In this document: in pieces, positions 1-64,000 of the stretch | How positions within the stretch are numbered: the first letter of the stretch is position 1 | Layout of the letters: every line of letters begins with the position of its first letter | Origin: Neolewinella agarilytica | Lineage (GTDB): Bacteria > Bacteroidota > Bacteroidia > Chitinophagales > Saprospiraceae | Assembly (NCBI RefSeq): GCF_900110645.1 | Contig: NZ_FOFB01000014.1 | Span: 1-64,000, forward strand | Reading direction: 5' to 3' | Length of the DNA: 64,000 nucleotides | Program-made: the position numbers and the translations under genes | Notes under the pieces: generated by a model | Told to the model about the DNA's origin: nothing | What the model saw: only the letters and a program-made list of their open reading frames with translations | The model's database searches: none

Positions 1-142
1 TGAGCATGATTTGGAAGTTTGGTCGCTAACAAGTTAGCAACTCTGCTTCACTGCCATTTTGAGTAATACTTCACCCTTACATTTGATACACCGCCGAAAA
101 ATCAGCTAATTTTTAAGGGAGACGTCAAATCCATCGCCTCCC

Positions 143-150
143 CTATCTTC
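143..150 (+). promoter_or_regulatory. Promoter box of folA
   Basis: TATCTTCG fits the Bacteroidota -7 consensus TAnnTTTG with one change and lies 6 bases before the folA ATG, so the transcript would be leaderless. A second box, TACATTTG at 79-86, would instead give a leader of about 65 nt. The match is by eye; no start site is known. Confidence 0.4.
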
Positions 151-156
151 GCCCCC

Positions 157-657
157 ATGAAACTAAGCGCCATCGTAGCCACCGACCGCAAGGGGACCAT
201 CGGCAAAGACGGGGACATCCCCTGGTACCTGCCCGCTGACCTGAAATTTTTCAAGCGTACTACGCTGGGCCATCCCGTCATTATGGGTCGTAAGACCTTC
301 CGGAGTATCGGCCGGCCGCTACCGAAGCGAACGAACATTGTGCTGACGCGCGATGCCTTTTTTACGGCTTCGGGCGTCATTGTATGCCACAGCCTGCGCG
401 AAGCGCTGGCGCAGGAGGCGGTTACTTTGGCCGAGGAAGCCTTCATCATTGGCGGAGGGGAATTGTATAAGCAGAGCCTCGATCTGGTGTCGACCGTATT
501 CCTTACGATCGTAGACGCGGAGATTGAAGGTGGAGACGCTTTCTTCCCCAAACTGGACCCCGCTGAATGGGAAGAAGTCTGGAGTGAAGCCCACCGCCCC
601 GATGAGAAAAACGAGCTGGCGTACCGCTTTTCCCGTTGGGAAAGACGAGCGGTCTGA
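157..657 (+). CDS. folA: Dihydrofolate reductase
   Basis: This protein reduces dihydrofolate to tetrahydrofolate with NADPH in the cytoplasm, for thymidylate, purine and methionine synthesis. Its 166 residues are normal for bacterial DHFR. The substrate loop has the PW pair at 22-23 and an Asp at 28 matching the catalytic acid. A GRKTF motif near residue 44 and an IIGGGELY motif near residue 97 form the NADPH-binding face. The ATG at 157 is directly preceded by a promoter-like box. No thyA neighbour is visible, although folA is often paired with it. Identification is secure. Confidence 0.95.
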   Translation: MKLSAIVATDRKGTIGKDGDIPWYLPADLKFFKRTTLGHPVIMGRKTFRSIGRPLPKRTNIVLTRDAFFTASGVIVCHSLREALAQEAVTLAEEAFIIGGGELYKQSLDLVSTVFLTIVDAEIEGGDAFFPKLDPAEWEEVWSEAHRPDEKNELAYRFSRWERRAV

Positions 658-754
658 CCGCCATTGCTCTGCTAACTTCGTCATGGGAGCGTCATATGGC
701 TTTCGCTCAATGACAGTTCATCGGTGAAAAACGACCGTTGGCCGAAAAGTGTTT

Positions 755-771
755 GCACCTGCGTCCGCGCC
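755..771 (+). repeat. Dispersed 18-bp repeat R1, copy 1
   Basis: GCACCTGCGTCCGCGCC matches the R1 core exactly. It lies between folA and the sigma factor gene, about 47 bases before the sigma start codon. Confidence 0.75.
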
Positions 772-818
772 TGCACTAGTCTTGTGGAATTATTTCTTTC
801 CTACCGAAATTTAAAATC

Positions 819-1316
819 ATGACGCCGCAGGAAATTCAGCAAATCAGCAACCGGTTCTATCCCGAATTCAGGCCCTACGCCCTTACCCTTACCCGGGATG
901 AAGATAAAGCGGCTGATCTGTTGCAGGAAGCGATCTACCTGGTGATCAAAAACCACGAGCGCTTTACGAACGGTACTAACCTGCAGGCGTGGGTGAAAAC
1001 CATTATTCGCAACGTATTTATTACGGGGTACCGAAAAAAGAAGCGTCGTCGGGAAATTACGGAAGAGCAGCCGCCGGCCAGCAATTGGTCTAACCAAACG
1101 ACGGAGCTCAACCCCGCTGAAAGTGATCTGGGCGCGGAAGAAATTATGTCTCGCATCGAAGAACTCCCCGAAATATATCGCCGGTCTTTCCTGCTACATT
1201 TTAACGGGATGAAGTATAAGGACATCGCCACCATCACGAACGTCCCCATCGGCACGGCCAAGAGCCGCGTCTGGACGGCGCGTAATATGCTGCGGGAGAA
1301 GGTGAAGCGGGATTGA
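819..1316 (+). CDS. ECF-type RNA polymerase sigma factor
   Basis: A 165-residue sigma-70 family protein with only regions 2 and 4, as in ECF sigma factors. Region 2 spans roughly residues 10-75 and includes the DLLQEAIYLV stretch that contacts core polymerase. A basic RKKKRRRE patch follows near residue 67-75. Region 4 spans roughly 112-160 with the helix-turn-helix YKDIATITNVPIGTAKSRV that reads the -35 region. No anti-sigma gene is adjacent, so it may be controlled by its own transcription or by a distant partner. An R1 repeat sits in its upstream region. The family call is certain; the regulon is unknown. Confidence 0.92.
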   Translation: MTPQEIQQISNRFYPEFRPYALTLTRDEDKAADLLQEAIYLVIKNHERFTNGTNLQAWVKTIIRNVFITGYRKKKRRREITEEQPPASNWSNQTTELNPAESDLGAEEIMSRIEELPEIYRRSFLLHFNGMKYKDIATITNVPIGTAKSRVWTARNMLREKVKRD

Positions 1317-1372
1317 GAGGGTATAGGAAAGTTTTACCCTTGGGCTGAGTTTGTTTGCTACGGAGTAATTTT

Positions 1373-1403
1373 CAGCATTCAGCATTCAGCATTCAGCATT
1401 CAG
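1373..1403. repeat. Heptamer array (CAGCATT)4
   Basis: Four perfect tandem copies of CAGCATT (1373-1400) plus a partial CAG lie between the stop codons of the convergent sigma factor gene and four-helix-bundle gene. It is one of several locus-specific 7/8-bp arrays in the window. Confidence 0.9.
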
Positions 1404-1412
1404 GCGGGAGGG

Positions 1413-1796
1413 CTAATTGGCGAAGCTTCCTCTGAATTTGTCAGGGTTGCGAAGCATGAAGGAAAGGAGTTTTTCGACCTCCAGTGTTTCGTTGTAATGA
1501 GTAGTAAACTCCTCATTGTTGATGTACTTACAGATTCTTGCGTGCCGCAGCCAGCCCATTGTTTCGTAGTTTTCACCTTGAGCATCGGTTATTTTGGAGG
1601 TGAAGTGCTTCGGATACCGTCTCTTGGCATAAGACTCGGCAAGATTGGCCGTCACGGAACGTGAAGATCTCCGGATTTGATCTGTCATGCTATACTTCTC
1701 TTCTGGAGGGAATTGCCGGGATAGTTCAAAAATTCGCTGTGCGAGTTTCTCTCCCTTTATAAAAGCTATCCAGCGGAAAAAATGTGGAGGTTTCAT
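1413..1796 (-). CDS. Four-helix bundle protein (S23/IVS-like)
   Basis: A 127-residue protein of the family first seen inside 23S rRNA intervening sequences and common as a stand-alone gene in Bacteroidota. Family signs are the RSSRSVTANLAE stretch (about residues 43-54), the FTSKITDAQGE segment and the ETMGWL motif, all on predicted amphipathic helices. The molecular role of the family is not known; it assembles as a pentameric helical bundle in solved members. Here it stands free, with no rRNA near it, between a CAGCATT array and a CCGCTGT array. The upstream DNA is strongly AT-rich and holds a 14-bp perfect palindrome. The family call is confident; no function is assigned. Confidence 0.85.
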   Translation of the reverse strand: MKPPHFFRWIAFIKGEKLAQRIFELSRQFPPEEKYSMTDQIRRSSRSVTANLAESYAKRRYPKHFTSKITDAQGENYETMGWLRHARICKYINNEEFTTHYNETLEVEKLLSFMLRNPDKFRGSFAN

Positions 1797-1861
1797 CTCT
1801 TTTTTGTTTCTGCAATGATTAGGCGGCCAACCTCTTTTATTCGTATTTTAAACGAATACTT

Positions 1862-1875
1862 ACGTTTATAAACGT
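1862..1875. promoter_or_regulatory. 14-bp perfect palindrome upstream of the four-helix-bundle gene
   Basis: ACGTTTATAAACGT is its own reverse complement. It lies in an AT-rich stretch about 70 bases before the minus-strand start at 1796. It could be an operator for a dimeric regulator; this is inference. Confidence 0.35.
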
Positions 1876-1942
1876 TTAAATACGGATAAATCGAATTGAT
1901 TTTAGCGTAAAATTTGGTTGTTTAACCCCTACTATTTTTCTT

Positions 1943-2039
1943 CCGCTGTCCGCTGTCCGCTGTCCGCTGTCCGCTGTCCGCTGTCCGCTGTCCGCTGTCC
2001 GCTGTCCGCTGTCCGCTGTCCGCTGTCCGCTGTCCGCTG
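1943..2039. repeat. Heptamer array (CCGCTGT)13
   Basis: Thirteen perfect head-to-tail copies of CCGCTGT (1943-2033) and a 6-base partial copy end 10 bases before the promoter box of the M20 amidohydrolase gene. Perfect conservation across 13 units implies recent expansion and likely length variation between cells. Confidence 0.97.
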
Positions 2040-2049
2040 AAACCTTCAC

Positions 2050-2057
2050 TACCTTTG
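2050..2057 (+). promoter_or_regulatory. Promoter box of the M20 amidohydrolase gene
   Basis: TACCTTTG is a perfect TAnnTTTG match. If used, transcription starts near 2064 and the TTG at 2055 cannot be the start codon, which favours the TTG at 2082. Confidence 0.5.
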
Positions 2058-2081
2058 CCCCCTAATCCAACCCCCATCCCT

Positions 2082-3278
2082 TTGCCCACCCCCGACCTCC
2101 GTCAACGCATTACCGACCTGGCTCAAGAGCTTCACCCCGCAGCCGTTTCCAACCGTCGCTATCTCCACCAGCATCCCGAGTTGAGCTTCGAGGAGCGGGA
2201 GACGCAGGCTTACATCGCCGGTCAGTTGGACGAGCTGAAAATTCCCTACCGAAAAATTGCCGATACGGGCCTGTTGGCCGAAATCAGTGGTGGAAAGGGC
2301 GCTGGTCCGGTGATTGCCCTCCGGGCAGATATTGATGCCCTGCCCATTTTGGAGGCAAATACTACCGACTATACATCGCAGAACAAAGGTGTCATGCATG
2401 CTTGCGGGCACGACGTTCATACGGCCAGTTTGCTGTCAACGGCGGGGATTTTAGCCTCGGTCAAAGACCATTTTTCGGGCAGCGTTCGCCTGTTGTTTCA
2501 GCCCGGGGAGGAGAAGCTTCCCGGTGGTGCTACCCTGATGATCAAGGATGGTGCACTGGAAAAACCGGCGCCGGCGGGGATTTTTGGTCAGCACGTCCAT
2601 CCGCCGCTGGCGGCGGGGAAAGTAGGCTTCCGGCCGGGCATCTACATGGCCAGCACGGATGAGCTTTACCTCACCGTTACGGGCCGGGGTGGCCACGGCG
2701 CGATGCCGCACAATGCCGTTGATCCTATCGTCATTACGGCACAGATCATCACGGCTATCCAGCAGCTCATCAGCCGGAACACGGACCCGACATTGCCGGC
2801 GGTCATCACCTTCGGTCGCATCGAAAGTGATGGCGGGGCAACGAACGTAATCCCCAATGCCGTCCGCTTGCAGGGCACGCTCCGTACTCTCGACGAAGCC
2901 TGGCGCAAAGAGCTGCACCTTCGGATGGACAAGCTGGTGACCGGCATCGCCGCCGCCATGGGCGGGCAGGCTGAGCTCACCATCGCCCACGGCTATCCTT
3001 TCCTCAAGAACGACGAAAAGCTCACCCATTGGGCCATGCAGGAAGCCCGGCACTTCCTGGGCGAAGAGCAGGTGGTGGAGCTTCCCATCCGGATGACGGG
3101 CGAAGACTTCGCTTTCTACACTCATCACCTGCCCGCCTGTTTCTATCGCCTCGGCGTTGGCCGCCCGGGAGAAGCCGAACGCCCCGTGCACACCGATACT
3201 TTCGACGTCGACGAAGCCTGCCTGCAAACGGGGGGAGGGTTGATGGCCTGGTTGGCGGTGCGGAGTCTTGTAGTCTAG
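2082..3278 (+). CDS. M20 family amidohydrolase (N-acyl-amino-acid / IAA-amino-acid hydrolase type)
   Basis: A zinc-dependent hydrolase that removes acyl groups from amino-acid conjugates. The frame has no ATG before the conserved HQHPELSFEE segment, so the start is non-ATG. I chose TTG 2082 because the product then begins LPTPDLRQRI like family members and because TTG 2055 overlaps a promoter box. Metal-site motifs are MHACGHDVHT (about residue 105), PGEE (about 145) and the late GEDFAFY and HTDTFDVDE segments. The last codons and stop (GTAGTCTAG) lie inside an octamer array, so the C-terminus is repeat-encoded. The length fits the family (about 400). The exact substrate cannot be told. Confidence 0.9.
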   Translation: MPTPDLRQRITDLAQELHPAAVSNRRYLHQHPELSFEERETQAYIAGQLDELKIPYRKIADTGLLAEISGGKGAGPVIALRADIDALPILEANTTDYTSQNKGVMHACGHDVHTASLLSTAGILASVKDHFSGSVRLLFQPGEEKLPGGATLMIKDGALEKPAPAGIFGQHVHPPLAAGKVGFRPGIYMASTDELYLTVTGRGGHGAMPHNAVDPIVITAQIITAIQQLISRNTDPTLPAVITFGRIESDGGATNVIPNAVRLQGTLRTLDEAWRKELHLRMDKLVTGIAAAMGGQAELTIAHGYPFLKNDEKLTHWAMQEARHFLGEEQVVELPIRMTGEDFAFYTHHLPACFYRLGVGRPGEAERPVHTDTFDVDEACLQTGGGLMAWLAVRSLVV

Positions 3279-3301
3279 TAGGCTTGTGCTCTTGTAGGCT
3301 A
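3270..3301. repeat. Octamer array, left arm (GTAGNCTW-type)
   Basis: Four 8-bp units (GTAGTCTA, GTAGGCTT, GTGCTCTT, GTAGGCTA) start inside the end of the M20 gene and supply its stop codon at 3276-3278. They are roughly the reverse complement of the array at 3384-3420, so the pair forms an imperfect inverted repeat around about 80 bases. Confidence 0.7.
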
Positions 3302-3383
3302 CCGCATTTTGTAGGCGGCAATGTGCGGCAGCTGTGAATTTATGTAGTTTATGCCGCCTGTCTCGCTTCCGACGTGCGGCAGC

Positions 3384-3420
3384 CTACCAGACTACCCAAC
3401 TACCAGACTACCTCCCTACC
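3384..3420. repeat. Octamer array, right arm (CTACCMRA)
   Basis: Units CTACCAGA, CTACCCAA, CTACCAGA, CTACCTCC and a fifth CTACC that runs straight into TTTG. The fifth unit creates the TACCTTTG box directly before ksgA. Confidence 0.8.
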
Positions 3421-3424
3421 TTTG
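3417..3424 (+). promoter_or_regulatory. Promoter box of ksgA
   Basis: TACCTTTG ends 4 bases before the ksgA ATG (3429), implying a leaderless transcript. Its first half is the last unit of the octamer array. Confidence 0.5.
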
Positions 3425-3428
3425 CCCT

Positions 3429-4205
3429 ATGCGCGCTAAAAAATCCTACGGCCAACACTTTCTCACTAATGAGCATTATGCTCGGCAGATTGCTCACTCC
3501 CTGCAGTTAACGGATATGTACGATGACGTACTTGAAGTTGGCCCCGGCCAGGGGATGCTCACCAAGCACCTGCTGGAACGGAAAGACGATTTTACCCTGA
3601 CGGTCAGCGAGGCCGATAAGGACATGGTCACCTACATTGAGACGCACTATCCGGAGCTCAGCGACCGGATCGTTGCCGGAGACTTTCTCAAGAGCAAACT
3701 GCGGGAACAGTTCGACGGAAGGCCCTTCGGCCTCATCGGAAACTACCCTTACAACATCAGTAGCCAGATCCTCTTCAAAATGCTGGACAACTACGACCTC
3801 ATCCCCGAAATGAGCGGCATGTTCCAGAAGGAAGTCGCCGATCGGGTAATTGCCAGCAACGGCTCAAAAACCTATGGTGTGGTCGGTGTCCTCGTTCAGG
3901 CACGGTATACCGGGGAACTGGTGCTCAACGTCAGCCGGGGCAACTTTAACCCGCCACCCCGGGTGGAAAGTGCGGTGATTCGTCTCGTTCGCCGGGAGGT
4001 GCCCTTGGTGCCCGACGAGAAGTGGGGGCGGTTCAAGCACATCGTCAAGTCGGCCTTCGGGATGCGACGCAAGATGCTGCGTAATAGCCTGAAATCGGCT
4101 TTCTCTTCAGAAGTACTTGCTTCGGATGAGTTTTTCCAGCGGCGGCCCGAGCAGGTGAGCCTGGAAGATTTTGTGGCCTTGGCCTTACGGGACGAGGAGG
4201 CCTGA
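3429..4205 (+). CDS. ksgA: 16S rRNA (adenine1518/1519-N6)-dimethyltransferase KsgA
   Basis: This enzyme dimethylates two adjacent adenines in the 3'-terminal hairpin of 16S rRNA, a late 30S assembly check. The 258 residues match the family. The signature KKSYGQHFL is at residues 4-12, the SAM-binding motif VLEVGPGQG at about 36-44, and the catalytic motif reads NYPY in the segment GNYPYNISS. The C-terminal half carries the rRNA-docking region with FNPPPRVESAV. Upstream in-frame codons without ATG are ignored; ATG 3429 starts just before the conserved signature. Its stop codon ends on the base before the stop codon of the convergent FKBP gene. Confidence 0.95.
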   Translation: MRAKKSYGQHFLTNEHYARQIAHSLQLTDMYDDVLEVGPGQGMLTKHLLERKDDFTLTVSEADKDMVTYIETHYPELSDRIVAGDFLKSKLREQFDGRPFGLIGNYPYNISSQILFKMLDNYDLIPEMSGMFQKEVADRVIASNGSKTYGVVGVLVQARYTGELVLNVSRGNFNPPPRVESAVIRLVRREVPLVPDEKWGRFKHIVKSAFGMRRKMLRNSLKSAFSSEVLASDEFFQRRPEQVSLEDFVALALRDEEA

Positions 4206-4805
4206 TTATTCCTCAACGATCTCTACTTCATCGATCAGGAATTCCAGAACGCTATGAGCGGGCACTAAGGTGTCTCCACGGGGCCCCGTCAGCCCATCAG
4301 CACCGTAGGCCAGCTCGCTGGGGGTGAGAATCCGGATGGCGCCGCCTGGTTTCAGGCGTTGCAGGGCCAGGTTCCAGGCAGGGATTAACTGGCCAATGAT
4401 AAAACGTAACTTTTTGCCGCGTTTGCGACTGTCGTCAAAGACTTTTCCATCCAGGAAAGTTCCCTGATAGTGGGCGTGGACAATGTCACCTTCAGCCAGC
4501 GGGCTGTAGTCTCCGGGCTCAAGGATTTCGTAGAAATATCCTTCCGGGGCGGCATAAACGTCATAATTCTGGTCAATAGCCCGGTTGATGATGGCGTTGC
4601 GTTGGCGGCCGGCGCGGTCGTCAGAAGGAGAAAGCTCCGTTATGAGCCGCTCTTCAATGGCCCCTCTGGTGGCTTCATCTTTTTCGGGCGCGGACGCAGG
4701 TGCAGGGGAAGAACCCGAACAGCAGGGGAGGGCGAAGACCAGTATGGTTGCCAGTAGGAAAGTAGTAAGACGAGGATGGAGCATAGTTGAAGGGATCTTC
4801 TTCAT
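4206..4805 (-). CDS. FKBP-type peptidyl-prolyl isomerase, lipoprotein
   Basis: A periplasm-facing prolyl isomerase anchored as a lipoprotein. The signal peptide ends in a lipobox before a CC pair at about residues 28-29 (ALPCC). A low-complexity linker APASAPE follows; it is encoded exactly by an R1 repeat copy, as if the repeat had inserted in frame behind the signal. The FKBP domain covers about 105-197 with GDIVHAHYQGTFLDGKVFDDS and the late motif LTPSELAYG. Family members assist folding of exported proteins. It is convergent with ksgA with no base between the two stop codons. ATG 4784 is a possible alternative start. Confidence 0.9.
   Translation of the reverse strand: MKKIPSTMLHPRLTTFLLATILVFALPCCSGSSPAPASAPEKDEATRGAIEERLITELSPSDDRAGRQRNAIINRAIDQNYDVYAAPEGYFYEILEPGDYSPLAEGDIVHAHYQGTFLDGKVFDDSRKRGKKLRFIIGQLIPAWNLALQRLKPGGAIRILTPSELAYGADGLTGPRGDTLVPAHSVLEFLIDEVEIVEE
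4686..4703 (-). repeat. Dispersed repeat R1, copy inside FKBP gene
   Basis: The minus strand reads GCACCTGCGTCCGCGCCC, a perfect core. It is in frame and codes for the APASAP linker after the lipobox. Confidence 0.8.
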
Positions 4806-4856
4806 GACAAAAGTACTATCATTTCTCGTCAGATATCACCAGACTTCACCGTTCGG

Positions 4857-5312
4857 AGCCCTCTGCGTCCTCCCCTCCCACCGCGTCCTTCAACGTGAAA
4901 CCTTGCTGTCGCGCAGCGACTTTACCATGTGGCCGGGAGAGTAAGATTTATTGGATTTAAGACAGGATTTATAGGATGTTCTATCCGCAACCTGCTTATC
5001 CCCCACCGTCGCACAGCGACCCTGTCCCGCCTCCAACGTGAGGTAGCCCTCTGCGTCCTCCCCTCCCTCCGCGTCCTTCTGCGTGAAACCTTGCCGTCGC
5101 GCAGCGACCCTGTCCCGCCTCCAACGTGAGGTAGCCCTCTGCGTCCTCCCCTCCCTCCGCGTCCTTCAGCGTGAAACCTTGCTGTCGCGCAGCGACCCTG
5201 TCCCGCCTCCAACGTGAGGTAGCCCTCTTGCGTCCTCCCCTCCCTCCGCGTCCTTCAGCGTGAAACCTTGCTGTCGCGCAGCGCCCCTGTCCCGCCTCCA
5301 ACACGCGGTAGC
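4857..5312. repeat. 88-bp direct repeat array
   Basis: Three nearly identical units begin at 5047, 5135 and 5223 (period 88, the last with one extra T). Each reads from CCCTCTGCGTCCTCCCC through TTCWGCGTGAAACC and GTCGCGCAGCGAC to CCGCCTCCAACGTGAGG. A fourth unit at 4857-5046 is split by about 90 bases of unrelated sequence that includes GATTTA-type short repeats. Reading frames through the array are artefacts of the repeat. One diverged copy recurs at 43411-43471. Confidence 0.9.
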
Positions 5313-5352
5313 CCAAAAAACCAAAAAACCAAAAGACCAAAAAACCAAAAGA
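5313..5352. repeat. Octamer array (CCAAAARA)5
   Basis: Five tandem units CCAAAAAA/CCAAAAGA follow the 88-bp array and end 10 bases short of the stop codon of the next minus-strand gene. The same junction (CCTCCAAC, GTAGCCCAAAA, then CCAAAA units) recurs at 44590-44644. Confidence 0.9.
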
Positions 5353-5362
5353 CCACCCCCTT

Positions 5363-6154
5363 TTACTCATACAGCTCATCCGCCTTAGCGTAAATCTTAA
5401 CCAGGTCTTCCCGCTTACCGGGCTTCAGTTTATTGGCTTTCATGAACTTTAGCAAGTCTGATTTGAAGCCGAGGTCCTCCGCTACGTTCTTTGGGGTCAA
5501 TTTTAGTGTCACGAAGTCACCATCTACCATCGCATAGTGTAAAGATTTGGCCGTAAACCGGCGTAGTTTTAGAGTCTTGCCTACGTCCTGAACGACCTTT
5601 TCTTCGTTCTTTACATCGTATACCATCGTGCCGGTGATGTAGTCTCCTTTATAGATGATTTCTGCGTAGCGGTCCCGGAATTTAGGATTGATCCCCCGCC
5701 CGTAGACGTGGCGATCCTCTTTGGAAACGACCATTTCCACCCGCAGGAAATTGTTGGGGTTCAGCTCCCGGAGTTGTCCGTCAGTATAAAACTCAAACTG
5801 GCTGGTGAATCCGTTATAGTTCAGGGAGTCAATGTAGTATTCGTTAAGGGTCACGTCGTAGAGGTAGCCGGGGCCAAAGGCTTTGTAACGGAAGGGCGTA
5901 CCTCTTACTTCGGTGTATCTTTTAAGATCTACAGCCCTGCTGGTTTCCATTAAGTACCCTTTGGCATCCTCGTCTAAAAAAGCCGATGGAGCTTCAGCAT
6001 CCGGACCATAGGGGCGCTGTTGATTTTCTTTCGCTGTTTTCTCCATCTGCCGGGCCATTTCCACCTCGGTATTTTGCCCCAGGAGCGCTCCGCAAACAGA
6101 TACCAAAAAGATGAAAAATAGCGTTCTGGAAGTAATAGTATTAGGTTGTTTCAT
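5363..6154 (-). CDS. Exported hypothetical protein
   Basis: A 263-residue protein with a hydrophobic N-terminal signal (about residues 9-26, ending ALLGQ). I do not recognise the family. The mature part is rich in charged and aromatic residues, has no internal hydrophobic stretch and no cysteine, and looks like a soluble periplasmic or secreted protein. Internal segments such as YDVTLNEYYIDSLNY alternate like beta strands. The start codon is 16 bases from the start of the divergent lipoprotein gene at 6171, and both probably use one symmetric promoter box. Confidence 0.75.
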   Translation of the reverse strand: MKQPNTITSRTLFFIFLVSVCGALLGQNTEVEMARQMEKTAKENQQRPYGPDAEAPSAFLDEDAKGYLMETSRAVDLKRYTEVRGTPFRYKAFGPGYLYDVTLNEYYIDSLNYNGFTSQFEFYTDGQLRELNPNNFLRVEMVVSKEDRHVYGRGINPKFRDRYAEIIYKGDYITGTMVYDVKNEEKVVQDVGKTLKLRRFTAKSLHYAMVDGDFVTLKLTPKNVAEDLGFKSDLLKFMKANKLKPGKREDLVKIYAKADELYE

Positions 6155-6158
6155 CTTG

Positions 6159-6166
6159 TAAATTTA
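6159..6166. promoter_or_regulatory. Symmetric promoter box shared by two divergent genes
   Basis: TAAATTTA is a perfect palindrome and resembles TAnnTTTG on both strands. It is centred between the ATG at 6154 (minus) and the ATG at 6171 (plus), so both transcripts would be leaderless. Confidence 0.4.
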
Positions 6167-6170
6167 TGGT

Positions 6171-6815
6171 ATGCGCCCCTCCCTGTTCTTATTAACGTTT
6201 TTTAGCCTCCTTTTGTATGCTTGCGGAGACGGTTTAGTTTTAAAGGAAGAAACCGATGATGAGGGATACCGGGTAGAATACCGGCAGGATCCTGAATCAG
6301 GACTGAAACAAGGAGCTGCCCGTGAATACGACCCTGAAGGAAAACTAACCACTGAAGAGTTTTACGTTGACGGAGAGCTGCACGGTAATCGCCTGCTGTA
6401 TGCGCCTAACGGACAAATAGTAGTAGAAGAAAACTACGAGCACGGAAAATTCCAGGGTGAATACCTCAACTATGACCAGGAAGGGAATATGACCATCCGG
6501 GGGCAATACGTCAATGGCGTTATGGCCGACGAGTGGACGTCCTATTATCCAGACGGAAGCATTAGCGAAGTCGTTACTTTTGCGGATAACGCCGAAAACG
6601 GACCATTTAAAGAATGGTACGCTAACGGAAACCCTAAAGCCAGCGGCGCCTATCTCCGGGGCGATAACGAACATGGTACCCTCCACCTCTTCGCCGAAAA
6701 CGGAGGGTTAGAGCGGGTAATGGAGTGTGATCAGGGCATTTGCAGTACCGTATGGACTACGGACAGTACGACCGCAGCTCCCCCCGCTCCGGACATGACG
6801 CAGCCGGAGTCGTAG
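6171..6815 (+). CDS. MORN-repeat lipoprotein (YwqK-like)
   Basis: A 214-residue lipoprotein: the signal peptide ends LLYAC with the lipidated Cys near residue 18. Residues 40-185 are a chain of about six MORN-variant repeats of the form G-x-x-x-x-Y-x-x-x-G, for example EYDPEGKLTTEEFYVDGELHG and YYPDGSISE. Databases often label such proteins 'YwqK family antitoxin', but there is no toxin partner here. It more likely forms an elongated beta-hairpin surface protein. The C-terminal tail is Thr/Pro/Ala-rich. It is divergent from 5363-6154 with overlapping control DNA. Confidence 0.85.
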   Translation: MRPSLFLLTFFSLLLYACGDGLVLKEETDDEGYRVEYRQDPESGLKQGAAREYDPEGKLTTEEFYVDGELHGNRLLYAPNGQIVVEENYEHGKFQGEYLNYDQEGNMTIRGQYVNGVMADEWTSYYPDGSISEVVTFADNAENGPFKEWYANGNPKASGAYLRGDNEHGTLHLFAENGGLERVMECDQGICSTVWTTDSTTAAPPAPDMTQPES

Positions 6816-6909
6816 TCGTATTCTGAATCTGCTTGTAGCATCTTCTCTCCCGACAAAAGCCACATTTCCGGTCTTCCTCTTATCTATCCTCCGTACCTTG
6901 CCCTTCACG

Positions 6910-7962
6910 ATGCGGAACCTGCTTTTTATCTTCTTGTTGTCTTTCTCTTCGGTCACTTTTGCCCAGGTGGGTGGGATTTCCGTCTACGAATTTCTGAACC
7001 TTCCCAACTCTGCTACCGTTGCCGCCATGGGCGGGCATCACATCGCTCTGATGGATGATGATCTGAGCCTGGCAGCCAGGAACCCCAGCTTGCTTAACCC
7101 CTCCATGCACCAGCGTTTTGCGCTAAGTCATGCGTTTCATCCTGCGGGAATCAGCAATAGCTATTTGGGCTACGGGCACTATCAGGAGAAGCTGAAACTC
7201 ACTTTTCAGGGCGGGCTGCAGTACACGAGCTATGGCAGCGATCTGGTTCGGCGGGATAATACCGGACAGGACCTTGGCACTTTCTCCGCCTCCGACTTTG
7301 CCCTCACCCTTGGCGCTGCGCGCCAATTTGACGGCCGGCTCTCCGTTGGCGCTAATTTAAAGGTCATCTCCTCTCAGCTGGCCGGCTTTGGCAGCTTCGG
7401 TATCGCGACGGACCTGGCAGTCCATTATCAAGACACTTCCGGCCTTTTTGGCATTACCCTCTTGGCTAAGAACGCCGGCATTCAAGCCAGCAAATACGAC
7501 GCCGATGGCAGCCGGGAACCCTTACCCTTCGAACTGCAAATCGGGATCAACCGCGAGCTCCGCTATCTCCCTTTCCGCTTTTCCCTGATCTATCGCTACC
7601 TCGATCGTTGGAACATCCTCTTCGATGATCCGGACGCCGAAAACGAATCCATCTTCCTGGCCATTGGTGAGGAGGAAACCGGCCGGGGAGCCGGGGCGAT
7701 CCTGCTGGATAATCTCGCCCGCCACCTCGTCTTCAACGGCGAGATTCTAATCGGTACGAACCGAAACTTCCGCCTCCGCTTCGGCTATAACCACGGCCTC
7801 CGCCGGGAGCTCCGCCTGACGGATTTCCGAACCGGTGCCGGCTATTCCTTTGGCTTCGCCTTCCGCACTAAGCGATTCTCCCTGGCTTACGGCCGCACAA
7901 CCTATCACATCGGCGGCGGGATCAATCAGTTAGGGGTGGATTATGGGTTGGGGCGGCGGTAG
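6910..7962 (+). CDS. porQ: Type IX secretion system outer-membrane protein PorQ
   Basis: A 350-residue exported beta-barrel protein of the PorV/PorQ (FadL-like) group. PorQ takes part in the T9SS attachment complex that processes and anchors cargo bearing C-terminal sorting domains. A signal peptide covers residues 1-19 (ending TFAQ). The family N-terminus YEFLNLPNSATVAAMGG with DDDLSLAARNPSLL is clear, followed by alternating barrel strands. ATG 6910 is preferred to the in-frame TTG at 6898. The next gene downstream is itself a T9SS cargo. The stop TAG overlaps the first bases of a REP-like element. Confidence 0.85.
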   Translation: MRNLLFIFLLSFSSVTFAQVGGISVYEFLNLPNSATVAAMGGHHIALMDDDLSLAARNPSLLNPSMHQRFALSHAFHPAGISNSYLGYGHYQEKLKLTFQGGLQYTSYGSDLVRRDNTGQDLGTFSASDFALTLGAARQFDGRLSVGANLKVISSQLAGFGSFGIATDLAVHYQDTSGLFGITLLAKNAGIQASKYDADGSREPLPFELQIGINRELRYLPFRFSLIYRYLDRWNILFDDPDAENESIFLAIGEEETGRGAGAILLDNLARHLVFNGEILIGTNRNFRLRFGYNHGLRRELRLTDFRTGAGYSFGFAFRTKRFSLAYGRTTYHIGGGINQLGVDYGLGRR

Positions 7963-8005
7963 CCGCGGCTTCAGTCGCTGGCTGGCAATCGCAGCGCAAG
8001 CAAAC
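7961..8005. repeat. REP-like element, copy 1
   Basis: About 37 bases containing GCGGCTTCAGTCGCTGG and GGCAATCGCAGCGC match 12367-12410 with three changes. It begins in the porQ stop codon. Confidence 0.75.
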
Positions 8006-8042
8006 ACATAGGGTTGGAATAAAAGAGTACATGGTAAGTTGC

Positions 8043-8050
8043 TATCTTTG
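8043..8050 (+). promoter_or_regulatory. Promoter box of the giant T9SS cargo gene
   Basis: TATCTTTG is a perfect TAnnTTTG match 33 bases before the ATG at 8084. A second, weaker box TATCTTTT lies at 8055-8062, and the phrase GTTGCTATCTTT occurs twice in tandem. Confidence 0.5.
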
Positions 8051-8083
8051 GTTGCTATCTTTTTAGAATTCTAACCACCTAAT

Positions 8084-11000
8084 ATGAAAAATTCCCTGAC
8101 CTTATTAGCATTTTTCCTGTTTGCTACCGCAATTGTCGCTCAGGAAATTCCCTACACTTTAGAGATAGTGGATTTCAATACCGAGCCAGCGCCTTCGAGG
8201 GGGCTAATTGATATAAAGTCAGACTCAATTGGAGCTTTTATCGTTGAAGAAATACCTCGTGGTGATTTCGTAATCTCTTTTTTTGATGGTAATTCATTAA
8301 CTGAGCTCTACCGCCATGAAGAAGAGCCGCACCTTCATGGTGTAACGGATAACGGCTTGTTTTTCTCGCTGCCAATTCCCAACCAAACATGGAAGTACGA
8401 CCTTTATTTTTTGAAGCCTGGCGGGCAGGTAAATCAAATAAGCAGAACACCAATTCATACGACTAAGTCTTATGTTTTCCAGAATCGCCTCTATCACTTT
8501 AGTCAGGTAGATGGCGTCCGCGTTTTTGGGAGTAATAATGTGTCAACTCTTTTATCCGATGAGTTCTCAACGACTTTTACCAGTGATCTGGTCTTTGAAT
8601 TCGGGGATCAACTGGTATACGATTCAGGCTCCGGAGTATACATTACAAACGGTACACGCTTCGGCACGAAGGAGATATTTCCTGACTCCAGAGGGGACTT
8701 ACTCACCTATAATAATTTGTTGTTCTACGGAAATCTGCCTTTCGATTTAGACGTGTATGATCCGGAGACAGGTCAAGTGACTGACCTGACCGAAAATTTG
8801 CCAAACCTGCCGGAAGGAATCAATGTGTTCAATTTTGCAGTTGCTTCTGATCAGGGAGTCCTTTTTGTTGGCCAATCTCCCACAACCGGCAGAGAGCTTT
8901 TTATTACTGATGGAACAAAAACAGGCACTTCTTTATTGATAGAAATGGTTCCGGGGCCAGAAGACGGGGTGAGTTATTTTGATTTTGTTGGTACAAGCGA
9001 GGGCATTGGTAATCAACTTGTCTTCGGGAGTATTTCGCAGGATAATACGCAACAGCTATGGATAACGAATGGTGCAACGGGCGGTGCTTTGCCACTGCTG
9101 AAGCTAACAGGTTTTGATCAAATCAACAGGACCTCAATTATCAGCAAAAGGCACCCAGATGGGGGCAATATCCTGTCGGTCCAGGAGAGATTTGGGACGT
9201 CGTCAAATCAGCAGTTATATCTGTACACAGACACGCTTGTCGAATTAACCGACGCGGGAAAATCAACCTTTGATGATGAAATATTAATGCTGAACAACCG
9301 AGTTTTGGTAGAAGAGTATGAGAATGGGTTTGATAACCCACCTTCACTAAAATCTTATGGAACGACTCCTGAAGACGTCTATACCATTGGCTATTTGCCA
9401 AATGATAATGAGATTGTTTTAGCAACTCCAGATGCTCTTTTCTTCAAGGGCAATGATGGGGAAGATGCTTTTGATCTCTTGTATACCAGAGGAGGAGTCA
9501 ATGATTTCAACCTTTTTCGACGGGTTGGAAGGGGATTTGACTGGGACCTGGTGCAACCATTTACTATTGGGGATATTCTCTATTTCTACTTCTTTGACGA
9601 ATTGTACGGAGAAGCTCTGTACAGCGCTCGCCCTGATGATTCTTCTCCGGAATTAATGGTTAACCTATACGACAATTCCGTAGGGCGATCTCCCAAAGGC
9701 ATTTTCGCTATTGGTGGAAAACTGGTGGTTTGGTATGATGATTTGAGGGGAGAGGACCGGCTTTTATATGGCGGTACCTCGACCGATGTAACGACCGTCT
9801 CCGGAAGTGACATTATCGGGGAACCTGACCAGTCCATACTTACCGTTGATGACCGGCACTTCTTTCAGCGGGGAAGAGATGTATATGAGATAGACCTGTC
9901 GTCAGGGCAAATTCGGGAGGTTAACATTAATCTTCCGGGAGACTATTCTTCCTTCTTTTGGACAGCAATTAACCAGAGGCTCTACAGAATGACCAGAGAA
10001 TACGACCTTGATCTGAATATGAACATTTATGCTCTGGTTGAATTTGATCTGCTAACGGAAACCTTAGCCGTCATTCAGGTCGATACGGTAGACGATGAGC
10101 CCTTTGAAAACCTGGAAATGGCTACCGATGGAGAGATGGTTTATTTTACTTATCGCACGTCTTCATACTCAGGGCCTGCCTACTATAACCCCTCCACCGG
10201 AATTATCACGAATCTGGAAGGAGTAGATACTAACGAGACATTGCGCTATCGGCGGATCGGAGATAATGTTGCCCTGGAAGTAGACAGCTACTTCAATACC
10301 GGACCATCTTATTGGCTGAGTCCCCGGGGCGTAGGCCAGGAACTTAACGTCGGGGTTGGGAGTGGGAAAACATATAATTACCCGGATCATTTCCTATTCC
10401 TGAAAAATGAAAGCGGTGATCTTTTTTCAGTAGATAAATCCACCGGAGAAGCAATACAGTTATCTGTTGCTGCTGCCTGGGTGACGGATATAGGCAATGA
10501 GGAGGCCATTTTCTTCTATGATAACTTTGTTACCAATGAATGGGAGTTATGGGAAACGGATGGTTCAGAGGCAGGAACCAAAATGATCCTTGAGCTTAAT
10601 GATCTTCCCTTCAACGGACCAATAAACGTACAGCGGTGGGGAGATCTGGTGGCCATTATTCCTGATTACGGAGAACTACAACTTTATAACCCGGCGACCA
10701 GACAGTTGGAAACGGTCGACGTTGAGCTGCCCGGCCTTTCGGATGGCTTAGTGCCCATTGGTAACCGGCTCTACTTCGTCGCTAATCATCCGGTGTTTGG
10801 CACTGAGTTGCATTACCTGACCCTCTCCGGGAACAATTATATCTCCGGAGAGGTGTTTAAGGATGATAATGGTAATGGGTTTCGGGATGTTGGAGAAGGG
10901 GGGATTCCAAATGTCCGTGTTGAGGTCGCGGGAGGGAATATCACCGGTGTTTTTACGCGCCAGGATGGAACTTTTATCTTAGGAGCTGCTGAGGGAGAGA

Positions 11001-12310
11001 GCTATCAGTTCTCTCTGTCAAGCCAGCCATGCTCTGAGTTTTTCTCTACACCTTCTAACTACAGTTTTAATTACAATTCTGGCACGGAGTATCAAGCCGT
11101 TTTCGGTATCGTTCCTACTAATGATAATCCTGGATTAAGCGTTACGTTCAATTCCTCCACCATCCGCTGCGGCTTCGAGCACGACTTCTGGCTCACTATC
11201 CTCAACGACGGCTGCCAACCGCTGGCGGGGGAGGGGAGGGTTACTTTCCCGGAGGAGATGGAGTTTCTCGATTCCGACGCCGTGCCGCTGAGCCAGGAGG
11301 AGAATACCCTCACCTTTGCCTTTGATACCCTGCAGCCGAATGCCTCCCAGCGTTTCCGGATTCGCTTCCGGATGCCAGACGAGAATTTTGCCGGGCTGCC
11401 GGTGGAGCTGGGCGCAGTCGCAGGTGCCATGACGGTTGATGGAGCAATGGTGGAGGCGGATACCTTCGCCTATTCCCAAATCCTCCGCTGCGCCATCGAC
11501 CCCAACGACAAGCAGGTAAGCCCCAGCAGACCCGAACCCTCCGGCAGCAACTACACCCAGCTTGACGAAACACTCCGCTACACTATCCGCTTCCAGAACA
11601 CAGGCAATGACACAGCCTTCACCGTCCGCATTCAGGATAAGATATCGGAATCCCTCAATCTGGAAACCCTAAAGCCACTAGCTGCCAGCCATCCCTATAG
11701 CGTCTCGGTGCGCAACGATCGGACCGTCTTCTTCCTCTTCGAAGACATTCTCCTGCCCGACAGCACCACTAACCTCCCCGGCAGCCAGGGCTTCGTCACC
11801 TTCGAGATCCAGCCCTTCTCCGACCTCGACGACTTCTCCACCATCGATAACACCGCCGGCATCTACTTCGACTTCAATCAGCCCGTCATCACCAACACCG
11901 TCACCTCCACCCTCGTCGAGTTCCTCGACGAAGACCAGGATGGCTTCCTCTTCTACGAAGACTGCAACGACCAAAACTTCGACATCAACCCCGCTGCCGA
12001 AGAAATCCCCGGAAACGGCATTGACGAAAACTGTGACGATTCGGACTTTCCCGTCAGTACTTACACTGCTTTAACGGGCAATCTGCAAGCATTTCCTAAC
12101 CCCACAACGGGGGAATTGAGATTGTCTTACTCTGGTGGCACGTTACTCAATGGAACCCTTTTCAGCGCAACGGGAGCTAAATTACAGGCGTTCCGGTTTC
12201 GGCAAAATCACCAGCTGGACCTCAGCGCTCTTCCGGCGGGCCTGTATCTCTTGCAGCTAAAAGAACCCATTACGGGAGAAGGGGCAGTGATAAAGGTGAT
12301 TAGGGAGTGA
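8084..12310 (+). CDS. Giant secreted protein with beta-propeller-like repeats, SdrD_B, DUF11/DUF7619-like, MopE-like and T9SS type A domains
   Basis: A 1408-residue surface protein. The signal peptide (1-20, ending IVAQ) is followed by about 900 residues of repeats with ELW/ELF-x-TDGTxxGT phrases, typical of propeller-like proteins in Bacteroidota. An SdrD_B-like Ig domain starts near 923 (GEVFKDDNGNGFRDVGEGG). A domain near 1140-1270 resembles DUF11/DUF7619 (DPNDKQVSP, YTIRFQNTGNDTAF). A MopE-like metal-binding segment DQDGFLFYEDCNDQNF follows at about 1286, and a T9SS type A sorting domain ends the protein (FPNPTTGELRLSY, LPAGLYLLQL). Base composition jumps within the gene: about 11140-12050 is far more C-rich than the AT-richer 5' part. 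A role in adhesion or enzyme display is inferred. Confidence 0.88.
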   Translation: MKNSLTLLAFFLFATAIVAQEIPYTLEIVDFNTEPAPSRGLIDIKSDSIGAFIVEEIPRGDFVISFFDGNSLTELYRHEEEPHLHGVTDNGLFFSLPIPNQTWKYDLYFLKPGGQVNQISRTPIHTTKSYVFQNRLYHFSQVDGVRVFGSNNVSTLLSDEFSTTFTSDLVFEFGDQLVYDSGSGVYITNGTRFGTKEIFPDSRGDLLTYNNLLFYGNLPFDLDVYDPETGQVTDLTENLPNLPEGINVFNFAVASDQGVLFVGQSPTTGRELFITDGTKTGTSLLIEMVPGPEDGVSYFDFVGTSEGIGNQLVFGSISQDNTQQLWITNGATGGALPLLKLTGFDQINRTSIISKRHPDGGNILSVQERFGTSSNQQLYLYTDTLVELTDAGKSTFDDEILMLNNRVLVEEYENGFDNPPSLKSYGTTPEDVYTIGYLPNDNEIVLATPDALFFKGNDGEDAFDLLYTRGGVNDFNLFRRVGRGFDWDLVQPFTIGDILYFYFFDELYGEALYSARPDDSSPELMVNLYDNSVGRSPKGIFAIGGKLVVWYDDLRGEDRLLYGGTSTDVTTVSGSDIIGEPDQSILTVDDRHFFQRGRDVYEIDLSSGQIREVNINLPGDYSSFFWTAINQRLYRMTREYDLDLNMNIYALVEFDLLTETLAVIQVDTVDDEPFENLEMATDGEMVYFTYRTSSYSGPAYYNPSTGIITNLEGVDTNETLRYRRIGDNVALEVDSYFNTGPSYWLSPRGVGQELNVGVGSGKTYNYPDHFLFLKNESGDLFSVDKSTGEAIQLSVAAAWVTDIGNEEAIFFYDNFVTNEWELWETDGSEAGTKMILELNDLPFNGPINVQRWGDLVAIIPDYGELQLYNPATRQLETVDVELPGLSDGLVPIGNRLYFVANHPVFGTELHYLTLSGNNYISGEVFKDDNGNGFRDVGEGGIPNVRVEVAGGNITGVFTRQDGTFILGAAEGESYQFSLSSQPCSEFFSTPSNYSFNYNSGTEYQAVFGIVPTNDNPGLSVTFNSSTIRCGFEHDFWLTILNDGCQPLAGEGRVTFPEEMEFLDSDAVPLSQEENTLTFAFDTLQPNASQRFRIRFRMPDENFAGLPVELGAVAGAMTVDGAMVEADTFAYSQILRCAIDPNDKQVSPSRPEPSGSNYTQLDETLRYTIRFQNTGNDTAFTVRIQDKISESLNLETLKPLAASHPYSVSVRNDRTVFFLFEDILLPDSTTNLPGSQGFVTFEIQPFSDLDDFSTIDNTAGIYFDFNQPVITNTVTSTLVEFLDEDQDGFLFYEDCNDQNFDINPAAEEIPGNGIDENCDDSDFPVSTYTALTGNLQAFPNPTTGELRLSYSGGTLLNGTLFSATGAKLQAFRFRQNHQLDLSALPAGLYLLQLKEPITGEGAVIKVIRE
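11410..11427 (-). repeat. Dispersed repeat R1, weak copy in giant cargo gene
   Basis: The plus strand reads GGGCGCAGTCGCAGGTGC, 16 of 18 matching the reverse core. It codes GAVAGA, the same frame as the copy in the cobA C-terminus (GATAGA). It could be chance. Confidence 0.4.
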
Positions 12311-12663
12311 GGTTTACTACTCCTAACCTTGTTGTGCCAACTGACGGCTGAAGCCGTCGCTACTGTAGCAGCGGCTTCAGTAGCTGGATGGCAATCGCAG
12401 CGCGAAAAACATCTTGCTTGTTTAGGTCGAAGAAAGGATTCGCTACACTCAATCGAAACTAAATTTAGGGCGGTATACCGGATGTTAGGATACACCTTAG
12501 TCGTCAGACCAACTTTCATCCGACTTCGTCAGGCTGAAAGAATTGGTCGGACGACCACTAATGCTTTATCCGAAGAGCTTTTCACCGACTTAAACAGGTG
12601 GAAGCAACTCAACAGTGAATAAGCTTGTCTTCCTTACATCTGTTGCATTGTCAAATTTAGAGC
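12311..12663. other. Intergenic region with REP-like hairpin
   Basis: The 353 bases between the T9SS cargo gene and the convergent exported protein hold the REP-like element at 12340-12410 and otherwise no convincing gene. An open frame of 97 codons (12329-12622) starts inside the hairpin and has no recognisable composition, so I do not call it. Confidence 0.6.
12340..12410. repeat. REP-like hairpin, copy 2
   Basis: CTGAAGCCGTCGCTAC (about 12347-12362) pairs with GTAGCAGCGGCTTCAG (12365-12380) as an imperfect stem, and the right side continues with the sequence shared with 7961-8005. It lies 30 bases after the stop of the cargo gene and may act as a transcription or mRNA end. Confidence 0.75.
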
Positions 12664-13164
12664 CTATAACTGGTTAGAAAACCCGTATTTGATCAATAGA
12701 TCATTGATGAAAAGCTGGAAGCTCTCACTCATTCCGCTACCGGCATAGTATAAGCGATCTCCCTCTCCTTGTGGATGTTGCTTTTGCGCAGGCAGTAGGT
12801 ATCCTGCCTCAACTCGATTACAGTCAAGACAGACCTCAATGGTCTGTACGTTACATCCTTTTTCGTAAAAGACTATGGCGAAATGAGGGTCAAAGCAATA
12901 GACAACTGCTTGCCCAAAAGACGATTTTTCAGTTAATGCAGCAAGCAAGGCTTTTACATCTTCCGCTTCGGGCTCAACGGATTTAGTGACCAACTCAGAA
13001 AGGTTACCTGCTCGATCAAAGAGCCGCCTTGGCTCTCCGTGGAATCCGTCGTTGTAATCGTAGAAAACTACCTGGTCGAAAGCCATGTCAGTAAGTTTCC
13101 CGGATGATTGGGCGAAAACGAACGGGATAGAACATAACGAAAGTAGCAGTAGGATAAATCTCAT
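12664..13164 (-). CDS. Exported hypothetical protein
   Basis: A 166-residue protein with a clear signal peptide (MRFILLLLSLCSIPFVFAQ). I do not recognise the family. The mature part has four cysteines in the second half (CF, GCNV, CLDCN), which may form disulfides, and a FDPHFAIVFYEKG beta stretch. ATG 13164 sits directly before the signal peptide and is preferred to an upstream in-frame ATG at 13197. It starts 19 bases after the 66-residue gene and may belong to the same transcript as the AT-rich pair upstream. Confidence 0.75.
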   Translation of the reverse strand: MRFILLLLSLCSIPFVFAQSSGKLTDMAFDQVVFYDYNDGFHGEPRRLFDRAGNLSELVTKSVEPEAEDVKALLAALTEKSSFGQAVVYCFDPHFAIVFYEKGCNVQTIEVCLDCNRVEAGYLLPAQKQHPQGEGDRLYYAGSGMSESFQLFINDLLIKYGFSNQL

Positions 13165-13183
13165 TAGCCTTGTTTCAATCGTA

Positions 13184-13384
13184 CTATGCTGCAACATCTT
13201 TCAGCTGAACATCAAATTCGCCAAGATACGTTTTCAATTCCTCCATGAAATTCCTCCTTCTAAACTCATATTGACTCTTCATGAATTCGTCATCAGTATG
13301 AATTGAAATCATCCTGTTGACGGAGTCAATCTGTTCTAGAACATCAGCAACTCTAATCGCTTTTTCAGAAACTAATCCTTCCAT
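13184..13384 (-). CDS. Small hypothetical protein, partner of the NTase-like protein
   Basis: A 66-residue, highly charged and probably all-helical cytoplasmic protein, with a heptad-like pattern (VADVLEQIDSVNRMIS and FMEELKTYLGEF). No family is recognised. It starts 2 bases after the stop codon of the nucleotidyltransferase-like gene, so the two are surely co-transcribed. The pair is richer in A+T than its surroundings, suggesting acquisition. A two-gene module of a small helical protein and an NTase-fold protein recalls toxin-antitoxin pairs such as MNT/HEPN, but 66 residues is too short for a HEPN domain. Confidence 0.65.
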   Translation of the reverse strand: MEGLVSEKAIRVADVLEQIDSVNRMISIHTDDEFMKSQYEFRRRNFMEELKTYLGEFDVQLKDVAA

Positions 13385-13386
13385 GA

Positions 13387-13884
13387 TTAAAATTTTATCT
13401 TGACGAAGCCTTTACCATATCGCCGTTTTTTTTGGTCCGGCTTTGTTGTACTGAACCAGTGTCTCCAATAAATTTTATCAGACTTTGTTCTGACAAAATG
13501 AGGATGACCTTTAGGGTATATCCTTACAACGTAACCGTCAACCCCATAGTTGCTCCTTCCCGCTGACTTAATGAATTTCTCAAGATCTCTTTCTAGTTTG
13601 TCCACCAAGTTGTAATCTATGAAACTTACTAGGTCTATGTCTTTGGGATTAACCTTCTGGCTGATAAAGCTGCCATCTATCCATTGTTCGTAGGATTGAT
13701 TTTCAAGCAAATCTTTTAGATCTTCATTGTACCTGACATGTCCTTTAAAAAGCTCTTTCCTTGTTGAGTGGTTGTCAAAAGGGTCTACAAAGCCTTCTTT
13801 TATTGAGTTGATATCAGATTCGTTCTCGCCTTCAGGGACTAGATAGCCGCGAACATCAAAGCTGAATTTTACCTTCTCACTCAA
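13387..13884 (-). CDS. Nucleotidyltransferase-like protein (DUF6932-like)
   Basis: A 165-residue protein with the phrase WIDGSFISQKVNPKDIDLVSF (about 68-88). It contains a GS followed ten residues later by DxD, the metal-binding signature of the minimal nucleotidyltransferase (pol-beta) fold. The arrangement resembles DUF6932-type proteins, by memory of the family rather than a search. A third acidic residue is not obvious. The C-terminus is basic (KKRRYGKGFVKIKF). It heads the AT-rich operon with the 66-residue partner. Functions known for this fold include tRNA or protein nucleotidylation and antitoxin activity; none is proven here. Confidence 0.7.
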   Translation of the reverse strand: MSEKVKFSFDVRGYLVPEGENESDINSIKEGFVDPFDNHSTRKELFKGHVRYNEDLKDLLENQSYEQWIDGSFISQKVNPKDIDLVSFIDYNLVDKLERDLEKFIKSAGRSNYGVDGYVVRIYPKGHPHFVRTKSDKIYWRHWFSTTKPDQKKRRYGKGFVKIKF

Positions 13885-14010
13885 GTGAAATTATTTGACA
13901 CAGTTTTTAAATACCTATTCCAAATTTACGAAAATTAAAACGGTAATTTCAGTTTCAGAATAGTTGTGAGGAATGGCGGAGTGCCAAACTGAAAATCAAG
14001 ATGGCCATCA

Positions 14011-16980
14011 TCATCCCCAACTCCGCAACAAGCCCTCCGCCGTACTCACCGCCTTTACCCCCAACAAGTCCTTTACCTGATGCCGGCAGCTGGTGCCGGA
14101 GGCAACGACGACGGTCTCCGGGGGCAATTCGCGCAAGTGGCGTAGCAGCGATTGTTCCGCAATGGTTTTGCTTAGCTCGTAGTGTTCCGCTTCGTAGCCG
14201 AAGGAGCCGGCCATGCCGCAGCAGCCACTGTCCAGTAACCGAACGTTAAAATTAGTGGGCAGGGATAAGGCCGCCGCGCATTTGCCCGCGTCGCCGAGGG
14301 CCTTTTCGTGGCAGTGGACGTGGAGGACGAGGTCGACGGCTTCCGGCCCGAAATCTTCCGGCCCGAGCTGGCCGGCGGAGAACTCCCGGAAGAGGAATTC
14401 ATCGAGGGTGTAGACGTTGCGGGCAAGTTCTTTGGCTTTAGCGGCCAGCTCTCCGCGCAGTAGTTTGGGGTATTCATCGCGGAAACCCAGGATGGCGCTG
14501 GGCTCGATGCCTACCAGTGGAGCCTCCTCGCTTACCAGCCCCGAAAAAAGGGCTACGTTGGCTTTCGCCCGCTGGCGTGCTGCGGGTAGCAGGCCCTTGC
14601 TGAGCTGAGCGCGACCGCTGGTCGCGTGCTCCGGCCATTGCACCCGGTAGCCGAGTCGCTCCAGCAGGGTGACGGTGGCCTGGCCGACGTGGACGTCCTG
14701 GAGGTTGGTGAATTCGTCGCCGAAGAGATAGACACCTCTTCCCAACCCCTCTCCGGAGGAGAGGGGATTAGTGGACCGCATGGCGTTCCTTGTTTGGTCA
14801 TTGAACCATCCTCTCAGGCTTTTTTTAGGGAAAGCGGGTAAAGACCGTGCTGGCGCAATCCCCGCCACTTTTTTGAGGACGGGGCTAAAGAGCTTCAGCC
14901 CAAAATTAGCCAGCCTGGGTACTTTTCCCCCCAGGGTGTAAAGCGTTTCATTGGCCGCAATGAGGCGGGTGCGGAGGGAGGTCTTTCCTTTCTGGTGGAG
15001 GTATTCCGCCTTGAGGTTGGTCATGTCCACCGAGCTGGGGCATTCGCTGGTGCAGGCTTTGCAACTCAGGCAGAGGTCGAGGGCCTCCTGGAGGGCGGGG
15101 TGAGCGAAAGGATCATCGTGCTGATTACGGGTTAATACTTCGCGCAGGGTGTTGGCGCGGCCGCGGGTGCTGTGTTGTTCTGAACGCAGGGCCCGGTAGG
15201 AAGGGCACATAGCTCCTCCGGATAGCTTACGGCAGTCTCCGGAGCCATTACATTTTTCAATAGCAGGGAGCAGGCCGCCATCAGCGCTGAAATCGAGTAG
15301 GGTGGGGTAGTCCGGAGTAGCGACATCGGCTTCGTAGCGCAGGTCTTCGTTCATCGGCGGGGCCTCTACGATCTTGCCGGGGTTGAAGATGCCGGCGGGG
15401 TCCCAGGCCCGCTTGAGCTCCAGGAGGAGTTGGTATACCTCCGGGCCGAGCATCTCCGGCAGGAAGGGCGCGCGTACCCGCCCGTCGCCGTGCTCACCGC
15501 TCAGGCTGCCGCCGTATTTTTTGACCAGACGGGCTACGTCACGGGTGATGGCGTAAAAGTCTTGTCGTCCTTTCGTCGTCTTCAGGTTGAGCACGGGACG
15601 CAGGTGGATTTCCCCCGCGCCGGCGTGGGCGTAGTAAATGGCATTTTGCCCGTAGAACTTCATGAGTTCGGCGACATCGTCGATGTAGTCCGCCAGGTCC
15701 GGCAGCGCAACGGCCGTGTCTTCGATGCAGGCTACTGCTTTGGCATCGCCGACCATATTCCCCAGAATGCCCAGGCCGGCGGAGCGGAGGGCCCAGGCTT
15801 TGGCGACGTTCCTGGCCCCACTTACGTAGCCGGTAGTGATCAGGCTACCCTGAAGCTCCTGAACCGTGTCGAGGTCTTCTTCCATGACTTTGGCCAGGCG
15901 AAGCGCTTCGGCATCGGTGTTTGCTCTGAACTCGACGAGTAAAATGGCACGCGGGTCTCCCTGGACGAAGTTCGCGTTTTTCGCCTGATCGGGGTTCGTG
16001 CGGGCAAGGCGGAGGATGGTGTCATCCATCAGCTCACACATAAAGGGCTGATGCCGCATGGCGGCCTGGGTAGCGCGCATGGCACCGTTGATGCTGCTGA
16101 AGTGGACGGCAGCGACGGCAGTTCCTGCCGGCGGCAACGGCAGTATCCTGACCTTAAGCCGGGTGGTGAAGGCCAGAGTTCCCTCCGAGCCGGCCAGTAA
16201 CGTACAGAGGTTAAAGGCAGGGCCACCGGGCGTGAAGGGAGCCTGCCGGGCCAGCAGATCGAGGGCGTAGCCCGTGTTGCGGCGGCTGACGGCGGCCTTC
16301 GGAAAGGCTTTGACGATCTGCTGTCGCCTGTTTGGATCCTTCAGCGTCGTTTCGAGAAATTGATAAACGGCCCGGAGGGTTTCACTTTGCTCAGTTACCT
16401 CACCCTGCACCTGCGTTTGCGCCCCCTGCTGAAGTGCCCCGAAATCATGCACACTTCCGTCAGCCAGTACCGCCCGGGCCTCCAGCACGTGCTCCCGGGT
16501 GGAGCCTACCGTAATGCTGGTGCTGCCACAGCTGTTATTTCCGAACATGCCGCCCAAAGTGCAGCGGTTGGCCGTGCTGGTGTTGGGCCCGAACCAGTAG
16601 CCTAAGGGCGCGAGGGCACCGTTGAGCTGATCCCGGATAACACCGGGCTCCACGATGGCGTAACCTTCGGCCGTATTTATCTCCAGAATCCGGGTCAGGT
16701 ACCGGCTCACGTCGATCACTAAGCCACCGCCAATTGCCTGTCCCGCCAGGCTCGTACCTCCGGCTCTTGGCGTGATGGACAGCGCGTTCTCCCCCGCAAA
16801 ACGAACGCAGGCCGCGATGTCCTCTTCGGAACGTGGAAAGACAACGCCCAATGGGCGTTGCCGATAGACGCTGGCGTCCGTGGCATACAGGATGCGATGG
16901 GCTTCGTCAAGGTGAAGTTCACCCTGAATGGACTCCGCTAAATTCTGCCAGGGAGGATTTTTGGAAATGGGACTGGACAT
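14011..16980 (-). CDS. FAD-linked oxidase / Fe-S reductase fusion (GlcD-GlpC type, D-lactate dehydrogenase-like)
   Basis: A 989-residue fusion that oxidises a 2-hydroxy acid such as D-lactate or glycolate and passes electrons to the quinone pool. An FAD-binding PCMH domain covers about 30-260 (PRAGGTSLAGQAIGGG, NNSCGS), and the FAD-oxidase C-terminal domain reaches about 560 (SGEHGDGR, FNPGKI). A 4Fe-4S part has CNGSGDCRKL and CLSCKACTSECPSSVD near 590-660. A C-terminal cysteine-rich part (HCHEKA, DSGCCGMAGSFG) completes it. ATG 16980 is chosen over an upstream GTG. A diverged R1 copy encodes the GAQTQVQ insert near residue 190. Confidence 0.9.
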   Translation of the reverse strand: MSSPISKNPPWQNLAESIQGELHLDEAHRILYATDASVYRQRPLGVVFPRSEEDIAACVRFAGENALSITPRAGGTSLAGQAIGGGLVIDVSRYLTRILEINTAEGYAIVEPGVIRDQLNGALAPLGYWFGPNTSTANRCTLGGMFGNNSCGSTSITVGSTREHVLEARAVLADGSVHDFGALQQGAQTQVQGEVTEQSETLRAVYQFLETTLKDPNRRQQIVKAFPKAAVSRRNTGYALDLLARQAPFTPGGPAFNLCTLLAGSEGTLAFTTRLKVRILPLPPAGTAVAAVHFSSINGAMRATQAAMRHQPFMCELMDDTILRLARTNPDQAKNANFVQGDPRAILLVEFRANTDAEALRLAKVMEEDLDTVQELQGSLITTGYVSGARNVAKAWALRSAGLGILGNMVGDAKAVACIEDTAVALPDLADYIDDVAELMKFYGQNAIYYAHAGAGEIHLRPVLNLKTTKGRQDFYAITRDVARLVKKYGGSLSGEHGDGRVRAPFLPEMLGPEVYQLLLELKRAWDPAGIFNPGKIVEAPPMNEDLRYEADVATPDYPTLLDFSADGGLLPAIEKCNGSGDCRKLSGGAMCPSYRALRSEQHSTRGRANTLREVLTRNQHDDPFAHPALQEALDLCLSCKACTSECPSSVDMTNLKAEYLHQKGKTSLRTRLIAANETLYTLGGKVPRLANFGLKLFSPVLKKVAGIAPARSLPAFPKKSLRGWFNDQTRNAMRSTNPLSSGEGLGRGVYLFGDEFTNLQDVHVGQATVTLLERLGYRVQWPEHATSGRAQLSKGLLPAARQRAKANVALFSGLVSEEAPLVGIEPSAILGFRDEYPKLLRGELAAKAKELARNVYTLDEFLFREFSAGQLGPEDFGPEAVDLVLHVHCHEKALGDAGKCAAALSLPTNFNVRLLDSGCCGMAGSFGYEAEHYELSKTIAEQSLLRHLRELPPETVVVASGTSCRHQVKDLLGVKAVSTAEGLLRSWG
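16407..16424 (+). repeat. Dispersed repeat R1, copy inside the FAD oxidase gene
   Basis: GCACCTGCGTTTGCGCCC matches the core at 16 of 18 bases and lies antisense to the gene, where it encodes a Gln-rich loop. Confidence 0.55.
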
Positions 16981-17092
16981 GAACGGAAAATTAGCTAATT
17001 CAGCCTGAATCTTACTCTTTTGGCCCCGTGAACTCCTTATCTTTGCCACCCAGCTTATATTTAGTTGACACTGTGAACATTAAATCTTTGAT

Positions 17093-17674
17093 TTGGGAAA
17101 GTATCTGTTCTGTCTGTTGCTCTTACTAACTACTTCCGGACTGTGGGGACAGGCCGAAACAGACTATACGCCGCTGGCGGAAAGACTGGCCGAATACGGC
17201 CGTCAAACCATGAGCTGGAACACGGAAGCTTTGTTGGATCTGACGGACCCTCAATTATTTGAGATTGTTGATCGGGAAATGATGGCCGAACAACTGGCGG
17301 GCCTTCGATCCGACCATAATATGGAGGTTTCTTTTTCTGATTTTACCGTTGATCATATCGGGCGTATCGTTAAGGATTATGACGATGCCTATGCACCCGT
17401 AAATATCCACCACCGGATTTCCTTTAAAATGCTAAGCCCTGAGTATAAAACGGAAGATTTTATCCTCAGAATGCAACGAATGCTGGAGAAGAACTATGGT
17501 TCGGTAACGGTTGATCCCAACACCTCCACCATTAAAGTTGTGGTGAAGAAATCAATGTTTGCCATACAGCGCGGTGCTTCGTCACTTTGGTATTTTGTGG
17601 AGTATCGTCCGGAAAATGCTGCGTTGATGGACCTGTTGGTTCCCCCCGTCGTTCGTGAACAGTTCAAGAAGTAA
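17093..17674 (+). CDS. Exported hypothetical protein
   Basis: A 193-residue protein with an N-terminal signal (KYLFCLLLLLTTSGLWGQ). The frame has a stop at 17081-17083 and no ATG before the signal, so TTG 17093 is the likely start. I do not recognise a domain; the mature part has mixed alpha/beta character and resembles small secreted NTF2-like proteins of Bacteroidota only in general shape. A TATCTTTG promoter box lies at about 17038-17045. The DUF3109 gene starts 4 bases after its stop, so they form an operon. Confidence 0.75.
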   Translation: MGKYLFCLLLLLTTSGLWGQAETDYTPLAERLAEYGRQTMSWNTEALLDLTDPQLFEIVDREMMAEQLAGLRSDHNMEVSFSDFTVDHIGRIVKDYDDAYAPVNIHHRISFKMLSPEYKTEDFILRMQRMLEKNYGSVTVDPNTSTIKVVVKKSMFAIQRGASSLWYFVEYRPENAALMDLLVPPVVREQFKK

Positions 17675-17678
17675 TAGT

Positions 17679-18251
17679 ATGTATCTGGTTGGATCTGTAT
17701 TGGTTAGCGACGATGTGGTTGAGGAACAATTTGCCTGTGACCTAAACGCCTGTAAAGGGGCTTGCTGCTGGGAGGGTGATTTTGGCGCTCCGCTGGAAGC
17801 TGATGAGCTGGCCAGGCTGGAAGAGGTCTACCCTGAAGTTGCACCTCTGCTCTCAGCAGCCGGCCGGGCGGCCATTGCTGAACAAGGGCTGTACACCGAG
17901 AACGAAACGGCTGATGGTCATGATACCCCTTTGATCGATAATGCCGCCTGCGCTTATATGACTTATGATGAGCTCGGTACGGCACAATGTGGCATTGAAC
18001 TGGCACATCGGGCGGGAAAGATTGACTGGAAGAAGCCCATTAGCTGTCATCTCTATCCGATTCGGGTTAAGGCAAACAAGCAGGCTGGCTTTGAAGCATT
18101 GAACTATGACCGCTGGGATATTTGTTCCGCCGCCTGTACAAAAGGAGCAAAGGAAAAAATCAGGGTGTTCGAGTTTGCCCGCCCGGCCCTGATTCGTAAA
18201 TATGGTGAGGCCTGGTACGAAGAACTGGAAGCAGCGGTGATGGAATTATAG
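17679..18251 (+). CDS. DUF3109 family cysteine-cluster protein
   Basis: A 190-residue cytoplasmic protein of the DUF3109 family. Conserved cysteines appear in the expected places: CDLNACKGACCWEGDFGAP near the N-terminus, then CAYM, QCGIE, SCHLYPIR and DICSAAC. They probably bind a metal or an Fe-S cluster; the function of the family is unknown. ATG 17679 gives the typical N-terminus (MYLVGSVLVSDDVVEEQF) and follows the upstream stop by 4 bases. Confidence 0.88.
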   Translation: MYLVGSVLVSDDVVEEQFACDLNACKGACCWEGDFGAPLEADELARLEEVYPEVAPLLSAAGRAAIAEQGLYTENETADGHDTPLIDNAACAYMTYDELGTAQCGIELAHRAGKIDWKKPISCHLYPIRVKANKQAGFEALNYDRWDICSAACTKGAKEKIRVFEFARPALIRKYGEAWYEELEAAVMEL

Positions 18252-18348
18252 CGTTACACTCGTTATTTCAGCTTTTAAACGACGAAAAACAGGCGATTAA
18301 CACACTATAAGAAAAAATGCGTGGTGGACCATATCTGGTAGGTACATG

Positions 18349-18382
18349 AAAAAAAGACCGGTCGCGCAAGCGCAGCCGGTCC
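18349..18382 (-). terminator. Intrinsic terminator on the minus strand
   Basis: The plus strand shows seven As (18349-18355), then GACCGG and its partner CCGGTC with an inner GCGC/GCGC stem. Read on the minus strand this is a GC-rich hairpin followed by a T run. Confidence 0.65.
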
Positions 18383-18508
18383 AGAAATAAACACCTAAAA
18401 CCCTATTAACATCTTTACAACGATGGAAGTACCAACGTTCAGTATCTTGAAACACCAAAGATGGTGTTTGTGTTGAACTTAGTATCGGATGGAAGTCACA
18501 AGACCCCT
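18349..18508 (-). ncRNA. Candidate small RNA with intrinsic terminator
   Basis: On the minus strand a box TAACTTTG (18515-18522) matches TAnnTTTG. About 125-150 bases later a hairpin GACCGG-GCGC-AA-GCGC-CCGGTC (18356-18381) is followed by seven Ts. Between them is an inner hairpin AACACC/GGTGTT and two copies of CTTCCATC. No open frame of note lies here and no minus-strand gene follows. A free-standing RNA of about 160 nt is the simplest reading; an antisense leader of the symporter gene is an alternative. Confidence 0.35.
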
Positions 18509-18576
18509 TAGACACAAAGTTATAGTTGCGAAAATAGCGGCTAATTCTGATACACCAAAGAAAAAAGACTTAAAAT

Positions 18577-19497
18577 ATGCTAGATGTGCTGATCGGTACG
18601 ATTCTTGCCCTCGTAATGTTTAGCATTGGACTGAGTTTGCAAACGGTTAATTTTCGCCGATTGTTCAGCAATCCACGAGTACTTTTTCTCGGTTTAGCCC
18701 TGCAATTGCTTGTTTTACCGGCAATTGCGTTCGTAGTTTGTTTTTTGTTGGACTTGCCGTCAGACTTCGCCGTAGGGGTGATTGTGCTGGCCGCTTGCCC
18801 CGGAGGGCTCACCAGTAATTTTATCAGTTTTTTATTGCGGGCGAACACAACTTTAGCGGTAAGTCTGACGATCTGCAACACATTTTTGTCGATGATAACG
18901 ATTCCCGTTATCGTAAACATGGGCCTTTATCAATTCTCAACGGGCGGAGAATTAGGCCAATTGCCGGTTTTGCCAACAGCGGGTAGCATATTCCTGATCG
19001 TTTTGGTTCCCGTTTTCATGGGCATGTTTTTCAGGGCCCGGTGGCAGGTGCAAGCTGCGTTTTTGCAGCCGAGATTGCGGTGGCTGAGCATTTTCCTTTT
19101 AGCGGCACTTTTTACCCTGAAACTTCTTGCGCCCACCAGCGCCGGAGGAAGTAACCTGACACTCCCTGAGCTCTATCAGATTTTACCGGCATCGCTGCTG
19201 GTAAACGCAGCCGCCCTGCTCTCCGGCTTTGCTTTTGGCCGTGCATTGGGTTTTGGCCGGAACGCCCAACTTACATTAGGGGTAGAGGCAGGGATTCAAA
19301 ATACGAGCCTGGCTTTCCTGATCACCTCCGTGCTGCTACAAAACGAGCAGATGCTGAAGCCGAGCCTGGTCTACGCTATGTTTACCTTCTTTACGGCCTT
19401 GCTCTACGGGCTATGGCTGAAGCCTGGTATGTTGAAAGTGATCAGACAGGAATGGAAGAATATGACGTTTTTTCCGGATGGGGAGAAAGGGAAGTAG
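18577..19497 (+). CDS. Bile acid:sodium symporter (SBF) family transporter
   Basis: A 306-residue inner-membrane protein with about nine hydrophobic segments, matching the SBF/BASS family that couples uptake of organic anions to sodium. Typical elements are VIVLAACPGGLTSNF in the crossing region (about 68-82) and the late GVEAGIQNTSLAFLI (about 232-246), which carries the conserved E-x-x-x-Q-N substrate and sodium site. The native substrate is unknown; in bacteria without bile acids it may be pantoate, pyruvate or another acid. The 325 bases upstream hold the candidate small RNA and no gene. Confidence 0.9.
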   Translation: MLDVLIGTILALVMFSIGLSLQTVNFRRLFSNPRVLFLGLALQLLVLPAIAFVVCFLLDLPSDFAVGVIVLAACPGGLTSNFISFLLRANTTLAVSLTICNTFLSMITIPVIVNMGLYQFSTGGELGQLPVLPTAGSIFLIVLVPVFMGMFFRARWQVQAAFLQPRLRWLSIFLLAALFTLKLLAPTSAGGSNLTLPELYQILPASLLVNAAALLSGFAFGRALGFGRNAQLTLGVEAGIQNTSLAFLITSVLLQNEQMLKPSLVYAMFTFFTALLYGLWLKPGMLKVIRQEWKNMTFFPDGEKGK

Positions 19498-19570
19498 CAG
19501 GATAGATTAGTAGCCGTATTCTGCTATCAATGCGAATTAAAGGCTACTACTTCCCCTTCAGTGCTGCCCT

Positions 19571-19670
19571 CATTGAGCTTGCCGAACGTTGACCCTGGCT
19601 CCGTTTCACCAGGTCCGGTCCCTGAGCGAGTCGGAGTGCGCGCTGAAGGGCATTTCGGCCCTTGATTCGT
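19571..19670. repeat. Intergenic hairpins and GAGC-type repeat
   Basis: Between two convergent genes, CATTGAGCTTGCCGAACG and CCCTGAGCGAGTCGGAG resemble the widespread intergenic 'GAGCTTGTCGAA' element. AAGGGC-ATTTCG-GCCCTT (about 19646-19663) forms a small hairpin that may end transcripts from one or both sides. Confidence 0.5.
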
Positions 19671-19691
19671 GTTACCAGCCTCTCACTACAA

Positions 19692-22454
19692 TTACTCCCC
19701 GGTAATCAGTTCGATGTAACCGCTGATGGGGTCTGGTGAAGCCGTAACCCCTTCCAGTCGTTGTTCAAAAATCTGACCGACGTAGTAGTAGGAGCCTGAA
19801 GGCAGGATGTCTCCGTTCAGATTAGTTCCGTCCCAATTGATGGCGGGGTCTTCGGTTTCAAATACGAGCTGGCCCCAACGGTTATAAACTTTGAATTCTA
19901 CCCTTTCAATAAAGCAACGACTTCGGGGTATAAAGAGGTCGTTTTGGTTGTCAGCGTTGGGCGTGAAGACATTAGGCAGCTCGTAAATAGGACAGTTGGA
20001 AACACAGACGATGTTACTGGGGCTACTCTCATTGCCATTATTATCAAAAGCCGTCAGGGTATAACAACCGGTGATGCCATTTTCGGGGATGTGATCAAAG
20101 GTGAGTTGATCACTACCACTTACTTCGTCAACGAACTGTGGTGTGGCGGAGGAGTCTGTGCTGAAATAAATGCGGTATCCGGCAACATCCATATCTCCGC
20201 AAACTTCCATTGGGGATATCCAATTCAGGGTGTTGAAGAGGTTTTCCGTGACGGTGCAATCTACCCCACGGTCACACACACTGACGACGGTTAACTCAGG
20301 TGGGCAGGGGGGAACGTTATCCGTTGGAATAAGGCACAGCTCCTGACTCCGGTTGAGCAGGGGAGCGGGGATGTTGTCGATATTGTAAGTGCCGGAGGCA
20401 AGGATATAGTAGCAGTACTCGAGGCCGTTGGTGAGGCCTTCGTCCCGGTAAGCAGGATCAGTTACCGTGGCAAGGAACTCAAAGGTGCTTCCACCGGGGA
20501 GCTGACGGAAGACATCGTAGGTGGTATTCGTCCAGGGGACATTAGCGCTCCAGCTTAGCTCATTAGCCTCATCAGTAGGCGAACCGCTAAGACGAAGGCT
20601 GCTGGCTGGGCGTGCCTCCCCGACGGGCTCTGTCTCGTTTTCTACGAATAACTCAATGCGGTAGGAGTAAGGAAGAGCTTCCGTATTGATGTTCAGATCG
20701 GATAAACAGGTGTCAACGGCTGAACCAAAGAAAGGACGACTGAAGGAGGCTATCTCGCTGAACTGGGAAGGATCAACCGTTTGCCCTTCTGCACGACTTA
20801 ATACGTAGCGGTAAGGGCCAGTATTGAGCAAGGTGTCCAGGGCGTCTGCGTTGGGTAATATCCAGCAGATGTCGATAGCCCCATCGGTTACTCCGGTAGC
20901 CGTAACGTCCACTTTAGTCAGCAAGGGTATATCCCTGGCCAGCTGAACACAGACCTCTTCGGAAGGGATTGATTCGATCTCTTCAAAGATCAGTCCCAGG
21001 TTGGCAATGGGGCGGCCAAGCAGAGCCACTACGCGGTAGCAATAAGTTTGCCCCCGTTCGATGTCATCGTCGATATAGACGAAGCGGCCGTCTTCCATTT
21101 CCATAGTCTCTGTTGGGGTCAGCTTCGTATATCCCCGGCCGGAGAGGCCGGTTTCACAAGTGTCAACTACGAACGGATTACTGCCTACTCTGCGCCAGAC
21201 GGTGAAACCCAGGAACAGTGGATCAGCTTCATCTTCGCAGGCGTAGGGTTTATCCCAACTGATGGTGATAGACTCGTCATCGGCCAAAGTGGTAAGCCCG
21301 GTGGGGGGCGGAGCGACGACTTTAATGGAAACGGTCCTGAGGGTCGCCAGACCTCCTTCCCGACTGCCGACACCGCTGACCTGAAAGAAGTCATCTTCGG
21401 CCCGAAATACGACAAAATAGGGTTGGTTGCTGATGTGGGAGCAGTTGGTCTCCCACCGGAAGGTTCTGGTAAACGGATCGGTAACGTAGATATCCTGATT
21501 AGGGAGGAAGGTCGCACTATCCTGTGGGAAATCAAACGGTCGGCCACTGGCCTCCAGCCGGACCCGCTGGTCGGTATCGGTAAGGGGAGCCGTAGCCGTT
21601 ACGTTGAATTCTACGGTCTCACCGGCAATGACACAGATTTCTTCAAAAGGGATGTCTAGTTCCGGAGGGTCGTTAGCACATTCTTCCACGAAAATTTGCA
21701 TGTCTCTGACCACAGTGTCCAGCGGGATACCATTTCGGAATGACTTGATGAAAAAAGCCAGGTTGTATTCTCCGGAGATAGCCGGAGCATCCCAGGTAAT
21801 CTGGCCGGTTTCAGGGTTGATGGTCAGGGAGCCGGTGCTGCCGCCGAATTGATTCGGTAGCACATAATTACGGATAGGAACCTGAGGTGCCCGCTGCGGA
21901 ACGGTAAACTCGAAGGCGAGACTGTCGCCGTCCACATCGAATGCACCGGGGTTGTGTGTCCAGACGGATCCGATACAGGCATTCTCGATGGGGGTCTGCG
22001 TTAGCTCTGGTGTACTGTTACAGCCATTGAGCAGTGGGTTAGACAGGGTGTAGACGGTATAGACGCTGAAGGGGATGTTGACGGAAGATCCGCCATCAAT
22101 GTTGAGGACCTGCGCTACCCGGTTCTGGTCCTGAAAGCTGATGAAATACCGCCCGAAACCGGAGTAGCGGTGGCACATCTCGTATTCGTTTCGCTTAATA
22201 CCGTCGCCAAGGTTTACCTCCCGGGTTCTGGCAATGGTTTCCGTTGATCCGTCTCCCCAGGAGATAACGAGGCTGTCCCGGTCTACCTCCGTCTGGATGG
22301 TCTCCGTGTAAGTAATGATGGTAGCGCAAGCCCGTAACTGGTTGTTGATGTCACCACAATCACCTGCGGAGCGAACGATGATTTCGCCGGCCCGGTTGTG
22401 GGTGGCCAGGAGAGTAAGTGGAGCGGCGAGCAGGAAGAGTAAGAATAGGCGCAT
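19692..22454 (-). CDS. Large secreted protein with T9SS type B (gliding-motility) C-terminal domain
   Basis: A 920-residue exported protein. The signal peptide (MRLFLLFLLAAPLTLLA) is followed by THNRAGEI, a start common to many large Bacteroidota surface proteins. The middle part contains Ig/cadherin-like and fibronectin-III-like segments (ITWDAPAISGEYNLAFFI, TISWDKPY, LSWSANVPW). The final 90 residues are the type B sorting domain: NVFTPNADNQNDLF, EFKVYNRWGQLVFE and LPSGSYYYVGQI. Such proteins cross the outer membrane by T9SS and often act as adhesins. ATG 22454 sits right before the signal peptide. Confidence 0.88.
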   Translation of the reverse strand: MRLFLLFLLAAPLTLLATHNRAGEIIVRSAGDCGDINNQLRACATIITYTETIQTEVDRDSLVISWGDGSTETIARTREVNLGDGIKRNEYEMCHRYSGFGRYFISFQDQNRVAQVLNIDGGSSVNIPFSVYTVYTLSNPLLNGCNSTPELTQTPIENACIGSVWTHNPGAFDVDGDSLAFEFTVPQRAPQVPIRNYVLPNQFGGSTGSLTINPETGQITWDAPAISGEYNLAFFIKSFRNGIPLDTVVRDMQIFVEECANDPPELDIPFEEICVIAGETVEFNVTATAPLTDTDQRVRLEASGRPFDFPQDSATFLPNQDIYVTDPFTRTFRWETNCSHISNQPYFVVFRAEDDFFQVSGVGSREGGLATLRTVSIKVVAPPPTGLTTLADDESITISWDKPYACEDEADPLFLGFTVWRRVGSNPFVVDTCETGLSGRGYTKLTPTETMEMEDGRFVYIDDDIERGQTYCYRVVALLGRPIANLGLIFEEIESIPSEEVCVQLARDIPLLTKVDVTATGVTDGAIDICWILPNADALDTLLNTGPYRYVLSRAEGQTVDPSQFSEIASFSRPFFGSAVDTCLSDLNINTEALPYSYRIELFVENETEPVGEARPASSLRLSGSPTDEANELSWSANVPWTNTTYDVFRQLPGGSTFEFLATVTDPAYRDEGLTNGLEYCYYILASGTYNIDNIPAPLLNRSQELCLIPTDNVPPCPPELTVVSVCDRGVDCTVTENLFNTLNWISPMEVCGDMDVAGYRIYFSTDSSATPQFVDEVSGSDQLTFDHIPENGITGCYTLTAFDNNGNESSPSNIVCVSNCPIYELPNVFTPNADNQNDLFIPRSRCFIERVEFKVYNRWGQLVFETEDPAINWDGTNLNGDILPSGSYYYVGQIFEQRLEGVTASPDPISGYIELITGE

Positions 22455-22648
22455 AAAAAGGCAGGTTTGCTTCGGAAACCCCCTCCCCAAGCCCTTCCCG
22501 CAGTAGTGTGGGAGAGGGACTTTGAAAAACGCCCTGCGTTTTTTTGTGAAAAGGTTGCCTCAGGAGCAGTAAAAGGTAGTACACTGTAGATGCACTTCGC
22601 TAACCTAACGCATAAAAAGCACTTTTGCTTTTGAAAAAAATGTCGGAG

Positions 22649-22672
22649 ACCGGGCGGAAGCCCGGTTTTTTT
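22649..22672 (+). terminator. Intrinsic terminator without an obvious upstream gene
   Basis: ACCGGGC-GGAA-GCCCGGT followed by seven Ts is a textbook terminator on the plus strand. The nearest upstream gene lies on the other strand, so it would end an antisense or short unannotated plus-strand RNA. Confidence 0.75.
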
Positions 22673-22702
22673 GCAGAAACCCTGCTTTTAAACCCGCTTT
22701 TG

Positions 22703-22718
22703 GCACCTGCGTCCGCGC
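22703..22718 (+). repeat. Dispersed repeat R1, intergenic copy
   Basis: GCACCTGCGTCCGCGC, flanked by TTTTG and AAAAAAA, lies between the terminator and the 10-bp inverted repeat. Confidence 0.75.
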
Positions 22719-22851
22719 AAAAAAAGCGATCAGTGATTCGTCCTCAAAGCATCGCTGCCCGAAAACGGATCCCTGATCGCTTAAAGCGTGTCCACATTCA
22801 GGCACGCTTTTAAGGTTTTGTGGCATGATTGCTGAAGCAATCTTTGTGGCA

Positions 22852-23148
22852 TTAGCCCAGGAGGCCCTGTAGCTTCATCGCGAGGCCCATGTCGCCCTTG
22901 ATTTTAACCTTGCCGCCCATCATGGCCATCATGGGGTTGAGGTCCCCTTTGCGGAGGGCATCGAGGGTCTCGACGCTGGTCGTTACGATGGTGTCAGCCT
23001 CTTTTTCCTCGTTGGTGACCACTGCAGGCTCTTGCGTCATGTCGATGTGGATGAAACCTTCATCGAGGTTGAGCAGGAGGCTTTTGCCCAGATTAGGGGC
23101 TTTTTCGGCAGCTTTAACGACACCGGTGTTGAATTCTTCGAAAGTCAT
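22852..23148 (-). CDS. SCP2 sterol-binding domain protein
   Basis: A 98-residue single-domain protein of the SCP2 fold, which has a hydrophobic tunnel for lipids or acyl chains. The domain fills the whole protein: LLLNLDEGFIHID, then ADTIVTTSVETLDALRKGDLNPMMAMMGGKVKIKGDMGLAMKL, the typical ending. ATG 23148 is chosen over an in-frame TTG at 23169. The partner lipid or enzyme is unknown. Nearby genes give no clue. Confidence 0.88.
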   Translation of the reverse strand: MTFEEFNTGVVKAAEKAPNLGKSLLLNLDEGFIHIDMTQEPAVVTNEEKEADTIVTTSVETLDALRKGDLNPMMAMMGGKVKIKGDMGLAMKLQGLLG

Positions 23149-23517
23149 GTTGTTGGGAATTTTTGGCAAGGTAGCGAATTTTCGCTATTAGAGAAGGAGG
23201 GGCTGCTTCGCAGGGGGGATTTTTCACGTAGAGCACACAGAATGGAGGAGAAGGGCGGAGGCTGCTTCGCAGCGTTAGGGTAATAAGGTTTGTATGGATA
23301 GGATCCCATTGGTAATGTTGAGGAATTTTGATGCTGGCGCTGGCTTTACGGGGCATACTCAGAAACCCTATCCTTAAAAAATAATTATTGTCATTATTGA
23401 GTGCCGTTAAAAAGTGCTAAAGCTTTGGTGGAGTTATTAGTCCAGCCTAACTATGGAAAGAGTTACGGTATTCATCAGGAGATAATTCTCCACTATTAGA
23501 ACGAAAAACCCATACCC
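23149..23517. other. Intergenic region with short hairpins
   Basis: No gene is seen in these 369 bases. GGCTGCTTCGCAG occurs twice (about 23201 and 23260) as small palindromes. Between them is a stretch TTTCACGTAGAGCACACAG that loosely resembles the 88-bp repeat family. The right half, AT-rich near 23375-23395, is the likely promoter region of the beta-barrel gene. Confidence 0.5.
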
Positions 23518-24228
23518 ATGTCTAAGTCAGTTGTTTCTTTGCTTTTTTTATTGTTGATCAGTGCCTACGTGAGCGGCCAGACGGATAATCGATTATCGGT
23601 AGAGGTTCAGGGAAGTATTGGTTCCTATACGACTTTCTCCGATTTTCAAGAGATTGTTTATACGATTGAGGGACAGAATTATAACCGCTCCAATGGAAAC
23701 GTGACCGAAAGCGACATTGTCCCCTACCTGTCTCTTGGACTGAATTATCAGTTGACGGAACGGCTACAATTGGCGCCCTTTGTCCATTACCTTTTTGGGA
23801 AGGGGACGCTCTACGAAAACGACTTTGTAATCTTTGGGGTAAGCGATGTCAATCCCGTGGAGCAAATCTTTGAGGCCCCTGCTGACAATGAAATTGAGGT
23901 ACTTACGGCCGGGGTTAACGTACGGTATCGGTTAATCAGTCTTGTCGGTAGTCACCTGTATTTCGGCACTGGCCTGGCCTACGCTACCCGCAGCCATTTT
24001 TACCGTCATGAAATGGACGTTGACTTTGGTGCGGACCGTATAGCACAAAGCGTGGACGAACGTTTTACGACGGAGAAGAAGTCGGCAGTATTTATTCCGG
24101 TCTCCGCCGGTTTGGAGCGGGCGGTGAGTGATCGCTTAACCCTTACACTGAACGTGCAGGGCTTTATCTCTCCAGAAACGGAAGACAGAGCCTGGTCGGC
24201 CGGGCTTGGCCTGCGTTACGGATGGTAG
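23518..24228 (+). CDS. Outer-membrane beta-barrel protein
   Basis: A 236-residue exported protein with a signal peptide (residues 1-20, ending YVSGQ). It has alternating strands typical of small OmpA/OmpW-like barrels: YLSLGLNYQLTERLQLAPFVHYLFG, VNVRYRLIS, LYFGTGLAYATRSHFYRHEM, and an aromatic C-terminus GLGLRYGW ending in Trp, suitable for BAM recognition. Its cargo or function is unknown. The stop codon ends on the base next to the stop codon of the convergent alaS. Confidence 0.8.
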   Translation: MSKSVVSLLFLLLISAYVSGQTDNRLSVEVQGSIGSYTTFSDFQEIVYTIEGQNYNRSNGNVTESDIVPYLSLGLNYQLTERLQLAPFVHYLFGKGTLYENDFVIFGVSDVNPVEQIFEAPADNEIEVLTAGVNVRYRLISLVGSHLYFGTGLAYATRSHFYRHEMDVDFGADRIAQSVDERFTTEKKSAVFIPVSAGLERAVSDRLTLTLNVQGFISPETEDRAWSAGLGLRYGW

Positions 24229-26850
24229 TTATCCTGCGACGATAAGCTTTGCCTGGGCCAGGGCAGCTTCCAAACCACCCGGATCTTTGCCGCCTGCGGT
24301 AGCAAAGAAGGGTTGGCCACCGCCGCCGCCTTTGATGTTTTTGGCGATTTCACGGATGATGGTGCCAGCATTGAGTTTCTCTCCGGCCATGCCTTTGGAG
24401 ATGGCCAGTGTGAGCAGTGCCTTACCGTCGTTCTCGCTGCCGAGGAGCACGAAAGCATTTTCGTTCTCGCCCGTAAGCTGGAAGGCAAGGGTTTTGATGG
24501 CCGCGGCGTCGCTAAGCGGAACTTTGGCCGCCAGGAAGTTGACGCCGTTGATGTCTTCGAAGGCTTTTTCAAGGTCTCCCTTAACGTTGCCAGCGGCAGC
24601 GGCCTGCATTTTCTCGATTTCTTTCTTCAGGGCGCGGTTTTCGTCCTGAAGGTCAGCAACGGATTTTACCGGATTGCTACTACCCTTCACGAGGGTGCGG
24701 ATTTCCGCCAGGGTTGCCAGGCGTTCATCGACGTAGGCCATAGCGGCCGCGCCAGTGACGGCTTCAATACGGCGAATGCCCGCGGCAACGCCGCCCTCGG
24801 CCGTGATTTTGCAGTAGCCCAACTCCCCGGTGTGCTTCACGTGGGTGCCGCCACAGAGTTCTGAGCTGAAGTCGGGGTCGAAGGTAATAATGCGGACCGC
24901 ATCGCCATACTTCTCGCCGAAGAGCATCATCGCGCCGGAGTTTTTGGCTTCGGCAATGGGGACATCGCGTCGTTCCAGCAACGGAATGTTCTGGCGGATT
25001 TTTTCGTTGACCAGCGTTTCCACCTGCTTGATTTGCTCATCCGTCATCGCTTCGTAGTGGCTGAAGTCGAAGCGCATCCGTTTGTCGCGCACGTCTTGTC
25101 CTTTCTGGATGGCGTGGTCACCCAGGATTTCGTGCAGGGCCGCATGGATAAGGTGAGCAGCCGTGTGGTTCTGGCTGGTGGCCTGCCGCTTGTCAGCGTT
25201 GACGGCGGCGATGATGTCCGCGTCCGGGCTGGCCGGAAGCTTGTTGACGATGTGGACCGTCAGGTCATTCTCCTTGATGGTGTCGGTGACGTAGATCGTC
25301 TCTCCGGCAATTTGCAGGGAGCCGGTGTCACCGGCCTGTCCGCCACTTTCGCCATAGAAGGGGGTGCGATCCAGCACGACGTGGTACTGGGGCTTGTCTT
25401 TCACCTTGACGGTGCGATACTTCGTGATTTTTGCGCCAGCGTCGGAGAGGTAGTCGTAACCGATGAAGACGCTGTCTTCGTCGGAGAGAACAGTCCAATC
25501 ACCAACTTCCTTAGCGGCGTCTTTGCGGGAGCGGGCTTTTTGTTCGGCGAGGGCTTTTTCGAAGCCGGCCTCGTCGATGGTCAGGCCCTGCTCGGTGGCG
25601 AGCAGGCGGGTAAGGTCGATCGGGAAACCGAAGGTGTCGTAGAGCTCGAAGACATCCGGTCCGCTGATGACACCTCCTTTAGAGTCAAGGTCCGCAAAGC
25701 GGGTTAGCCCATTTTCCAATGTGTTCAGGAACGACTTTTCCTCACTTTCGATAATCCGGGTAATCTGCTCTTCCTGCTGCTTCAGCTCGGGGAAGGCGTC
25801 GCCCATCTCCTGCACCAGCGTTTTCATCAGTTTATTGATGAAGGGTGCTTTCTGATCGAGGAAGGAATAAGCATAGCGGACGGCGCGACGCAGGATGCGG
25901 CGGACGACGTAGCCAGCTCCGCCGGAACCGGGCAGCTGCCCGTCGGCAATGGTAAAGGCCACGGCGCGGAGGTGGTCTACGATAACGCGCATGGCCATGT
26001 CGGCTTTGGCGTCATCGGCATAAGAACCGCCGTAAGTCTTGCCCGTGAGGCGTTCGATTTCCCGGAGTAAGGGAGTGAACACATCCGTGTCATAAGTCGC
26101 TTCCTTGCCCTGCATGATCATACAGAGGCGCTCGAAACCCATTCCGGTATCGACGTGCTGCTCGGGTAGGTTCTCGAGCTTGCCGTCCGCTTTACGGTTG
26201 AACTGGATAAAAACGTTGTTCCAGATTTCTACGACGCCGGAGTCGTCAATGTTCACCAGATCGCGACCATTTACTTTAGCGCGTTCTTCGGGGCTGCGGG
26301 TGTCGAAATGAATTTCGGTACAGGGGCCGCAGGGGCCAGTGTCACCCATCTCCCAGAAGTTATCTTTTTTGTTGCCTTCGAGGATGCGCTCGGCGGGCAG
26401 GACCTTGAGCCATTCGGCGTAGGCTTCATCGTCACGCGGCACGCCTTCGTCCGGGGCACCTTCAAAGATGGTGGCGTAGAGGCATTCGGGGTCGAGGCCC
26501 ATGGTTTTAGTGAGGAACTCCCAGCTCCAGGCGATGGCTTCTTCTTTGAAGTAATCGCCAATGGACCAGTTGCCGAGCATCTCGAACATGGTGTGGTGGG
26601 TGCCGTCGCGGCCTACGTCTTCGAGGTCGTTGTGCTTACCGCTTACGCGCATACACTTTTGGGTATCGGCGATGCGGCGGCGGTCCGGGGTCTTGTCGCC
26701 CAGGAAAAAATCCTTGAACTGGTTCATGCCCGCGTTGGTGAACATCAGGCTCGGGTCGTCCTTATTCACAATTGGTGCGGAGGGCACGATTTTGTGGTCC
26801 TTGGAACGGAAAAAGTCGAGGTAAGCTTGGCGGATCTGAGCGGAGGTCAT
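24229..26850 (-). CDS. alaS: Alanyl-tRNA synthetase
   Basis: Charges tRNA-Ala in the cytoplasm and clears mischarged Ser and Gly. The 873 residues match the family. The class II catalytic core starts at MTSAQIRQAYLDFF with FTNAGMNQFKD (motif 1 area) and runs to about 240. The tRNA-recognition part follows to about 450. The editing domain has HTAAHLIHAALHEIL (about 560) and CGGTHVKHTGELG (about 667) as zinc ligands, and the C-terminal DHHA1 domain ends GGGGGQPFFATAGGKDPGG. An octamer array lies 10 bases upstream of its ATG. Confidence 0.97.
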   Translation of the reverse strand: MTSAQIRQAYLDFFRSKDHKIVPSAPIVNKDDPSLMFTNAGMNQFKDFFLGDKTPDRRRIADTQKCMRVSGKHNDLEDVGRDGTHHTMFEMLGNWSIGDYFKEEAIAWSWEFLTKTMGLDPECLYATIFEGAPDEGVPRDDEAYAEWLKVLPAERILEGNKKDNFWEMGDTGPCGPCTEIHFDTRSPEERAKVNGRDLVNIDDSGVVEIWNNVFIQFNRKADGKLENLPEQHVDTGMGFERLCMIMQGKEATYDTDVFTPLLREIERLTGKTYGGSYADDAKADMAMRVIVDHLRAVAFTIADGQLPGSGGAGYVVRRILRRAVRYAYSFLDQKAPFINKLMKTLVQEMGDAFPELKQQEEQITRIIESEEKSFLNTLENGLTRFADLDSKGGVISGPDVFELYDTFGFPIDLTRLLATEQGLTIDEAGFEKALAEQKARSRKDAAKEVGDWTVLSDEDSVFIGYDYLSDAGAKITKYRTVKVKDKPQYHVVLDRTPFYGESGGQAGDTGSLQIAGETIYVTDTIKENDLTVHIVNKLPASPDADIIAAVNADKRQATSQNHTAAHLIHAALHEILGDHAIQKGQDVRDKRMRFDFSHYEAMTDEQIKQVETLVNEKIRQNIPLLERRDVPIAEAKNSGAMMLFGEKYGDAVRIITFDPDFSSELCGGTHVKHTGELGYCKITAEGGVAAGIRRIEAVTGAAAMAYVDERLATLAEIRTLVKGSSNPVKSVADLQDENRALKKEIEKMQAAAAGNVKGDLEKAFEDINGVNFLAAKVPLSDAAAIKTLAFQLTGENENAFVLLGSENDGKALLTLAISKGMAGEKLNAGTIIREIAKNIKGGGGGQPFFATAGGKDPGGLEAALAQAKLIVAG

Positions 26851-26859
26851 GCTGGAAAA

Positions 26860-26891
26860 GTCAATGAGTCAAATAGTCAGAGAGTCAAACA
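26860..26891. repeat. Octamer array (GTCAANNA)4 upstream of alaS
   Basis: Units GTCAATGA, GTCAAATA, GTCAGAGA, GTCAAACA lie 10 bases before the alaS start codon. The same unit builds the arrays at 42292-42323 and, inverted, 42447-42502. Confidence 0.85.
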
Positions 26892-26968
26892 GTCTTGCCG
26901 ACAGTGAGGTGCTTATTGGGAAGCTGCTCTGGGATGATCCCTGAATGAAGGCGCAAAGATAGTGTTTT

Positions 26969-26994
26969 GGGTACATCTGTACTTGTACCCGAAA
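26969..26994. repeat. 26-bp GTAC repeat, copy 1
   Basis: Starts GGGTACATCTGTAC and ends TTGTACCCGAAA. The reverse complement occurs perfectly at 28984-29009. Each copy is itself partly palindromic (GGGTAC ... GTACCC). Confidence 0.85.
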
Positions 26995-27044
26995 GTAGTT
27001 CCAGGTAGTTCTACCCCAAAGCCTGATTAAAGCCCATTTGAAAG

Positions 27045-27171
27045 TCTCTCCTCCATCTCCTCTTCTCCTCCCGCTCCTCCGGAAAAACAGGTTGCTCAGT
27101 GGCTGATGGCGAGGTATTAACGTGACCTTTCTCCAAAGGAGCCGGAGGAGTGGAGGAGTTGGAGGAGAGAA
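27045..27171. repeat. Inverted pair of CTCCTC arrays
   Basis: Left arm from CTCTCCTCCATCTCC to GCTCCTCCGG (27045-27082); right arm from CCGGAGGAG to TTGGAGGAGAG (27142-27171). The arms are imperfect reverse complements and could form a large stem around about 60 bases. Confidence 0.65.
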
Positions 27172-27310
27172 GTTCGTAAGAGGCAAAAACCTGCTTTGGA
27201 CACACAAAGCCGCTGCAAAATCAGTGGTAAAGCCACCTCATTCCCTGCTGCGGACTACCTACCTGTTACCGTTGAAATCCGCAATACTATTGGATGTTAA
27301 TGATCCTTGA

Positions 27311-28021
27311 TTACCGGTACTCCGGGTTGCTGAAGCCCCAGCGGCTTCCCCCATCCCAGTCTTCCTTAGAGTTGCCGTAAGCAGGGTAGCCTCCTTGCTG
27401 CTTCAGCATATTAGCCAGGTGCAGGAGGTTATAGGTCATGAAGGTCGTGTTCCGGTTGGTGAAGTCGTTTTCCTGGGCGTTGGATTCCTCATCCAGGTAG
27501 CTGGGGCCGGGGCCTACTTCCCCGATCCAGCCACAATCTGCCTGCGGCGGAATGCTGTAACCAACGTGCTGTAGAGAATACAGCAAGCCCATGGCACAGT
27601 GCTTCACACCGTCTTCGTTGCCGGTGATGATGCAGCCTCCAACCTTGCCGTAGAAAAGGTACTGTCCCTTATCATTTCGTTGACCGGATTGCGCATAAAT
27701 CCGCTCCACCAGCCTGGTGGCAATGGATGACTTTTCGCCCAGCCAGATGGGCGTGCCGATAACCAGTATGTCTGCGGCAAAAATGCGCTCAAACAGCGCT
27801 GGCCATTCGTCCTTTTCTGCGCCGTGTTCCGTCATGTCGGGCTGAACGCCGGGGGCTACGTCGTGGTCGACCAGTCGGATGAACTCAACGTCCACACCTT
27901 CATTCTTCATGATGTTGCTGGAGACCCGCATCAGGCCCTCCGTATGACTCTTAGTGGGTGAGGGCTTCAGCGTACAGTTTACGTAAATGGCTTTCAGCCG
28001 GGAAAAATCTGGTGCAGACAT
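27311..28021 (-). CDS. Flavodoxin-fold NAD(P)H-dependent FMN reductase
   Basis: A 236-residue cytoplasmic flavoprotein of the NADPH-dependent FMN reductase type. The N-terminal beta strand and FMN phosphate loop read AIYVNCTLKPSPTKSHTEGL (about 11-30), the second flavin loop is IGTPIWLGEKSS (about 88-99), and VGGCIITGNEDG supplies a third contact. Such enzymes reduce quinones, nitro compounds or free flavins. ATG 28021 lies just before the first strand; earlier in-frame codons look non-coding. It sits within the 2-kb segment bounded by the 26-bp inverted repeat. Confidence 0.88.
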   Translation of the reverse strand: MSAPDFSRLKAIYVNCTLKPSPTKSHTEGLMRVSSNIMKNEGVDVEFIRLVDHDVAPGVQPDMTEHGAEKDEWPALFERIFAADILVIGTPIWLGEKSSIATRLVERIYAQSGQRNDKGQYLFYGKVGGCIITGNEDGVKHCAMGLLYSLQHVGYSIPPQADCGWIGEVGPGPSYLDEESNAQENDFTNRNTTFMTYNLLHLANMLKQQGGYPAYGNSKEDWDGGSRWGFSNPEYR

Positions 28022-28216
28022 AGTTTGCGGTGTTGGTGCATTTAGTTGTACGGCAGGCCTCCGTAAGATGTTCTTGCCTGGGAAGCAAGAGTTACGCGTT
28101 GTCGGCAGGCGACTTTCGTGTTTTGCGGCTGTTGCGCAGCAATCATTTGGCATCCTTGTGCCGAAAGCATTTCTTTGTGTTCATCGTTTTACAACTGCCC
28201 TAACCCTTTAACAACT

Positions 28217-28948
28217 ATGCTTCAGCCATTCTTTGCTTCCGCGTTTTTTCTCTGCACCCGCGTCCGCGCCCAACTGATCTGCCTGCTCTTTTTGCTGGTG
28301 CCTCCCCTTTTTGGCCAGCCACAAACGGATCCCATCCGTACGGTCGAAAACATCACGCCACAAACCAATGCCTACGCGCAGAAGGCCAGGGAATTGATGC
28401 AGGCTGGCGAAAATGCTGCTGCCACCGATTACAACCGGGATTCCCTGCTGCTTGCCCTGCTCGGGCAGGAGGTGACGCCTTCCTATCTGGTAGACCGTAA
28501 GGGCGCTGTCTGGAACCTGGGCGTGATGGACCAACCCTTTATTATTCATACATTCTTTCTGAATTGTGGACACTGCGAGCATTACGTCGACGCCATCAAT
28601 TCCGTCGCTACGGCTTTCGCGGATGAGGTGGTCACCTTTGTCCTGATGCCTACGCCGGAAGCGGATGGTCTGGCAATGATGGAACGGTTTAATGATGATG
28701 TTGTCATCCTTTTTGACGATCACTTCCGGGACCCCTATTCCATGCCCGACGATCCCCGCTTACTGGGGCTCATTGGTTACCCCATCACGCATTACATTAC
28801 GGGCAAGCGACGAATCGTCGGCCTTAACCGAGGAGGAGGACAGGCATATATTCATCCCCGAAAGGGAGCGAAAATAATCCTGAAAAAAAGGGAGCCTGAT
28901 GTGGAGAAACGGCTTCGGAAAGGGGTGGGGCGATTGTTGGAGTTTTGA
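28217..28948 (+). CDS. Exported thioredoxin-like protein (paralogue 1)
   Basis: A 243-residue exported protein. The core has a thioredoxin-like arrangement: beta strand FIIHTFFLNCGHCEHYVDAIN with a CGHC redox pair, a later VVILFDDHFRDP, and a cis-Pro-like YPITHYI before the last strands. The mature start QPQTDPIRTVE is shared with the paralogue at 31705-32385, which has CRLC instead. The signal peptide is odd: after MLQPFFASAFFL comes CTRVRAQ, encoded by an R1 repeat copy, then a second hydrophobic run to PPLFGQ. The repeat appears inserted into the signal sequence. ATG 28217 is the only sensible start. Confidence 0.78.
   Translation: MLQPFFASAFFLCTRVRAQLICLLFLLVPPLFGQPQTDPIRTVENITPQTNAYAQKARELMQAGENAAATDYNRDSLLLALLGQEVTPSYLVDRKGAVWNLGVMDQPFIIHTFFLNCGHCEHYVDAINSVATAFADEVVTFVLMPTPEADGLAMMERFNDDVVILFDDHFRDPYSMPDDPRLLGLIGYPITHYITGKRRIVGLNRGGGQAYIHPRKGAKIILKKREPDVEKRLRKGVGRLLEF
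28254..28271 (+). repeat. Dispersed repeat R1, copy inside a signal peptide
   Basis: GCACCCGCGTCCGCGCCC matches 17 of 18 bases and codes TRVRA within the signal peptide of the thioredoxin-like protein. Confidence 0.75.
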
Positions 28949-28983
28949 CTTTTGGCGTACTGTTGAGGACGCGTTCACCGGCT

Positions 28984-29009
28984 TTTCGGGTACAAGTACA
29001 GATGTACCC
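28984..29009. repeat. 26-bp GTAC repeat, copy 2 (inverted)
   Basis: TTTCGGGTACAAGTACAG then ATGTACCC: the perfect reverse complement of 26969-26994. It is followed at once by an R1 copy. Confidence 0.85.
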
Positions 29010-29011
29010 GT

Positions 29012-29057
29012 TTTTGGGCGCGGCCGCAGGTGCAATGGAAATTTTGGAGGCAAGGTG
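29012..29057 (-). repeat. Extended R1 unit (46 bp), intergenic copy
   Basis: The R1 core (29016-29033, reverse strand GCACCTGCGGCCGCGCCC) sits in a 46-bp block that matches 57837-57882 at 42 of 46 positions. There the block forms the C-terminal codons of cobA. Here it lies between two convergent genes. Confidence 0.8.
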
Positions 29058-29073
29058 TTGTGGAGGAAATGGG

Positions 29074-31461
29074 TTATTCCCGCCGTTTTAAATCAATCCT
29101 TAGCGTCCCTCCCGGCCGCGCCACCAACTCATGCCCGCCCCAACTGAACCTGACCGGAACCCGGTCGGCCCGGATGCTACCCCGCAGCCCCCCATCTTCC
29201 AGCCGTAAGTCAAAGCCAACGCCAGCGTCCGGTCCCTGCACCGGGCAATAGCCCTTCATCTGTTTGAGGTGGCCGAAAGCTGGAGACATGTGAATGCCGT
29301 CCTGGTGTTTGTCCGGGCTGATACCCGCCAGCAGGCGGTAGGTGAACAGTGCCGGCGACGCCCCCCAGGGGTGCGCCTCGGAACGAGTTGGCTTACGGTC
29401 GTCTTCAAACCGTTCTACCAGCGTCGTTGCCCCCTGATCCCGAAGAATAAGCCAGGGCTGCAGCACTTCGCGGAACAGATCGGCGCGATCCAGCTTTTCC
29501 AGCGCAGCGAACAGATAGTAGCGATAGTAGTAGGTGGCCTGCCCCAGACCTTCTTCCCGTAGTAATTTTTCGAGGGCCTGCTCCTGGTCTTCCTCCGGAA
29601 TAACGTCGAGCAGGATGCCGAGTATGCTGCTGTGCTGATCGTAGTAGCTTTGGTCGGGCCGTTCGGCGAGGAGCTTGCGCTCGGGGTTGTAGCAGCGTTC
29701 GCGCAGGGTCTTAATCATACGCTCCCGCTGCCCGCGCCAGTAGGCGGCGGAGCTGTTGTCAACGTTTAGCGCGTCAGACAAGGCCGCCGCACTACCCAGT
29801 GCCTGGGCGTAGTGCAGGCTGACCGGGGTGGACCGGTCTGCATTGGCCCCGGGAGCCATCCCCATCTGCTCCGCCCCCACGTACCAATCGATGAAGGGCC
29901 AGTAGGGTATACCTTCAAGGTAGCCGGTCTCCCGGTTGAAATGGCCATCGAAGTAGCTCAGCGTATGGGCAATGCCCGGCAAAAATTGCCGCACAAAGGT
30001 CGTGTCCCCCGAGCGTTGGAAATAGTCGTAAACCATATCCACCCACACCAGCGAATAGGTCGAATGGTAAAATTGGTAGCGGTTGGGGTAGGCGGATTTG
30101 AGTACGCCGTTTTCGTTACGGCCGCGATGGAAATCCATCAGAGCATTGCGGGTGTGTCGCTGGTCACCGGTGTATAGTTCCCAGACGGGGGCCTGAATTT
30201 TGGTGTCGCCGATGTATTGCATCGTTTCGTAGTAGGCATCACTGAGGTAATAATCCTGAGTGCAGATCTCAACGGTGCGAATGCTCATGTCCACGATTTC
30301 GTCCAGGTCCTGATCGTCGCTCTGCCAGCTGGCGGTCAGTGGGATGCTGCTGGTGACACGTTCGAAAGTCGGGGCACGAAGTAGCAACGGTTCGTCTTTT
30401 ACCTCTACCCGGATTTCGAGGTAACGCAGCGTCCGGTACCAACTGGGGATGTAGCTACGGTTCTGGCCACCGTCGGGCAGGACGGTATCGAAGTAGCCCT
30501 TCACGATTTTGCCCTCTACTTCGTCGCGTTGCGGTTTGGTTTTATCGGGGTTAAAGAGATTTTCGGCCCAGGTATAGGTAATGATACTACCCTTTCCACC
30601 ACTCCAGCGGAGGGTAGGGAAGCCGAGGGTTACTTCTCCCATGTCGAGCAGGAAGCGATAGCTGCCATTAGCGGGCAGCTCCACGCTCTGCCGGCCGAGG
30701 AACCAGCCTTTGGGTAAGCCGACTCCGGCGGGAGAATAGCGCAGCGCTTTGAATGCCTGGGGCCTTCGTTGTTGTGCTGGGGTTGTTCGGGGTTCGAGCA
30801 TCCAGAGGAAGGCTCCGCCGTTTTTCCGCAGGTGGCCCCATTCCACAAATTCGGGGTAATACCAGCTGCCCTCGGGAAAACCGTCTTCGAGCCAGCTCCA
30901 GTGATGGCCACTGGCCATCAGGCTGTCGGTTGGGTTGTTGGCGTAGAGCCCGCCGATGATGTCGCGGTCGTCGTATCGCCAGCGAATCTGCTTCCCCCGG
31001 ATGCCGGTGTCCAGCGTGCACTGGTAGTTTTTTTTGCCCCGCTGGGTGGTGAGGAAAGCCGAAGGACCGTAGCCCTGAACGATGAGCGCCGTCCGCACAC
31101 TCTCCATGCCAAAAAGGCGGTAATGGCCCCAGTTGAAAACCTCGATGCCGATGGTGTTTTCTCCGGGTTTCAGGTGAGGTAACAAATCATGATGGTCGTA
31201 TCGCCAGTGCTGGATATCGCCAAGCTGTGGGCCCCAACTTACCCATTCGCCGTTTACGTGGAGGCGGAAGTGCGCGTCGGCTGAAATATCAATCGGGAAG
31301 CTATCGGGCATTCCTTCCAGCTCAAAGGTGGTGCGGAAGAGCACTACGGCCTGCTCGCTGCCCTTAAGTTGTGGGTGGGTTACCCAGTTGGCGTTGAACT
31401 GGGCGGAGAGGGTGGGGCTTGTAAGAAAGAAAAGGGCAAGGACGAAGTGTTTGAGGAACAT
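29074..31461 (-). CDS. Secreted alpha-L-rhamnosidase (GH78-like)
   Basis: A 795-residue exported enzyme that would remove terminal L-rhamnose from rhamnogalacturonan or similar glycans. The signal peptide is MFLKHFVLALFFLTSPTLSAQ. An N-terminal beta-sandwich carbohydrate-binding part (ADAHFRLHVNGEWVSWGP) precedes the six-hairpin (alpha/alpha)6 catalytic domain from about 400. That domain has DAYYETMQYIGD, YLEGIPYWPFIDWYVG and EAHPWGASPALF, the last a GH78-type motif. A C-terminal beta domain follows. ATG 31461 is chosen because earlier in-frame codons lie in the MITE-like element. It fits the pectin genes at 33.8-38.5 kb. Confidence 0.85.
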   Translation of the reverse strand: MFLKHFVLALFFLTSPTLSAQFNANWVTHPQLKGSEQAVVLFRTTFELEGMPDSFPIDISADAHFRLHVNGEWVSWGPQLGDIQHWRYDHHDLLPHLKPGENTIGIEVFNWGHYRLFGMESVRTALIVQGYGPSAFLTTQRGKKNYQCTLDTGIRGKQIRWRYDDRDIIGGLYANNPTDSLMASGHHWSWLEDGFPEGSWYYPEFVEWGHLRKNGGAFLWMLEPRTTPAQQRRPQAFKALRYSPAGVGLPKGWFLGRQSVELPANGSYRFLLDMGEVTLGFPTLRWSGGKGSIITYTWAENLFNPDKTKPQRDEVEGKIVKGYFDTVLPDGGQNRSYIPSWYRTLRYLEIRVEVKDEPLLLRAPTFERVTSSIPLTASWQSDDQDLDEIVDMSIRTVEICTQDYYLSDAYYETMQYIGDTKIQAPVWELYTGDQRHTRNALMDFHRGRNENGVLKSAYPNRYQFYHSTYSLVWVDMVYDYFQRSGDTTFVRQFLPGIAHTLSYFDGHFNRETGYLEGIPYWPFIDWYVGAEQMGMAPGANADRSTPVSLHYAQALGSAAALSDALNVDNSSAAYWRGQRERMIKTLRERCYNPERKLLAERPDQSYYDQHSSILGILLDVIPEEDQEQALEKLLREEGLGQATYYYRYYLFAALEKLDRADLFREVLQPWLILRDQGATTLVERFEDDRKPTRSEAHPWGASPALFTYRLLAGISPDKHQDGIHMSPAFGHLKQMKGYCPVQGPDAGVGFDLRLEDGGLRGSIRADRVPVRFSWGGHELVARPGGTLRIDLKRRE

Positions 31462-31491
31462 AGTTTGGTTACTTCTAGCGGGAGGGGTCTC

Positions 31492-31606
31492 GGGCAATTG
31501 CAATAGCCTATCGCGGACGCTCGAAGGTCCTTTCAGGACGCTTCGAGGACCGCTTAGTTTTGCTCAAGGGACCTCAAGCGTCCCGGCGGAGAGCTTGCAA
31601 TTGCCC
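31492..31606. mobile_element. MITE-like 115-bp element
   Basis: Perfect 12-bp terminal inverted repeats GGGCAATTGCAA (31492-31503) and TTGCAATTGCCC (31595-31606) enclose internal inverted copies of GGACGCTTNGAGG-type sequence. It has no coding capacity and lies just upstream of the rhamnosidase gene. No clear target-site duplication is visible, so the mobile nature is inferred. Confidence 0.45.
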
Positions 31607-31704
31607 TGGGGAGTGAAATTCCTTAAATTTGTGAAGGCACCCTAATATACCAATGTTTTGCTTCCAGTTGCTCAGGTGCCAAAAATGCCTACCCCAAAAT
31701 ACCT

Positions 31705-32385
31705 ATGAAAACACTAACCCTCCTATTATTTTCATTGTGGCCAATACTAATCCTCAACGCCCAGCCCCAAACCGATCCCATCCGCACGGTTGAAGACATT
31801 GGGCCGATCAAAAGTGCCATGCAGAAAAGGTACTTTGATCTGGAGAAAAGCGGAAAAGGATATACAGAGGCTGCGACTCTACTAAGGGACTCTATAACTC
31901 TATCCGTTGTTGGCCAAGAGGTAACGGCCTCCTACCTCGTTGATCGTGACGGGAACGTCTGGAATCTGGGCGTAATGGAACTCCCCTTCGTGATTTACAC
32001 CTTCTCTTATGAGTGCAGGCTCTGTGCCAGGTATATGGACGCCATCAATACCGTTGCGCGTGAATTTGCCGACGAGGTCATCTCCTTCGTTTTACTCCCC
32101 ACACCGACTAAGCCTCACACTACCGAATTACTGGAAGGCTTTAACGACAATGTCGTTATCCTGTTTGACGACCAACCCCGAAAATCAGCCGACTTCGAAA
32201 AAGACAGCCGCCTCCTGGGCCTGCTCGGCAACCCAATGCACTATTTCATTACCGCTAAGCGGCGCATTGTGGGTATGGCGTTCGATGGGTATACTACCAT
32301 TCATCCTAGAAAGGGGCAGGCTGAGATTAGTCGAAAGATTGAGCGGGAAATTCCAACCACACTAAAAGACTTCGTAAAAGGGTGA
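31705..32385 (+). CDS. Exported thioredoxin-like protein (paralogue 2)
   Basis: A 226-residue exported protein (signal MKTLTLLLFSLWPILILNAQ), clearly homologous to 28217-28948 along its length: QTDPIRTVE start, GQEVTASYLVDRDGNVWNLGVMELPFVIYTF, then YECRLCARYMDAIN, FNDNVVILFDD and HPRKG near the end. The redox pair is CRLC instead of CGHC. The paralogues flank the rhamnosidase gene. The role is unknown; a fold like AhpC/TSA or SCO proteins is possible. This copy has a normal signal peptide, which highlights the repeat-disrupted one in paralogue 1. Confidence 0.78.
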   Translation: MKTLTLLLFSLWPILILNAQPQTDPIRTVEDIGPIKSAMQKRYFDLEKSGKGYTEAATLLRDSITLSVVGQEVTASYLVDRDGNVWNLGVMELPFVIYTFSYECRLCARYMDAINTVAREFADEVISFVLLPTPTKPHTTELLEGFNDNVVILFDDQPRKSADFEKDSRLLGLLGNPMHYFITAKRRIVGMAFDGYTTIHPRKGQAEISRKIEREIPTTLKDFVKG

Positions 32386-32537
32386 AACAGTTGCTTAGGC
32401 ATGATTGAGAAAGCGTTCAAGCTGTAGGCGGCTAAGAAATAGTTCGCAGAACTTCGTAACACAGCCCTGGGTGCGCTTCGCGTCTGCCTTCGGCGGTCAG
32501 CCGGGAAAATCATTGCCCTGCTCTCCATCCTTCCCCC

Positions 32538-32557
32538 GCACCTGCGGGCCCGCGCCC
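32538..32557 (+). repeat. Dispersed repeat R1, copy with 2-bp insert
   Basis: GCACCTGCGGGCCCGCGCCC followed by CCCAAAACCTC lies 12 bases beyond the stop of the TMEM220-like gene. Its AAAACCTC flank is shared with the cobA copy. Confidence 0.65.
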
Positions 32558-32569
32558 CCAAAACCTCAA

Positions 32570-32941
32570 TCATTCTGCCAGCCGCTCCTGCCGCCAGCTC
32601 CACCAAACATAATACGCCAGTGTTCCCCAGCAGATGAGCAGTCCGAAAAATTCCCGCGTTAGTTCAACGTGGGGAGACTCGGCTTTCATGGAGCCGGTAA
32701 TGGTGGGCATGCCATCGCTGAGCCACTGCGCAAATTCCGGGATGTAGCTGCACCACCAGGCAAAGAGTGCTATGGCCGGTAGAGCGGCCACAATTGGCCG
32801 CAGGCCACCGAAAAAAGCCCGTACGGAGATGAAGGCAACAATGCCATAGGCCGCCACCCATTGGTTCCAGTCCGGGTCATTCAGTTGCCAGTAGGCACAA
32901 AGTAGGAAGAGGGCAGTAACGGCGAGGTGGAGGTATTTCAT
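32570..32941 (-). CDS. Transmembrane protein, TMEM220-like
   Basis: A 123-residue membrane protein with four hydrophobic segments. The N-terminal LCAYWQLNDPDWNQWVAAYG segment is the mark of the TMEM220 family (conserved LNDPD). Function is unknown in bacteria and in animals. An R1 repeat lies just past its stop codon. Confidence 0.82.
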   Translation of the reverse strand: MKYLHLAVTALFLLCAYWQLNDPDWNQWVAAYGIVAFISVRAFFGGLRPIVAALPAIALFAWWCSYIPEFAQWLSDGMPTITGSMKAESPHVELTREFFGLLICWGTLAYYVWWSWRQERLAE

Positions 32942-33046
32942 TTTTCTGTTGCTTAAGCAGGTAGCCTGGCGAAAGTAATGAATCCTGGGCCACCCTGCTT
33001 TGAAAAAAACAACCAGCAGCTGCGGTCACGCCATCATTGAGCCCTG

Positions 33047-33730
33047 TCAATACCACGAAATGCCCCTGTTTGCCTTGATCCGGTCGTACCACAGGATCAG
33101 GCCAATGAGTAATATGCAGCCCAGAAAGAAGCCGGCCATAACGTCCGTAAACCAATGCGCCCCCAGGTACATCCTGGAAAAAGGAACGCTGAGAATGAGG
33201 GTAATACTCAGCAGCGAAACGAGACCTCTGACTACGTTGGGGATGTCTTTGTGGCGATACATCAGGTAAGTGAGGGTGCCGAACAGGACGGTATAAAAAA
33301 CGACGTGTCCGCTGGGAAAACTCTCATGATTAAAGTCCTGTACGACGCGGACAAGGTCTGCTGTCGGACGAGCCCGGTCGACGATCCGCTTAATCACGGA
33401 AACAATGGGGACCACCAGAACCGGCGCAAATATGAATACAGCTTCCGTTTTTTTCTTTAGCCACAGAAAACCCAGTGCTGCCAGGCCCATGGTAAACAGG
33501 GCGCCGGGAATACTGGCAAACCAACTGATGATGTTCATCAGGCGATCCAGCCCTGGCGAATGGTCTTCTTGTAGTTCGAGAGTGATGCCGGTATCCAGAC
33601 TGGTCGTTGACATCATCACGACCAATACGGACAGAACGACGTAGCAAAGGACTAAAAACAGAACCGTATGCAGCAGCCAGCGCTCGTCACGTTTAATAAA
33701 ATCGATAAAGGAACGGAACAGGAAGGTCAT
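33047..33730 (-). CDS. PAP2-family membrane phosphatase
   Basis: A 227-residue inner-membrane protein with about six helices. The three phosphatase motifs are present: KRIVDRARP (about 112-120), PSGHV (about 137-141) and SRMYLGAHWFTDV (about 184-196), with catalytic histidines in the last two. Family members dephosphorylate phosphatidic acid, undecaprenyl pyrophosphate or similar lipids at the outer face of the membrane. The substrate cannot be read from sequence. It stands just downstream of the DUF4861-like gene and may be co-transcribed. Confidence 0.9.
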   Translation of the reverse strand: MTFLFRSFIDFIKRDERWLLHTVLFLVLCYVVLSVLVVMMSTTSLDTGITLELQEDHSPGLDRLMNIISWFASIPGALFTMGLAALGFLWLKKKTEAVFIFAPVLVVPIVSVIKRIVDRARPTADLVRVVQDFNHESFPSGHVVFYTVLFGTLTYLMYRHKDIPNVVRGLVSLLSITLILSVPFSRMYLGAHWFTDVMAGFFLGCILLIGLILWYDRIKANRGISWY

Positions 33731-33785
33731 TAAGCAGAATAGTTTACTTTCTGCTCTTACGGAAACAGGGGGGCAGTTGTTTGTT

Positions 33786-34757
33786 TTACCGGATGACCTG
33801 ACTAAAAGCCTCCCGGTCTTTAAACGCCGGGTGGCCCGGCGCCCAGCCCGCCGTAAAGCGATAGCTCGTCGTCTTGCCTTCGGCCAGTTTTGCTTCCAGG
33901 TAGTAGGTGGAAGATACCGGCTGGGCGTCAGGAGCCAGTTCGCCGGTGTTCAGGTACAGGCTTTTATCCACCGAAGCGGCCATGCCGAGGAAATATTCCC
34001 CTTCGGCCTGGGGGCCGTGGGTGTAGGCGATGAAGCGATCCTCTTTTTCCAGGGTGTACAGGGTGTCAGAGTGCAAATTGACGATGCCAATGAGGAGGCT
34101 TTCTCCACCGGTCAGGCCACGGAAGGTTACCTCAGATTCATAGTGGTGGGTGCCGGCTTCAATACTGATGGCCCAGTCAAGATCGAGGGTTCGTCCCGCA
34201 ATCTCCAAGCCGCGGTATTCCAGCAGGAAACCGGATCGCTCAGCAGTCTCCTCGGTAATGCGCACTTTTTCCTCCCGGGCATCACCGATGCGGTGCACCT
34301 CCCCGTCAATCATCAGGGCGATGGTGCCCGCACCAAGGGAGTTGCCAGCCTTGAGCACATCCATACCCCAGTCAGACATTTTGTGGTAATTGTTCCGGTC
34401 CAGCCCGACGGTGTCCAGCACCATGTCCCGGACTTTTTTGCCGTGGATGTCGATGCCGTTGCGCCGGTCCCAGTACATCCGAAAAGCAATGTTCTCGTTC
34501 TCCCAGGCCGGTCCTTCGTTCTGGTAGATGGCGGGCATGATTTGCTCAATATGATCGGGCGCCCGGGTGAAGGAGGTTCCCTCCACGAATTCGTCATTCG
34601 CATTGCGTTTAGCCAGGCGAATGTTAGTACGTTGAACGATTGCTTCCGTGTCGGTTTCCGATTCTGTAGCAGAAGCATCGGGGGAGCTTTCGCAGGAGAA
34701 GAACAAGAGGGCGAGGCCGCAGGTGCAAAGGAGGGCTAAGGAAGCAAAGCGGTTCAT
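33786..34757 (-). CDS. DUF4861-like lipoprotein of the pectin/uronate locus
   Basis: A 323-residue lipoprotein (lipobox LLFFSC, Cys near residue 22). The mature protein resembles DUF4861 proteins found in polysaccharide loci of Bacteroidota: NENIAFRMYWDRRNGIDIHGK, then a beta-rich part resembling galactose-mutarotase-like sandwiches (SIEAGTHHYESEVTF). The exact catalytic role is unknown; processing of uronate-containing oligosaccharides is an inference from the locus. Its ATG overlaps the TGA of the regulator gene by ATGA, so they are translated from one mRNA. The signal peptide codes CTCGLA through an R1-like sequence. Confidence 0.75.
   Translation of the reverse strand: MNRFASLALLCTCGLALLFFSCESSPDASATESETDTEAIVQRTNIRLAKRNANDEFVEGTSFTRAPDHIEQIMPAIYQNEGPAWENENIAFRMYWDRRNGIDIHGKKVRDMVLDTVGLDRNNYHKMSDWGMDVLKAGNSLGAGTIALMIDGEVHRIGDAREEKVRITEETAERSGFLLEYRGLEIAGRTLDLDWAISIEAGTHHYESEVTFRGLTGGESLLIGIVNLHSDTLYTLEKEDRFIAYTHGPQAEGEYFLGMAASVDKSLYLNTGELAPDAQPVSSTYYLEAKLAEGKTTSYRFTAGWAPGHPAFKDREAFSQVIR
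34709..34726 (-). repeat. Dispersed repeat R1, copy inside a lipoprotein signal peptide
   Basis: The minus strand reads GCACCTGCGGCCTCGCCC, close to the core, within the hydrophobic part of the DUF4861-like signal peptide. Confidence 0.55.
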
Positions 34758-35437
34758 TGCAAATGATTTTCTAGTTTACTGTCATCAATTCGATAAAGCT
34801 CCGGACCTCCCTTAATACCAGGTTTTTTCTCCTCCGTATTAATCAGGAAGTCATAAGCAAGAATCTTCCGGCGGAAGTTTCGCCGGTCAAGATCTTCACC
34901 CAGAATGGATTCATACACCTCCTGGGCTTCTTTCAGGGTAAAGCTTTCGGGCAACAGATGGAAGGCCAGGGGCTGTTGGCGCAGTTCGTCCTTCAGCTTT
35001 TCGTAGGCATCGTCCAGAATTTCCCGGTGGTCGAAGCCAAGCTCCGGGAGTTTGTCCATCGAGCACCACATCACCTGATCCAGGTGTTCACGGGCGATGG
35101 GGTCGTGATCGTCCGGGCTCACCAGAGCATAGTAAGAGGTTGTTACTACCCGGCGGATGGGGTGGCGCTTCAAGGCGCTGTAAGTCCCTACCTGACGGAT
35201 GGGAATATTCTCTACGTTTACGAGGTCCCGCAGCAGTCGGTCGGCCGTTCCTCTAAGCGTTTCGTCTTGTTGCATGGCTCCTCCCGGCAATACCCAGAAC
35301 CCCTTGAAGGGCTCTACTGCCCGCCTTACGAGCAGCACCCGCAGGGAATCATCAGAATATCCGAAGATGGCACAATCTGCCGTTAGGGCTACGGAATGGC
35401 TACGGGTGGTTACCTGAGTAGTGCTGGGAGGATTCAT
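34754..35437 (-). CDS. NrtR-like transcriptional regulator with Nudix-type domain
   Basis: A 227-residue regulator: an N-terminal Nudix-fold domain (about 15-135) joined to a winged-helix DNA-binding domain (about 150-220, SFTLKEAQEVYESILGEDLDRRNFRRKIL). The Nudix box is degenerate: GGAMQQDETLRGTADRLLRDL lacks the catalytic REUxEE glutamates, so it probably senses a ligand rather than hydrolyses one. In Bacteroidota such regulators control sugar catabolism (for example arabinose). Its place after kduD suggests it controls this uronate operon. ATG 35437 is chosen; an in-frame ATG at 35473 overlaps kduD. Confidence 0.85.
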   Translation of the reverse strand: MNPPSTTQVTTRSHSVALTADCAIFGYSDDSLRVLLVRRAVEPFKGFWVLPGGAMQQDETLRGTADRLLRDLVNVENIPIRQVGTYSALKRHPIRRVVTTSYYALVSPDDHDPIAREHLDQVMWCSMDKLPELGFDHREILDDAYEKLKDELRQQPLAFHLLPESFTLKEAQEVYESILGEDLDRRNFRRKILAYDFLINTEEKKPGIKGGPELYRIDDSKLENHLQ

Positions 35438-35457
35438 GCGGAAGCGTTTACGGGTTA

Positions 35458-36225
35458 TTATCGACCCATCCAACCGCCATCCACGAGCAGTACGGCGCCA
35501 CTGACGTAGTCGGCGGCGGAGCTGGCCAGGAAGACAGTTGGCCCCTTGAAATCCTGTGGGTCCCCCCAGCGCCCGGCCGGTATCCGGCCGAGGATGGAGG
35601 CACTTCTTTCGGGATTGTCACGGAGTGCCTGGGTATTATCGGTCGCAATATAACCCGGTGCGAGGGCATTTACCTGTACACCCTTTCCGGCCCACTCGTT
35701 GGAGAGGGCCATCGTCAGTTGTCCGATAGCTCCTTTGGAGGCAGCATACCCAGGTACGGTGATCCCGCCCTGGAAGGTGAGCAGGGAAGCCGTGAAGATG
35801 ATCTTCCCGCTGCCACGGGCCACCATGTCGCGGCCAAATTCCCGCGCAAGGATAAACTGGGCAGACTGGTTTACCTCAATCACTTTGTCCCAGTATTCGT
35901 CGGAGTGCGTCGCGGCGGGTTCCCGGAGGATGGTGCCGGCGTTGTTGACCAGTATGTCAGGCGTGCCGTCCGCTGATTTAGTCTTTTCGATGAAGGCGTA
36001 AAGCGCCTCCCGATCGCTGAAATCACACTGGTAGGCTTTGAAGGTTCTCCCCAAAGCAGTCACTGCTTTTTCAATTTCGGAGCCCGAAGCCTCCAGGCTG
36101 GCCGATACACCGATGATGTTCGCACCGGCTTCCGCCAGCCCAACGGCCATGGCAAAACCAATGCCGCGTTTGCAACCCGTAACTATTGCCGTCTTTCCGG
36201 CCAGATTAAATTGATCTAAGATCAT
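35458..36225 (-). CDS. kduD: 2-dehydro-3-deoxy-D-gluconate 5-dehydrogenase (KduD)
   Basis: Reduces 3-deoxy-D-glycero-2,5-hexodiulosonate to 2-keto-3-deoxygluconate in the pectin and glycosaminoglycan uronate pathway. The 255-residue short-chain dehydrogenase has the NAD(H) loop TGCKRGIGFAMA (15-26), NNAG at about 90, the catalytic YAASK near 160 and the ending GAVLLVDGGWMGR typical of KduD. The start FNLAGKTAIVTG also fits. It follows kduI across a 140-base gap filled by a heptamer array, and precedes the regulator by 20 bases. Confidence 0.9.
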   Translation of the reverse strand: MILDQFNLAGKTAIVTGCKRGIGFAMAVGLAEAGANIIGVSASLEASGSEIEKAVTALGRTFKAYQCDFSDREALYAFIEKTKSADGTPDILVNNAGTILREPAATHSDEYWDKVIEVNQSAQFILAREFGRDMVARGSGKIIFTASLLTFQGGITVPGYAASKGAIGQLTMALSNEWAGKGVQVNALAPGYIATDNTQALRDNPERSASILGRIPAGRWGDPQDFKGPTVFLASSAADYVSGAVLLVDGGWMGR

Positions 36226-36274
36226 TCTTTGTACTCTTGTTTTAAAGGAGTATCCACTCCCTGATTTTTAATTG

Positions 36275-36358
36275 GCAACCCGCAACCTGCAACCCGCAAC
36301 CCGCAACCTGCAACCCACAACTTGCAACCCACAACCCGCAACCCGCAACCTGCAACTT
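36275..36358. repeat. Heptamer array (RCAACYY)12 between kduI and kduD
   Basis: Twelve tandem 7-bp units, mostly GCAACCC or GCAACCT, with ACAACTT/ACAACCC variants, fill the space between two genes that should be co-transcribed. It ends 8 bases before the kduI stop codon. Confidence 0.95.
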
Positions 36359-36366
36359 GGCCCCCC

Positions 36367-37197
36367 TTACCTCACCGTCCCCAACGGCGCTCCGTCCATA
36401 TCCGTAAACGATTGGTTCTCACCGGCCATTCCCCACACGAAGCGGTAAGCAGCCGTGCCGGCACCACTGTGGATACTCCAGGGCGGAGAGATGACGGCCT
36501 CGAAGTTGCGCACGGCGATGTGGCGGGTTTCATCGGGTTTACCCATGAAGTGCATCACCAGGTTGTCACCGGGGATGTCAAAGTAGAGGTAGACCTCCAT
36601 TCTCCGCTCGTGGGTGTGTGGTGGGAAGGTATTCCAGATGTTCCCGGGAATCAATTCCGTGAAGCCCATCACCAGCTGACAGCTTTTGATGCCATCTTCG
36701 TGGATGTACTGAAAGAGGACCCGTTTGTTGGCGTGTTCCTCATCACCGAGCTCCACCTTGTTGGCCTGGCTTTGGGTGTACTTCGTGGTGGGGTATTCCC
36801 GGTGGGCAGGAGCAGAGTTGAGGTAGAATTTCGCCGGCTCACCGGCGGCAACACTGCTGAAGCTGACCGATTGGCTGCCCCGGCTCACGTAGAGGCAGTC
36901 AAACCGGCCGAGTTCGTAGGTCGTACCGTCAACGGTCACCGAACCGGCACCACCGAGGTTAAGCACGCCGAGTTCCCGGCGTTCCAGAAAATACGCCGCC
37001 CGCAGGTCATCATCATTGGGCAGATCCAGTGACTTGACGGTCGGGACGGCCATCCCGAAAATGAATCGGTCGTAGTGCGAGTAGATCAATTCCACTTTGC
37101 CCTCCTGATAAATATCATCCGCGAGAAACTCCTGGCGGGTTTCATCGGTAGTAAAGGTTTTGAAGTGATCAAAGTGGACACCGTAGCGGGTAGTCAT
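36367..37197 (-). CDS. kduI: 5-dehydro-4-deoxy-D-glucuronate isomerase (KduI)
   Basis: Isomerises 5-keto-4-deoxyuronate, the product of unsaturated uronate released from pectin, to the substrate of KduD. The 276 residues match the family and the protein begins MTTRYGVHFDHFKTF. The cupin-type zinc site has HTHERRMEVYLYFD (about 193-206) with a further His in PPWSIHSGAG; FTELIPGNIWNTFPPHTHERR-type spacing is as expected. ATG 37197 is preferred; a longer frame to 37281 adds unrelated residues. A TATATTTG promoter box with a motif shared with the GH105 promoter lies 20-37 bases upstream. Confidence 0.93.
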   Translation of the reverse strand: MTTRYGVHFDHFKTFTTDETRQEFLADDIYQEGKVELIYSHYDRFIFGMAVPTVKSLDLPNDDDLRAAYFLERRELGVLNLGGAGSVTVDGTTYELGRFDCLYVSRGSQSVSFSSVAAGEPAKFYLNSAPAHREYPTTKYTQSQANKVELGDEEHANKRVLFQYIHEDGIKSCQLVMGFTELIPGNIWNTFPPHTHERRMEVYLYFDIPGDNLVMHFMGKPDETRHIAVRNFEAVISPPWSIHSGAGTAAYRFVWGMAGENQSFTDMDGAPLGTVR

Positions 37198-37216
37198 AAG
37201 TGGTTGTTTTTTTATT

Positions 37217-37234
37217 GCGTCAAATATACACAGA
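37217..37234 (-). promoter_or_regulatory. kduI promoter with motif shared with the GH105 gene
   Basis: The plus strand reads GCGTCAAATATACACAGA. On the minus strand this contains TATATTTG, a perfect TAnnTTTG box. It matches 38592-38609 at 16 of 18 positions. Confidence 0.5.
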
Positions 37235-37374
37235 AAAGCTGAGCATGGTTGGTTTACGGTCAAATTCAACAGTGCTTTCAATCTTCTTTTCGGCCTGATC
37301 TCACCGTCGTGGCGAATTCCATGACGGGTCTCTTAGGATGACGGTGATGATTTTTTTCCACCATCTTCCGGGGC

Positions 37375-38484
37375 TTACTTCATTTTCCGCACCTCGCTTC
37401 CCGCCATGAGGAAAGCTCCCGTGCCGAAGTTCTGCCAGCTGTCAGCGGAAGCGGGTTTGGGGTCATAGCCGATGTTCTGTACCCAGGTTACTTTGCCGTC
37501 GGCCTGCTGAACCTCGGTCAGGGCCTTCCAGGCTTTCTTGACCGCGCCACCGTATTCTCCCTTGTCAAGGATGCCGTTATTGATTCCCCAGGCCAGGGCA
37601 AAGGTGTAGAAGCCAGTGCCACTGGTCTCCCCGTGAGGCCAGGCTTCAGGCTCCAGCAGGCTGACCCGCCACATGCCGTCTTTTGGCTGGATCTCTTTGA
37701 TCTTTGCCGCCATCTCTTTGTAAAGGTTCAGGTACCAATTGTAGTGCTCATAGTTTTTAGGCATCTCCTCCAGCATCAGCGCCAGTCCGCCAATCACCCA
37801 GCCGTTGCCCCGGCTCCAGAAGATTTTTTTGCCGTTATCGCCCTTACGGTCGTCGGGGGAGCCGGTCCATACGAATCGGGTGTCCCGGGCAAATAAATGC
37901 TCTTCCTGATCGTAGAGCAGGTCATAGGTTTCCATGTAGTATTTATGCATCTGCTGCAGGTAACGGCGGTCGTTTTTCAGGTTAGACCACTTGACCAGTA
38001 CTGGAGGAGCCATAAAAAGTGCATCGCACCACCACCAGTTGATGATCTTATCGTCCTTGCGGGTGCCCTGCTTCCATTCGTGGTCTTTGTAGAGGTGATC
38101 TTCGATCCATTTGGCGGTCGGGGCTTTATCCACAACCCCCGGCTTATACTCATCCAGCGTCAGGTAGGAGTAAGAGATGGCCACGTCGTCAGCGTGGTAG
38201 TAGCGCTCCCAGGTTTTCCATTCCGTGCGCTCGCCCATATCTTCGATGGCCTGCAAAAAGACAGGGTTTTTGGTGGATTCATAAGCTCGGGCCACCCCCG
38301 TGTAGTAGGCGCCGTTCGTCCAGTCCGTCGGATCTTTTGCGTAGATCGGGTTGGCTTCCTGCCATTGCAGTGCTTTTACCATAGCGGATTCAATGTCTCC
38401 TGAACTACCGGTTTTAGGGGCGCTGCCGCAGGATGCAAGGAGAGCAATAAAGAGCAAGGGAAGAATAAGCTGGTGGATTTTCAT
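37375..38484 (-). CDS. Unsaturated rhamnogalacturonyl hydrolase (GH105-like), lipoprotein
   Basis: Hydrolyses the unsaturated uronic acid from oligosaccharides left by pectin lyases, feeding KduI. The 369-residue protein has an SPII signal (LIALLASC, lipidated Cys at 19), so it acts in the periplasm or on the cell surface. The (alpha/alpha)6 barrel shows DWTNGAYYTGVARAYE, WWWCDALFMAPPVL with the likely catalytic Asp, FWSRGNGWVIGGLAL, and GTGFYTFALAWGIN, all typical of YteR/GH105. The bases encoding the lipobox resemble an R1 copy. It lies upstream of kduI on the same strand, separated by 177 bases. Confidence 0.9.
   Translation of the reverse strand: MKIHQLILPLLFIALLASCGSAPKTGSSGDIESAMVKALQWQEANPIYAKDPTDWTNGAYYTGVARAYESTKNPVFLQAIEDMGERTEWKTWERYYHADDVAISYSYLTLDEYKPGVVDKAPTAKWIEDHLYKDHEWKQGTRKDDKIINWWWCDALFMAPPVLVKWSNLKNDRRYLQQMHKYYMETYDLLYDQEEHLFARDTRFVWTGSPDDRKGDNGKKIFWSRGNGWVIGGLALMLEEMPKNYEHYNWYLNLYKEMAAKIKEIQPKDGMWRVSLLEPEAWPHGETSGTGFYTFALAWGINNGILDKGEYGGAVKKAWKALTEVQQADGKVTWVQNIGYDPKPASADSWQNFGTGAFLMAGSEVRKMK
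38418..38436 (-). repeat. Dispersed repeat R1, weak copy in the GH105 lipobox
   Basis: The minus strand reads GCATCCTGCGGCAGCGCCC: one inserted T and one or two changes against the core. It encodes ASCGSAP at the lipidation site. It may be chance. Confidence 0.35.
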
Positions 38485-38910
38485 GTAGCATGATTTTTTT
38501 AGAAAAGAAATATATCCGCAGTTGGCACGGCCGGAAATCAGACTCAGGCCACGACTGAAGCACCAAAAAAGGGGAGCTGTGGCTCAATTCCGTGTCCAAT
38601 ATACACAGATTACGCAATATACAATCATCAGCAACCATTTTTGCCGTGGTTCCTGCTTTTTGCGCTAAGGAATAAGTTCGGAAATTACAGGGTGAGCGTA
38701 GGGGCACCGGGCATTCTCGCCGTACGGGCAACAGCTTTTTTTAAGGCGGCTTTTTTTGCCTTTCAAAGACAATTACTGTCAAATTTGTGTGCCACACTGC
38801 TCCGGAAATAGATTTGCTACAGCAAAATGTTTAGACATTTACTCGCCGTGCCTGAGGATTACTCTTTAATAACCCTACCGGATTGAGTGGCTCCGATTAC
38901 CTTTACGGGC
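38485..38910. other. Divergent promoter region without a gene
   Basis: These 426 bases between GH105 (minus) and the aldo/keto reductase (plus) hold the GH105 promoter motif at 38592-38609, T-rich runs near 38732-38758 and, at the right end, TACCTTTA (38896-38903) as the likely reductase promoter box. I see no coding frame. Confidence 0.55.
38592..38609 (-). promoter_or_regulatory. GH105 promoter/operator motif
   Basis: GTGTCCAATATACACAGA on the plus strand; read from the minus strand it holds GTGT-N7-ACAC dyad symmetry over a TATATTGG box. It is shared with the kduI promoter and is a candidate site for the NrtR-like regulator. Confidence 0.45.
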
Positions 38911-39825
38911 ATGAGCATCGAACAAGTTAAAATATCTCCTTCCGGTCCTTCATTATCCAGACTGGTGGCCGGGACAATGACCTGGGGAGAATGGGGAGTA
39001 GACTATTCCGCCAATAAAATGGCGGACCTTATTCAGCATTGCCTTGGTTTGGGTATAACGACCTTCGACCATGCTGACATCTACGGGCATTACTCAACGG
39101 AGGAGACTTTCGGTGAAGCCCTGAACCAACTGGGCACCAGCGTCCGCGCCCAAATGCAGTTAGTAACCAAGTGTGGCATCAACCTGAAGACTCATCGCCG
39201 GCCGGACATCCGCGTAAAGAGCTACGACAGTAGCCGTGCGCACATCATTGCGTCTGCCGAACGAAGCCTGAAAAACCTGCAGACGGACTACCTCGACCTG
39301 CTGCTTATTCACCGCCCCGATCCACTCATGCACCCGGCTGAAGTTGCTGAAGCCTTCCAGCACCTGAAGGAATCAGGGAAGGTTCGTCACTTTGGGGTTA
39401 GCAACTTTACCCCCAGCCAGTTTGAGCTGCTGGCGGATTGTACTTCCCTTGTGACCAATCAGGTAGAGTGTAATGCGCTGCATACTGACTGCCTCTTTGA
39501 CGGCACTTTTGATCAGTTGCTCACGGCAGATATCCGACCCATGATCTGGAGCCCGATTGGCGGAGCCAAGTACTTTAATGGCGAAGGCACCGCCGTCCTG
39601 CGCCTGCGGGATGCCGTTCAAACCCTCTCCGCCAAGTACGATGATGTTGGCGAAGATGTGATTCTTCTCGCCTGGCTACTGCAGCACCCGGTTGGCTGCC
39701 ATCCCGTTTTGGGAACGACCAAACCCAAACGTTTAGAAAAGGCCAGACTCGCCCTGAATTTACAGTTAGACCGCCAGGATTGGTTCATCATTCTGGAAGC
39801 AGGCCGCGGTCATGAAGTAGCCTGA
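38911..39825 (+). CDS. Aldo/keto reductase (YdhF-like)
   Basis: A 304-residue NADPH-dependent reductase with the AKR barrel. The catalytic set is visible: GITTFDHADIYGHY supplies Asp and Tyr (about 47-56), VTKCGI the Lys (about 84), and LLIHRPDP the His (about 131). LAWLLQHPVGCHPVLGTTKPKRLEKA is the NADPH-binding end. The substrate is unknown. ATG 38911 is preferred over GTG 38887. The segment GTSVRAQ before the catalytic Lys strand is encoded by an R1 copy. Confidence 0.9.
   Translation: MSIEQVKISPSGPSLSRLVAGTMTWGEWGVDYSANKMADLIQHCLGLGITTFDHADIYGHYSTEETFGEALNQLGTSVRAQMQLVTKCGINLKTHRRPDIRVKSYDSSRAHIIASAERSLKNLQTDYLDLLLIHRPDPLMHPAEVAEAFQHLKESGKVRHFGVSNFTPSQFELLADCTSLVTNQVECNALHTDCLFDGTFDQLLTADIRPMIWSPIGGAKYFNGEGTAVLRLRDAVQTLSAKYDDVGEDVILLAWLLQHPVGCHPVLGTTKPKRLEKARLALNLQLDRQDWFIILEAGRGHEVA
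39134..39151 (+). repeat. Dispersed repeat R1, copy inside the aldo/keto reductase gene
   Basis: GCACCAGCGTCCGCGCCC matches at 17 of 18 bases and codes for the loop TSVRAQ. Confidence 0.6.
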
Positions 39826-39849
39826 CGTATACCATTAACCTTTTTCCTT

Positions 39850-40365
39850 ATGCTCCTTATTCCCGTCCGTGGTCATACCCCAACTTATGGGGAGAACTGT
39901 TTTATCGCCGAAAATGCTACCCTCATCGGAGAGCTGACGATGGGCAACGATTGCTCCGTTTGGTTCACCGCCGTCATCCGTGCGGATGTGAACGCCATTA
40001 CCATCGGTGATCGGGTCAATATTCAGGATGGCGCTTGCATTCACTGCACCTACGAGCGGGCAGCCACCACGATTGGCAATGACGTCAGCATCGGTCACCG
40101 TGCGATCGTGCATGGTTGTGTGATCCATGATTCCGTACTGATTGGCATGGGGGCCATCGTGATGGACGATGCGGTGGTAGAGTCCAACGTCATCATTGGC
40201 GCGGGCGCGGTTGTTCCCGCCGGAATGCGCTGTGAGGCCAACTCCGTTTATGCTGGTGTACCGGCCAAAAAGATTAAAGACCTGGACCCCGCTCAACGAG
40301 CGGATACGATTGAGCGAATTGCGGGTGCTTATCTGAAATATGCCAGTTGGTTCAAGCCGCAATAA
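39850..40365 (+). CDS. Gamma-class carbonic anhydrase-like hexapeptide protein
   Basis: A 171-residue left-handed beta-helix protein of the gamma-CA/PaaY group. Hexapeptide repeats run from about residue 15 to 135 (ATLIGE, CSVWFT, ITIGDRVNIQDGACIH, TIGNDVSIGHRAIVHG). The three zinc-ligand histidines appear in CIHC, IGHR and VHGC. It would form trimers in the cytoplasm and hydrate CO2, though many members show little activity. It follows the aldo/keto reductase by 24 bases and is probably in its operon. Confidence 0.9.
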   Translation: MLLIPVRGHTPTYGENCFIAENATLIGELTMGNDCSVWFTAVIRADVNAITIGDRVNIQDGACIHCTYERAATTIGNDVSIGHRAIVHGCVIHDSVLIGMGAIVMDDAVVESNVIIGAGAVVPAGMRCEANSVYAGVPAKKIKDLDPAQRADTIERIAGAYLKYASWFKPQ

Positions 40366-40401
40366 AATGCCCGCGGCCAGCCCTGCCGGCAACCGGCAGC
40401 A

Positions 40402-41067
40402 TCAGGATAAGGGAGGCACCGGGAAAGTACGCTCCACTGCGCCTACCAACACAAAGTCTTCGTAGACCCGAAAATCAAGGTCGAAGAATATTTCCCAGTC
40501 GTCTTTTTTGAGCAGGGCAGAAGCTGTGGTCTTGTTCGGCTTATACCCTTCGAAGTCAATAAATATATGCTCCCGGAAATCCAGTTGCCGTCGGCCGTAG
40601 GCTTTATAAACGGCTTCTTTGGCCGCCCAGATAATGTGGTGCTGTATTAGCTCATGATCGGGCAAAAGCTGCTGCTTTTCCTCTGCTCCGATGTACTTAT
40701 CGGCCAGTCTGCGGATGCGCGGCACAAACCGCTGCACGTCAATGCCACAAAGATTCGGGTGGGCAATAGCCGCTGCGTAGTTGACGGTATGACTGATGGA
40801 TACGTGGAAGGTTGAGTCCTGCAGATGGGGCTTGCCACATTCATCCTTAAGCAGAGCACCCCGTTCGGCACGGCCGCTCATGAAGTGCAGTAGAATGCGG
40901 GCGGCGAGAAACTCCCGCCGACGGCCTTCTCCCTTAATCAGCGCCAGATTTTCCAATTCTGCCGGGTGCAACTCAACGTTCTCCCGAAGCCAAGCTTCGG
41001 ATTCGGTAATGTGCCAAAGGCCCCATTCACCGGGGAGGCGTAAATTTTCGTGGAGAATAATGGACAA
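40402..41067 (-). CDS. 4'-phosphopantetheinyl transferase (Sfp-like)
   Basis: Moves the phosphopantetheine arm of CoA to carrier proteins. The 221-residue two-lobed protein shows the family motifs: FHVSISHT (about 86-93), GIDVQRFVPR (about 108-117, Mg ligand Asp) and WAAKEAVYKAYG (about 149-160, catalytic Glu and Lys). No polyketide or peptide synthetase lies in the window, so it may serve fatty-acid or distant pathways. It is convergent with the carbonic anhydrase gene. Confidence 0.9.
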   Translation of the reverse strand: MSIILHENLRLPGEWGLWHITESEAWLRENVELHPAELENLALIKGEGRRREFLAARILLHFMSGRAERGALLKDECGKPHLQDSTFHVSISHTVNYAAAIAHPNLCGIDVQRFVPRIRRLADKYIGAEEKQQLLPDHELIQHHIIWAAKEAVYKAYGRRQLDFREHIFIDFEGYKPNKTTASALLKKDDWEIFFDLDFRVYEDFVLVGAVERTFPVPPLS

Positions 41068-41138
41068 GGACTGAACTTTGGGGGCTAAAGGTAAGTGCTA
41101 CAAGATTCTAATTTACTGTTGAGCCCTTCTCTTATCTT

Positions 41139-41315
41139 CTAAAGAAGGCCTGCGTTCAACTCCCAACGGCTTAGATGCCTTTGAAAAAAGTAGGTCATGA
41201 TGGTCGCGGCAAAAAGGATGGCCAAAAGACCCGTGATGATCTGTAAAACGGGAGAGAAGGTGGGGAGGATGAAGCCGACCGTAAAATATACGGTAGCCAG
41301 GAAAATATATTTCAT
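41139..41315 (-). CDS. Small two-helix membrane protein (58 aa)
   Basis: A short frame from ATG 41313-41315 to TAG 41139-41141 encodes MKYIFLATVYFTVGF and a second hydrophobic run ITGLLAILFAATIMTYFF, then a basic tail QRHLSRWELN. Two transmembrane helices with an intervening turn (LPTFSP) are likely. The hydrophobic pattern and clean start argue that it is real; a longer frame on the same strand (41113-41394) lacks such pattern. No family is recognised. It lies between the phosphopantetheinyl transferase and WD40 genes. Confidence 0.6.
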   Translation of the reverse strand: MKYIFLATVYFTVGFILPTFSPVLQIITGLLAILFAATIMTYFFQRHLSRWELNAGLL

Positions 41316-41380
41316 TTGGGGTAAAAGTCTGACGGTGGTTAAAGCAATCTGTATAATTTAGAACCGGAGTTACTAAGACA

Positions 41381-42316
41381 ATGTTCGTAACCATGATGTT
41401 AGAAAGAGTTAGCGAACGCAGCGGCCACCGTGCTGCTATTTACGATTTGAAGCCCGCTGAAGACGGATTCTACTCCGCCGCCGCGGATGGCTTCATTGTG
41501 CATTGGCACCGGGATGATGTCGACTTCGGGCGCGTGGTTGCCAAGGTAGATGGCGGGAAATTTTTCTGCCTGGAGACGCTGGAAGGCGGCGGGCTGGTAG
41601 CTGGTGCCGTAGATGGTGGTGTACACTGGTTATACCCGGAAAACGAGGAGCGAAACAAGCACGTTGCGGCGCATACTAAAGGGGTTTATTCCGTTCTCCG
41701 CGTCGGGGAAGAAATTTATACCGCCGGCGGAGACGGCGTGCTCATCCGCTGGAACGCAAAGACGGGGCGAACGATGGAAAGCTTGCCCCTGAGTGGAAAC
41801 AGTCTGAGAAGCCTGGCCTTACATCCTGATGGCGGAGCCATTGCCGTTGGCGCCAGTGATGGACGGGTGTACCTGGTCAACCGGGAAGAAATGAGCCTGA
41901 TCGGGAGCCACGCTGCTAACGAGCCTTCGGTCTTTTGCCTTGCCTTTATGCCTGACTTTCCCCGGCTGGTCTCCGGCGGACGGGACGCCCATCTGCGCTT
42001 TTTCGACGTCTCTTTTTCGAAGAATGTCCCGGCTCCCATCTCCGCTCACCTGGCTACCATTAATAAGCTGGCGTTCGATCCGTCAGGACGGTTTCTGGCT
42101 ACCGCCAGCCGCGACAAAACGGTCAAACTATGGGACGCAGAGAGCTGGAAGCTGCTCAAAGTCTGTGAGGTCGTCCGTGATCGTGGCCATGTCAATTCCG
42201 TCAATACGCTCTTGTGGCTGGATGAGCATACGCTGCTGACAGCGGGGGATGATCGGCGGGTGTTGGAATGGAGGTTGGGGAGAGAGAGGAAGTCAAGCAG
42301 TCAGAGAGTCAAGTAG
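41381..42316 (+). CDS. WD40-repeat protein
   Basis: A 311-residue cytoplasmic beta-propeller with about six or seven WD40 blades, for example HRAAIYDLKPAEDGFYSAAADGFIVHWHRD and LAFDPSGRFLATASRDKTVKLWDAESW. Such proteins serve as scaffolds. The start could be ATG 41381, 41393 or 41396. The last eleven residues (RERKSSSQRVK) are encoded by a GTCAANNA octamer array, and the stop TAG arises from one unit (GTCAAGTA GTCA), so the natural C-terminus has been replaced or extended by the repeat. Confidence 0.88.
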   Translation: MFVTMMLERVSERSGHRAAIYDLKPAEDGFYSAAADGFIVHWHRDDVDFGRVVAKVDGGKFFCLETLEGGGLVAGAVDGGVHWLYPENEERNKHVAAHTKGVYSVLRVGEEIYTAGGDGVLIRWNAKTGRTMESLPLSGNSLRSLALHPDGGAIAVGASDGRVYLVNREEMSLIGSHAANEPSVFCLAFMPDFPRLVSGGRDAHLRFFDVSFSKNVPAPISAHLATINKLAFDPSGRFLATASRDKTVKLWDAESWKLLKVCEVVRDRGHVNSVNTLLWLDEHTLLTAGDDRRVLEWRLGRERKSSSQRVK

Positions 42317-42323
42317 TCAAGCA
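42292..42323. repeat. Octamer array (GTCAANNA)4, left arm
   Basis: Units GTCAAGCA, GTCAGAGA, GTCAAGTA, GTCAAGCA supply the C-terminus and stop codon of the WD40 gene. An 18-bp stretch of it (42308-42325) is the perfect reverse complement of 42469-42486. Confidence 0.9.
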
Positions 42324-42374
42324 GTAGCTGCCGCAAGGGACAGGCTCGCTCCGCGAGTGGATGGGGAAGGGTTC

Positions 42375-42394
42375 GGGCGACGACGTGCGGGTGC
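42375..42394 (-). repeat. Dispersed repeat R1, diverged copy
   Basis: The minus strand reads GCACCCGCACGTCGTCGCCC: the ends match the core but the centre differs. It sits between the inverted octamer arrays. Confidence 0.35.
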
Positions 42395-42446
42395 AGGGGG
42401 GAGATTCCCAGGAGCAGGCTTTTGGCGAACCACCCGCCGAGTATAC

Positions 42447-42502
42447 TGTTTGACTATTTGACTATTTGACTGCTTGACTACTTGACTGCATTACTGCCTG
42501 AC
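42447..42502. repeat. Octamer array (TRYTTGAC)7, right arm
   Basis: Seven 8-bp units in inverse orientation to 42292-42323 end 5 bases before the ATG of the esterase gene at 42508. Together with the left arm it encloses about 120 bases. Confidence 0.9.
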
Positions 42503-42507
42503 TACAA

Positions 42508-43320
42508 ATGAACTACCGTAAAACGCTCCTCTTCAATACCCTCGGATTACCCGCCTACTGGCGTGCCTGTAGGGAGGAGTATGCCCGTATGAACGTCCGG
42601 GAGGAGAAGGTCTCCTACGGCTCATCAGACCGGCAGTATGCCCTGGTGGTTACCTCGCGGGACATCCCTCCGGTATCCCCCGCTAAATACGTCGTTTACC
42701 TCCACGGCGGAGCGTGGACCTTCGGCAGCCCGGAGAAATTCGTCGCTGCGGCCATTCCCTGGCTTGCCGCCGGCTACCGGGTCATCCTGCCGAGCTACCG
42801 CCGGCCACCGGCGGTGGGGCTCAACGAGGTAGTGGCTGACTGCTGGTCAGCGGTGAGGGCCTGCGCGCCGGCGGAGACGGTTGCGGAGTTTCAAATAGCG
42901 GGGATCAGCGCCGGCGCTCATCTGGCGGCACTTCTGGCTTTAGACCCTGCCGGCTGGCGCCGGGCCGGATGGCCGGCCGCTCCCACGGCCGCACTCTGCT
43001 GTGCCGGGCCGCTAAACTTTGCATTCCTGCGTCCGCGCCGCCTATTTCTGCCCCGTTACACTCTCCTCGATCCCATTCAACGGCTCTCCGAGGTACTCCC
43101 TAACCCCGACTGCCGCTGGCAACTCCTCCACGGCACCGCTGACGCAACGGTTGACGTGCGCCACTCCAATACCTTTCACCAGGAACTGCTGAATCGGGGT
43201 GCTGCCGCCAATCTCCACCATATCCCGAACGGGACCCACCTCGATAGCGGCCGTTGGATGTTCAGTGGGCACCCGCTTCGCCCACTAATCGATCAATTTA
43301 TCGCTGGGCCAAAAAGATAA
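42508..43320 (+). CDS. Alpha/beta-hydrolase (carboxylesterase type)
   Basis: A 270-residue esterase-like enzyme. The oxyanion-hole motif HGGAW is at about 64-68, the nucleophile elbow is GISAGAHLAAL (Ser about 131), and the late Asp and His lie in HGTADATVDVRHS and GTHLDSGRW. The HGGA box and lack of a long lid resemble the hormone-sensitive-lipase or kynurenine-formamidase group. Cytoplasmic, with no signal peptide. The start is directly preceded by the inverted octamer array. The segment FLRPRR near 173 is encoded by a partial R1 copy. Confidence 0.85.
   Translation: MNYRKTLLFNTLGLPAYWRACREEYARMNVREEKVSYGSSDRQYALVVTSRDIPPVSPAKYVVYLHGGAWTFGSPEKFVAAAIPWLAAGYRVILPSYRRPPAVGLNEVVADCWSAVRACAPAETVAEFQIAGISAGAHLAALLALDPAGWRRAGWPAAPTAALCCAGPLNFAFLRPRRLFLPRYTLLDPIQRLSEVLPNPDCRWQLLHGTADATVDVRHSNTFHQELLNRGAAANLHHIPNGTHLDSGRWMFSGHPLRPLIDQFIAGPKR
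43026..43039 (+). repeat. Dispersed repeat R1, partial copy in the esterase gene
   Basis: CCTGCGTCCGCGCC, a 14-base exact part of the core, preceded by GCATT. Confidence 0.5.
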
Positions 43321-43410
43321 ACACAAGCGGAGATTAGAATGGTAGAATGAGAGAATTGTAGAATGAGGCCGGGAGAGTTGGATTTTTAGGATAAACATAC
43401 GCTCCGTAGG

Positions 43411-43471
43411 GTAGCCTCTGCGTCCTCCCCATTCTCTGCGTCCATCTGCGTGAAACTAGTCGCGAAGCGAC
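43411..43471. repeat. Single diverged copy of the 88-bp repeat
   Basis: GTAGCCTCTGCGTCCTCC, then TCTGCGTGAAAC and GTCGCGAAGCGAC, follow the same order as the array at 4857-5312. The copy ends right at the stop codon of the minus-strand LuxE-like gene. Just to the left lie GTAGAAT-type units (43341-43368). Confidence 0.75.
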
Positions 43472-44458
43472 CTACACCACCAACAAATTACACCCTCTCA
43501 CATCACTCGCATCCATCCGCCCCAGCACCTCAAAGGAGCCATTTGCCTGAACCCGCCCCAGGTCATCCGTAGCGATGAAAGAGATCGTATCCACATTTGC
43601 CAGGTCGATTAAATTGAGCGCCCCGTTGCGCCCTACCGGAGTAGGAGAGAGTGGGTCCGTAATCTCTCGTGTACTCGCCCGTAGTGTAGGCGCCGGCAGG
43701 AAAACCCCCTCCCGCGGCGCGTAAGCCTGGCTGAGTAATTCCGTCATGCCATACTCCGAGTGGATCTGCTCCAGGCCGAAGGCTGCAGAAAGCGTAGCGT
43801 GTAATTCCTGTCGGGTCATTTCTTTCCGTCGCCCCTTCATGCCGCCGGTTTCCATCACGATGGTCTGCCCTAAATCCTGCGAATGTTGTTCGGCCAGATC
43901 CAGCAGCGCAAAACTGACGCCGATGAGTAGCGGCGGGGCAGGACCGCCCTTCAGCCGACGGAGTTTCTCCGAAAGCATTGGCAGGTCATCCAGAAAGAAA
44001 CCCGAGTCGGGGTGGCCGGACCGTTGAATAAAATCTTCTGCCATGAAGACGAGGCTGGAGCCCGTCCGCTCCAGATAGGCGGGAAGGAGCGCCAGCACCG
44101 GCCGGCCGGCCAGCGGGCCATACTGCCGCTCAAATGCACGGCGGGCATTCTCCCGGTACCAGTCTTCCTGGCGGAGCGGATGGTGGCTCGTGACAGCGCC
44201 GGTAGTGCCGCTGCTGGTGAAGGTTCTCACCTCAGGCCAGTGACCACTTTTTAGCCGATATTGCTTGAACAGAGCAATGGGTAAGTAAGGAATGTCCGTC
44301 GTTTGGGTGACCGAGCTTACTTCCACACGCAACAATTCCAGGTATCTGGCGTAAATATTGTTGTGCATTGCCTGATAACGGAAAATGTCCAGCGCCAGAT
44401 CATCGAATGTTTCTGTCGTTACCGTTCTAATCTGTTCCAGTAGCTGTGCTCTAGTCAC
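43472..44458 (-). CDS. LuxE-like acyl-protein synthetase / AMP-forming ligase
   Basis: A 328-residue protein related to acyl-protein synthetases (LuxE) and coenzyme F390 synthetases of the adenylate-forming superfamily. FTSSGTTGAVTSHHPL (about 80-95) is the nucleotide-binding loop, TIVMETGGMKGRRKEMTR and IHSEYGMTELLSQAY are the later motifs. The start is GTG 44458, as no ATG precedes the conserved part. It would activate a carboxylic acid with ATP; the acid is unknown. It is shorter than typical acyl-CoA synthetases, as expected for LuxE-like proteins. Confidence 0.85.
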   Translation of the reverse strand: MTRAQLLEQIRTVTTETFDDLALDIFRYQAMHNNIYARYLELLRVEVSSVTQTTDIPYLPIALFKQYRLKSGHWPEVRTFTSSGTTGAVTSHHPLRQEDWYRENARRAFERQYGPLAGRPVLALLPAYLERTGSSLVFMAEDFIQRSGHPDSGFFLDDLPMLSEKLRRLKGGPAPPLLIGVSFALLDLAEQHSQDLGQTIVMETGGMKGRRKEMTRQELHATLSAAFGLEQIHSEYGMTELLSQAYAPREGVFLPAPTLRASTREITDPLSPTPVGRNGALNLIDLANVDTISFIATDDLGRVQANGSFEVLGRMDASDVRGCNLLVV

Positions 44459-44589
44459 CTGAATTGTGTATTTTTAGAGTAGTATAACATCCCATAGGAA
44501 GGGATTATCCTTTTGTTTGACTACTATCTTCTCCGATGAACAACTCAAGTGCGAAAATGGATACCCTGCGATGTCTGGTCGCCTCCACC

Positions 44590-44644
44590 GCCTCCAACAT
44601 GCAGTAGCCCAAAATACCAAAGAACCAAGAACCAAAATACCAAT
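44590..44644. repeat. CCTCCAAC junction plus octamer array (CCAAAATA)
   Basis: CGCCTCCAACATGCAGTAG leads into CCAAAATA, CCAAAGAA, CCAAGAA, CCAAAATA and CCAAT (44609-44644), which ends at the base before the ATG of the next gene. The same sequence order occurs at 5293-5352, downstream of the 88-bp array. Confidence 0.85.
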
Positions 44645-45133
44645 ATGCGTACGCTGCTTTACTTACTGCCTTTGCTCTGCCTGGCCGCTTGCGTCAATCC
44701 ACCGGATTTTCCGAGTGAACCGGTGATTACCTACGAGGGGATGAATAAAAGCCAGATCTACCAGTTTACGAATGGCCCGCTGGATAGTATTCGGATTCAG
44801 TTCTCCTTTACCGACGGCGATGGCGACCTGAGCCAGATCGACAGCGATAGCATCGATATTTTCCTGACGGATAGCCGGCTGGGGATCCAGACGCCCTTCA
44901 GCATTCCGCTCATTCCGACGGAAGGAACGGGTAACGGCATCAGCGGAGACATCTTCATCACGGTGGTTAATACCACCGGCATCTGCTGTATCTTCAATAA
45001 CCGCTTGTGCATTGCGGACGAAAGCTTCCCCGTTGACACTTTCTCCTACGCGATCCAGATTAAAGACCGGGCGGGAAATCTCAGCAATGAGATACGGACG
45101 GACCCGATTGAGATTCTTTGCCTGGGACAGTGA
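44645..45133 (+). CDS. Lipoprotein of unknown function
   Basis: A 162-residue lipoprotein (signal MRTLLYLLPLLCLAAC, Cys at 16). The mature part resembles small Bacteroidota lipoproteins with a beta-sandwich: PVITYEGMNKSQIYQFTNGPLDSIRIQFSFTDGDGDLSQID, ending in DRAGNLSNEIRTDPIEILC. A CC pair in GICCIF and two other Cys could form disulfides. The DGDGDL stretch may bind calcium. I do not know its role. ATG 44645 abuts the octamer array; the longer frame upstream is repeat sequence. Confidence 0.78.
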   Translation: MRTLLYLLPLLCLAACVNPPDFPSEPVITYEGMNKSQIYQFTNGPLDSIRIQFSFTDGDGDLSQIDSDSIDIFLTDSRLGIQTPFSIPLIPTEGTGNGISGDIFITVVNTTGICCIFNNRLCIADESFPVDTFSYAIQIKDRAGNLSNEIRTDPIEILCLGQ

Positions 45134-45139
45134 ATTAGT

Positions 45140-45202
45140 AATGGCAGTAGGGGGTAGTATGATAGTAGGTAGCTACTGCCATTGATCTGCTACTATCATA
45201 CT
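45140..45202. repeat. Two interleaved inverted repeats between convergent genes
   Basis: AATGGCAGTAG (45140-45150) pairs with CTACTGCCATT (45173-45183), and TAGTATGATAGTAG (45155-45168) pairs with CTACTATCATACT (45190-45202). The order A-B-A'-B' permits a pseudoknot in RNA rather than nested hairpins. Confidence 0.7.
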
Positions 45203-45558
45203 GCAGAAGCCAATCGTTCTACCAATAAATTCGTCATGCGCCGATTGACGCTGCTTTCGTTTTCCACGAAGTAGGTCATCTCTTCATGGGTGAACTGCCC
45301 GATGGCGATACCCAGTAGCAGGCCGCGAAGACGATTGTCCCGGGTAATAATTTGCTTGATTTTATCGAAACGCTGTTTGGCGGGCACTTGCTCCAGCCGG
45401 ACCTTCCGTTTTTGCAGATAGAGCCGGAAGGCGGCCAACAGCAGATCGTGCTGCATTTTCATAATGGGGCGAAGGGTCTCATTCTGAAACGATTCTTCGG
45501 GCGCGGACGCAGGGGCAAGGTCAAGTTGAGGGCGCAGGGCGAGTCGGGCTTCGGACAT
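45196..45558 (-). CDS. Conserved-looking cytoplasmic protein of unknown function
   Basis: A 120-residue protein with no signal peptide. The C-terminal 85 residues look helical and basic (LLAAFRLYLQKRKVRLEQVPAKQRFDKIKQII) with GQFTHEEMTYFVENESSVNRRMTNLLVERLASAV at the end. The N-terminal linker APASAPEE is encoded by an R1 copy in the same frame as in the FKBP lipoprotein. I do not recognise a family. The right-hand arrays at 45575-45658 lie just upstream of its start. Confidence 0.7.
   Translation of the reverse strand: MSEARLALRPQLDLAPASAPEESFQNETLRPIMKMQHDLLLAAFRLYLQKRKVRLEQVPAKQRFDKIKQIITRDNRLRGLLLGIAIGQFTHEEMTYFVENESSVNRRMTNLLVERLASAV
45499..45516 (-). repeat. Dispersed repeat R1, copy in the 45196-45558 gene
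   Basis: The minus strand reads GCCCCTGCGTCCGCGCCC (17 of 18) and codes APASAP. Confidence 0.75.
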
Positions 45559-45574
45559 GGTCTTTGGGAGTTTG

Positions 45575-45658
45575 GTAGACGGTGGAACTGTAGACGGTAG
45601 ACGGTAGAATTGTAGAGATAGTTTACCCGTTCTGCCTTTACCATCTACAATTCTACCG
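45575..45658. repeat. GTAGACG/GTAGAAT heptamer array with 14-bp stem
   Basis: 7-bp units (GTAGACG three times, GTAGAAT) lead to CGGTAGAATTGTAG (45602-45615), the perfect reverse complement of CTACAATTCTACCG (45645-45658). The stem lies directly after the stop codon of the arrestin-like gene and could end its mRNA. Confidence 0.85.
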
Positions 45659-45659
45659 A

Positions 45660-46790
45660 CTACCGCACTACCTTGTTATCCGCCAGTTCTTTAAGCTCGA
45701 GCTTTTCTTCTGCTAACTCCTGGGTGGTGGGTACCGTAAGCCGCATCCGCTCCCAGTCTACCCGGATGGGCCAGCTAATTTCGTTGAGGCCACCAATAAC
45801 CAGCCCGGAGGCCGCCAGGAAGACCTCCCATTCGTAGCCCTGATCCTGATAACCGTAGCTTGTGGGGAAGGTACCGTTGGGGAGTTCCGGCCAGGGAATG
45901 GTTGCTTCATTCAGGTGATCCAGGGGGCGGGCGATCTCGCCGAGTTTGTACCGGTTTTCGTGCAGGACGGAAGACTTACGCGAATAGTTGTTATTGCTAT
46001 CCTCTACGATGTAATGTTCCTTCAGCCGGATCCCGATGTAGGCCCTGTTTAAGTGGTTTTTGCCCCGGTTCAGGTAGCGGATTCGGATCTTCCCATCCCG
46101 CAGGGGCTTAATCTCCATGGGCGTCATCTTGAAATTGCTGAGGTGGAGGAAATGATAGAGGATGATGCCCAGTAAGCCCATCAGGGCCAGGACAAAGAAT
46201 AGTCCATTACTTACGCCGGGTTCAGGCATTATAAAGCCAAGGGCTACCATTAGACCCAGGGTCAGAAAACTACCGATACCGATAACTTCCCCACTGATAA
46301 GTTGAATCGGGAGGGGCTGGGCCTTCACCTTAAAGCTACCCTTGCCGGCAGCAACGGGGATGATGAAGTTAGCCTCCATCATTTTTTTGTCCATACCCGG
46401 TATGAGTTGCAGGATAGTGCGCTCATCTTTGGGGATTTCGCGAATGATGAGTACGGTAAAGCTCCAGAAGTTGTCCAACCTTCCCCCCTTAAAGTTCGGC
46501 CGGCCAAAGTGGAAGGGGATAAGGAGATCAATTTCGCAGGTTTCTCCCGCTTTCAGTTCCCGGTAAGGAAGTAGCTTTTCCCGGTGCGCGAGTATCTTAT
46601 CGGTTTGTGCATTTCCCTTCACGACGTAGGATAGCTCGCCCCTCATGCTTAAAATGGTCAGGTTGCGCTTGGGGGTAAAGGTTAGCTTACCCTTTAATCG
46701 ATCACCAATGACGTAGGTCTTATCCGCTGATAAGCCTTCCAATTCGAGAATGGCGGTGAACGAAGAATGATTCTGGGTGAGCCTGAGCAT
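45660..46790 (-). CDS. Arrestin-like membrane protein (tandem paralogue A)
   Basis: A 376-residue protein with three parts. An N-terminal beta-sandwich (1-150) has the pattern YVIGDRLKGKLTFTPKRNLTILSMRGELSYVV, then FHFGRPNFKGGRLDNFWSFTVLI. Two close transmembrane helices follow (about 170-220). A second beta-rich part contains FKMTPMEIKPLRDGKIRIRYLNRG and YEWEVFLAASG. The N-terminal part resembles arrestin/Spo0M-like folds; this is a fold impression, not a database result. It shares its layout and many phrases with the next gene upstream. Function unknown. Confidence 0.72.
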   Translation of the reverse strand: MLRLTQNHSSFTAILELEGLSADKTYVIGDRLKGKLTFTPKRNLTILSMRGELSYVVKGNAQTDKILAHREKLLPYRELKAGETCEIDLLIPFHFGRPNFKGGRLDNFWSFTVLIIREIPKDERTILQLIPGMDKKMMEANFIIPVAAGKGSFKVKAQPLPIQLISGEVIGIGSFLTLGLMVALGFIMPEPGVSNGLFFVLALMGLLGIILYHFLHLSNFKMTPMEIKPLRDGKIRIRYLNRGKNHLNRAYIGIRLKEHYIVEDSNNNYSRKSSVLHENRYKLGEIARPLDHLNEATIPWPELPNGTFPTSYGYQDQGYEWEVFLAASGLVIGGLNEISWPIRVDWERMRLTVPTTQELAEEKLELKELADNKVVR

Positions 46791-46856
46791 GGAGGGGGAG
46801 GAGTAAGGGGGGAAAGGGATTAAGGGGGGAAAGGGAGTAAAACAGTTGCTGCCAGA

Positions 46857-48023
46857 CTATCGTCTTGTAAGCTGTTTTATCTGCCGGTTCTCCGCCAGCT
46901 CCCGGAGTTTCAGTTTTTCTTCTTCGAGTTCTTGGGGGGAGGGTGGGGTGGTGCGGAGAGGCTCCCAGTCGACCTGAATGGGCCAGCGGATTTCTTTGGT
47001 GCCACCCAGAATCGGGATGGGGGTCTTTAGGAAAACTTCCCACTCATATCCATGAGGGTGCTTGGGACTGCCAAGAAGGTAGCTGGTAGGGAATTCATCG
47101 ATCCTGTCCGTAAAAGGGATAATTATCTCATTGAGGTGGCCCAGTGGGCGGGAGGAGCCTTTAAGGGGTGTTTTTTTCTCAAACAGTAAGCCTTCTCCAA
47201 GATCAAGTTGACCATTGCCATTCTTTGCCTGCCGTTTTTCTTTGAGACGGAGTCCGATTTCTGCACCCTCAAGATGACCTTCTCCGCGGTTCAGGTATTG
47301 AATACGGAGCTTGCCATCCCGCAATGGATTGATCTCCATCGGTGTCATTTTAAAACTGGCCAAACGAATCACGTGGTAGAAAGTAATGACTAGCAGTGCA
47401 AGAATGAAAGTGAAAAAGTAAGGCTGAAATGATTGCTCTAAGCCTAGCTGAAGAGACAAGAAGAAAATTAAGCCCGCAGTAACAAAGGTTGTACCGCCGA
47501 TCATCAGGTTGTTAAAAAAAGGAATAGGTAGTTCCCGAGCCTGGACGCGGTAGTTGCCCTTGCCATAGCGAACGGGGATGAGGAAGGTAGAGGTGATCTT
47601 TTGTGTCTCAGAACCAAAGACCTTGTTTAAAAGCGTCCGCTCAGTGGCCGGGACGTCATGGCTTAACCATACTTTGAGCTGCCAGAAAGCGTTTAGCTTT
47701 TGTCCAGAAAAATTAGCCCGGCCAAGATGGAACGGGATGGGTACATCGTAGTCGGTCGGAAGGTTTTTTTGTAGTCTTATTCCTTGCGTAAGATAATAGG
47801 TGTAAGCTACAGTTTCTTCCTGTTTCAGCTCACTGGCCAGAACGTACGATAAAACAAGGATGATGTTTGTATTGAGCAGTTCACGATTCGCCACAACGTT
47901 GAGCTGGCCGGTAAGTTGATCTCCGATTACATAGTGGCTGTCATGTGTCAGCCCCGTTAAGCTAAGCTTGAAGTCAATCCCGGAGAGGATGTTGTTCGTC
48001 CTTTTACCTTGCAGGGTAAGCAT
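46857..48023 (-). CDS. Arrestin-like membrane protein (tandem paralogue B)
   Basis: A 388-residue paralogue of 45660-46790: YVIGDQLTGQLNVVANRELL at the N-terminus, FHLGRANFSGQKLNAFWQLKVWLSHD, two central transmembrane helices, then FKMTPMEINPLRDGKLRIQYLNRG and YEWEVFLKTPIPILGGTKEIRWPIQVDWE. Both end in a charged helix (EEEKLKLRELAENRQI). The pair is separated by 66 bases and probably co-transcribed, paralogue B first. Duplication followed by divergence is clear; they may form a heteromeric membrane complex. Confidence 0.72.
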   Translation of the reverse strand: MLTLQGKRTNNILSGIDFKLSLTGLTHDSHYVIGDQLTGQLNVVANRELLNTNIILVLSYVLASELKQEETVAYTYYLTQGIRLQKNLPTDYDVPIPFHLGRANFSGQKLNAFWQLKVWLSHDVPATERTLLNKVFGSETQKITSTFLIPVRYGKGNYRVQARELPIPFFNNLMIGGTTFVTAGLIFFLSLQLGLEQSFQPYFFTFILALLVITFYHVIRLASFKMTPMEINPLRDGKLRIQYLNRGEGHLEGAEIGLRLKEKRQAKNGNGQLDLGEGLLFEKKTPLKGSSRPLGHLNEIIIPFTDRIDEFPTSYLLGSPKHPHGYEWEVFLKTPIPILGGTKEIRWPIQVDWEPLRTTPPSPQELEEEKLKLRELAENRQIKQLTRR

Positions 48024-48153
48024 CGTTGGGTTGGTGTTTGTGCAGTTAATATAAGGCTGTCCCCCGGAAAAAGCTTGTTGGCAAACGACGACGCTGGATG
48101 GAAAGTCGACAAAAGTAGCGAAGCCTGTTCCTTGCTCTCACAAGCTTTCTCCT

Positions 48154-48173
48154 GCACCCGCGCTCCGGCGCCC
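48154..48173 (+). repeat. Dispersed repeat R1, variant with inserts
   Basis: GCACCCGCGCTCCGGCGCCC keeps the ends of the core with two extra bases inside. Confidence 0.45.
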
Positions 48174-48242
48174 ATTGTGGCTTCATTTCTCGTAAAAATC
48201 TTTGCTTGTCCGCCTGGCTTCTGCCAACTATTTTAAAAAGTA

Positions 48243-48250
48243 GTATCTTC
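48243..48250 (+). promoter_or_regulatory. Promoter box of the terminated leader
   Basis: GTATCTTCGC contains TATCTTCG, one change from TAnnTTTG, about 17 bases before the terminator stem. Confidence 0.4.
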
Positions 48251-48266
48251 GCACGTCCAACGAGCA

Positions 48267-48306
48267 CTGGCCGGGACCTAAAAGCATTTGGTCCGGCCAT
48301 TTTTTT
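48267..48306 (+). terminator. Intrinsic terminator upstream of the PpiD-like gene
   Basis: GGCCGGGACC (48269-48278) pairs with GGTCCGGCC (48290-48298) and is followed by ATTTTTTT. It lies between a promoter box and the gene, so it may be an attenuator or the end of a very short RNA. Confidence 0.75.
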
Positions 48307-48377
48307 GGTTGGGAAACTATAATTACCACGAACAAAGGCCCGCACTTTCGGGCGAATCGCTAAAGCAAGTTTGCAGT

Positions 48378-50522
48378 ATGGCACTGATTGGAAAAATTAG
48401 AGATAATACAGCCCTCATCCTCTTCGTCATTGGTGGCGCTATCTGTCTGTTCGTCTTTCAGGAGATGTCCAGTGGCGCTAACGGCCCCCTCGGCCCCGTT
48501 GAGCAGGCTATGGGCCGCGTAGGTCATCAGGAAATTGACCGCGCTGACTTCGAGCGTACCCTCAGTGGTGCTTTCTCCGGCGGCGACGCTTACCAGAACC
48601 GCGACCAATTGTGGCAGTTCTACGTCAACGAAGGCCTGGTGAAAGAAGAAGCCGAAAACCTCGGCCTTTCTGTCTCCGAGTTTGAGCTGAATGACCTGGA
48701 GTTTGGTCCAACGCCCAGCCCCATCATTACCCGTAACCTGACCGACCCTAACACCGGGCAGCTTAACCGTACGCTTCTGAGCCAGATTCAGGGCCATATT
48801 GATAACGGTACCCTTAAGGACGCCGTAGCCAATGGGGAACTGAACCCCAACATCGAGACTATCTGGAAGTACCAGCGCCGTGAAATCGTGGCGACCCGCC
48901 TTCAGGAAAAGATGGGAGCATTGGTTTCTAAGGCTATGTACGCCCCAAGCTGGCAGGCACAGGAGTTTGCCAACAACCAGATTGCCAGCCGCAAGGTGGC
49001 CGTCGTGAAAATTCCATTCGACGAGGTGGATAACAGCGACGTAGAAGTAAGCGATGCCGATATGCAGGCTTACATCGATGAGAACCGCAGCGTGTTCGTT
49101 AACCGCGTGGAAAGCCGCCAACTGTCTTACGTATCCTTCAAGGTAGAAGCAACGGCAGCGGATTCCGCTAAGATCCGGACACTGCTCGGGGAAGTTGCCA
49201 CTGACTGGAACAAAGAAACCACCGAGAGTGGAGACAGCCTCTTCGCCCTCGCCAACCGTGGCTCTTACGCACCGAACTACCTGACGGCTGACAACCTCAG
49301 CCCGGTAATCGCTGATGCCATCATGAACGACGTAGCCATTGGCTCCGTCTACGGACCCTACGTAGAGGGCAACGCCATGAAGCTGGCGAAACTTATCGAC
49401 CGTAAAGTGATCGCTGACAGTGCCAGCACCCGCCACATCCTCCGTAATGCCACGACCCCTGATCAGTTCAAGGAGGCTAACCGCGTTATTGACAGTCTGA
49501 TGAACGTCGTACAGCGTAACCGCGGCAAGTTTGCTTCTCTGGCTGAAACCTTCAGCCAGGATCCCGGATCTGCCTCCAACGGCGGCGAGTACGAAAAAGT
49601 AACTCCCGGCCAGTTCGTTCGTCCTTTTGATAACGTCCTCTTCCGCACCGGAAGCGTTGGCCAGCTCTACAAGATCCGTACCAGCTACGGTGTTCACCTC
49701 GTAGAAATTCTGGGTCGTAGCCGCACCACTTCCACCCGTGCTAAAGTAGCTTACATCGTTGAGCCCATCATCCCTTCCAGCGATACTGAAGACGCCGTAC
49801 TGGCCGAAGCTCAGGTATTCCTGAACGGTAAGGGTAACCTGACGGAACTGAAGGCGGCGGCTGAAGCTGCCGGTATGGAAGTGTCTCAAACAACGCCTAT
49901 GCCCCTGAGTGCTTACAACCTCCCGGGTTTGGGTAGTGGCCAGGAAGTAAAGGACATGATGTGCTGGGCGTTCAGCGCTGACGAAGGAGACGTAAGCGGT
50001 ATCGTTTACACCTTCACCGACCCACAACTTTTCTACGAAAACAACTACGTTCTCGTTGGTCTGGAAGATGTTCTTCCTGCCGGAGTAGCTACCGTTGCTG
50101 CCGTTAAGGAAAATCTCGAACCCATCGTACGTGACCTTAAGAAAGGCGAAAAGATCTCCGGTATGATTGGAGGCAAGAGCCTTTCTGACCTCGCCAGCCA
50201 GTATGACCTGAAGGTGGATACGGTTACCAGTAACCCAACGCTTTCCAGCCTCTCCGCAGGCATTGGTAATGAGCCAAAGGTTATTGCCGCTGCTGCTGCA
50301 GTAGCTACGGGTGCCGTAAGCAAGCCCGTTGTTGGTAACACCGGTGTTTACGTCATTCAGGGCATCACCGAGCCTACCAGCTCTACGAGTGGTAACCTGC
50401 CCGGTGCCCGCCAGCAGATCAACACTACGATCCGCCTTCAGGCTGCTAACAGTCTGCTGCCCGCACTTCGGGTAGGCGCAGATATTGAAGATGATCGCGC
50501 TGAGGTAGACTGCCGACAGTAA
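48378..50522 (+). CDS. PpiD/SurA-like membrane-anchored peptidyl-prolyl isomerase
   Basis: A 714-residue periplasmic foldase anchored by one N-terminal helix (ALIGKIRDNTALILFVIGGAICLFVF). A SurA_N-like helical part (VGHQEIDRADFERTLSG ... YVNEGLVKEEAENLGLSVSE) is followed by a parvulin-type PPIase domain near 335-450 (ASTRHILRNATTPDQF, FSQDPGSASNGGEYEKVTPGQFVRPFDNVLF, GVHLVEILG). A second, degenerate parvulin-like part follows. It helps outer-membrane and secreted proteins fold. ATG 48378 fits the hydrophobic start. The gene ends with a clear terminator. Confidence 0.9.
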   Translation: MALIGKIRDNTALILFVIGGAICLFVFQEMSSGANGPLGPVEQAMGRVGHQEIDRADFERTLSGAFSGGDAYQNRDQLWQFYVNEGLVKEEAENLGLSVSEFELNDLEFGPTPSPIITRNLTDPNTGQLNRTLLSQIQGHIDNGTLKDAVANGELNPNIETIWKYQRREIVATRLQEKMGALVSKAMYAPSWQAQEFANNQIASRKVAVVKIPFDEVDNSDVEVSDADMQAYIDENRSVFVNRVESRQLSYVSFKVEATAADSAKIRTLLGEVATDWNKETTESGDSLFALANRGSYAPNYLTADNLSPVIADAIMNDVAIGSVYGPYVEGNAMKLAKLIDRKVIADSASTRHILRNATTPDQFKEANRVIDSLMNVVQRNRGKFASLAETFSQDPGSASNGGEYEKVTPGQFVRPFDNVLFRTGSVGQLYKIRTSYGVHLVEILGRSRTTSTRAKVAYIVEPIIPSSDTEDAVLAEAQVFLNGKGNLTELKAAAEAAGMEVSQTTPMPLSAYNLPGLGSGQEVKDMMCWAFSADEGDVSGIVYTFTDPQLFYENNYVLVGLEDVLPAGVATVAAVKENLEPIVRDLKKGEKISGMIGGKSLSDLASQYDLKVDTVTSNPTLSSLSAGIGNEPKVIAAAAAVATGAVSKPVVGNTGVYVIQGITEPTSSTSGNLPGARQQINTTIRLQAANSLLPALRVGADIEDDRAEVDCRQ

Positions 50523-50553
50523 GAACAGAAGTCAAGTTTTTGACTTTTAATAA

Positions 50554-50594
50554 TCAGCGATCAGGCGATGTGCCTGGTCGCTGATTTTGTTTTT
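50554..50594 (+). terminator. Intrinsic terminator of the PpiD-like gene
   Basis: CAGCGATCAGGC (50556-50567) pairs with GCCTGGTCGCTG (50573-50584) with one G-U pair, followed by ATTTTGTTTTT. Confidence 0.85.
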
Positions 50595-50653
50595 GGAGAA
50601 GCCTTTAACAGCGTAATACGCTTGATCATGAAAGATGCGCTAGGCGCTAATGA

Positions 50654-50687
50654 CACAAAGAGCACAGAGGCACAAAGAACACAGAGG
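50654..50687. repeat. Two-copy 17-bp tandem repeat
   Basis: CACAAAGAGCACAGAGG is followed at once by CACAAAGAACACAGAGG (one change). This type of CACAGAG repeat is common between genes in many bacteria. Confidence 0.85.
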
Positions 50688-50761
50688 GAGAGGCCGTCAG
50701 TGAATAGCCGATTGCCCTACATCTACCTCTCAATCAGGATGGTTATTAACCCACCACGCCT

Positions 50762-50769
50762 TACCTTTG
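50762..50769 (+). promoter_or_regulatory. Promoter box of the 59-aa membrane protein gene
   Basis: TACCTTTG is a perfect TAnnTTTG match 25 bases before the ATG at 50795. Confidence 0.5.
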
Positions 50770-50794
50770 CACCGCAAAAGAAATTTGCCCAATT

Positions 50795-50974
50795 ATGTCT
50801 GAAATCAAATCAGCCGGCATCAAAGGCTACGCCATCCTCGGCGCCTTCATCGCCTTCCTCCTTTTCGTTTTTCTGGTCGTGTACCTCTACAAGTACAACA
50901 ACAACGGTGTACCCGAAGAACCCCAGCTTTACAGTGACCTGCTGACGACTTTCGTCAGTGGCCTGCGGGCTTAG
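50795..50974 (+). CDS. Small single-helix membrane protein (59 aa)
   Basis: ATG 50795 to TAG 50974 encodes MSEIKSAGIKGYAILGA, one strongly hydrophobic helix (about 13-31, AFIAFLLFVFLVVYLY) and a polar tail with YNNNGVPEEPQLYSD. A perfect promoter box stands 25 bases upstream. It lies between the PpiD-like and lptC genes, so a role in the envelope is plausible. Small accessory subunits of membrane complexes look like this. No family is recognised. Confidence 0.65.
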   Translation: MSEIKSAGIKGYAILGAFIAFLLFVFLVVYLYKYNNNGVPEEPQLYSDLLTTFVSGLRA

Positions 50975-51147
50975 ACGCTCTCCTAACAGGAGAACGCTTC
51001 CGTAAATGATGACAGTTCGCCGAAGGTGATAACTGTTGCTTCAGGGTGTGCCCCAGGGTGCTCCCTGCTACTGCAGATTGTTTATCCGTCGGGCCACGAT
51101 TCTTCCGGAATCCTTATCCATCTTATGCGGGATGTTCTGCTCACTTA

Positions 51148-51738
51148 ATGCCTGTCCTAATGACCGAACCCTCAGGTCGCGCTATCTTTTCTTTTTGGCT
51201 GCTGCCGATAGTTGGCCTATTGGCCTTATTGCTCTCTTCCTGCATCAATGATCCGGCGGAGGTGGCAAAATTGCGGGAGCAACTGAGCGATAAAATAGAA
51301 GTAGCCGAAGGGGTGCAGATCCTGTACAGCGACTCTGCCAAAATTCGCGTCATCGTTACCGCGCCCCGGATGCTGAGTTATCTGGAAGTAGCGGATCAAC
51401 GGCAGGAATTCCCCGATGGACTGCACGTTACTTTTCTGGATGAGTTGCAGGACACCAGCAGCACCCTGATTGCTAACTGGGGAGTGTACCGTCGCCGGAA
51501 TAATGAGATTACGGTTCGGGACAGCGTCGTTTGGCAGTCCGTTGATCTGCAGCGGCTCGAGACAGAAGAGCTCAACTGGGAAGAAAAAACAGAACGGATC
51601 TACACGAATAAATTTGTGGTATTGACGCAGCCGGACTACGTCATTACGGGCTACGGACTTGAAGCAGACCAGAGTTTCAGCAATGCGAAAGTGCTGCAAG
51701 TTGACGGCCGTATCCCCATTAACCGACCGGAACAGTAA
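51148..51738 (+). CDS. lptC: LPS export protein LptC (lipoprotein form)
   Basis: A 196-residue LptC-like protein that would bridge the LPS transport machine across the periplasm. The hydrophobic start (FWLLPIVGLLALLLSSC) ends in a lipobox, as in many Bacteroidota LptC proteins, rather than an uncleaved helix. The beta-jellyroll shows GVQILYSDSAKIRVIVTAPRM, FPDGLHVTFLDE, WGVYRRRNNEITVRDSVVW and the end NKFVVLTQPDYVITGYGLEAD, all typical of the family. ATG 51160 is an alternative start. The CNNM gene begins 9 bases after its stop. Confidence 0.88.
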   Translation: MPVLMTEPSGRAIFSFWLLPIVGLLALLLSSCINDPAEVAKLREQLSDKIEVAEGVQILYSDSAKIRVIVTAPRMLSYLEVADQRQEFPDGLHVTFLDELQDTSSTLIANWGVYRRRNNEITVRDSVVWQSVDLQRLETEELNWEEKTERIYTNKFVVLTQPDYVITGYGLEADQSFSNAKVLQVDGRIPINRPEQ

Positions 51739-51747
51739 CTTTACTAC

Positions 51748-53016
51748 GTGCTAACCGTCGCCATCATCTTCTTTTTGTTGTTGTCCGCTCTCTTCAGTGG
51801 TTCAGAAATCGCTTACGTTTCTGCTAATAAGTTACGGGTGGAGCTAAAGAAAAAGCGGGGAACCCGCCGGAGTAAAATCCTGGCAGGTTGGTTTGATAAG
51901 CCGGCGGATTTTCTCAGCACCATGCTGGTGGGTAACAATATCGCCCTGGTGGCTTTTACCTCCCTCATTACGGTTCCTCTGACCCTGATGGTAGCCCCAC
52001 GCCTGGGGTTGGGAGACGATAGCCTTTGGCTTTTGCTGGTCAATTCCTTTTTGATACTACCAATTATACTGGTATTCGGGGAGTATTTACCGAAGACTCT
52101 TTTTCGTTTGTACGCAGACGATGCGCTATACTTCATGGCCGTTCCGTTGCGCGCTTTACAGTGGCTGTTGTATCTGCCCAGCCGGATCATGACCAGCACC
52201 AGTGATATGCTGTTACGCTTCTTTTTTAAGCGGCCCAGTGAAGAGCTTGATACGGTACTTACCCGGCTTGATCTGGAAAACTTTGTCAATGAAAGCCAGT
52301 CCTCGTCGGATGAAGAAGTTAGTGGTATTGACACCAAACTCTTCGGCAACGCCCTGAACCTGGGTGAGGTAAAAGTAAAAGATTGTATGGTGCCGCGCAC
52401 GGAGATCGAAAGCGTAGACGTCAGTGCCAGTATCGATGATTTGGAAGCCCGCTTTCTGGAAACTCACCTGAGTCGTCTGTTAGTTGTCGACGGAGATATG
52501 GATGAGGTGCTGGGCTACGTTCATCATCAACAATTACTCGACCTGCCCACGGAAATCAAGGACATCGTGCTGGAGCTCACGTTCATTCCTGAAGTGGCGC
52601 GGGTGACAGACTTACTGGACCGATCCGTTAAAGAGCAACTCAGTATTGCCTGTGTGGTGGATGAGTTCGGCGGCATCGCCGGTGTGGTAACGATGGAAGA
52701 TCTGCTGGAAGAAATTTTCGGAGAGATCGAAGACGAATACGACGAGGACGAATACGTGGAAGAAGTGCTGGAAGATGATTGCTTCAAATTCAGCGGCCGT
52801 CTGGAGATCGACTACCTTAACGAAAAGTATGACCTGGGCCTGCCCGAAGGAGAATATCACACCCTGTCTGGTTTTGTCGTTACCGAAGCCGAACGAGTGC
52901 CGGAGCAGGATGAAAGCCTCGTATTAAAGGGCTTCCGCCTCCGGATGTTGGAAGTGTCCAATACACGAATTGAGGTTATCCACCTTAAGCAGGAATCAGA
53001 AACCGAAGCAGATTAG
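51748..53016 (+). CDS. CNNM/CBS-domain transporter (HlyC/CorC family)
   Basis: A 422-residue inner-membrane protein. The N-terminal DUF21/CNNM part (about 1-175) has four helices with FSGSEIAYVSANKLRVEL and MLVGNNIALV. A CBS pair follows (about 205-325) with CMVPRTEIESVD and GIAGVVTMEDLLEEIFGEI. A C-terminal CorC_HlyC domain ends it (GRLEIDYLNEKYDLGLP, YHTLSGFV). Members are linked to magnesium or cobalt export. The start is GTG 51748, since no ATG precedes the first helix. It lies 9 bases after lptC in one operon, an arrangement also seen in other Bacteroidota by memory. Confidence 0.9.
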   Translation: MLTVAIIFFLLLSALFSGSEIAYVSANKLRVELKKKRGTRRSKILAGWFDKPADFLSTMLVGNNIALVAFTSLITVPLTLMVAPRLGLGDDSLWLLLVNSFLILPIILVFGEYLPKTLFRLYADDALYFMAVPLRALQWLLYLPSRIMTSTSDMLLRFFFKRPSEELDTVLTRLDLENFVNESQSSSDEEVSGIDTKLFGNALNLGEVKVKDCMVPRTEIESVDVSASIDDLEARFLETHLSRLLVVDGDMDEVLGYVHHQQLLDLPTEIKDIVLELTFIPEVARVTDLLDRSVKEQLSIACVVDEFGGIAGVVTMEDLLEEIFGEIEDEYDEDEYVEEVLEDDCFKFSGRLEIDYLNEKYDLGLPEGEYHTLSGFVVTEAERVPEQDESLVLKGFRLRMLEVSNTRIEVIHLKQESETEAD

Positions 53017-53040
53017 TTAAGCCCTTCGTTCAGCTAAAGA

Positions 53041-53057
53041 GGCGCTGACGCAGGTGC
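53041..53057 (-). repeat. Dispersed repeat R1, intergenic copy
   Basis: The minus strand reads GCACCTGCGTCAGCGCC, one change from the core, 25 bases after the CNNM gene. Confidence 0.65.
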
Positions 53058-53239
53058 ATAGTAACAGGATGAAGGCAGTGCAGGGCGAACATGAGCCGGA
53101 TACTTCCGTTTTCTGCTATGGATAGCCGAGCCTGCAAAGGTCCTTCCCTGTTCTTGAATCGGACCAGTACCCGGCCCCGAATCTCTCTACGCCCTTTTGA
53201 CTTAGGGGTAGCCTTAAAGATTATCCACAACTTCCAGCT

Positions 53240-54352
53240 ATGAATGAATTAAGCTCCCTGATAGAGTCTACTCCGCTTTTCGTACAAATGGCCATCCTGT
53301 TCGGGGTTTCCCTGCTGCTGGCGACTCTGGTAGTCATGATTGTTTTTCCCATTTTGAGCGCTACTGCAAAACGAACCAAAAGTTTTACCCTCGAAGCATT
53401 CGTGAAACGTACCCGAAGTAGTGTCTTCTGGTTACTGACGTTTTTCCTGACGCTTTCCTTTTGGGCGAATTTTCTAACCGACAGCGAAGAAGATCCTGTC
53501 TTTTACCTCACCACTTTTCGTCAGATTGTTCGCACGCTGCTGTACATCTTCCTTGGTGTTTTATTGGTAAAGTCTACTAACGTAGCTGCGGATACCATCC
53601 GGTTTCTTTACAACGCTGATGACAAGAATAACCTGCGGGAACGGAAAATTCTTACCCAACTACAGTATATACAGCGGATTGCAGCCATCATCATTTTCAT
53701 TGTTATTCTGGCGATGATCCTGATGCAATTCGACAGCATGCGAACTTTCGGCACCGGCTTAATTACTTCTGCCGGGGTGGGGGGAATCATCATCGGTCTG
53801 GCTGCGCAGAAGTCCATCGCTAACCTCCTGGCCGGTTTTCAGATCGCTTTCACCCAGCCGATCCGGCTGGATGACGCCCTGATCGTTAACGGAGAGTATG
53901 GCTGGGTGGAAGAGATTACCCTCACCTATGTGACTATGCGGCTGTGGGACCAGCGACGGCAGATCGTTCCACTTCAGTATTTTATTGATAATACTTTTCA
54001 AAACTGGACAAGGACCAACTCTGAATTAACGGGAACCGTCCTGCTATACGTAGACTACACTTTCCCCGTGGATGCTCTGCGAGAAGAGGTAGACCGTTGG
54101 CTTCCGCTTCAGGATATATGGGACGAGCGCGTTAAGTCCGTGATGGTAACGGAGAACAGCGACCGGGCTATGACCATCCGTGTGCTGGTCTCCGCCAAAG
54201 ACGCCGGTACCACTTTCGATCTGCGCTGCCGCACCCGGGAACACCTCATCCACTGGATACAGGAAAACTACCGAAATTGCCTGCCACAGAATCGGGTAGC
54301 GCCGAATCAGGCGGCGATGATCAGCGCGGAAGTGGAGGAGAATGAGGAGTAG
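53240..54352 (+). CDS. Mechanosensitive ion channel (MscS family)
   Basis: A 370-residue membrane protein with about four to five helices. The pore helix and upper beta domain are clear at about 180-265: TSAGVGGIIIGLAAQKSIANLLAGFQIAFTQPIRLDDALIVNGEYGWVEEITLTYVTMRLWDQRRQIVPLQYFID. The soluble C-terminal vestibule follows. It would release solutes on osmotic downshock. It could follow the CNNM gene in a transcript, but 223 bases with an R1 copy separate them. Confidence 0.92.
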   Translation: MNELSSLIESTPLFVQMAILFGVSLLLATLVVMIVFPILSATAKRTKSFTLEAFVKRTRSSVFWLLTFFLTLSFWANFLTDSEEDPVFYLTTFRQIVRTLLYIFLGVLLVKSTNVAADTIRFLYNADDKNNLRERKILTQLQYIQRIAAIIIFIVILAMILMQFDSMRTFGTGLITSAGVGGIIIGLAAQKSIANLLAGFQIAFTQPIRLDDALIVNGEYGWVEEITLTYVTMRLWDQRRQIVPLQYFIDNTFQNWTRTNSELTGTVLLYVDYTFPVDALREEVDRWLPLQDIWDERVKSVMVTENSDRAMTIRVLVSAKDAGTTFDLRCRTREHLIHWIQENYRNCLPQNRVAPNQAAMISAEVEENEE

Positions 54353-54374
54353 GAGCCGACGGCTTCTTGGCGGG

Positions 54375-55535
54375 CTAATTGGACATAGCTTTCTCCAAGT
54401 CTTTCACCAGGTCCTCAGCATCTTCTACCCCGACTGAAAGCCGGATGAGGCTGTCCGTCAGCCCAACGCTCAGGCGTTGTTCGCGGGGAACGCTGGCGTG
54501 CGTCATACTGGCCGGATGGCCGATAAGGGACTCTACGCCGCCGAGGGACTCGGCCAGGGTGAAGTAATGCGTGTTTCTCATCACCCGGGCGGCGGCTTCG
54601 AGGGTGTCTTCCTTCAGGTCGAAAGAAATCATGGCTCCGAAATCCTTCATTTGCTTTTTTGCCACTTCGTGGCGTGGGTGGCTTTCTATTCCAGGATAGT
54701 AGACGTTGGCGACCAGGTCATTGTCCTGTAGTACCCGAACGATGTGGCGGGCATTTTCACAGGCCCGCTGTACGCGTAGGTGAAGGGTCTTGATGCCCCG
54801 GAGCACGAGAAAGCAATCCTGCGGACCGGGGATGGCTCCGGCAGCATTTTGCAGGTAGTAAAGCCGCTTGGCGAGCGCATCGTCGGAGGTGATGATGGCG
54901 CCCATCACGATGTCGGAATGGCCACCGAGGTATTTGGTGGCGGAATGAAGCACCAGATCGGCCCCCATCGTCAGTGGTTGCTGGAGGTAGGGGCTGGCGA
55001 AGGTGTTGTCTACGACACTTAGAATATTATGAGCGCTAGCTATGTTGGTCAGGGCCTCAATGTCTACGATGTTTAGCATTGGGTTAGTGGGCGTCTCGAT
55101 CCATAGCATCCTGGTTTCGGCGGAGATTTCCTGTTCTACCTTAGCGGGGTCGCGCATATCGATGAATCGACTCTTGATGCCGAAGGGGCCGAAGACGGCC
55201 GTGAGCAGCCGGTAGCTCCCGCCGTAGAGATCGTCGGAGGCAAGTACTTCGTCTCCGGGCTGAAGTAACCGTAGCACATTGTCCATCGCCGCGAGGCCGG
55301 AACTGAAGCAAATACCGTGCTTACCTTGCTCGATGGCCGCCAGGTTGCGCTGTAGTGCATCCCGGGTAGGGTTAGCCGTACGGGCGTATTCGTAGCCCTT
55401 GTTTTTGCCGGGCTCCTCCTGAGCGTAGGTGGAGGTTTGGTAGATAGGCGTCATAACTGCTCCGGTCAAGGGGTCGGGGCTCAGACCACCGTGAATACAT
55501 TGGGTAGCGAAGCGGGCATCTTTTTTGGCGGCCAT
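54375..55535 (-). CDS. Cystathionine gamma-synthase / gamma-lyase
   Basis: A 386-residue PLP enzyme of the trans-sulfuration family, which either joins cysteine to an activated homoserine or cleaves cystathionine. Typical features: FATQCIHGG at the start, YARTANPTRDALQRNLAAIEQG (about 50-70), ETPTNP and the PLP lysine in LHSATKYLGGHSDIVMG (about 198-214), then GGVESLIGHPASMTHAS with the substrate-binding residues. Sequence alone cannot separate synthase from lyase. It is convergent with the MscS gene, 22 bases apart. Confidence 0.9.
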   Translation of the reverse strand: MAAKKDARFATQCIHGGLSPDPLTGAVMTPIYQTSTYAQEEPGKNKGYEYARTANPTRDALQRNLAAIEQGKHGICFSSGLAAMDNVLRLLQPGDEVLASDDLYGGSYRLLTAVFGPFGIKSRFIDMRDPAKVEQEISAETRMLWIETPTNPMLNIVDIEALTNIASAHNILSVVDNTFASPYLQQPLTMGADLVLHSATKYLGGHSDIVMGAIITSDDALAKRLYYLQNAAGAIPGPQDCFLVLRGIKTLHLRVQRACENARHIVRVLQDNDLVANVYYPGIESHPRHEVAKKQMKDFGAMISFDLKEDTLEAAARVMRNTHYFTLAESLGGVESLIGHPASMTHASVPREQRLSVGLTDSLIRLSVGVEDAEDLVKDLEKAMSN

Positions 55536-55733
55536 ATGGTGGTAGTTTTGCTAGGGAACAAGCGGGTGATAGCTTAGTTGATGGCAATCCGATCTGGTTG
55601 TCCGTCGAATTTACCCTTCGCTCGTCCGATATTTTTTGTGCATTGCCCAGTCTTACCGAATTTGTAGACGCCATTGAAACCATAGTTTTTCGCTTAGTCC
55701 TCATCCGACTGGTCTTTTCCCAAATTCGTAGTT

Positions 55734-56849
55734 ATGCCAAGAGCTCATCAAAGAACTTTATTAATGATGATTTTGCCCCTCTTTTCTCTGGCCAGCTGTG
55801 GAACGCCACATCTGCCAGTTGTGGAGTCCGTTCCTGTATTTACGGATGTCTCGATGCAAGGCCTGGACGAAGTCGTTATAAAGAATATGAAAGAACTGGA
55901 TCTGCCAGGGATGGCTATCGGAATCGTAAAAGATGGAATGCCGTACTATGCCAGGGGATATGGCTGGGCATCGCTGAAAGACAAAAAACGGGTTACAGCT
56001 TCGACCACCTTTCATACGGCTTCCATAAGCAAAGTCTTTACGGCGCTGGCCATTATGCGTTTACGGGATGCGGGGAAACTTCACCTCGAGCAGACGCTGA
56101 TTGAAACACTGCCGGACCTGACTTATGCTAATGAGGATGCCGGGAATATTACGCTTCGCCAGCTGCTTAATCATACCTCAGGATTACCCGACGTAAAGGG
56201 ATATGACTGGTCTTCGGGCAAAAGCGATGACATGGCCTTAGAAAATTACTTCAAATCCACCTCCCTGGAAACTGGATCAAGCCCGGGAACAAAAATCCAG
56301 TACTCCAACCTTGGCTACGACCTGCTGGGACTGGTCGTAGCAAAAGTGAGTGGGCAAAGCTTTGAAGACTACGTAGCGCAAGACATTCTCCGACCCGCCG
56401 GGATGAGCGTTAGCGATTTCCGTTATTTCAGACTTGATTCCGAAAATACAGCCCGGCCTTACACTAAAAACCTACTGGGAGCCGTCGTGCCACAAAAGGT
56501 CTATCCATACAACCGGGAGCACGCGCCGAGCAGCACGCTCAATGCCTCTGCGGAAGAGATGACTTACTGGATGGCTGGTTTCCTCCGGCGTTTACCCAAA
56601 GAAGCCTCCCTGATGGAAATGACCCGCCCGTCGACTGCGTTAGCCGATTGGATCGGTCTCGGCTTCCAACGGTTCAAGGTGAAGGGCAGAACCGGTATCG
56701 GCCATTTCGGTGGAGATCGCGGCTTCCGCTCCTACCTGTTACTATTGCCGGAGGAAGAAATCGGTATTGTCGTGTTAGGTAACTGTGATTACGAGGAGGA
56801 TTTTCGTCAACTTATTGCCGGAGAGCTATTAGCACAATTACTGGAATAA
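55734..56849 (+). CDS. Serine hydrolase of the beta-lactamase/class C family (lipoprotein)
   Basis: A 371-residue lipoprotein (signal with FSLASC, Cys near 22) with the penicillin-recognising fold. SxxK is SISK (about 98-101), the Tyr motif is YSN in IQYSNLGYDLLG (about 187-189), and the third motif is HFGGDRG (about 324). DD-peptidase, esterase or lactamase activity are all possible; without a partner the substrate is unknown. The exported location suggests a role in the cell envelope or in peptide or lactone breakdown. Confidence 0.88.
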   Translation: MPRAHQRTLLMMILPLFSLASCGTPHLPVVESVPVFTDVSMQGLDEVVIKNMKELDLPGMAIGIVKDGMPYYARGYGWASLKDKKRVTASTTFHTASISKVFTALAIMRLRDAGKLHLEQTLIETLPDLTYANEDAGNITLRQLLNHTSGLPDVKGYDWSSGKSDDMALENYFKSTSLETGSSPGTKIQYSNLGYDLLGLVVAKVSGQSFEDYVAQDILRPAGMSVSDFRYFRLDSENTARPYTKNLLGAVVPQKVYPYNREHAPSSTLNASAEEMTYWMAGFLRRLPKEASLMEMTRPSTALADWIGLGFQRFKVKGRTGIGHFGGDRGFRSYLLLLPEEEIGIVVLGNCDYEEDFRQLIAGELLAQLLE

Positions 56850-56943
56850 GCAGGACGAATTCTTGAATTCTCTTTGCACTTACGGGATCAGACCAATTGA
56901 CGACTCTGCTCACCTGACCTTTGGAATATCAAATACATCAACT

Positions 56944-57699
56944 ATGCGATTCCTGCTCATCTGCTTCCTTTTCACAGCCATATTATCCGCCCAAAAGCGC
57001 ATTGACCTCTCCACCCAATACGTCTGGGCGGAGTCCGGGCTGACGATGCGGGCAGAAGGGAATGCTGAAGGAGAAAAAATGATGGTTATTCCTTTTGGAG
57101 CGGAAGTGAAAATGACGGGAGAGTGTGGGGAGTACCTGAAGGTAAAAGCAATGGACGGTGTCCGTTACGAGACGGAGAACGGGACGTCCATCGGCGAACC
57201 CTATTTAATGGAGGGGGAATATGAACGTGTGGAATATGGTGGTAAAACGGGATACGTTTTTAACGGTTACCTATTTTACTGTCCACCTGAAGATAAAGGA
57301 AGTCGTTCAGAAGACTTTGAAACCTGGATGACTTCAGTTATCGGGTTGCCAGACACAATTTTGTTTGAGGATGACACCGGGAAAATGATGGGGAGTCGAC
57401 ATATGTATCTATTCCCCAATGGAATGACGCTTACTTACGAGGAGTACGAAGGTGGTGGGAGTACGACGATAACCTTCCCTGTCGGCTCCATCGCAAACGG
57501 CTTTACGGTGGCTAACCGTTTCTGGAATGTCGACCAAGCCGTGAAGAACAAAAAAGACTTTAATGGGCAGGGTGGAATAATTCCTGAGCTGCTCAAAATA
57601 CTTGATGACGGAAGTCTTCACTTTCAAGGGGATATGAGTGAGACTAAGATTATGGTGGCCGGCGGAATATTGATCATTTATTCAGCGGGCGGGTGTTAG
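56944..57699 (+). CDS. Exported protein with SH3-like domain
   Basis: A 251-residue exported protein (signal MRFLLICFLFTAILSAQ). An SH3b-like part spans about 20-95: YVWAESGLTMRAEGNAEGEKMMVIPFGAEVKMTGE and YGGKTGYVFNGYLFYC. The rest, with FPNGMTLTYEEYEGGGSTTITFPVG, is unrecognised. SH3b domains bind peptidoglycan or peptides. ATG 56944 is chosen; the longer frame from 56863 lacks features. Base composition is somewhat AT-richer than its neighbours. Confidence 0.78.
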   Translation: MRFLLICFLFTAILSAQKRIDLSTQYVWAESGLTMRAEGNAEGEKMMVIPFGAEVKMTGECGEYLKVKAMDGVRYETENGTSIGEPYLMEGEYERVEYGGKTGYVFNGYLFYCPPEDKGSRSEDFETWMTSVIGLPDTILFEDDTGKMMGSRHMYLFPNGMTLTYEEYEGGGSTTITFPVGSIANGFTVANRFWNVDQAVKNKKDFNGQGGIIPELLKILDDGSLHFQGDMSETKIMVAGGILIIYSAGGC

Positions 57700-57727
57700 G
57701 GAGATCCCGTAGGGAATCAAACGTCCT

Positions 57728-57800
57728 TAGCCCCGGACGAAGGCAGAGGCGGAGCCTCGCCGTAGTCCGGGGAGTACGAGTGCAAAGCACGAGCCATGGA
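57728..57800. repeat. CCCCGGAC hairpin element between genes
   Basis: CCCCGGAC (57731-57738) pairs with GTCCGGGG (57765-57772), with an inner AGGCGGAGCCT stem; GTGCAAAGCAC follows as a small hairpin. It lies after the SH3 protein gene and before the end of cobA. It may serve as a bidirectional transcript end. Confidence 0.65.
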
Positions 57801-57835
57801 TGAGTAGATAGGCGTGAAGCGCCTTTCTTCAAAAC

Positions 57836-58606
57836 TCACCTTGCCTCCAAGCTTTCCATTGCACCTGCGGTAGCGCCCAAAACCTCCACTACCTCCCCAA
57901 TCACCAGTATGCCCTGACTACCTGAGCTGGCAGCTTGTTCCAGGGGAAGGGTGTCGTTTACGGTTCCGATGGTCGTTTCTGAAGCAGGCAGGCTGCCCGA
58001 CTGCAGCAGTGCCATCGGCGTTCCCTTCGCCCGATGACGAGCAAATAATTCTCCGATCTGAGCGATCTTGCGTGTGCCCATCAGAATGACAACCGTTGCT
58101 CCGGAGGACGCCGCCCGCTCCATATCCTCCGGGAGTGCGTGTCCCTTCGTGGTAGCCGTAAGCACCCAGAACCCGCGGCTCACCCCGCGGTGCGTCAAGG
58201 GAATCCCCGCCAGCGCCGGCACCGCCAGCGCACTGCTTACCCCCGGCACCACTACCAACGGAATCCCTGCCGCAGCGGCCGCCATCCATTCTTCCCCGCC
58301 ACGTCCGAAGACGAAAGGGTCCCCACCTTTCAGCCGTACAGCATGACCGTATTGCCGGGCACTGCTGACCAAAAGATCGTTGATGGCTTCCTGCCCCATG
58401 GCGTGTGCTCCACAACGTTTACCTACGAATATCCGTGGAATGCCAACCGGTGCATACTGGAGTAATTCTTCACTCACCAGGGCATCATAGAGGATAACGT
58501 CAGCGCCTTTGATTGCCCGCAGCCCTTTAAGCGTCAAAAGTTCGGGGTCACCGGGGCCGGCACCCACCAAAGTAATGCGGGAGGGGAAAGGAAGAGGAAA
58601 GCCCAT
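57836..58606 (-). CDS. cobA: Uroporphyrinogen-III C-methyltransferase (SUMT)
   Basis: Makes precorrin-2 from uroporphyrinogen III, the first step to siroheme, which nitrite reductase NirB needs. The 256 residues fit a stand-alone SUMT. Motifs are ITLVGAGPGDPELLTLKG (about 11-28), RLKGGDPFVFGRGGEE (about 90-105), VPGVSSALAVPALAGIPLTHRG (about 118-139) and VVILMGTRK (about 169-177). The last residues, LGATAGAMESLEAR, are encoded by a 46-bp extended R1 unit in place of a usual C-terminus. It is divergent from nirB across 89 bases with a dyad operator. Confidence 0.92.
   Translation of the reverse strand: MGFPLPFPSRITLVGAGPGDPELLTLKGLRAIKGADVILYDALVSEELLQYAPVGIPRIFVGKRCGAHAMGQEAINDLLVSSARQYGHAVRLKGGDPFVFGRGGEEWMAAAAAGIPLVVVPGVSSALAVPALAGIPLTHRGVSRGFWVLTATTKGHALPEDMERAASSGATVVILMGTRKIAQIGELFARHRAKGTPMALLQSGSLPASETTIGTVNDTLPLEQAASSGSQGILVIGEVVEVLGATAGAMESLEAR
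57837..57882 (+). repeat. Extended R1 unit (46 bp) forming the cobA C-terminus
   Basis: The core GCACCTGCGGTAGCGCCC (57861-57878) lies in a block matching 29012-29057 at 42 of 46 positions. It codes, on the other strand, the last 14 residues of CobA and reaches the stop codon. Confidence 0.8.
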
Positions 58607-58617
58607 AGGAAAAGAAT

Positions 58618-58644
58618 TTACGTATTTTGCGTAAAAATACGTAA
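58618..58644. promoter_or_regulatory. Dyad operator between cobA and nirB
   Basis: TTACGTATTTT (58618-58628) and AAAATACGTAA (58634-58644) are perfect reverse complements around GCGTA. A third half-site TACGTATT lies near 58676. It is centred about 36 bases before the predicted nirB start of transcription and could bind a regulator of nitrite assimilation; the regulator is unknown. Confidence 0.6.
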
Positions 58645-58652
58645 TAAATACT

Positions 58653-58660
58653 TAGTTTTG
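58653..58660 (+). promoter_or_regulatory. Promoter box of nirB
   Basis: TAGTTTTG is a perfect TAnnTTTG match, 35 bases before the GTG start. Confidence 0.5.
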
Positions 58661-58695
58661 CAACTACGTATTCTTCACCTTTAAATCTGCACACC

Positions 58696-61206
58696 GTGAA
58701 AAAAATAATCCTGATTGGTAATGGTATGGTTGGGCACAAATTCTGTGAACTCTTTAGCCGCCATGCGCGCAGCGCAGATTTCGAATTGCTGGTATTTGGG
58801 GAAGAGTGCCGCCCGGCCTATGACCGCGTTCACCTGAGTGAATACTTTGAAAGCCGCGATGCCGAACGTCTTAGTCTGGCTACCAAAGAATGGTACGCCG
58901 AACAAGGCATCGAGCTGCGCTGCGGAGAACGGGTAACGGAACTGGATACGGATGCCAAACGAATCAGGGCGGAAAGTGGCGGAACCTGGGACTATGATTA
59001 CCTCGTGTTGGCCACTGGCTCCAGCCCCTTTGTTCCTCCCATTCCCGGTCGGGATAAAAAAGGGGTATTCGTCTATCGGACCATCGAAGACCTGGACGGA
59101 ATTCTGGATTATGCCGAGGGGCTAAAGGGCAAGCCGGGCGCTTCCGCTACCATTATGGGCGGTGGTTTGCTCGGGCTGGAAGCCGCTAAAGCTGCCATGG
59201 ACATGGGCCTCAAAAGCCACGTAGTGGAATTCGCGCCCCGCCTGATGCCCCGGCAACTGGACGAGCCCGCCGCCGCGGTGTTGAGTGATACCCTGGTAGA
59301 CCTTGGGCTCAGCATTCACTGCGAAAAGAATACTTCTCTTATTGGTGGTAATGGTGCCATTACCCACCTGGAGTTTAAAGACGAGACCCGGCTGGATACG
59401 GATATGCTCATCATCTCGGCCGGTATCCGGCCGCGGGACGAGCTCGCCCGCCAGGCCGGCATCACCGTTGGCCCGCGAGGGGGCATCCTGGCCGATGCTC
59501 AGTTGCGCACCAGTGCCGAGGATGTCTTCGTTATCGGCGAAGCAGCCCTTTACCAGGAAATGATCTACGGTCTTGTGGCCCCCGGTTACGAGATGGCCCG
59601 GGTTGCCCTGGGGACAATTATGGCTGATGCAGAGGCCGGCTCTATGCCGGAGGCCATTGATATGTCCACCAAGCTAAAGCTGATTGGCACCGACGTGGCC
59701 AGTTTCGGCGATCCCTTCACGTCGCCCGAGGAGGCCCGCTCGATTGTCTTCCATGACGACGTCGCCCGGGTCTACAAAAGGATCAATGTTTCCAAAGATG
59801 GTAAGCGACTGTTGGGAGGTATTCTGGTGGGGGATGCCTCAGACTATAACATGCTGCATCAAATTGTTCAGAACAATATGCCACTGCCACCGCAGCCGGA
59901 AGACCTCATCCTGGGTGCCCGCGGCGGAGCCGAGGCGGGGGCTGGTGTGCTGGACCTGCCCGACGCAGCGGTTATTTGTTCCTGCGAGAACATCAGCAAG
60001 GGGCAAATCACGGAATTACTGGACAGTGGCGAGGCGCAGTCCGTCAAGGACCTCGGTGTCTGCTGCAAGGCAGGAACCGGCTGCGGTGGCTGTAAACCCA
60101 TGCTGAGTGATCTGGTGGATACCTATCTGAAAAGTCAGGGTAAAGTGGTGCGTAACCTCATCTGCGAGCATTTCCCCTACACCCGGCAGGAACTGCGGGA
60201 CCTCATCGTGATGAAGAACATCCGGACTTACGATGAAGCCCTGGACCAGATCGGTAATGGCAACGGTTGTGAAGCCTGTAAGCCCCCGCTGGCCAGCCTT
60301 TTTGCGACCATTTATATGGAAACGGCTAACCCCCAGGCGGTAATTCAGGATACAAACGATCGCTTCCTGGCTAACATCCAACGTAACGGAACCTACTCCG
60401 TCGTACCTCGGGTAGCGGGCGGGGAAATCAGCCCTAAGCACCTCATCGCCATCGGTCAGGTTGCAGAAAAATATGATCTCTACACGAAGATTACTGGTGG
60501 CCAGCGTATCGACCTTTTCGGTGCCCGGCTGGAGCAGCTTCCCCTGATCTGGGAAGAACTCATTGCCGCCGGCTTTGAAAGCGGCCACGCCTACGGCAAG
60601 GCACTACGGACGGTTAAGTCCTGCGTAGGCAGTACCTGGTGCCGCTACGGAATGGACGATGCGGTGACCTTCGCCATTGAACTGGAAAATCGCTACAAAG
60701 GCCTACGCTCTCCGCACAAACTCAAAGGTGGGGTGAGTGGCTGTATCCGGGAATGTGCTGAAGCGCGGGGCAAAGACTTCGGCCTGATTGCCGTTGACGG
60801 TGGCTACAACCTCTACGTATGCGGCAACGGTGGGGCCCGGCCCAAACACGCGGCCCTGCTGGCTGGCCCGATCGACAAAGAAACCGCTGTACTCTACCTC
60901 GACCGGATGCTGATGTTCTACCTGCGTACAGCTGCTCCGCTCGTACGCACGGCCGCCTGGCTGGAACAGATGGAAGGTGGAATTGACTACCTCAAGAGCG
61001 TGGTCATTGACGACGTGCTGGGGATCAACGCTGAACTCGAAGCAGAAATGAAAGGCCTCGTGGCTGCCTATCGCTGTGAGTGGAAAGAAGCCGTGGAAAC
61101 TCCTGAGCTACGGGCTCGCTTCCAGACCTTCGTCAATACCGATGAGCCGGATGAAACACTGGAGTTTGTCGGGCTGAGAGATCAGAAAATGCCGAAGGCG
61201 TGGTAG
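58696..61206 (+). CDS. nirB: Nitrite reductase (NADH) large subunit
   Basis: Reduces nitrite to ammonium with NAD(P)H in the cytoplasm. The 836 residues show all parts: an FAD/NAD oxidoreductase domain (1-about 390, IILIGNGMVGHKFCE, MGGGLLGLEAA), two BFD-type [2Fe-2S] segments (CSCENISKGQI and CKAGTGCGGCKPML at about 430-470; CEACKPPLA at about 530), a ferredoxin-like half domain (about 560-625), and the siroheme/4Fe-4S domain with VKSCVGSTWCRYG (about 637-649) and GVSGCIRECAEARGKDFGLI (about 677-696). The start is GTG 58696. A large stem-loop separates it from nirD. Confidence 0.95.
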   Translation: MKKIILIGNGMVGHKFCELFSRHARSADFELLVFGEECRPAYDRVHLSEYFESRDAERLSLATKEWYAEQGIELRCGERVTELDTDAKRIRAESGGTWDYDYLVLATGSSPFVPPIPGRDKKGVFVYRTIEDLDGILDYAEGLKGKPGASATIMGGGLLGLEAAKAAMDMGLKSHVVEFAPRLMPRQLDEPAAAVLSDTLVDLGLSIHCEKNTSLIGGNGAITHLEFKDETRLDTDMLIISAGIRPRDELARQAGITVGPRGGILADAQLRTSAEDVFVIGEAALYQEMIYGLVAPGYEMARVALGTIMADAEAGSMPEAIDMSTKLKLIGTDVASFGDPFTSPEEARSIVFHDDVARVYKRINVSKDGKRLLGGILVGDASDYNMLHQIVQNNMPLPPQPEDLILGARGGAEAGAGVLDLPDAAVICSCENISKGQITELLDSGEAQSVKDLGVCCKAGTGCGGCKPMLSDLVDTYLKSQGKVVRNLICEHFPYTRQELRDLIVMKNIRTYDEALDQIGNGNGCEACKPPLASLFATIYMETANPQAVIQDTNDRFLANIQRNGTYSVVPRVAGGEISPKHLIAIGQVAEKYDLYTKITGGQRIDLFGARLEQLPLIWEELIAAGFESGHAYGKALRTVKSCVGSTWCRYGMDDAVTFAIELENRYKGLRSPHKLKGGVSGCIRECAEARGKDFGLIAVDGGYNLYVCGNGGARPKHAALLAGPIDKETAVLYLDRMLMFYLRTAAPLVRTAAWLEQMEGGIDYLKSVVIDDVLGINAELEAEMKGLVAAYRCEWKEAVETPELRARFQTFVNTDEPDETLEFVGLRDQKMPKAW

Positions 61207-61274
61207 CCGGCCGCTCATCCGATGCATCTTTCACCTGGCGAAGCCGGTGAAAGTTCATCGGATGCGTCGGCCGG
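61207..61274. other. Large stem-loop between nirB and nirD
   Basis: CATCCGATG (61216-61224) and CTTTCACC (61228-61235) pair with GGTGAAAG (61246-61253) and CATCGGATG (61256-61264); GCCGGCCG and CGGCCGG extend the stem at its base. With no T run after it, RNA processing or differential nirB/nirD expression is more likely than termination. Confidence 0.7.
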
Positions 61275-61318
61275 AACCCCTCAGTTTTAGTAAGCCGTAA
61301 TTGCCAAATTCTTACAAC

Positions 61319-61696
61319 ATGACCCAATCTACCCCTCAATACCAAACCGTCTCTCCCGAACAGGTGACCACCTGGTTCAAAGCTGGCCGCACGAATCAAT
61401 TTCCCATTGGCGCCGGCGCCACCATCAAATACGGGGATAAGCAAATTGCAGTCTTTTACTTCAGCCGGCAAGATCGGTGGTATGCCTGCCAGAACCTCTG
61501 TCCGCATAAGCTGGAAAACGTGCTGGGGCGGGGCCTGATCGGGGAGCAGGATGGTATTCCGAAGGTGGCCTGTCCGCTACATAAAAAGACCTTTAGCCTG
61601 ACGACGGGCGAAAACCTGAACGGTGAATGCCCGCCGGTAGCGGTATACCCGGTGAAAGTGGAGGACGACTACGTATACGTAGGTTTTGCCGATTAG
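61319..61696 (+). CDS. nirD: Nitrite reductase (NADH) small subunit
   Basis: A 125-residue Rieske-fold partner of NirB. The cluster ligands are present: C-x-H in NLCPHK (about 57-61) and CPLH in VACPLHKKTF (about 82-91), so unlike some NirD proteins it should hold a [2Fe-2S] cluster. It ends in a typical CPPVAVYPVKVEDDYVYV strand. ATG 61319 is chosen since the earlier in-frame codon gives only six extra residues. Confidence 0.92.
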   Translation: MTQSTPQYQTVSPEQVTTWFKAGRTNQFPIGAGATIKYGDKQIAVFYFSRQDRWYACQNLCPHKLENVLGRGLIGEQDGIPKVACPLHKKTFSLTTGENLNGECPPVAVYPVKVEDDYVYVGFAD

Positions 61697-61711
61697 CACT
61701 ACCTTGTGCTT

Positions 61712-62305
61712 ATGGTGGACGTAAGTAAAATAGAACAAGCTTATGCCGTGATTGATGCCGCTAATGCGGCTGATTCCCGGCGCATTGAGGTCGATGGGCA
61801 GTTATTGCCCTACGAAATGGTGTACGGGCAACGGATGACGGCAGCCCTGACCCACTTTGCACCTGCGGCCGCGCCCCCGCTTCAACTGGCCGCCCGCGCC
61901 CAACATCTGGAGCGCTGGGTCATTCCCCGTTCGGATTATCCGATGAACAGAGTTGGATATCATAACTGGCGCAACGCCCAGAAAAAACGGCACGCAAAGC
62001 GAGCCGAAGAATTACTGCTTCCTCTGGGTTTTTCTTCCGAAACGCTGGAACGAACGAAGTTTTTACTGGAGAAGAAAAACCTGAAGAAAGACCCCGATAC
62101 ACAGACGCTGGAAGACGTGATCTGCCTGGTTTTTCTGGAGCATTACGCGGCGGACTTTGCCGCTGACCATCCCGAGGAAAAGGTGATCGACATTTTACAG
62201 AAAACCTGGCGGAAAATGTCAGCTGACGGGCAGTCTGCGGCGCTCAAACTGGCGCTTCCGGCAGCCGTAGGCGAGTTGGTGAATAAGGCGCTGGGAAATG
62301 AATAA
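61712..62305 (+). CDS. DUF4202 family protein
   Basis: A 197-residue cytoplasmic protein of the DUF4202 family, often seen next to nitrite or nitrate assimilation genes. Conserved parts: AARAQHLERWVIPRSDYPMNRVGYHNWR (about 58-85) and DVICLVFLEHYAADFAADHPEEKVIDIL (about 133-160), both rich in His/Asp/Glu that may bind a metal. Its role is unknown. The linker HFAPAAAPPLQ is encoded by an R1 copy. The kinase start overlaps its stop by 8 bases (ATGAATAA), so the two are translationally coupled. Confidence 0.88.
   Translation: MVDVSKIEQAYAVIDAANAADSRRIEVDGQLLPYEMVYGQRMTAALTHFAPAAAPPLQLAARAQHLERWVIPRSDYPMNRVGYHNWRNAQKKRHAKRAEELLLPLGFSSETLERTKFLLEKKNLKKDPDTQTLEDVICLVFLEHYAADFAADHPEEKVIDILQKTWRKMSADGQSAALKLALPAAVGELVNKALGNE
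61859..61876 (+). repeat. Dispersed repeat R1, copy inside the DUF4202 gene
   Basis: GCACCTGCGGCCGCGCCC, the same variant as at 29016-29033, encodes APAAAP in a loop. Confidence 0.8.
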
Positions 62306-64000
62306 AACGGATCAGGAATCGGTAGACAGTAAGCTTTTTAACCGCCTCAGGAGTTCTTACCTGCTGGCGCTCAGCCTGATTGCACTGGCCTTGCTGGGGG
62401 AGCATTTGCTGGTAGAAAGCTTTCTGACCGAACAGGCAAAAGACGCTAATATCATCAACGTTGCCGGTCGGCAGCGGATGCTGAGTCAGCGGATCGCCAA
62501 GCTCAGTTTTCTGGAGAATGACCCGGCCAACCGTTCCCTGATGTCCGCTGAGCTTGCGGAGTGGACCAGCCGCCACGAGTGGCTTAAAGATCAATTAGCC
62601 ACGGATCGGGTGCTGCCGCAGCTCGTTGCGCTGGACACCCTGATGGCGCAGATGAGCGAGCAGGTGCAGTCGGCCGGGCCAGGTATGCAAGACAAGGGCG
62701 TGGGACCGCAGGATGCGATGGAAGTTGTGAAGCAGGGGCTGGCCGCCAGCGGGCTCAACGCCCGCTCGGAAACCTACCTGTCAAGAATGGACATGATCGT
62801 CGGGGAAATCTCCGAAGCGGCCACTAACCGGGTGAATCGGCTACGAAATACCAAGAAGTGGATTACCCTGGCCGTAGGCATTGTCTTATTGCTGGAGCTA
62901 CTGTTCATCTTTCAGCCCATCAGCCGCTTTGTCCGCCGTCAGTTTCTGGTGCTGGAGCAAGAGAAAGTGGCCCAGGCCGAGGCCCGGCAGTTAGCGGAAA
63001 TAGCGGTTCGGGAAAAGGCGGCCAGTCTGGGGAAGCTCTCCGCCTTAAACCAGGCCATTGACCGGGCAGCCCTGTTTGCCACCCTCCGGGCGGACGGCAG
63101 CATTCTCCACCTCAGCCGGAAGTTCGCCGAGTTACTGGCCCGGTCAGGCTCGGGGCCCGGGCGGGAATCCCTGAGCCATTTGCTACATCAGGAGGAAGGC
63201 CGGCAGGCCTTCTTTTCGGAGCTGATCACCGCTGCCCGTATTGGCGACTGGCAGGGAGAATGGCTAATCCGGAACCAACGGGGGGAAGAATACTGGCTCG
63301 ATGTCACGCTCCTCCCGGCCCGGCAGGAAGGAGAGGCCGAAGTATTTCTGCTGGCCAGCGATATCACCGCCCGTAAGGAGGCGCAACATTCTCTGGATGT
63401 ACTCAATCAGGAGAAAATGTCGGAAGAGATCGAACGGGGGAAACAACGCTCGCGCCAAATCGTGGAAACTCAGGAGAAGGAACGGCTGCGGGTAGCCCGG
63501 GACCTCCACGATGGTATTGGGCAAAAGCTGACGGCCCTGAAATTCAGCCTCGAAAGCCTGCGGCCCGATAAACCCCAACAGATCAAAGATCGGATTGAGC
63601 AACTGCGCGCGCTTAGCAAAGAGATCATCCTGGGCGTACGCCTGGCAACCTTTAACCTTACGCCACCAGAATTAATGGACTACGGCCTGGTGCCCGCCCT
63701 GGAAAAAATGGCCCGGGAGCTGAGCCGCCTTACCGGAGAGCGGATCGTTTTTCATAATGAAGATGTCGACTTTCGTCTGGAGGCTACTGCGGAAATTAAT
63801 TTGTATCGTACCGTTCAGGAAGCGGTCAATAATGCCGTGAAATACGCTAAGGCCAATTACATCCTCATCAGCCTCTCCGCAGGGCCGCAACTGCTGAGTG
63901 TCACCATTGATGATGACGGAGAGGGATTTGAACGGGAAGATCTGACCGAAAAAACGGATGGTTCCGGAATGGGGCTGAGCTTTATGGAAGAACGCGTCCG
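62298..64000 (+). CDS. NarX-like sensor histidine kinase (partial, runs off the window)
   Basis: The frame opens at ATG 62298 and stays open to the last base, giving at least 567 residues. After one transmembrane helix (about 21-39) comes a PilJ/NarX-type periplasmic part with the P-box-like NVAGRQRMLSQRIAKL (about 54-69), known in NarX/NarQ for nitrate and nitrite sensing. A second helix lies at about 187-206, then a PAS-like domain (about 255-370), and a HisKA_3 box QEKERLRVARDLHDGIGQKL (about 393-412) with the phospho-His. The HATPase has EAVNNAVKYAKA, DDDGEGF and GSGMGLSFMEERV. Its place in the nir operon supports nitrite or nitrate sensing. The partner response regulator probably lies beyond the window. 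Confidence 0.88.
   Translation, partial: MNKTDQESVDSKLFNRLRSSYLLALSLIALALLGEHLLVESFLTEQAKDANIINVAGRQRMLSQRIAKLSFLENDPANRSLMSAELAEWTSRHEWLKDQLATDRVLPQLVALDTLMAQMSEQVQSAGPGMQDKGVGPQDAMEVVKQGLAASGLNARSETYLSRMDMIVGEISEAATNRVNRLRNTKKWITLAVGIVLLLELLFIFQPISRFVRRQFLVLEQEKVAQAEARQLAEIAVREKAASLGKLSALNQAIDRAALFATLRADGSILHLSRKFAELLARSGSGPGRESLSHLLHQEEGRQAFFSELITAARIGDWQGEWLIRNQRGEEYWLDVTLLPARQEGEAEVFLLASDITARKEAQHSLDVLNQEKMSEEIERGKQRSRQIVETQEKERLRVARDLHDGIGQKLTALKFSLESLRPDKPQQIKDRIEQLRALSKEIILGVRLATFNLTPPELMDYGLVPALEKMARELSRLTGERIVFHNEDVDFRLEATAEINLYRTVQEAVNNAVKYAKANYILISLSAGPQLLSVTIDDDGEGFEREDLTEKTDGSGMGLSFMEERV

Follow-up and report, generated by a model that had tools for sequence, protein, structure and literature searches.

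A high-copy dispersed sequence in Neolewinella with species dialects and even spacing on each DNA strand

R1 sites in the window

The window, the whole stretch of DNA that was analysed, comprises 64,000 nucleotides of Neolewinella agarilytica (contig NZ_FOFB01000014.1, positions 1 to 64,000). A short sequence, here called R1, recurs between its genes and within genes as different as those for an FKBP-type isomerase, a FAD-linked oxidase and a tetrapyrrole methylase (Table 1). We detected 15 matches to the 18-nucleotide core GCACCTGCGTCCGCGCCC (at most three mismatches, both strands) in these 64 kb, against 0.08 expected, and none of 100 shuffles of the window reached 15. The preliminary description was thus right that the repeat exceeds chance. 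Of the 16 positions that it listed, 15 are in our called set; position 43026 stayed uncalled and is doubtful, with a coding sequence conserved in the relative G163 and no intact GCACC, and position 39134 was called but rejected, as relatives conserve the protein sequence at this point and locus L147 keeps the region without the DNA core. The copy given as 53041 is real and starts at 53040. The list was not complete, as matches at 15036, 15153 and 19034 were also called; the first two, where HSTRGRA is presumably a conserved motif of the FAD/4Fe-4S oxidase, were judged ordinary coding sequence, and the third is weak. Loci L190 and L199 have an R1 site in the same orientation as that at 32538, adjoining the same end of the counterpart of gene 32570-32941.

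Table 1. R1 sites in the window and matches set aside
Feature	Position	Strand	Context
R1 site	755..772	+	intergenic, 47 bp before ORF 819-1316
R1 site, exact core	4686..4703	-	5' part of FKBP-type isomerase gene; encodes APASAP soon after lipoprotein-like CC
R1 site	11410..11427	-	antisense within large DUF7619 gene, whose secretion sorting tail match is under the curated cut-off
R1 site	16407..16424	+	antisense within FAD-linked oxidase gene; box1 TTGCTC present
R1 site	22703..22720	+	intergenic
R1 site	28254..28271	+	close to start of ORF 28118-28948, which has no Pfam match
R1 site	29016..29033	-	intergenic
R1 site, variant loop	32538..32555	+	adjoins 3' end of gene 32570-32941
R1 site	34709..34726	-	within signal-peptide region of DUF4861 gene; kept at same place in G123 (L189)
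R1 site, GCCCC variant	45499..45516	-	ORF 45196-45558; identical in G163
R1 site, 6-nt loop (GCACCCGCG-CTCCGG-CGCCC)	48154..48171	+	intergenic; in G163 core identical, spacer different
R1 site	53040..53057	-	intergenic, 24 bp after ORF 51748-53016; between aligned segments, G163 counterpart degenerate
R1 site	57861..57878	+	antisense, 3' end of tetrapyrrole-methylase gene; in G163 with different loop
R1 site	61859..61876	+	sense in DUF4202 gene, encodes APAAAP
Weak, doubtful R1-like match	19034..19051	-	SBF transporter gene; outside the 160-site counts
Not R1 (ordinary coding)	39134..39151	+	aldo/keto reductase gene
Judged not R1 (ordinary coding)	15153..15170	-	FAD/4Fe-4S oxidase gene
Judged not R1 (ordinary coding)	15036..15053		FAD/4Fe-4S oxidase gene

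Copy number and anatomy

The whole draft assembly (6,220,808 bases, 74 contigs) contains 907 R1 copies with at most two mismatches, 432 forward and 475 reverse and so without net strand bias, while the reversed pattern used as a control gave 2 + 2, or 4, matches. A genome-wide count with a position matrix had been proposed in the preliminary description; such a matrix, built from 577 kb (all of contig C25 and bases 1-400,000 of contig C27), scored 157 sites in this DNA at no less than 11 bits, and 3 in the reversed control. With the cut reduced to 7 bits there were 164 sites (control 9), and this gain of just 7 indicates that true R1 sites are well separated from the background. The final set of 160 sites was obtained by removing the four ordinary-coding or weak matches (39134, 15036, 15153 and 19034); the last three are excluded from the 160-site set only and are still inside the gene-context, strand-shift, minimum-distance and 7-mer-control counts reported below, and 39134 is still inside the gene-context and early alternation counts (164 sites) and excluded from the strand-shift analysis onward. 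Scaling 160 sites in 577 kb to the genome gives roughly 1,700. R1 is a real high-copy dispersed sequence.

An R1 site consists of an upstream box (box1, CNYTGC), a spacer, GCACC-H-GCG, a loop of mostly 4 (4-6) nt and CGCC. Core positions 0-4 and 6-8 (GCACC.GCG) are nearly invariant in the matrix and the three positions that follow are free. Across the 174 GCACCHGCG sites in these 577 kb, where those positions are invariant by construction, the next CGC lies 4 nt after the GCG in 124, 5 nt in 11, 6 nt in 15, 3 nt in 1 and 7 nt in 1; at the other 22 no CGC follows within 3-8 nt. The flanks described earlier (TTTG and CCCRAAA) were broadly right, as C-H-Y-T sits immediately before the core and A-rich sequence after it, but the separate upstream box had been overlooked; it reads C-N-Y-T-G-C-T and mostly starts 21-26 nt before the core. 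Both the distance from box1 to the core and that from the core to CGCC vary between sites. The stem is mostly 3 bp (GCG/CGC) and the consensus asymmetric. Five sites folded as single-stranded DNA were no more stable than their shuffles (z -1.1 to 1.9), and the GCG..CGC mini-hairpin was rejected on this ground.

Restriction to one genus and species dialects

In the genomes sampled, R1 is restricted to one genus and occurs there in species dialects. All four sampled genomes of the genus, our own included, carry it (907, 274, 1337 and 553 copies), none of 15 other genomes of the family does, and in an order-wide sample of 149 genomes (part of a larger group and counting our own) no genome outside the genus exceeded 6 copies. 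The genus (Neolewinella/Lewinella) is represented by 21 genomes, of which R1 was counted in four and G157 was examined over 80 kb. An exact scan of named genomes returned at least 101 stretches; among the matches listed, nearly all are Neolewinella/Lewinella records or Saprospiraceae/Bacteroidia MAGs, with six unrelated single matches besides. A de novo search of four other genera (46-80 kb each) revealed no similar motif, and since their G+C is low (37-39%) a strongly different dialect could escape such a search. No description of a family with this core was found among the open-licence papers listed on Lewinella/Neolewinella or on Bacteroidetes repeats and signals, as the preliminary description had supposed.

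The dialects differ in loop, core and upstream sequence. In 80 kb each, G151 has the loop GCCG in 13 of 21 sites, 12 of 19 cores in G068 are GCTCC, TCCC and TTCC being among its loops, and G154 has GCACC[TC]GCG with GCCC as its commonest loop (5/22). In G143 the form is GCACC[CT]GCG, 45 of 84 sites have the loop GCAG, and the upstream pattern differs (CCC about 10-12 nt before the core). Enrichment is weak in G156 (one pattern matched 13 times in 80 kb, and 5 times in the control). The original form is almost absent from the 80 kb of G157, which has its own dialect TACCTGCGCTCCGCC, in fuller form TTTTACCTGCG-CTCCGC-CGCC; ACCTGCG..CGCC has 10 matches there (control 1), and parts of this dialect are the top over-represented 10-mers.

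Conservation of the core in a related genome

We compared our genome with G163, in which the aligned pieces mostly show 80-87% DNA identity and include 20 of our R1 sites, a sample of alignable DNA that may over-represent stable sites. The core is kept in G163 at 18 of them, degenerate at one (C27:23511) and absent at one (C27:26619). Over all 20 sites, identity is 0.939 at core positions 0-8 and 0.930 at core positions 12-16, against 0.850 in box1, 0.81-0.85 in the flanks, 0.692 in the spacer and 0.633 in the loop, so that core and box1 are conserved over their flanks. The intergenic site C27:26619, with a gap of about 40 bp in G163, is the sole empty site seen. A divergent pair (C27:36467/36546) persists in G163 amid surroundings that cannot be aligned, our own genome having an extra adjoining gene there. 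Because the core is kept while the neighbouring DNA diverges, it is the motif itself that is maintained and not its surroundings. Variable internal distances, a conserved core, a fast-changing spacer and dialects together suggest that something recognises R1, which, judged from sequence comparison, is probably a maintained recognition site of a putative recogniser.

Spacing on each strand

Adjacent R1 sites lie on opposite strands in 128 of 162 neighbour pairs of the 577 kb and in 76 of 97 at loci of other species; with pattern-called sites the alternation is weak in G143 (49/83). Among the 160 sites, pairs closer than 2 kb comprise 2 on the same strand and 49 on opposite strands, with 7 against 18 at 2-3 kb, 20 against 28 at 3-4 kb and about equal numbers beyond. 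Gaps between same-strand sites average 7.1 kb with a CV of 0.49 (160 sites); strand-blind spacing is only weakly even (CV 0.77). The lowest per-strand CV among control 7-mers of similar number (n=419) was 0.81, for TGCACCT, itself part of R1, and random positions matched for the genic/intergenic mix gave 1.02 (lowest of 300, 0.86). The rule recurs in G143, where a matrix trained on that genome called 105 sites (control 10; mean 7.5 kb, CV 0.54; 5 same-strand against 36 opposite-strand pairs under 2 kb), and, with the matrix of our own genome, in 8 kb loci from other species (13 against 63).

Imposing a hard minimum distance of up to 2.5 kb on random sites never produced the regularity of R1 in 2000 runs (P 0.021 at 3 kb), and long same-strand gaps are also too few. 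As a minimum-distance model is insufficient, the loss of close direct repeats alone cannot explain the regularity. Shifting one strand against the other gave a fraction of same-strand neighbours of 0.27 compared with 0.22 observed (P 0.037). The shift retains most of the alternation, which indicates that the two strands are spaced nearly independently and that neighbours alternate because of the per-strand rule. This spacing suggests that R1 is read strand-specifically with a reach of a few kb. Close pairs have a preferred arrangement: divergent pairs under 200 bp are in excess (14 against 2.3 expected), the two core starts never being closer than 67 bp in the 577 kb, and convergent pairs under 1 kb are in deficit (3 observed, 11.4 expected).

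Gene context and gene-order breaks

Intergenic DNA holds 83 of the 160 sites in 577 kb (83/164 before the four removals), compared with 15% of random positions, and the earlier estimate that half of the copies are intergenic is borne out. The gene models used here are simple and self-made, and the genomes are drafts. Genic sites divide into 42 sense and 39 antisense, and codirectional intergenic gaps have 26 sites oriented with and 17 against the genes; with such near-random counts, gene direction does not set the orientation of R1, and we rejected transcription as its determinant. Sense genic copies favour gene starts: of the 42, 13 lie no more than 100 bp from the start and none that close to the end, and several fall inside signal-peptide-like stretches.

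Gene order was compared with relatives G123, G150 and G151 over a small sample, four 20 kb regions with 43 gaps; a site counted if it lay between the adjacent genes or within 130 bp, and a gap was broken if the genes were apart in at least half of the relatives where both were placed. Breaks are more frequent at R1 sites (10/11 site-bearing gaps, 12/32 site-less gaps; Fisher P 0.004). G163, where some breaks are contig ends, was excluded from this test and included in the pair counts, in which gaps of at least 250 bp were broken in 12/15 pairs with a site against 7/24 without, and gaps of 60-250 bp in 5/10 against 13/45. Site-less convergent gaps were often broken too (15/22 pairs), so that R1 is not the sole place of breaks. 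Mobile cassettes with inward-facing ends, a candidate prompted by the strand alternation, were rejected, the alternation being mostly explained by per-strand spacing; moreover, a block of about 27 kb in G163, missing from the corresponding place in our genome, has no called R1 at its ends.

Possible functions of R1

Our leading reading, which we hold tentatively, is that R1 is a maintained strand-specific directional signal, most likely serving DNA transfer and homologous recombination and kept by drive. A putative cell protein would recognise box1 and GCACC-H-GCG-(4-6 nt)-CGCC, and a process would run from the site one way over several kb. DNA adjoining R1 would preferentially be taken up, transferred or recombined, by which copies would be kept and spread through molecular drive. 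A second same-strand site within about 2-3 kb would be redundant and decay, and the opposite strand would require its own sites, giving even spacing per strand; the dialects would track changes in the recognising protein. We are doubtful about the further possibility that this is the first such signal in Bacteroidota, a directional transfer (uptake, packaging or recombination) without type IV pili that uses per-strand sets about 7 kb apart and one dialect per species.

The pattern could also have been left by a short non-autonomous mobile repeat (REP, RPE or MITE type) that spread in the genus and lost same-strand neighbours through direct-repeat deletion. High copy number in and outside genes, the 14 divergent pairs under 200 bp (2.3 expected) and the empty site at C27:26619 with its gap of about 40 bp are all consistent with this, as are five of 30 loci with Y1-transposase genes (mostly 3.3 kb) that have R1 on both sides of the gene, all five pairs facing outward. 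Such a repeat is nevertheless unlikely, since a copied unit would not be expected to vary in its box1-core and core-CGCC distances, the core is conserved while spacer and loop change fast, 18 of 20 alignable sites retain it in G163, and direct-repeat deletion does not predict that long gaps are too few as well. Any R1 site at all was found in 16 of the 30 Y1 loci, not clearly above site density.

A chromosome-organising or boundary motif, at which a bound protein marks the borders of gene blocks, seems rather improbable. It would fit the intergenic half of the sites, the commoner gene-order breaks, the core conserved amid unalignable flanks at C27:36467 and the divergent arrangement of close pairs with few convergent ones under 1 kb (3, 11.4 expected); the other half of the sites lies within genes, and a protein bound to double-stranded DNA leaves the near-independent spacing of the two strands unexplained. 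That spacing, with a range of several kb and regular cover of both strands, would suit a recombination-control site of the Chi kind, at which a translocating nuclease-helicase would read one strand. Known Chi sites are far shorter than the approximately 45 nt of R1 with its variable internal spacing, and R1 is about equally numerous on both assembly strands (432/475), so we give this idea little credence.

Still less credible is an RNA element (antitermination of the boxA/nut-like type, or a Rho site) in transcripts of either strand. The own-genome box1, TGCTC(T/C)TT, bears what we take to be a resemblance to boxA and is followed by a possible hairpin, and sense genic sites favour the 5' end (13/42 within 100 bp); orientation to genes is near random (42 sense/39 antisense; 26/17 in codirectional intergenic gaps), the window has no Rfam match at gathering scores, and box1 is different in G143, for which reason a boxA/nut-like antitermination site was rejected. 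Finally, the preliminary description had reasoned that residues shared by related proteins would mark the matches as ordinary coding sequence, which holds for 39134 and, in our judgement, for 15153 and 15036, but genome-wide ordinary coding or a composition artefact is refuted and practically inconceivable given the count of 157 sites scoring at least 11 bits in 577 kb (reversed control, 3), the genus restriction and the half of sites that are intergenic.

Should the directional signal indeed serve transfer, it would open sequence-directed gene exchange in the phylum, of which we found no instance in the open-licence literature searched for Bacteroidetes, and would document across the whole genome the DNA that is moved and the direction of its movement. 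Any mechanism is strongly constrained in quantitative terms by the per-strand spacing rule, and the approximately 1,700 maintained sites (an extrapolated number) imply a putative recognition protein irrespective of function.

Comparison with known systems

HIP1 is a palindromic octamer; R1 shares its genome-wide over-representation but is asymmetric and bipartite, and the analogy drawn in the preliminary description fails. Rickettsia palindromic elements insert cleanly in frame, and some R1 copies do occupy in-frame positions of genes, within signal peptides and linkers. R1 is not palindromic, however, and gave no apparent series of clean insertions, and its positions are mostly common to G163; with the core kept in both species at 18 of 20 alignable sites and one present/absent case (gap about 40 bp), this second analogy receives little support. 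Chi resembles R1 as a strand-specific signal with kb range, a property that R1 would have on our reading; R1 is far longer and bipartite, and lacks net strand bias over the assembly.

REP/RAYT systems and the GTAG- or CGTC-tagged repeats, as portrayed in the available portion of PMC3733652, which treats REP families and reports CGTC repeats in five phyla including Bacteroidetes, are likewise small and high-copy and frequently form inverted dimers. R1 has no invariant GTAG or CGTC tag (a CGTC in the core runs into the variable loop), no long palindromic stem and no clearly consistent Y1-transposase linkage at the 30 loci. Y1 transposases are common in the genus (20/21 genomes) but not clearly flanked by R1, and identity with RAYT/REP was rejected.

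The DNA uptake sequences (DUS of Neisseria and USS of Pasteurellaceae) are the best fit of the three analogues named in the preliminary description. The USS core is flanked by weaker boxes. Like these sequences, R1 is massively over-represented (907 copies against 4 in the control), lies in and outside genes and on both strands, and has dialects (loop.CAG in G143, GCCG in G151, GCTCC cores in G068, TACCTGCGCTCCGCC in G157). The accessible text of PMC12061091 gives eight DUS dialects and some strand preference of single-stranded DUS, and that of PMC2397512 gives about 1,900-2,250 DUS per Neisseria genome, a DUS spacing that matches conversion-fragment length, and an origin of recent copies by recombination rather than point mutation. 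Karlin et al., cited in PMC1939737, reported uptake sequences to be evenly spaced; the available sections of PMC1939737 find them less evenly spaced than compaction would require. R1 is even per strand (CV 0.49) and weakly so without regard to strand (0.77).

R1 differs in belonging to a host of another phylum, in being longer with variable internal spacing, and in its per-strand distance of about 7 kb, compared with about 1 kb for USS (PMC7811141) and 1.5 kb for DUS (PMC2397512) in the parts of these papers available. Those parts mention no strand rule for DUS/USS spacing, and close R1 pairs are divergent. In Haemophilus, the available sections of PMC1939737 state, motif orientation is without effect on uptake, so that known uptake sequences, on that account, do not predict strand-wise spacing; the comparison is indirect, R1 being strand-dependent in its spacing (2 against 49 pairs under 2 kb). 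The type IV pilus/T2SS-type ATPase (PF00437, E<=1e-10) had no match in our genome or in G068 and matched in 1 of 46 family genomes, and the classical uptake machine therefore seems missing; ComEC (PF03772) is present, and with 45 of 46 family genomes is not specific. Because PF00437 had no match and R1 shows an apparent, indirectly seen orientation dependence, we do not class R1 as a DUS, but by analogy it may work like one.

R1 copies in frame and other repeats

Three in-frame R1 copies lie in signal-peptide-like stretches that are partly made of the motif, with residues such as LCTSVRAQ or LLCTCGLALLFFSC, and one of these copies is common to the same-genus genome G123.

Coordinates of in-frame R1 copies and other features
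Feature	Position	Position in analysed stretch
In-frame R1, signal-peptide-like	window 34709	
In-frame R1, signal-peptide-like	C25:81599	
In-frame R1, signal-peptide-like	C25:158957	
Dispersed repeat, ~70 bp	G000:C27:28681-28753	L211 8681-8753
Dispersed repeat, ~200 bp	G000:C27:111798-112006	L215 11798-12006
Genes 36 bp apart	window 40365-40401	
Same genes ~27 kb apart	G163 C322:10706-37933	

The ~70 bp repeat has dozens of matches in G123 and the relative G163. The ~200 bp repeat, unrelated to R1, is spread over G163 contigs (27 among the matches listed, 84-91% identity). Besides R1, the over-represented 10-mers are mostly short repeated words. In the own genome (G000 C27:1-80000) they belong to a series of heptamers (GTTGCAGGTT), and in G151 (C82:100001-180000) they are of the ATTCACTCATT/ATTCACGCAT kind; the words themselves suggest that tandem arrays lie behind them in both regions.

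Two genes nearly adjacent in the window are separated in G163 by a block whose ends carry no called R1 site, and additional DNA at the matching place is also present in G151 and G150.

Y1 transposase genes between R1 sites

Y1 transposase genes are flanked by R1 on both sides in five of the 30 fetched loci (L258, L260, L266, L272, and L275), and the flanking sites are oriented outward in all five.
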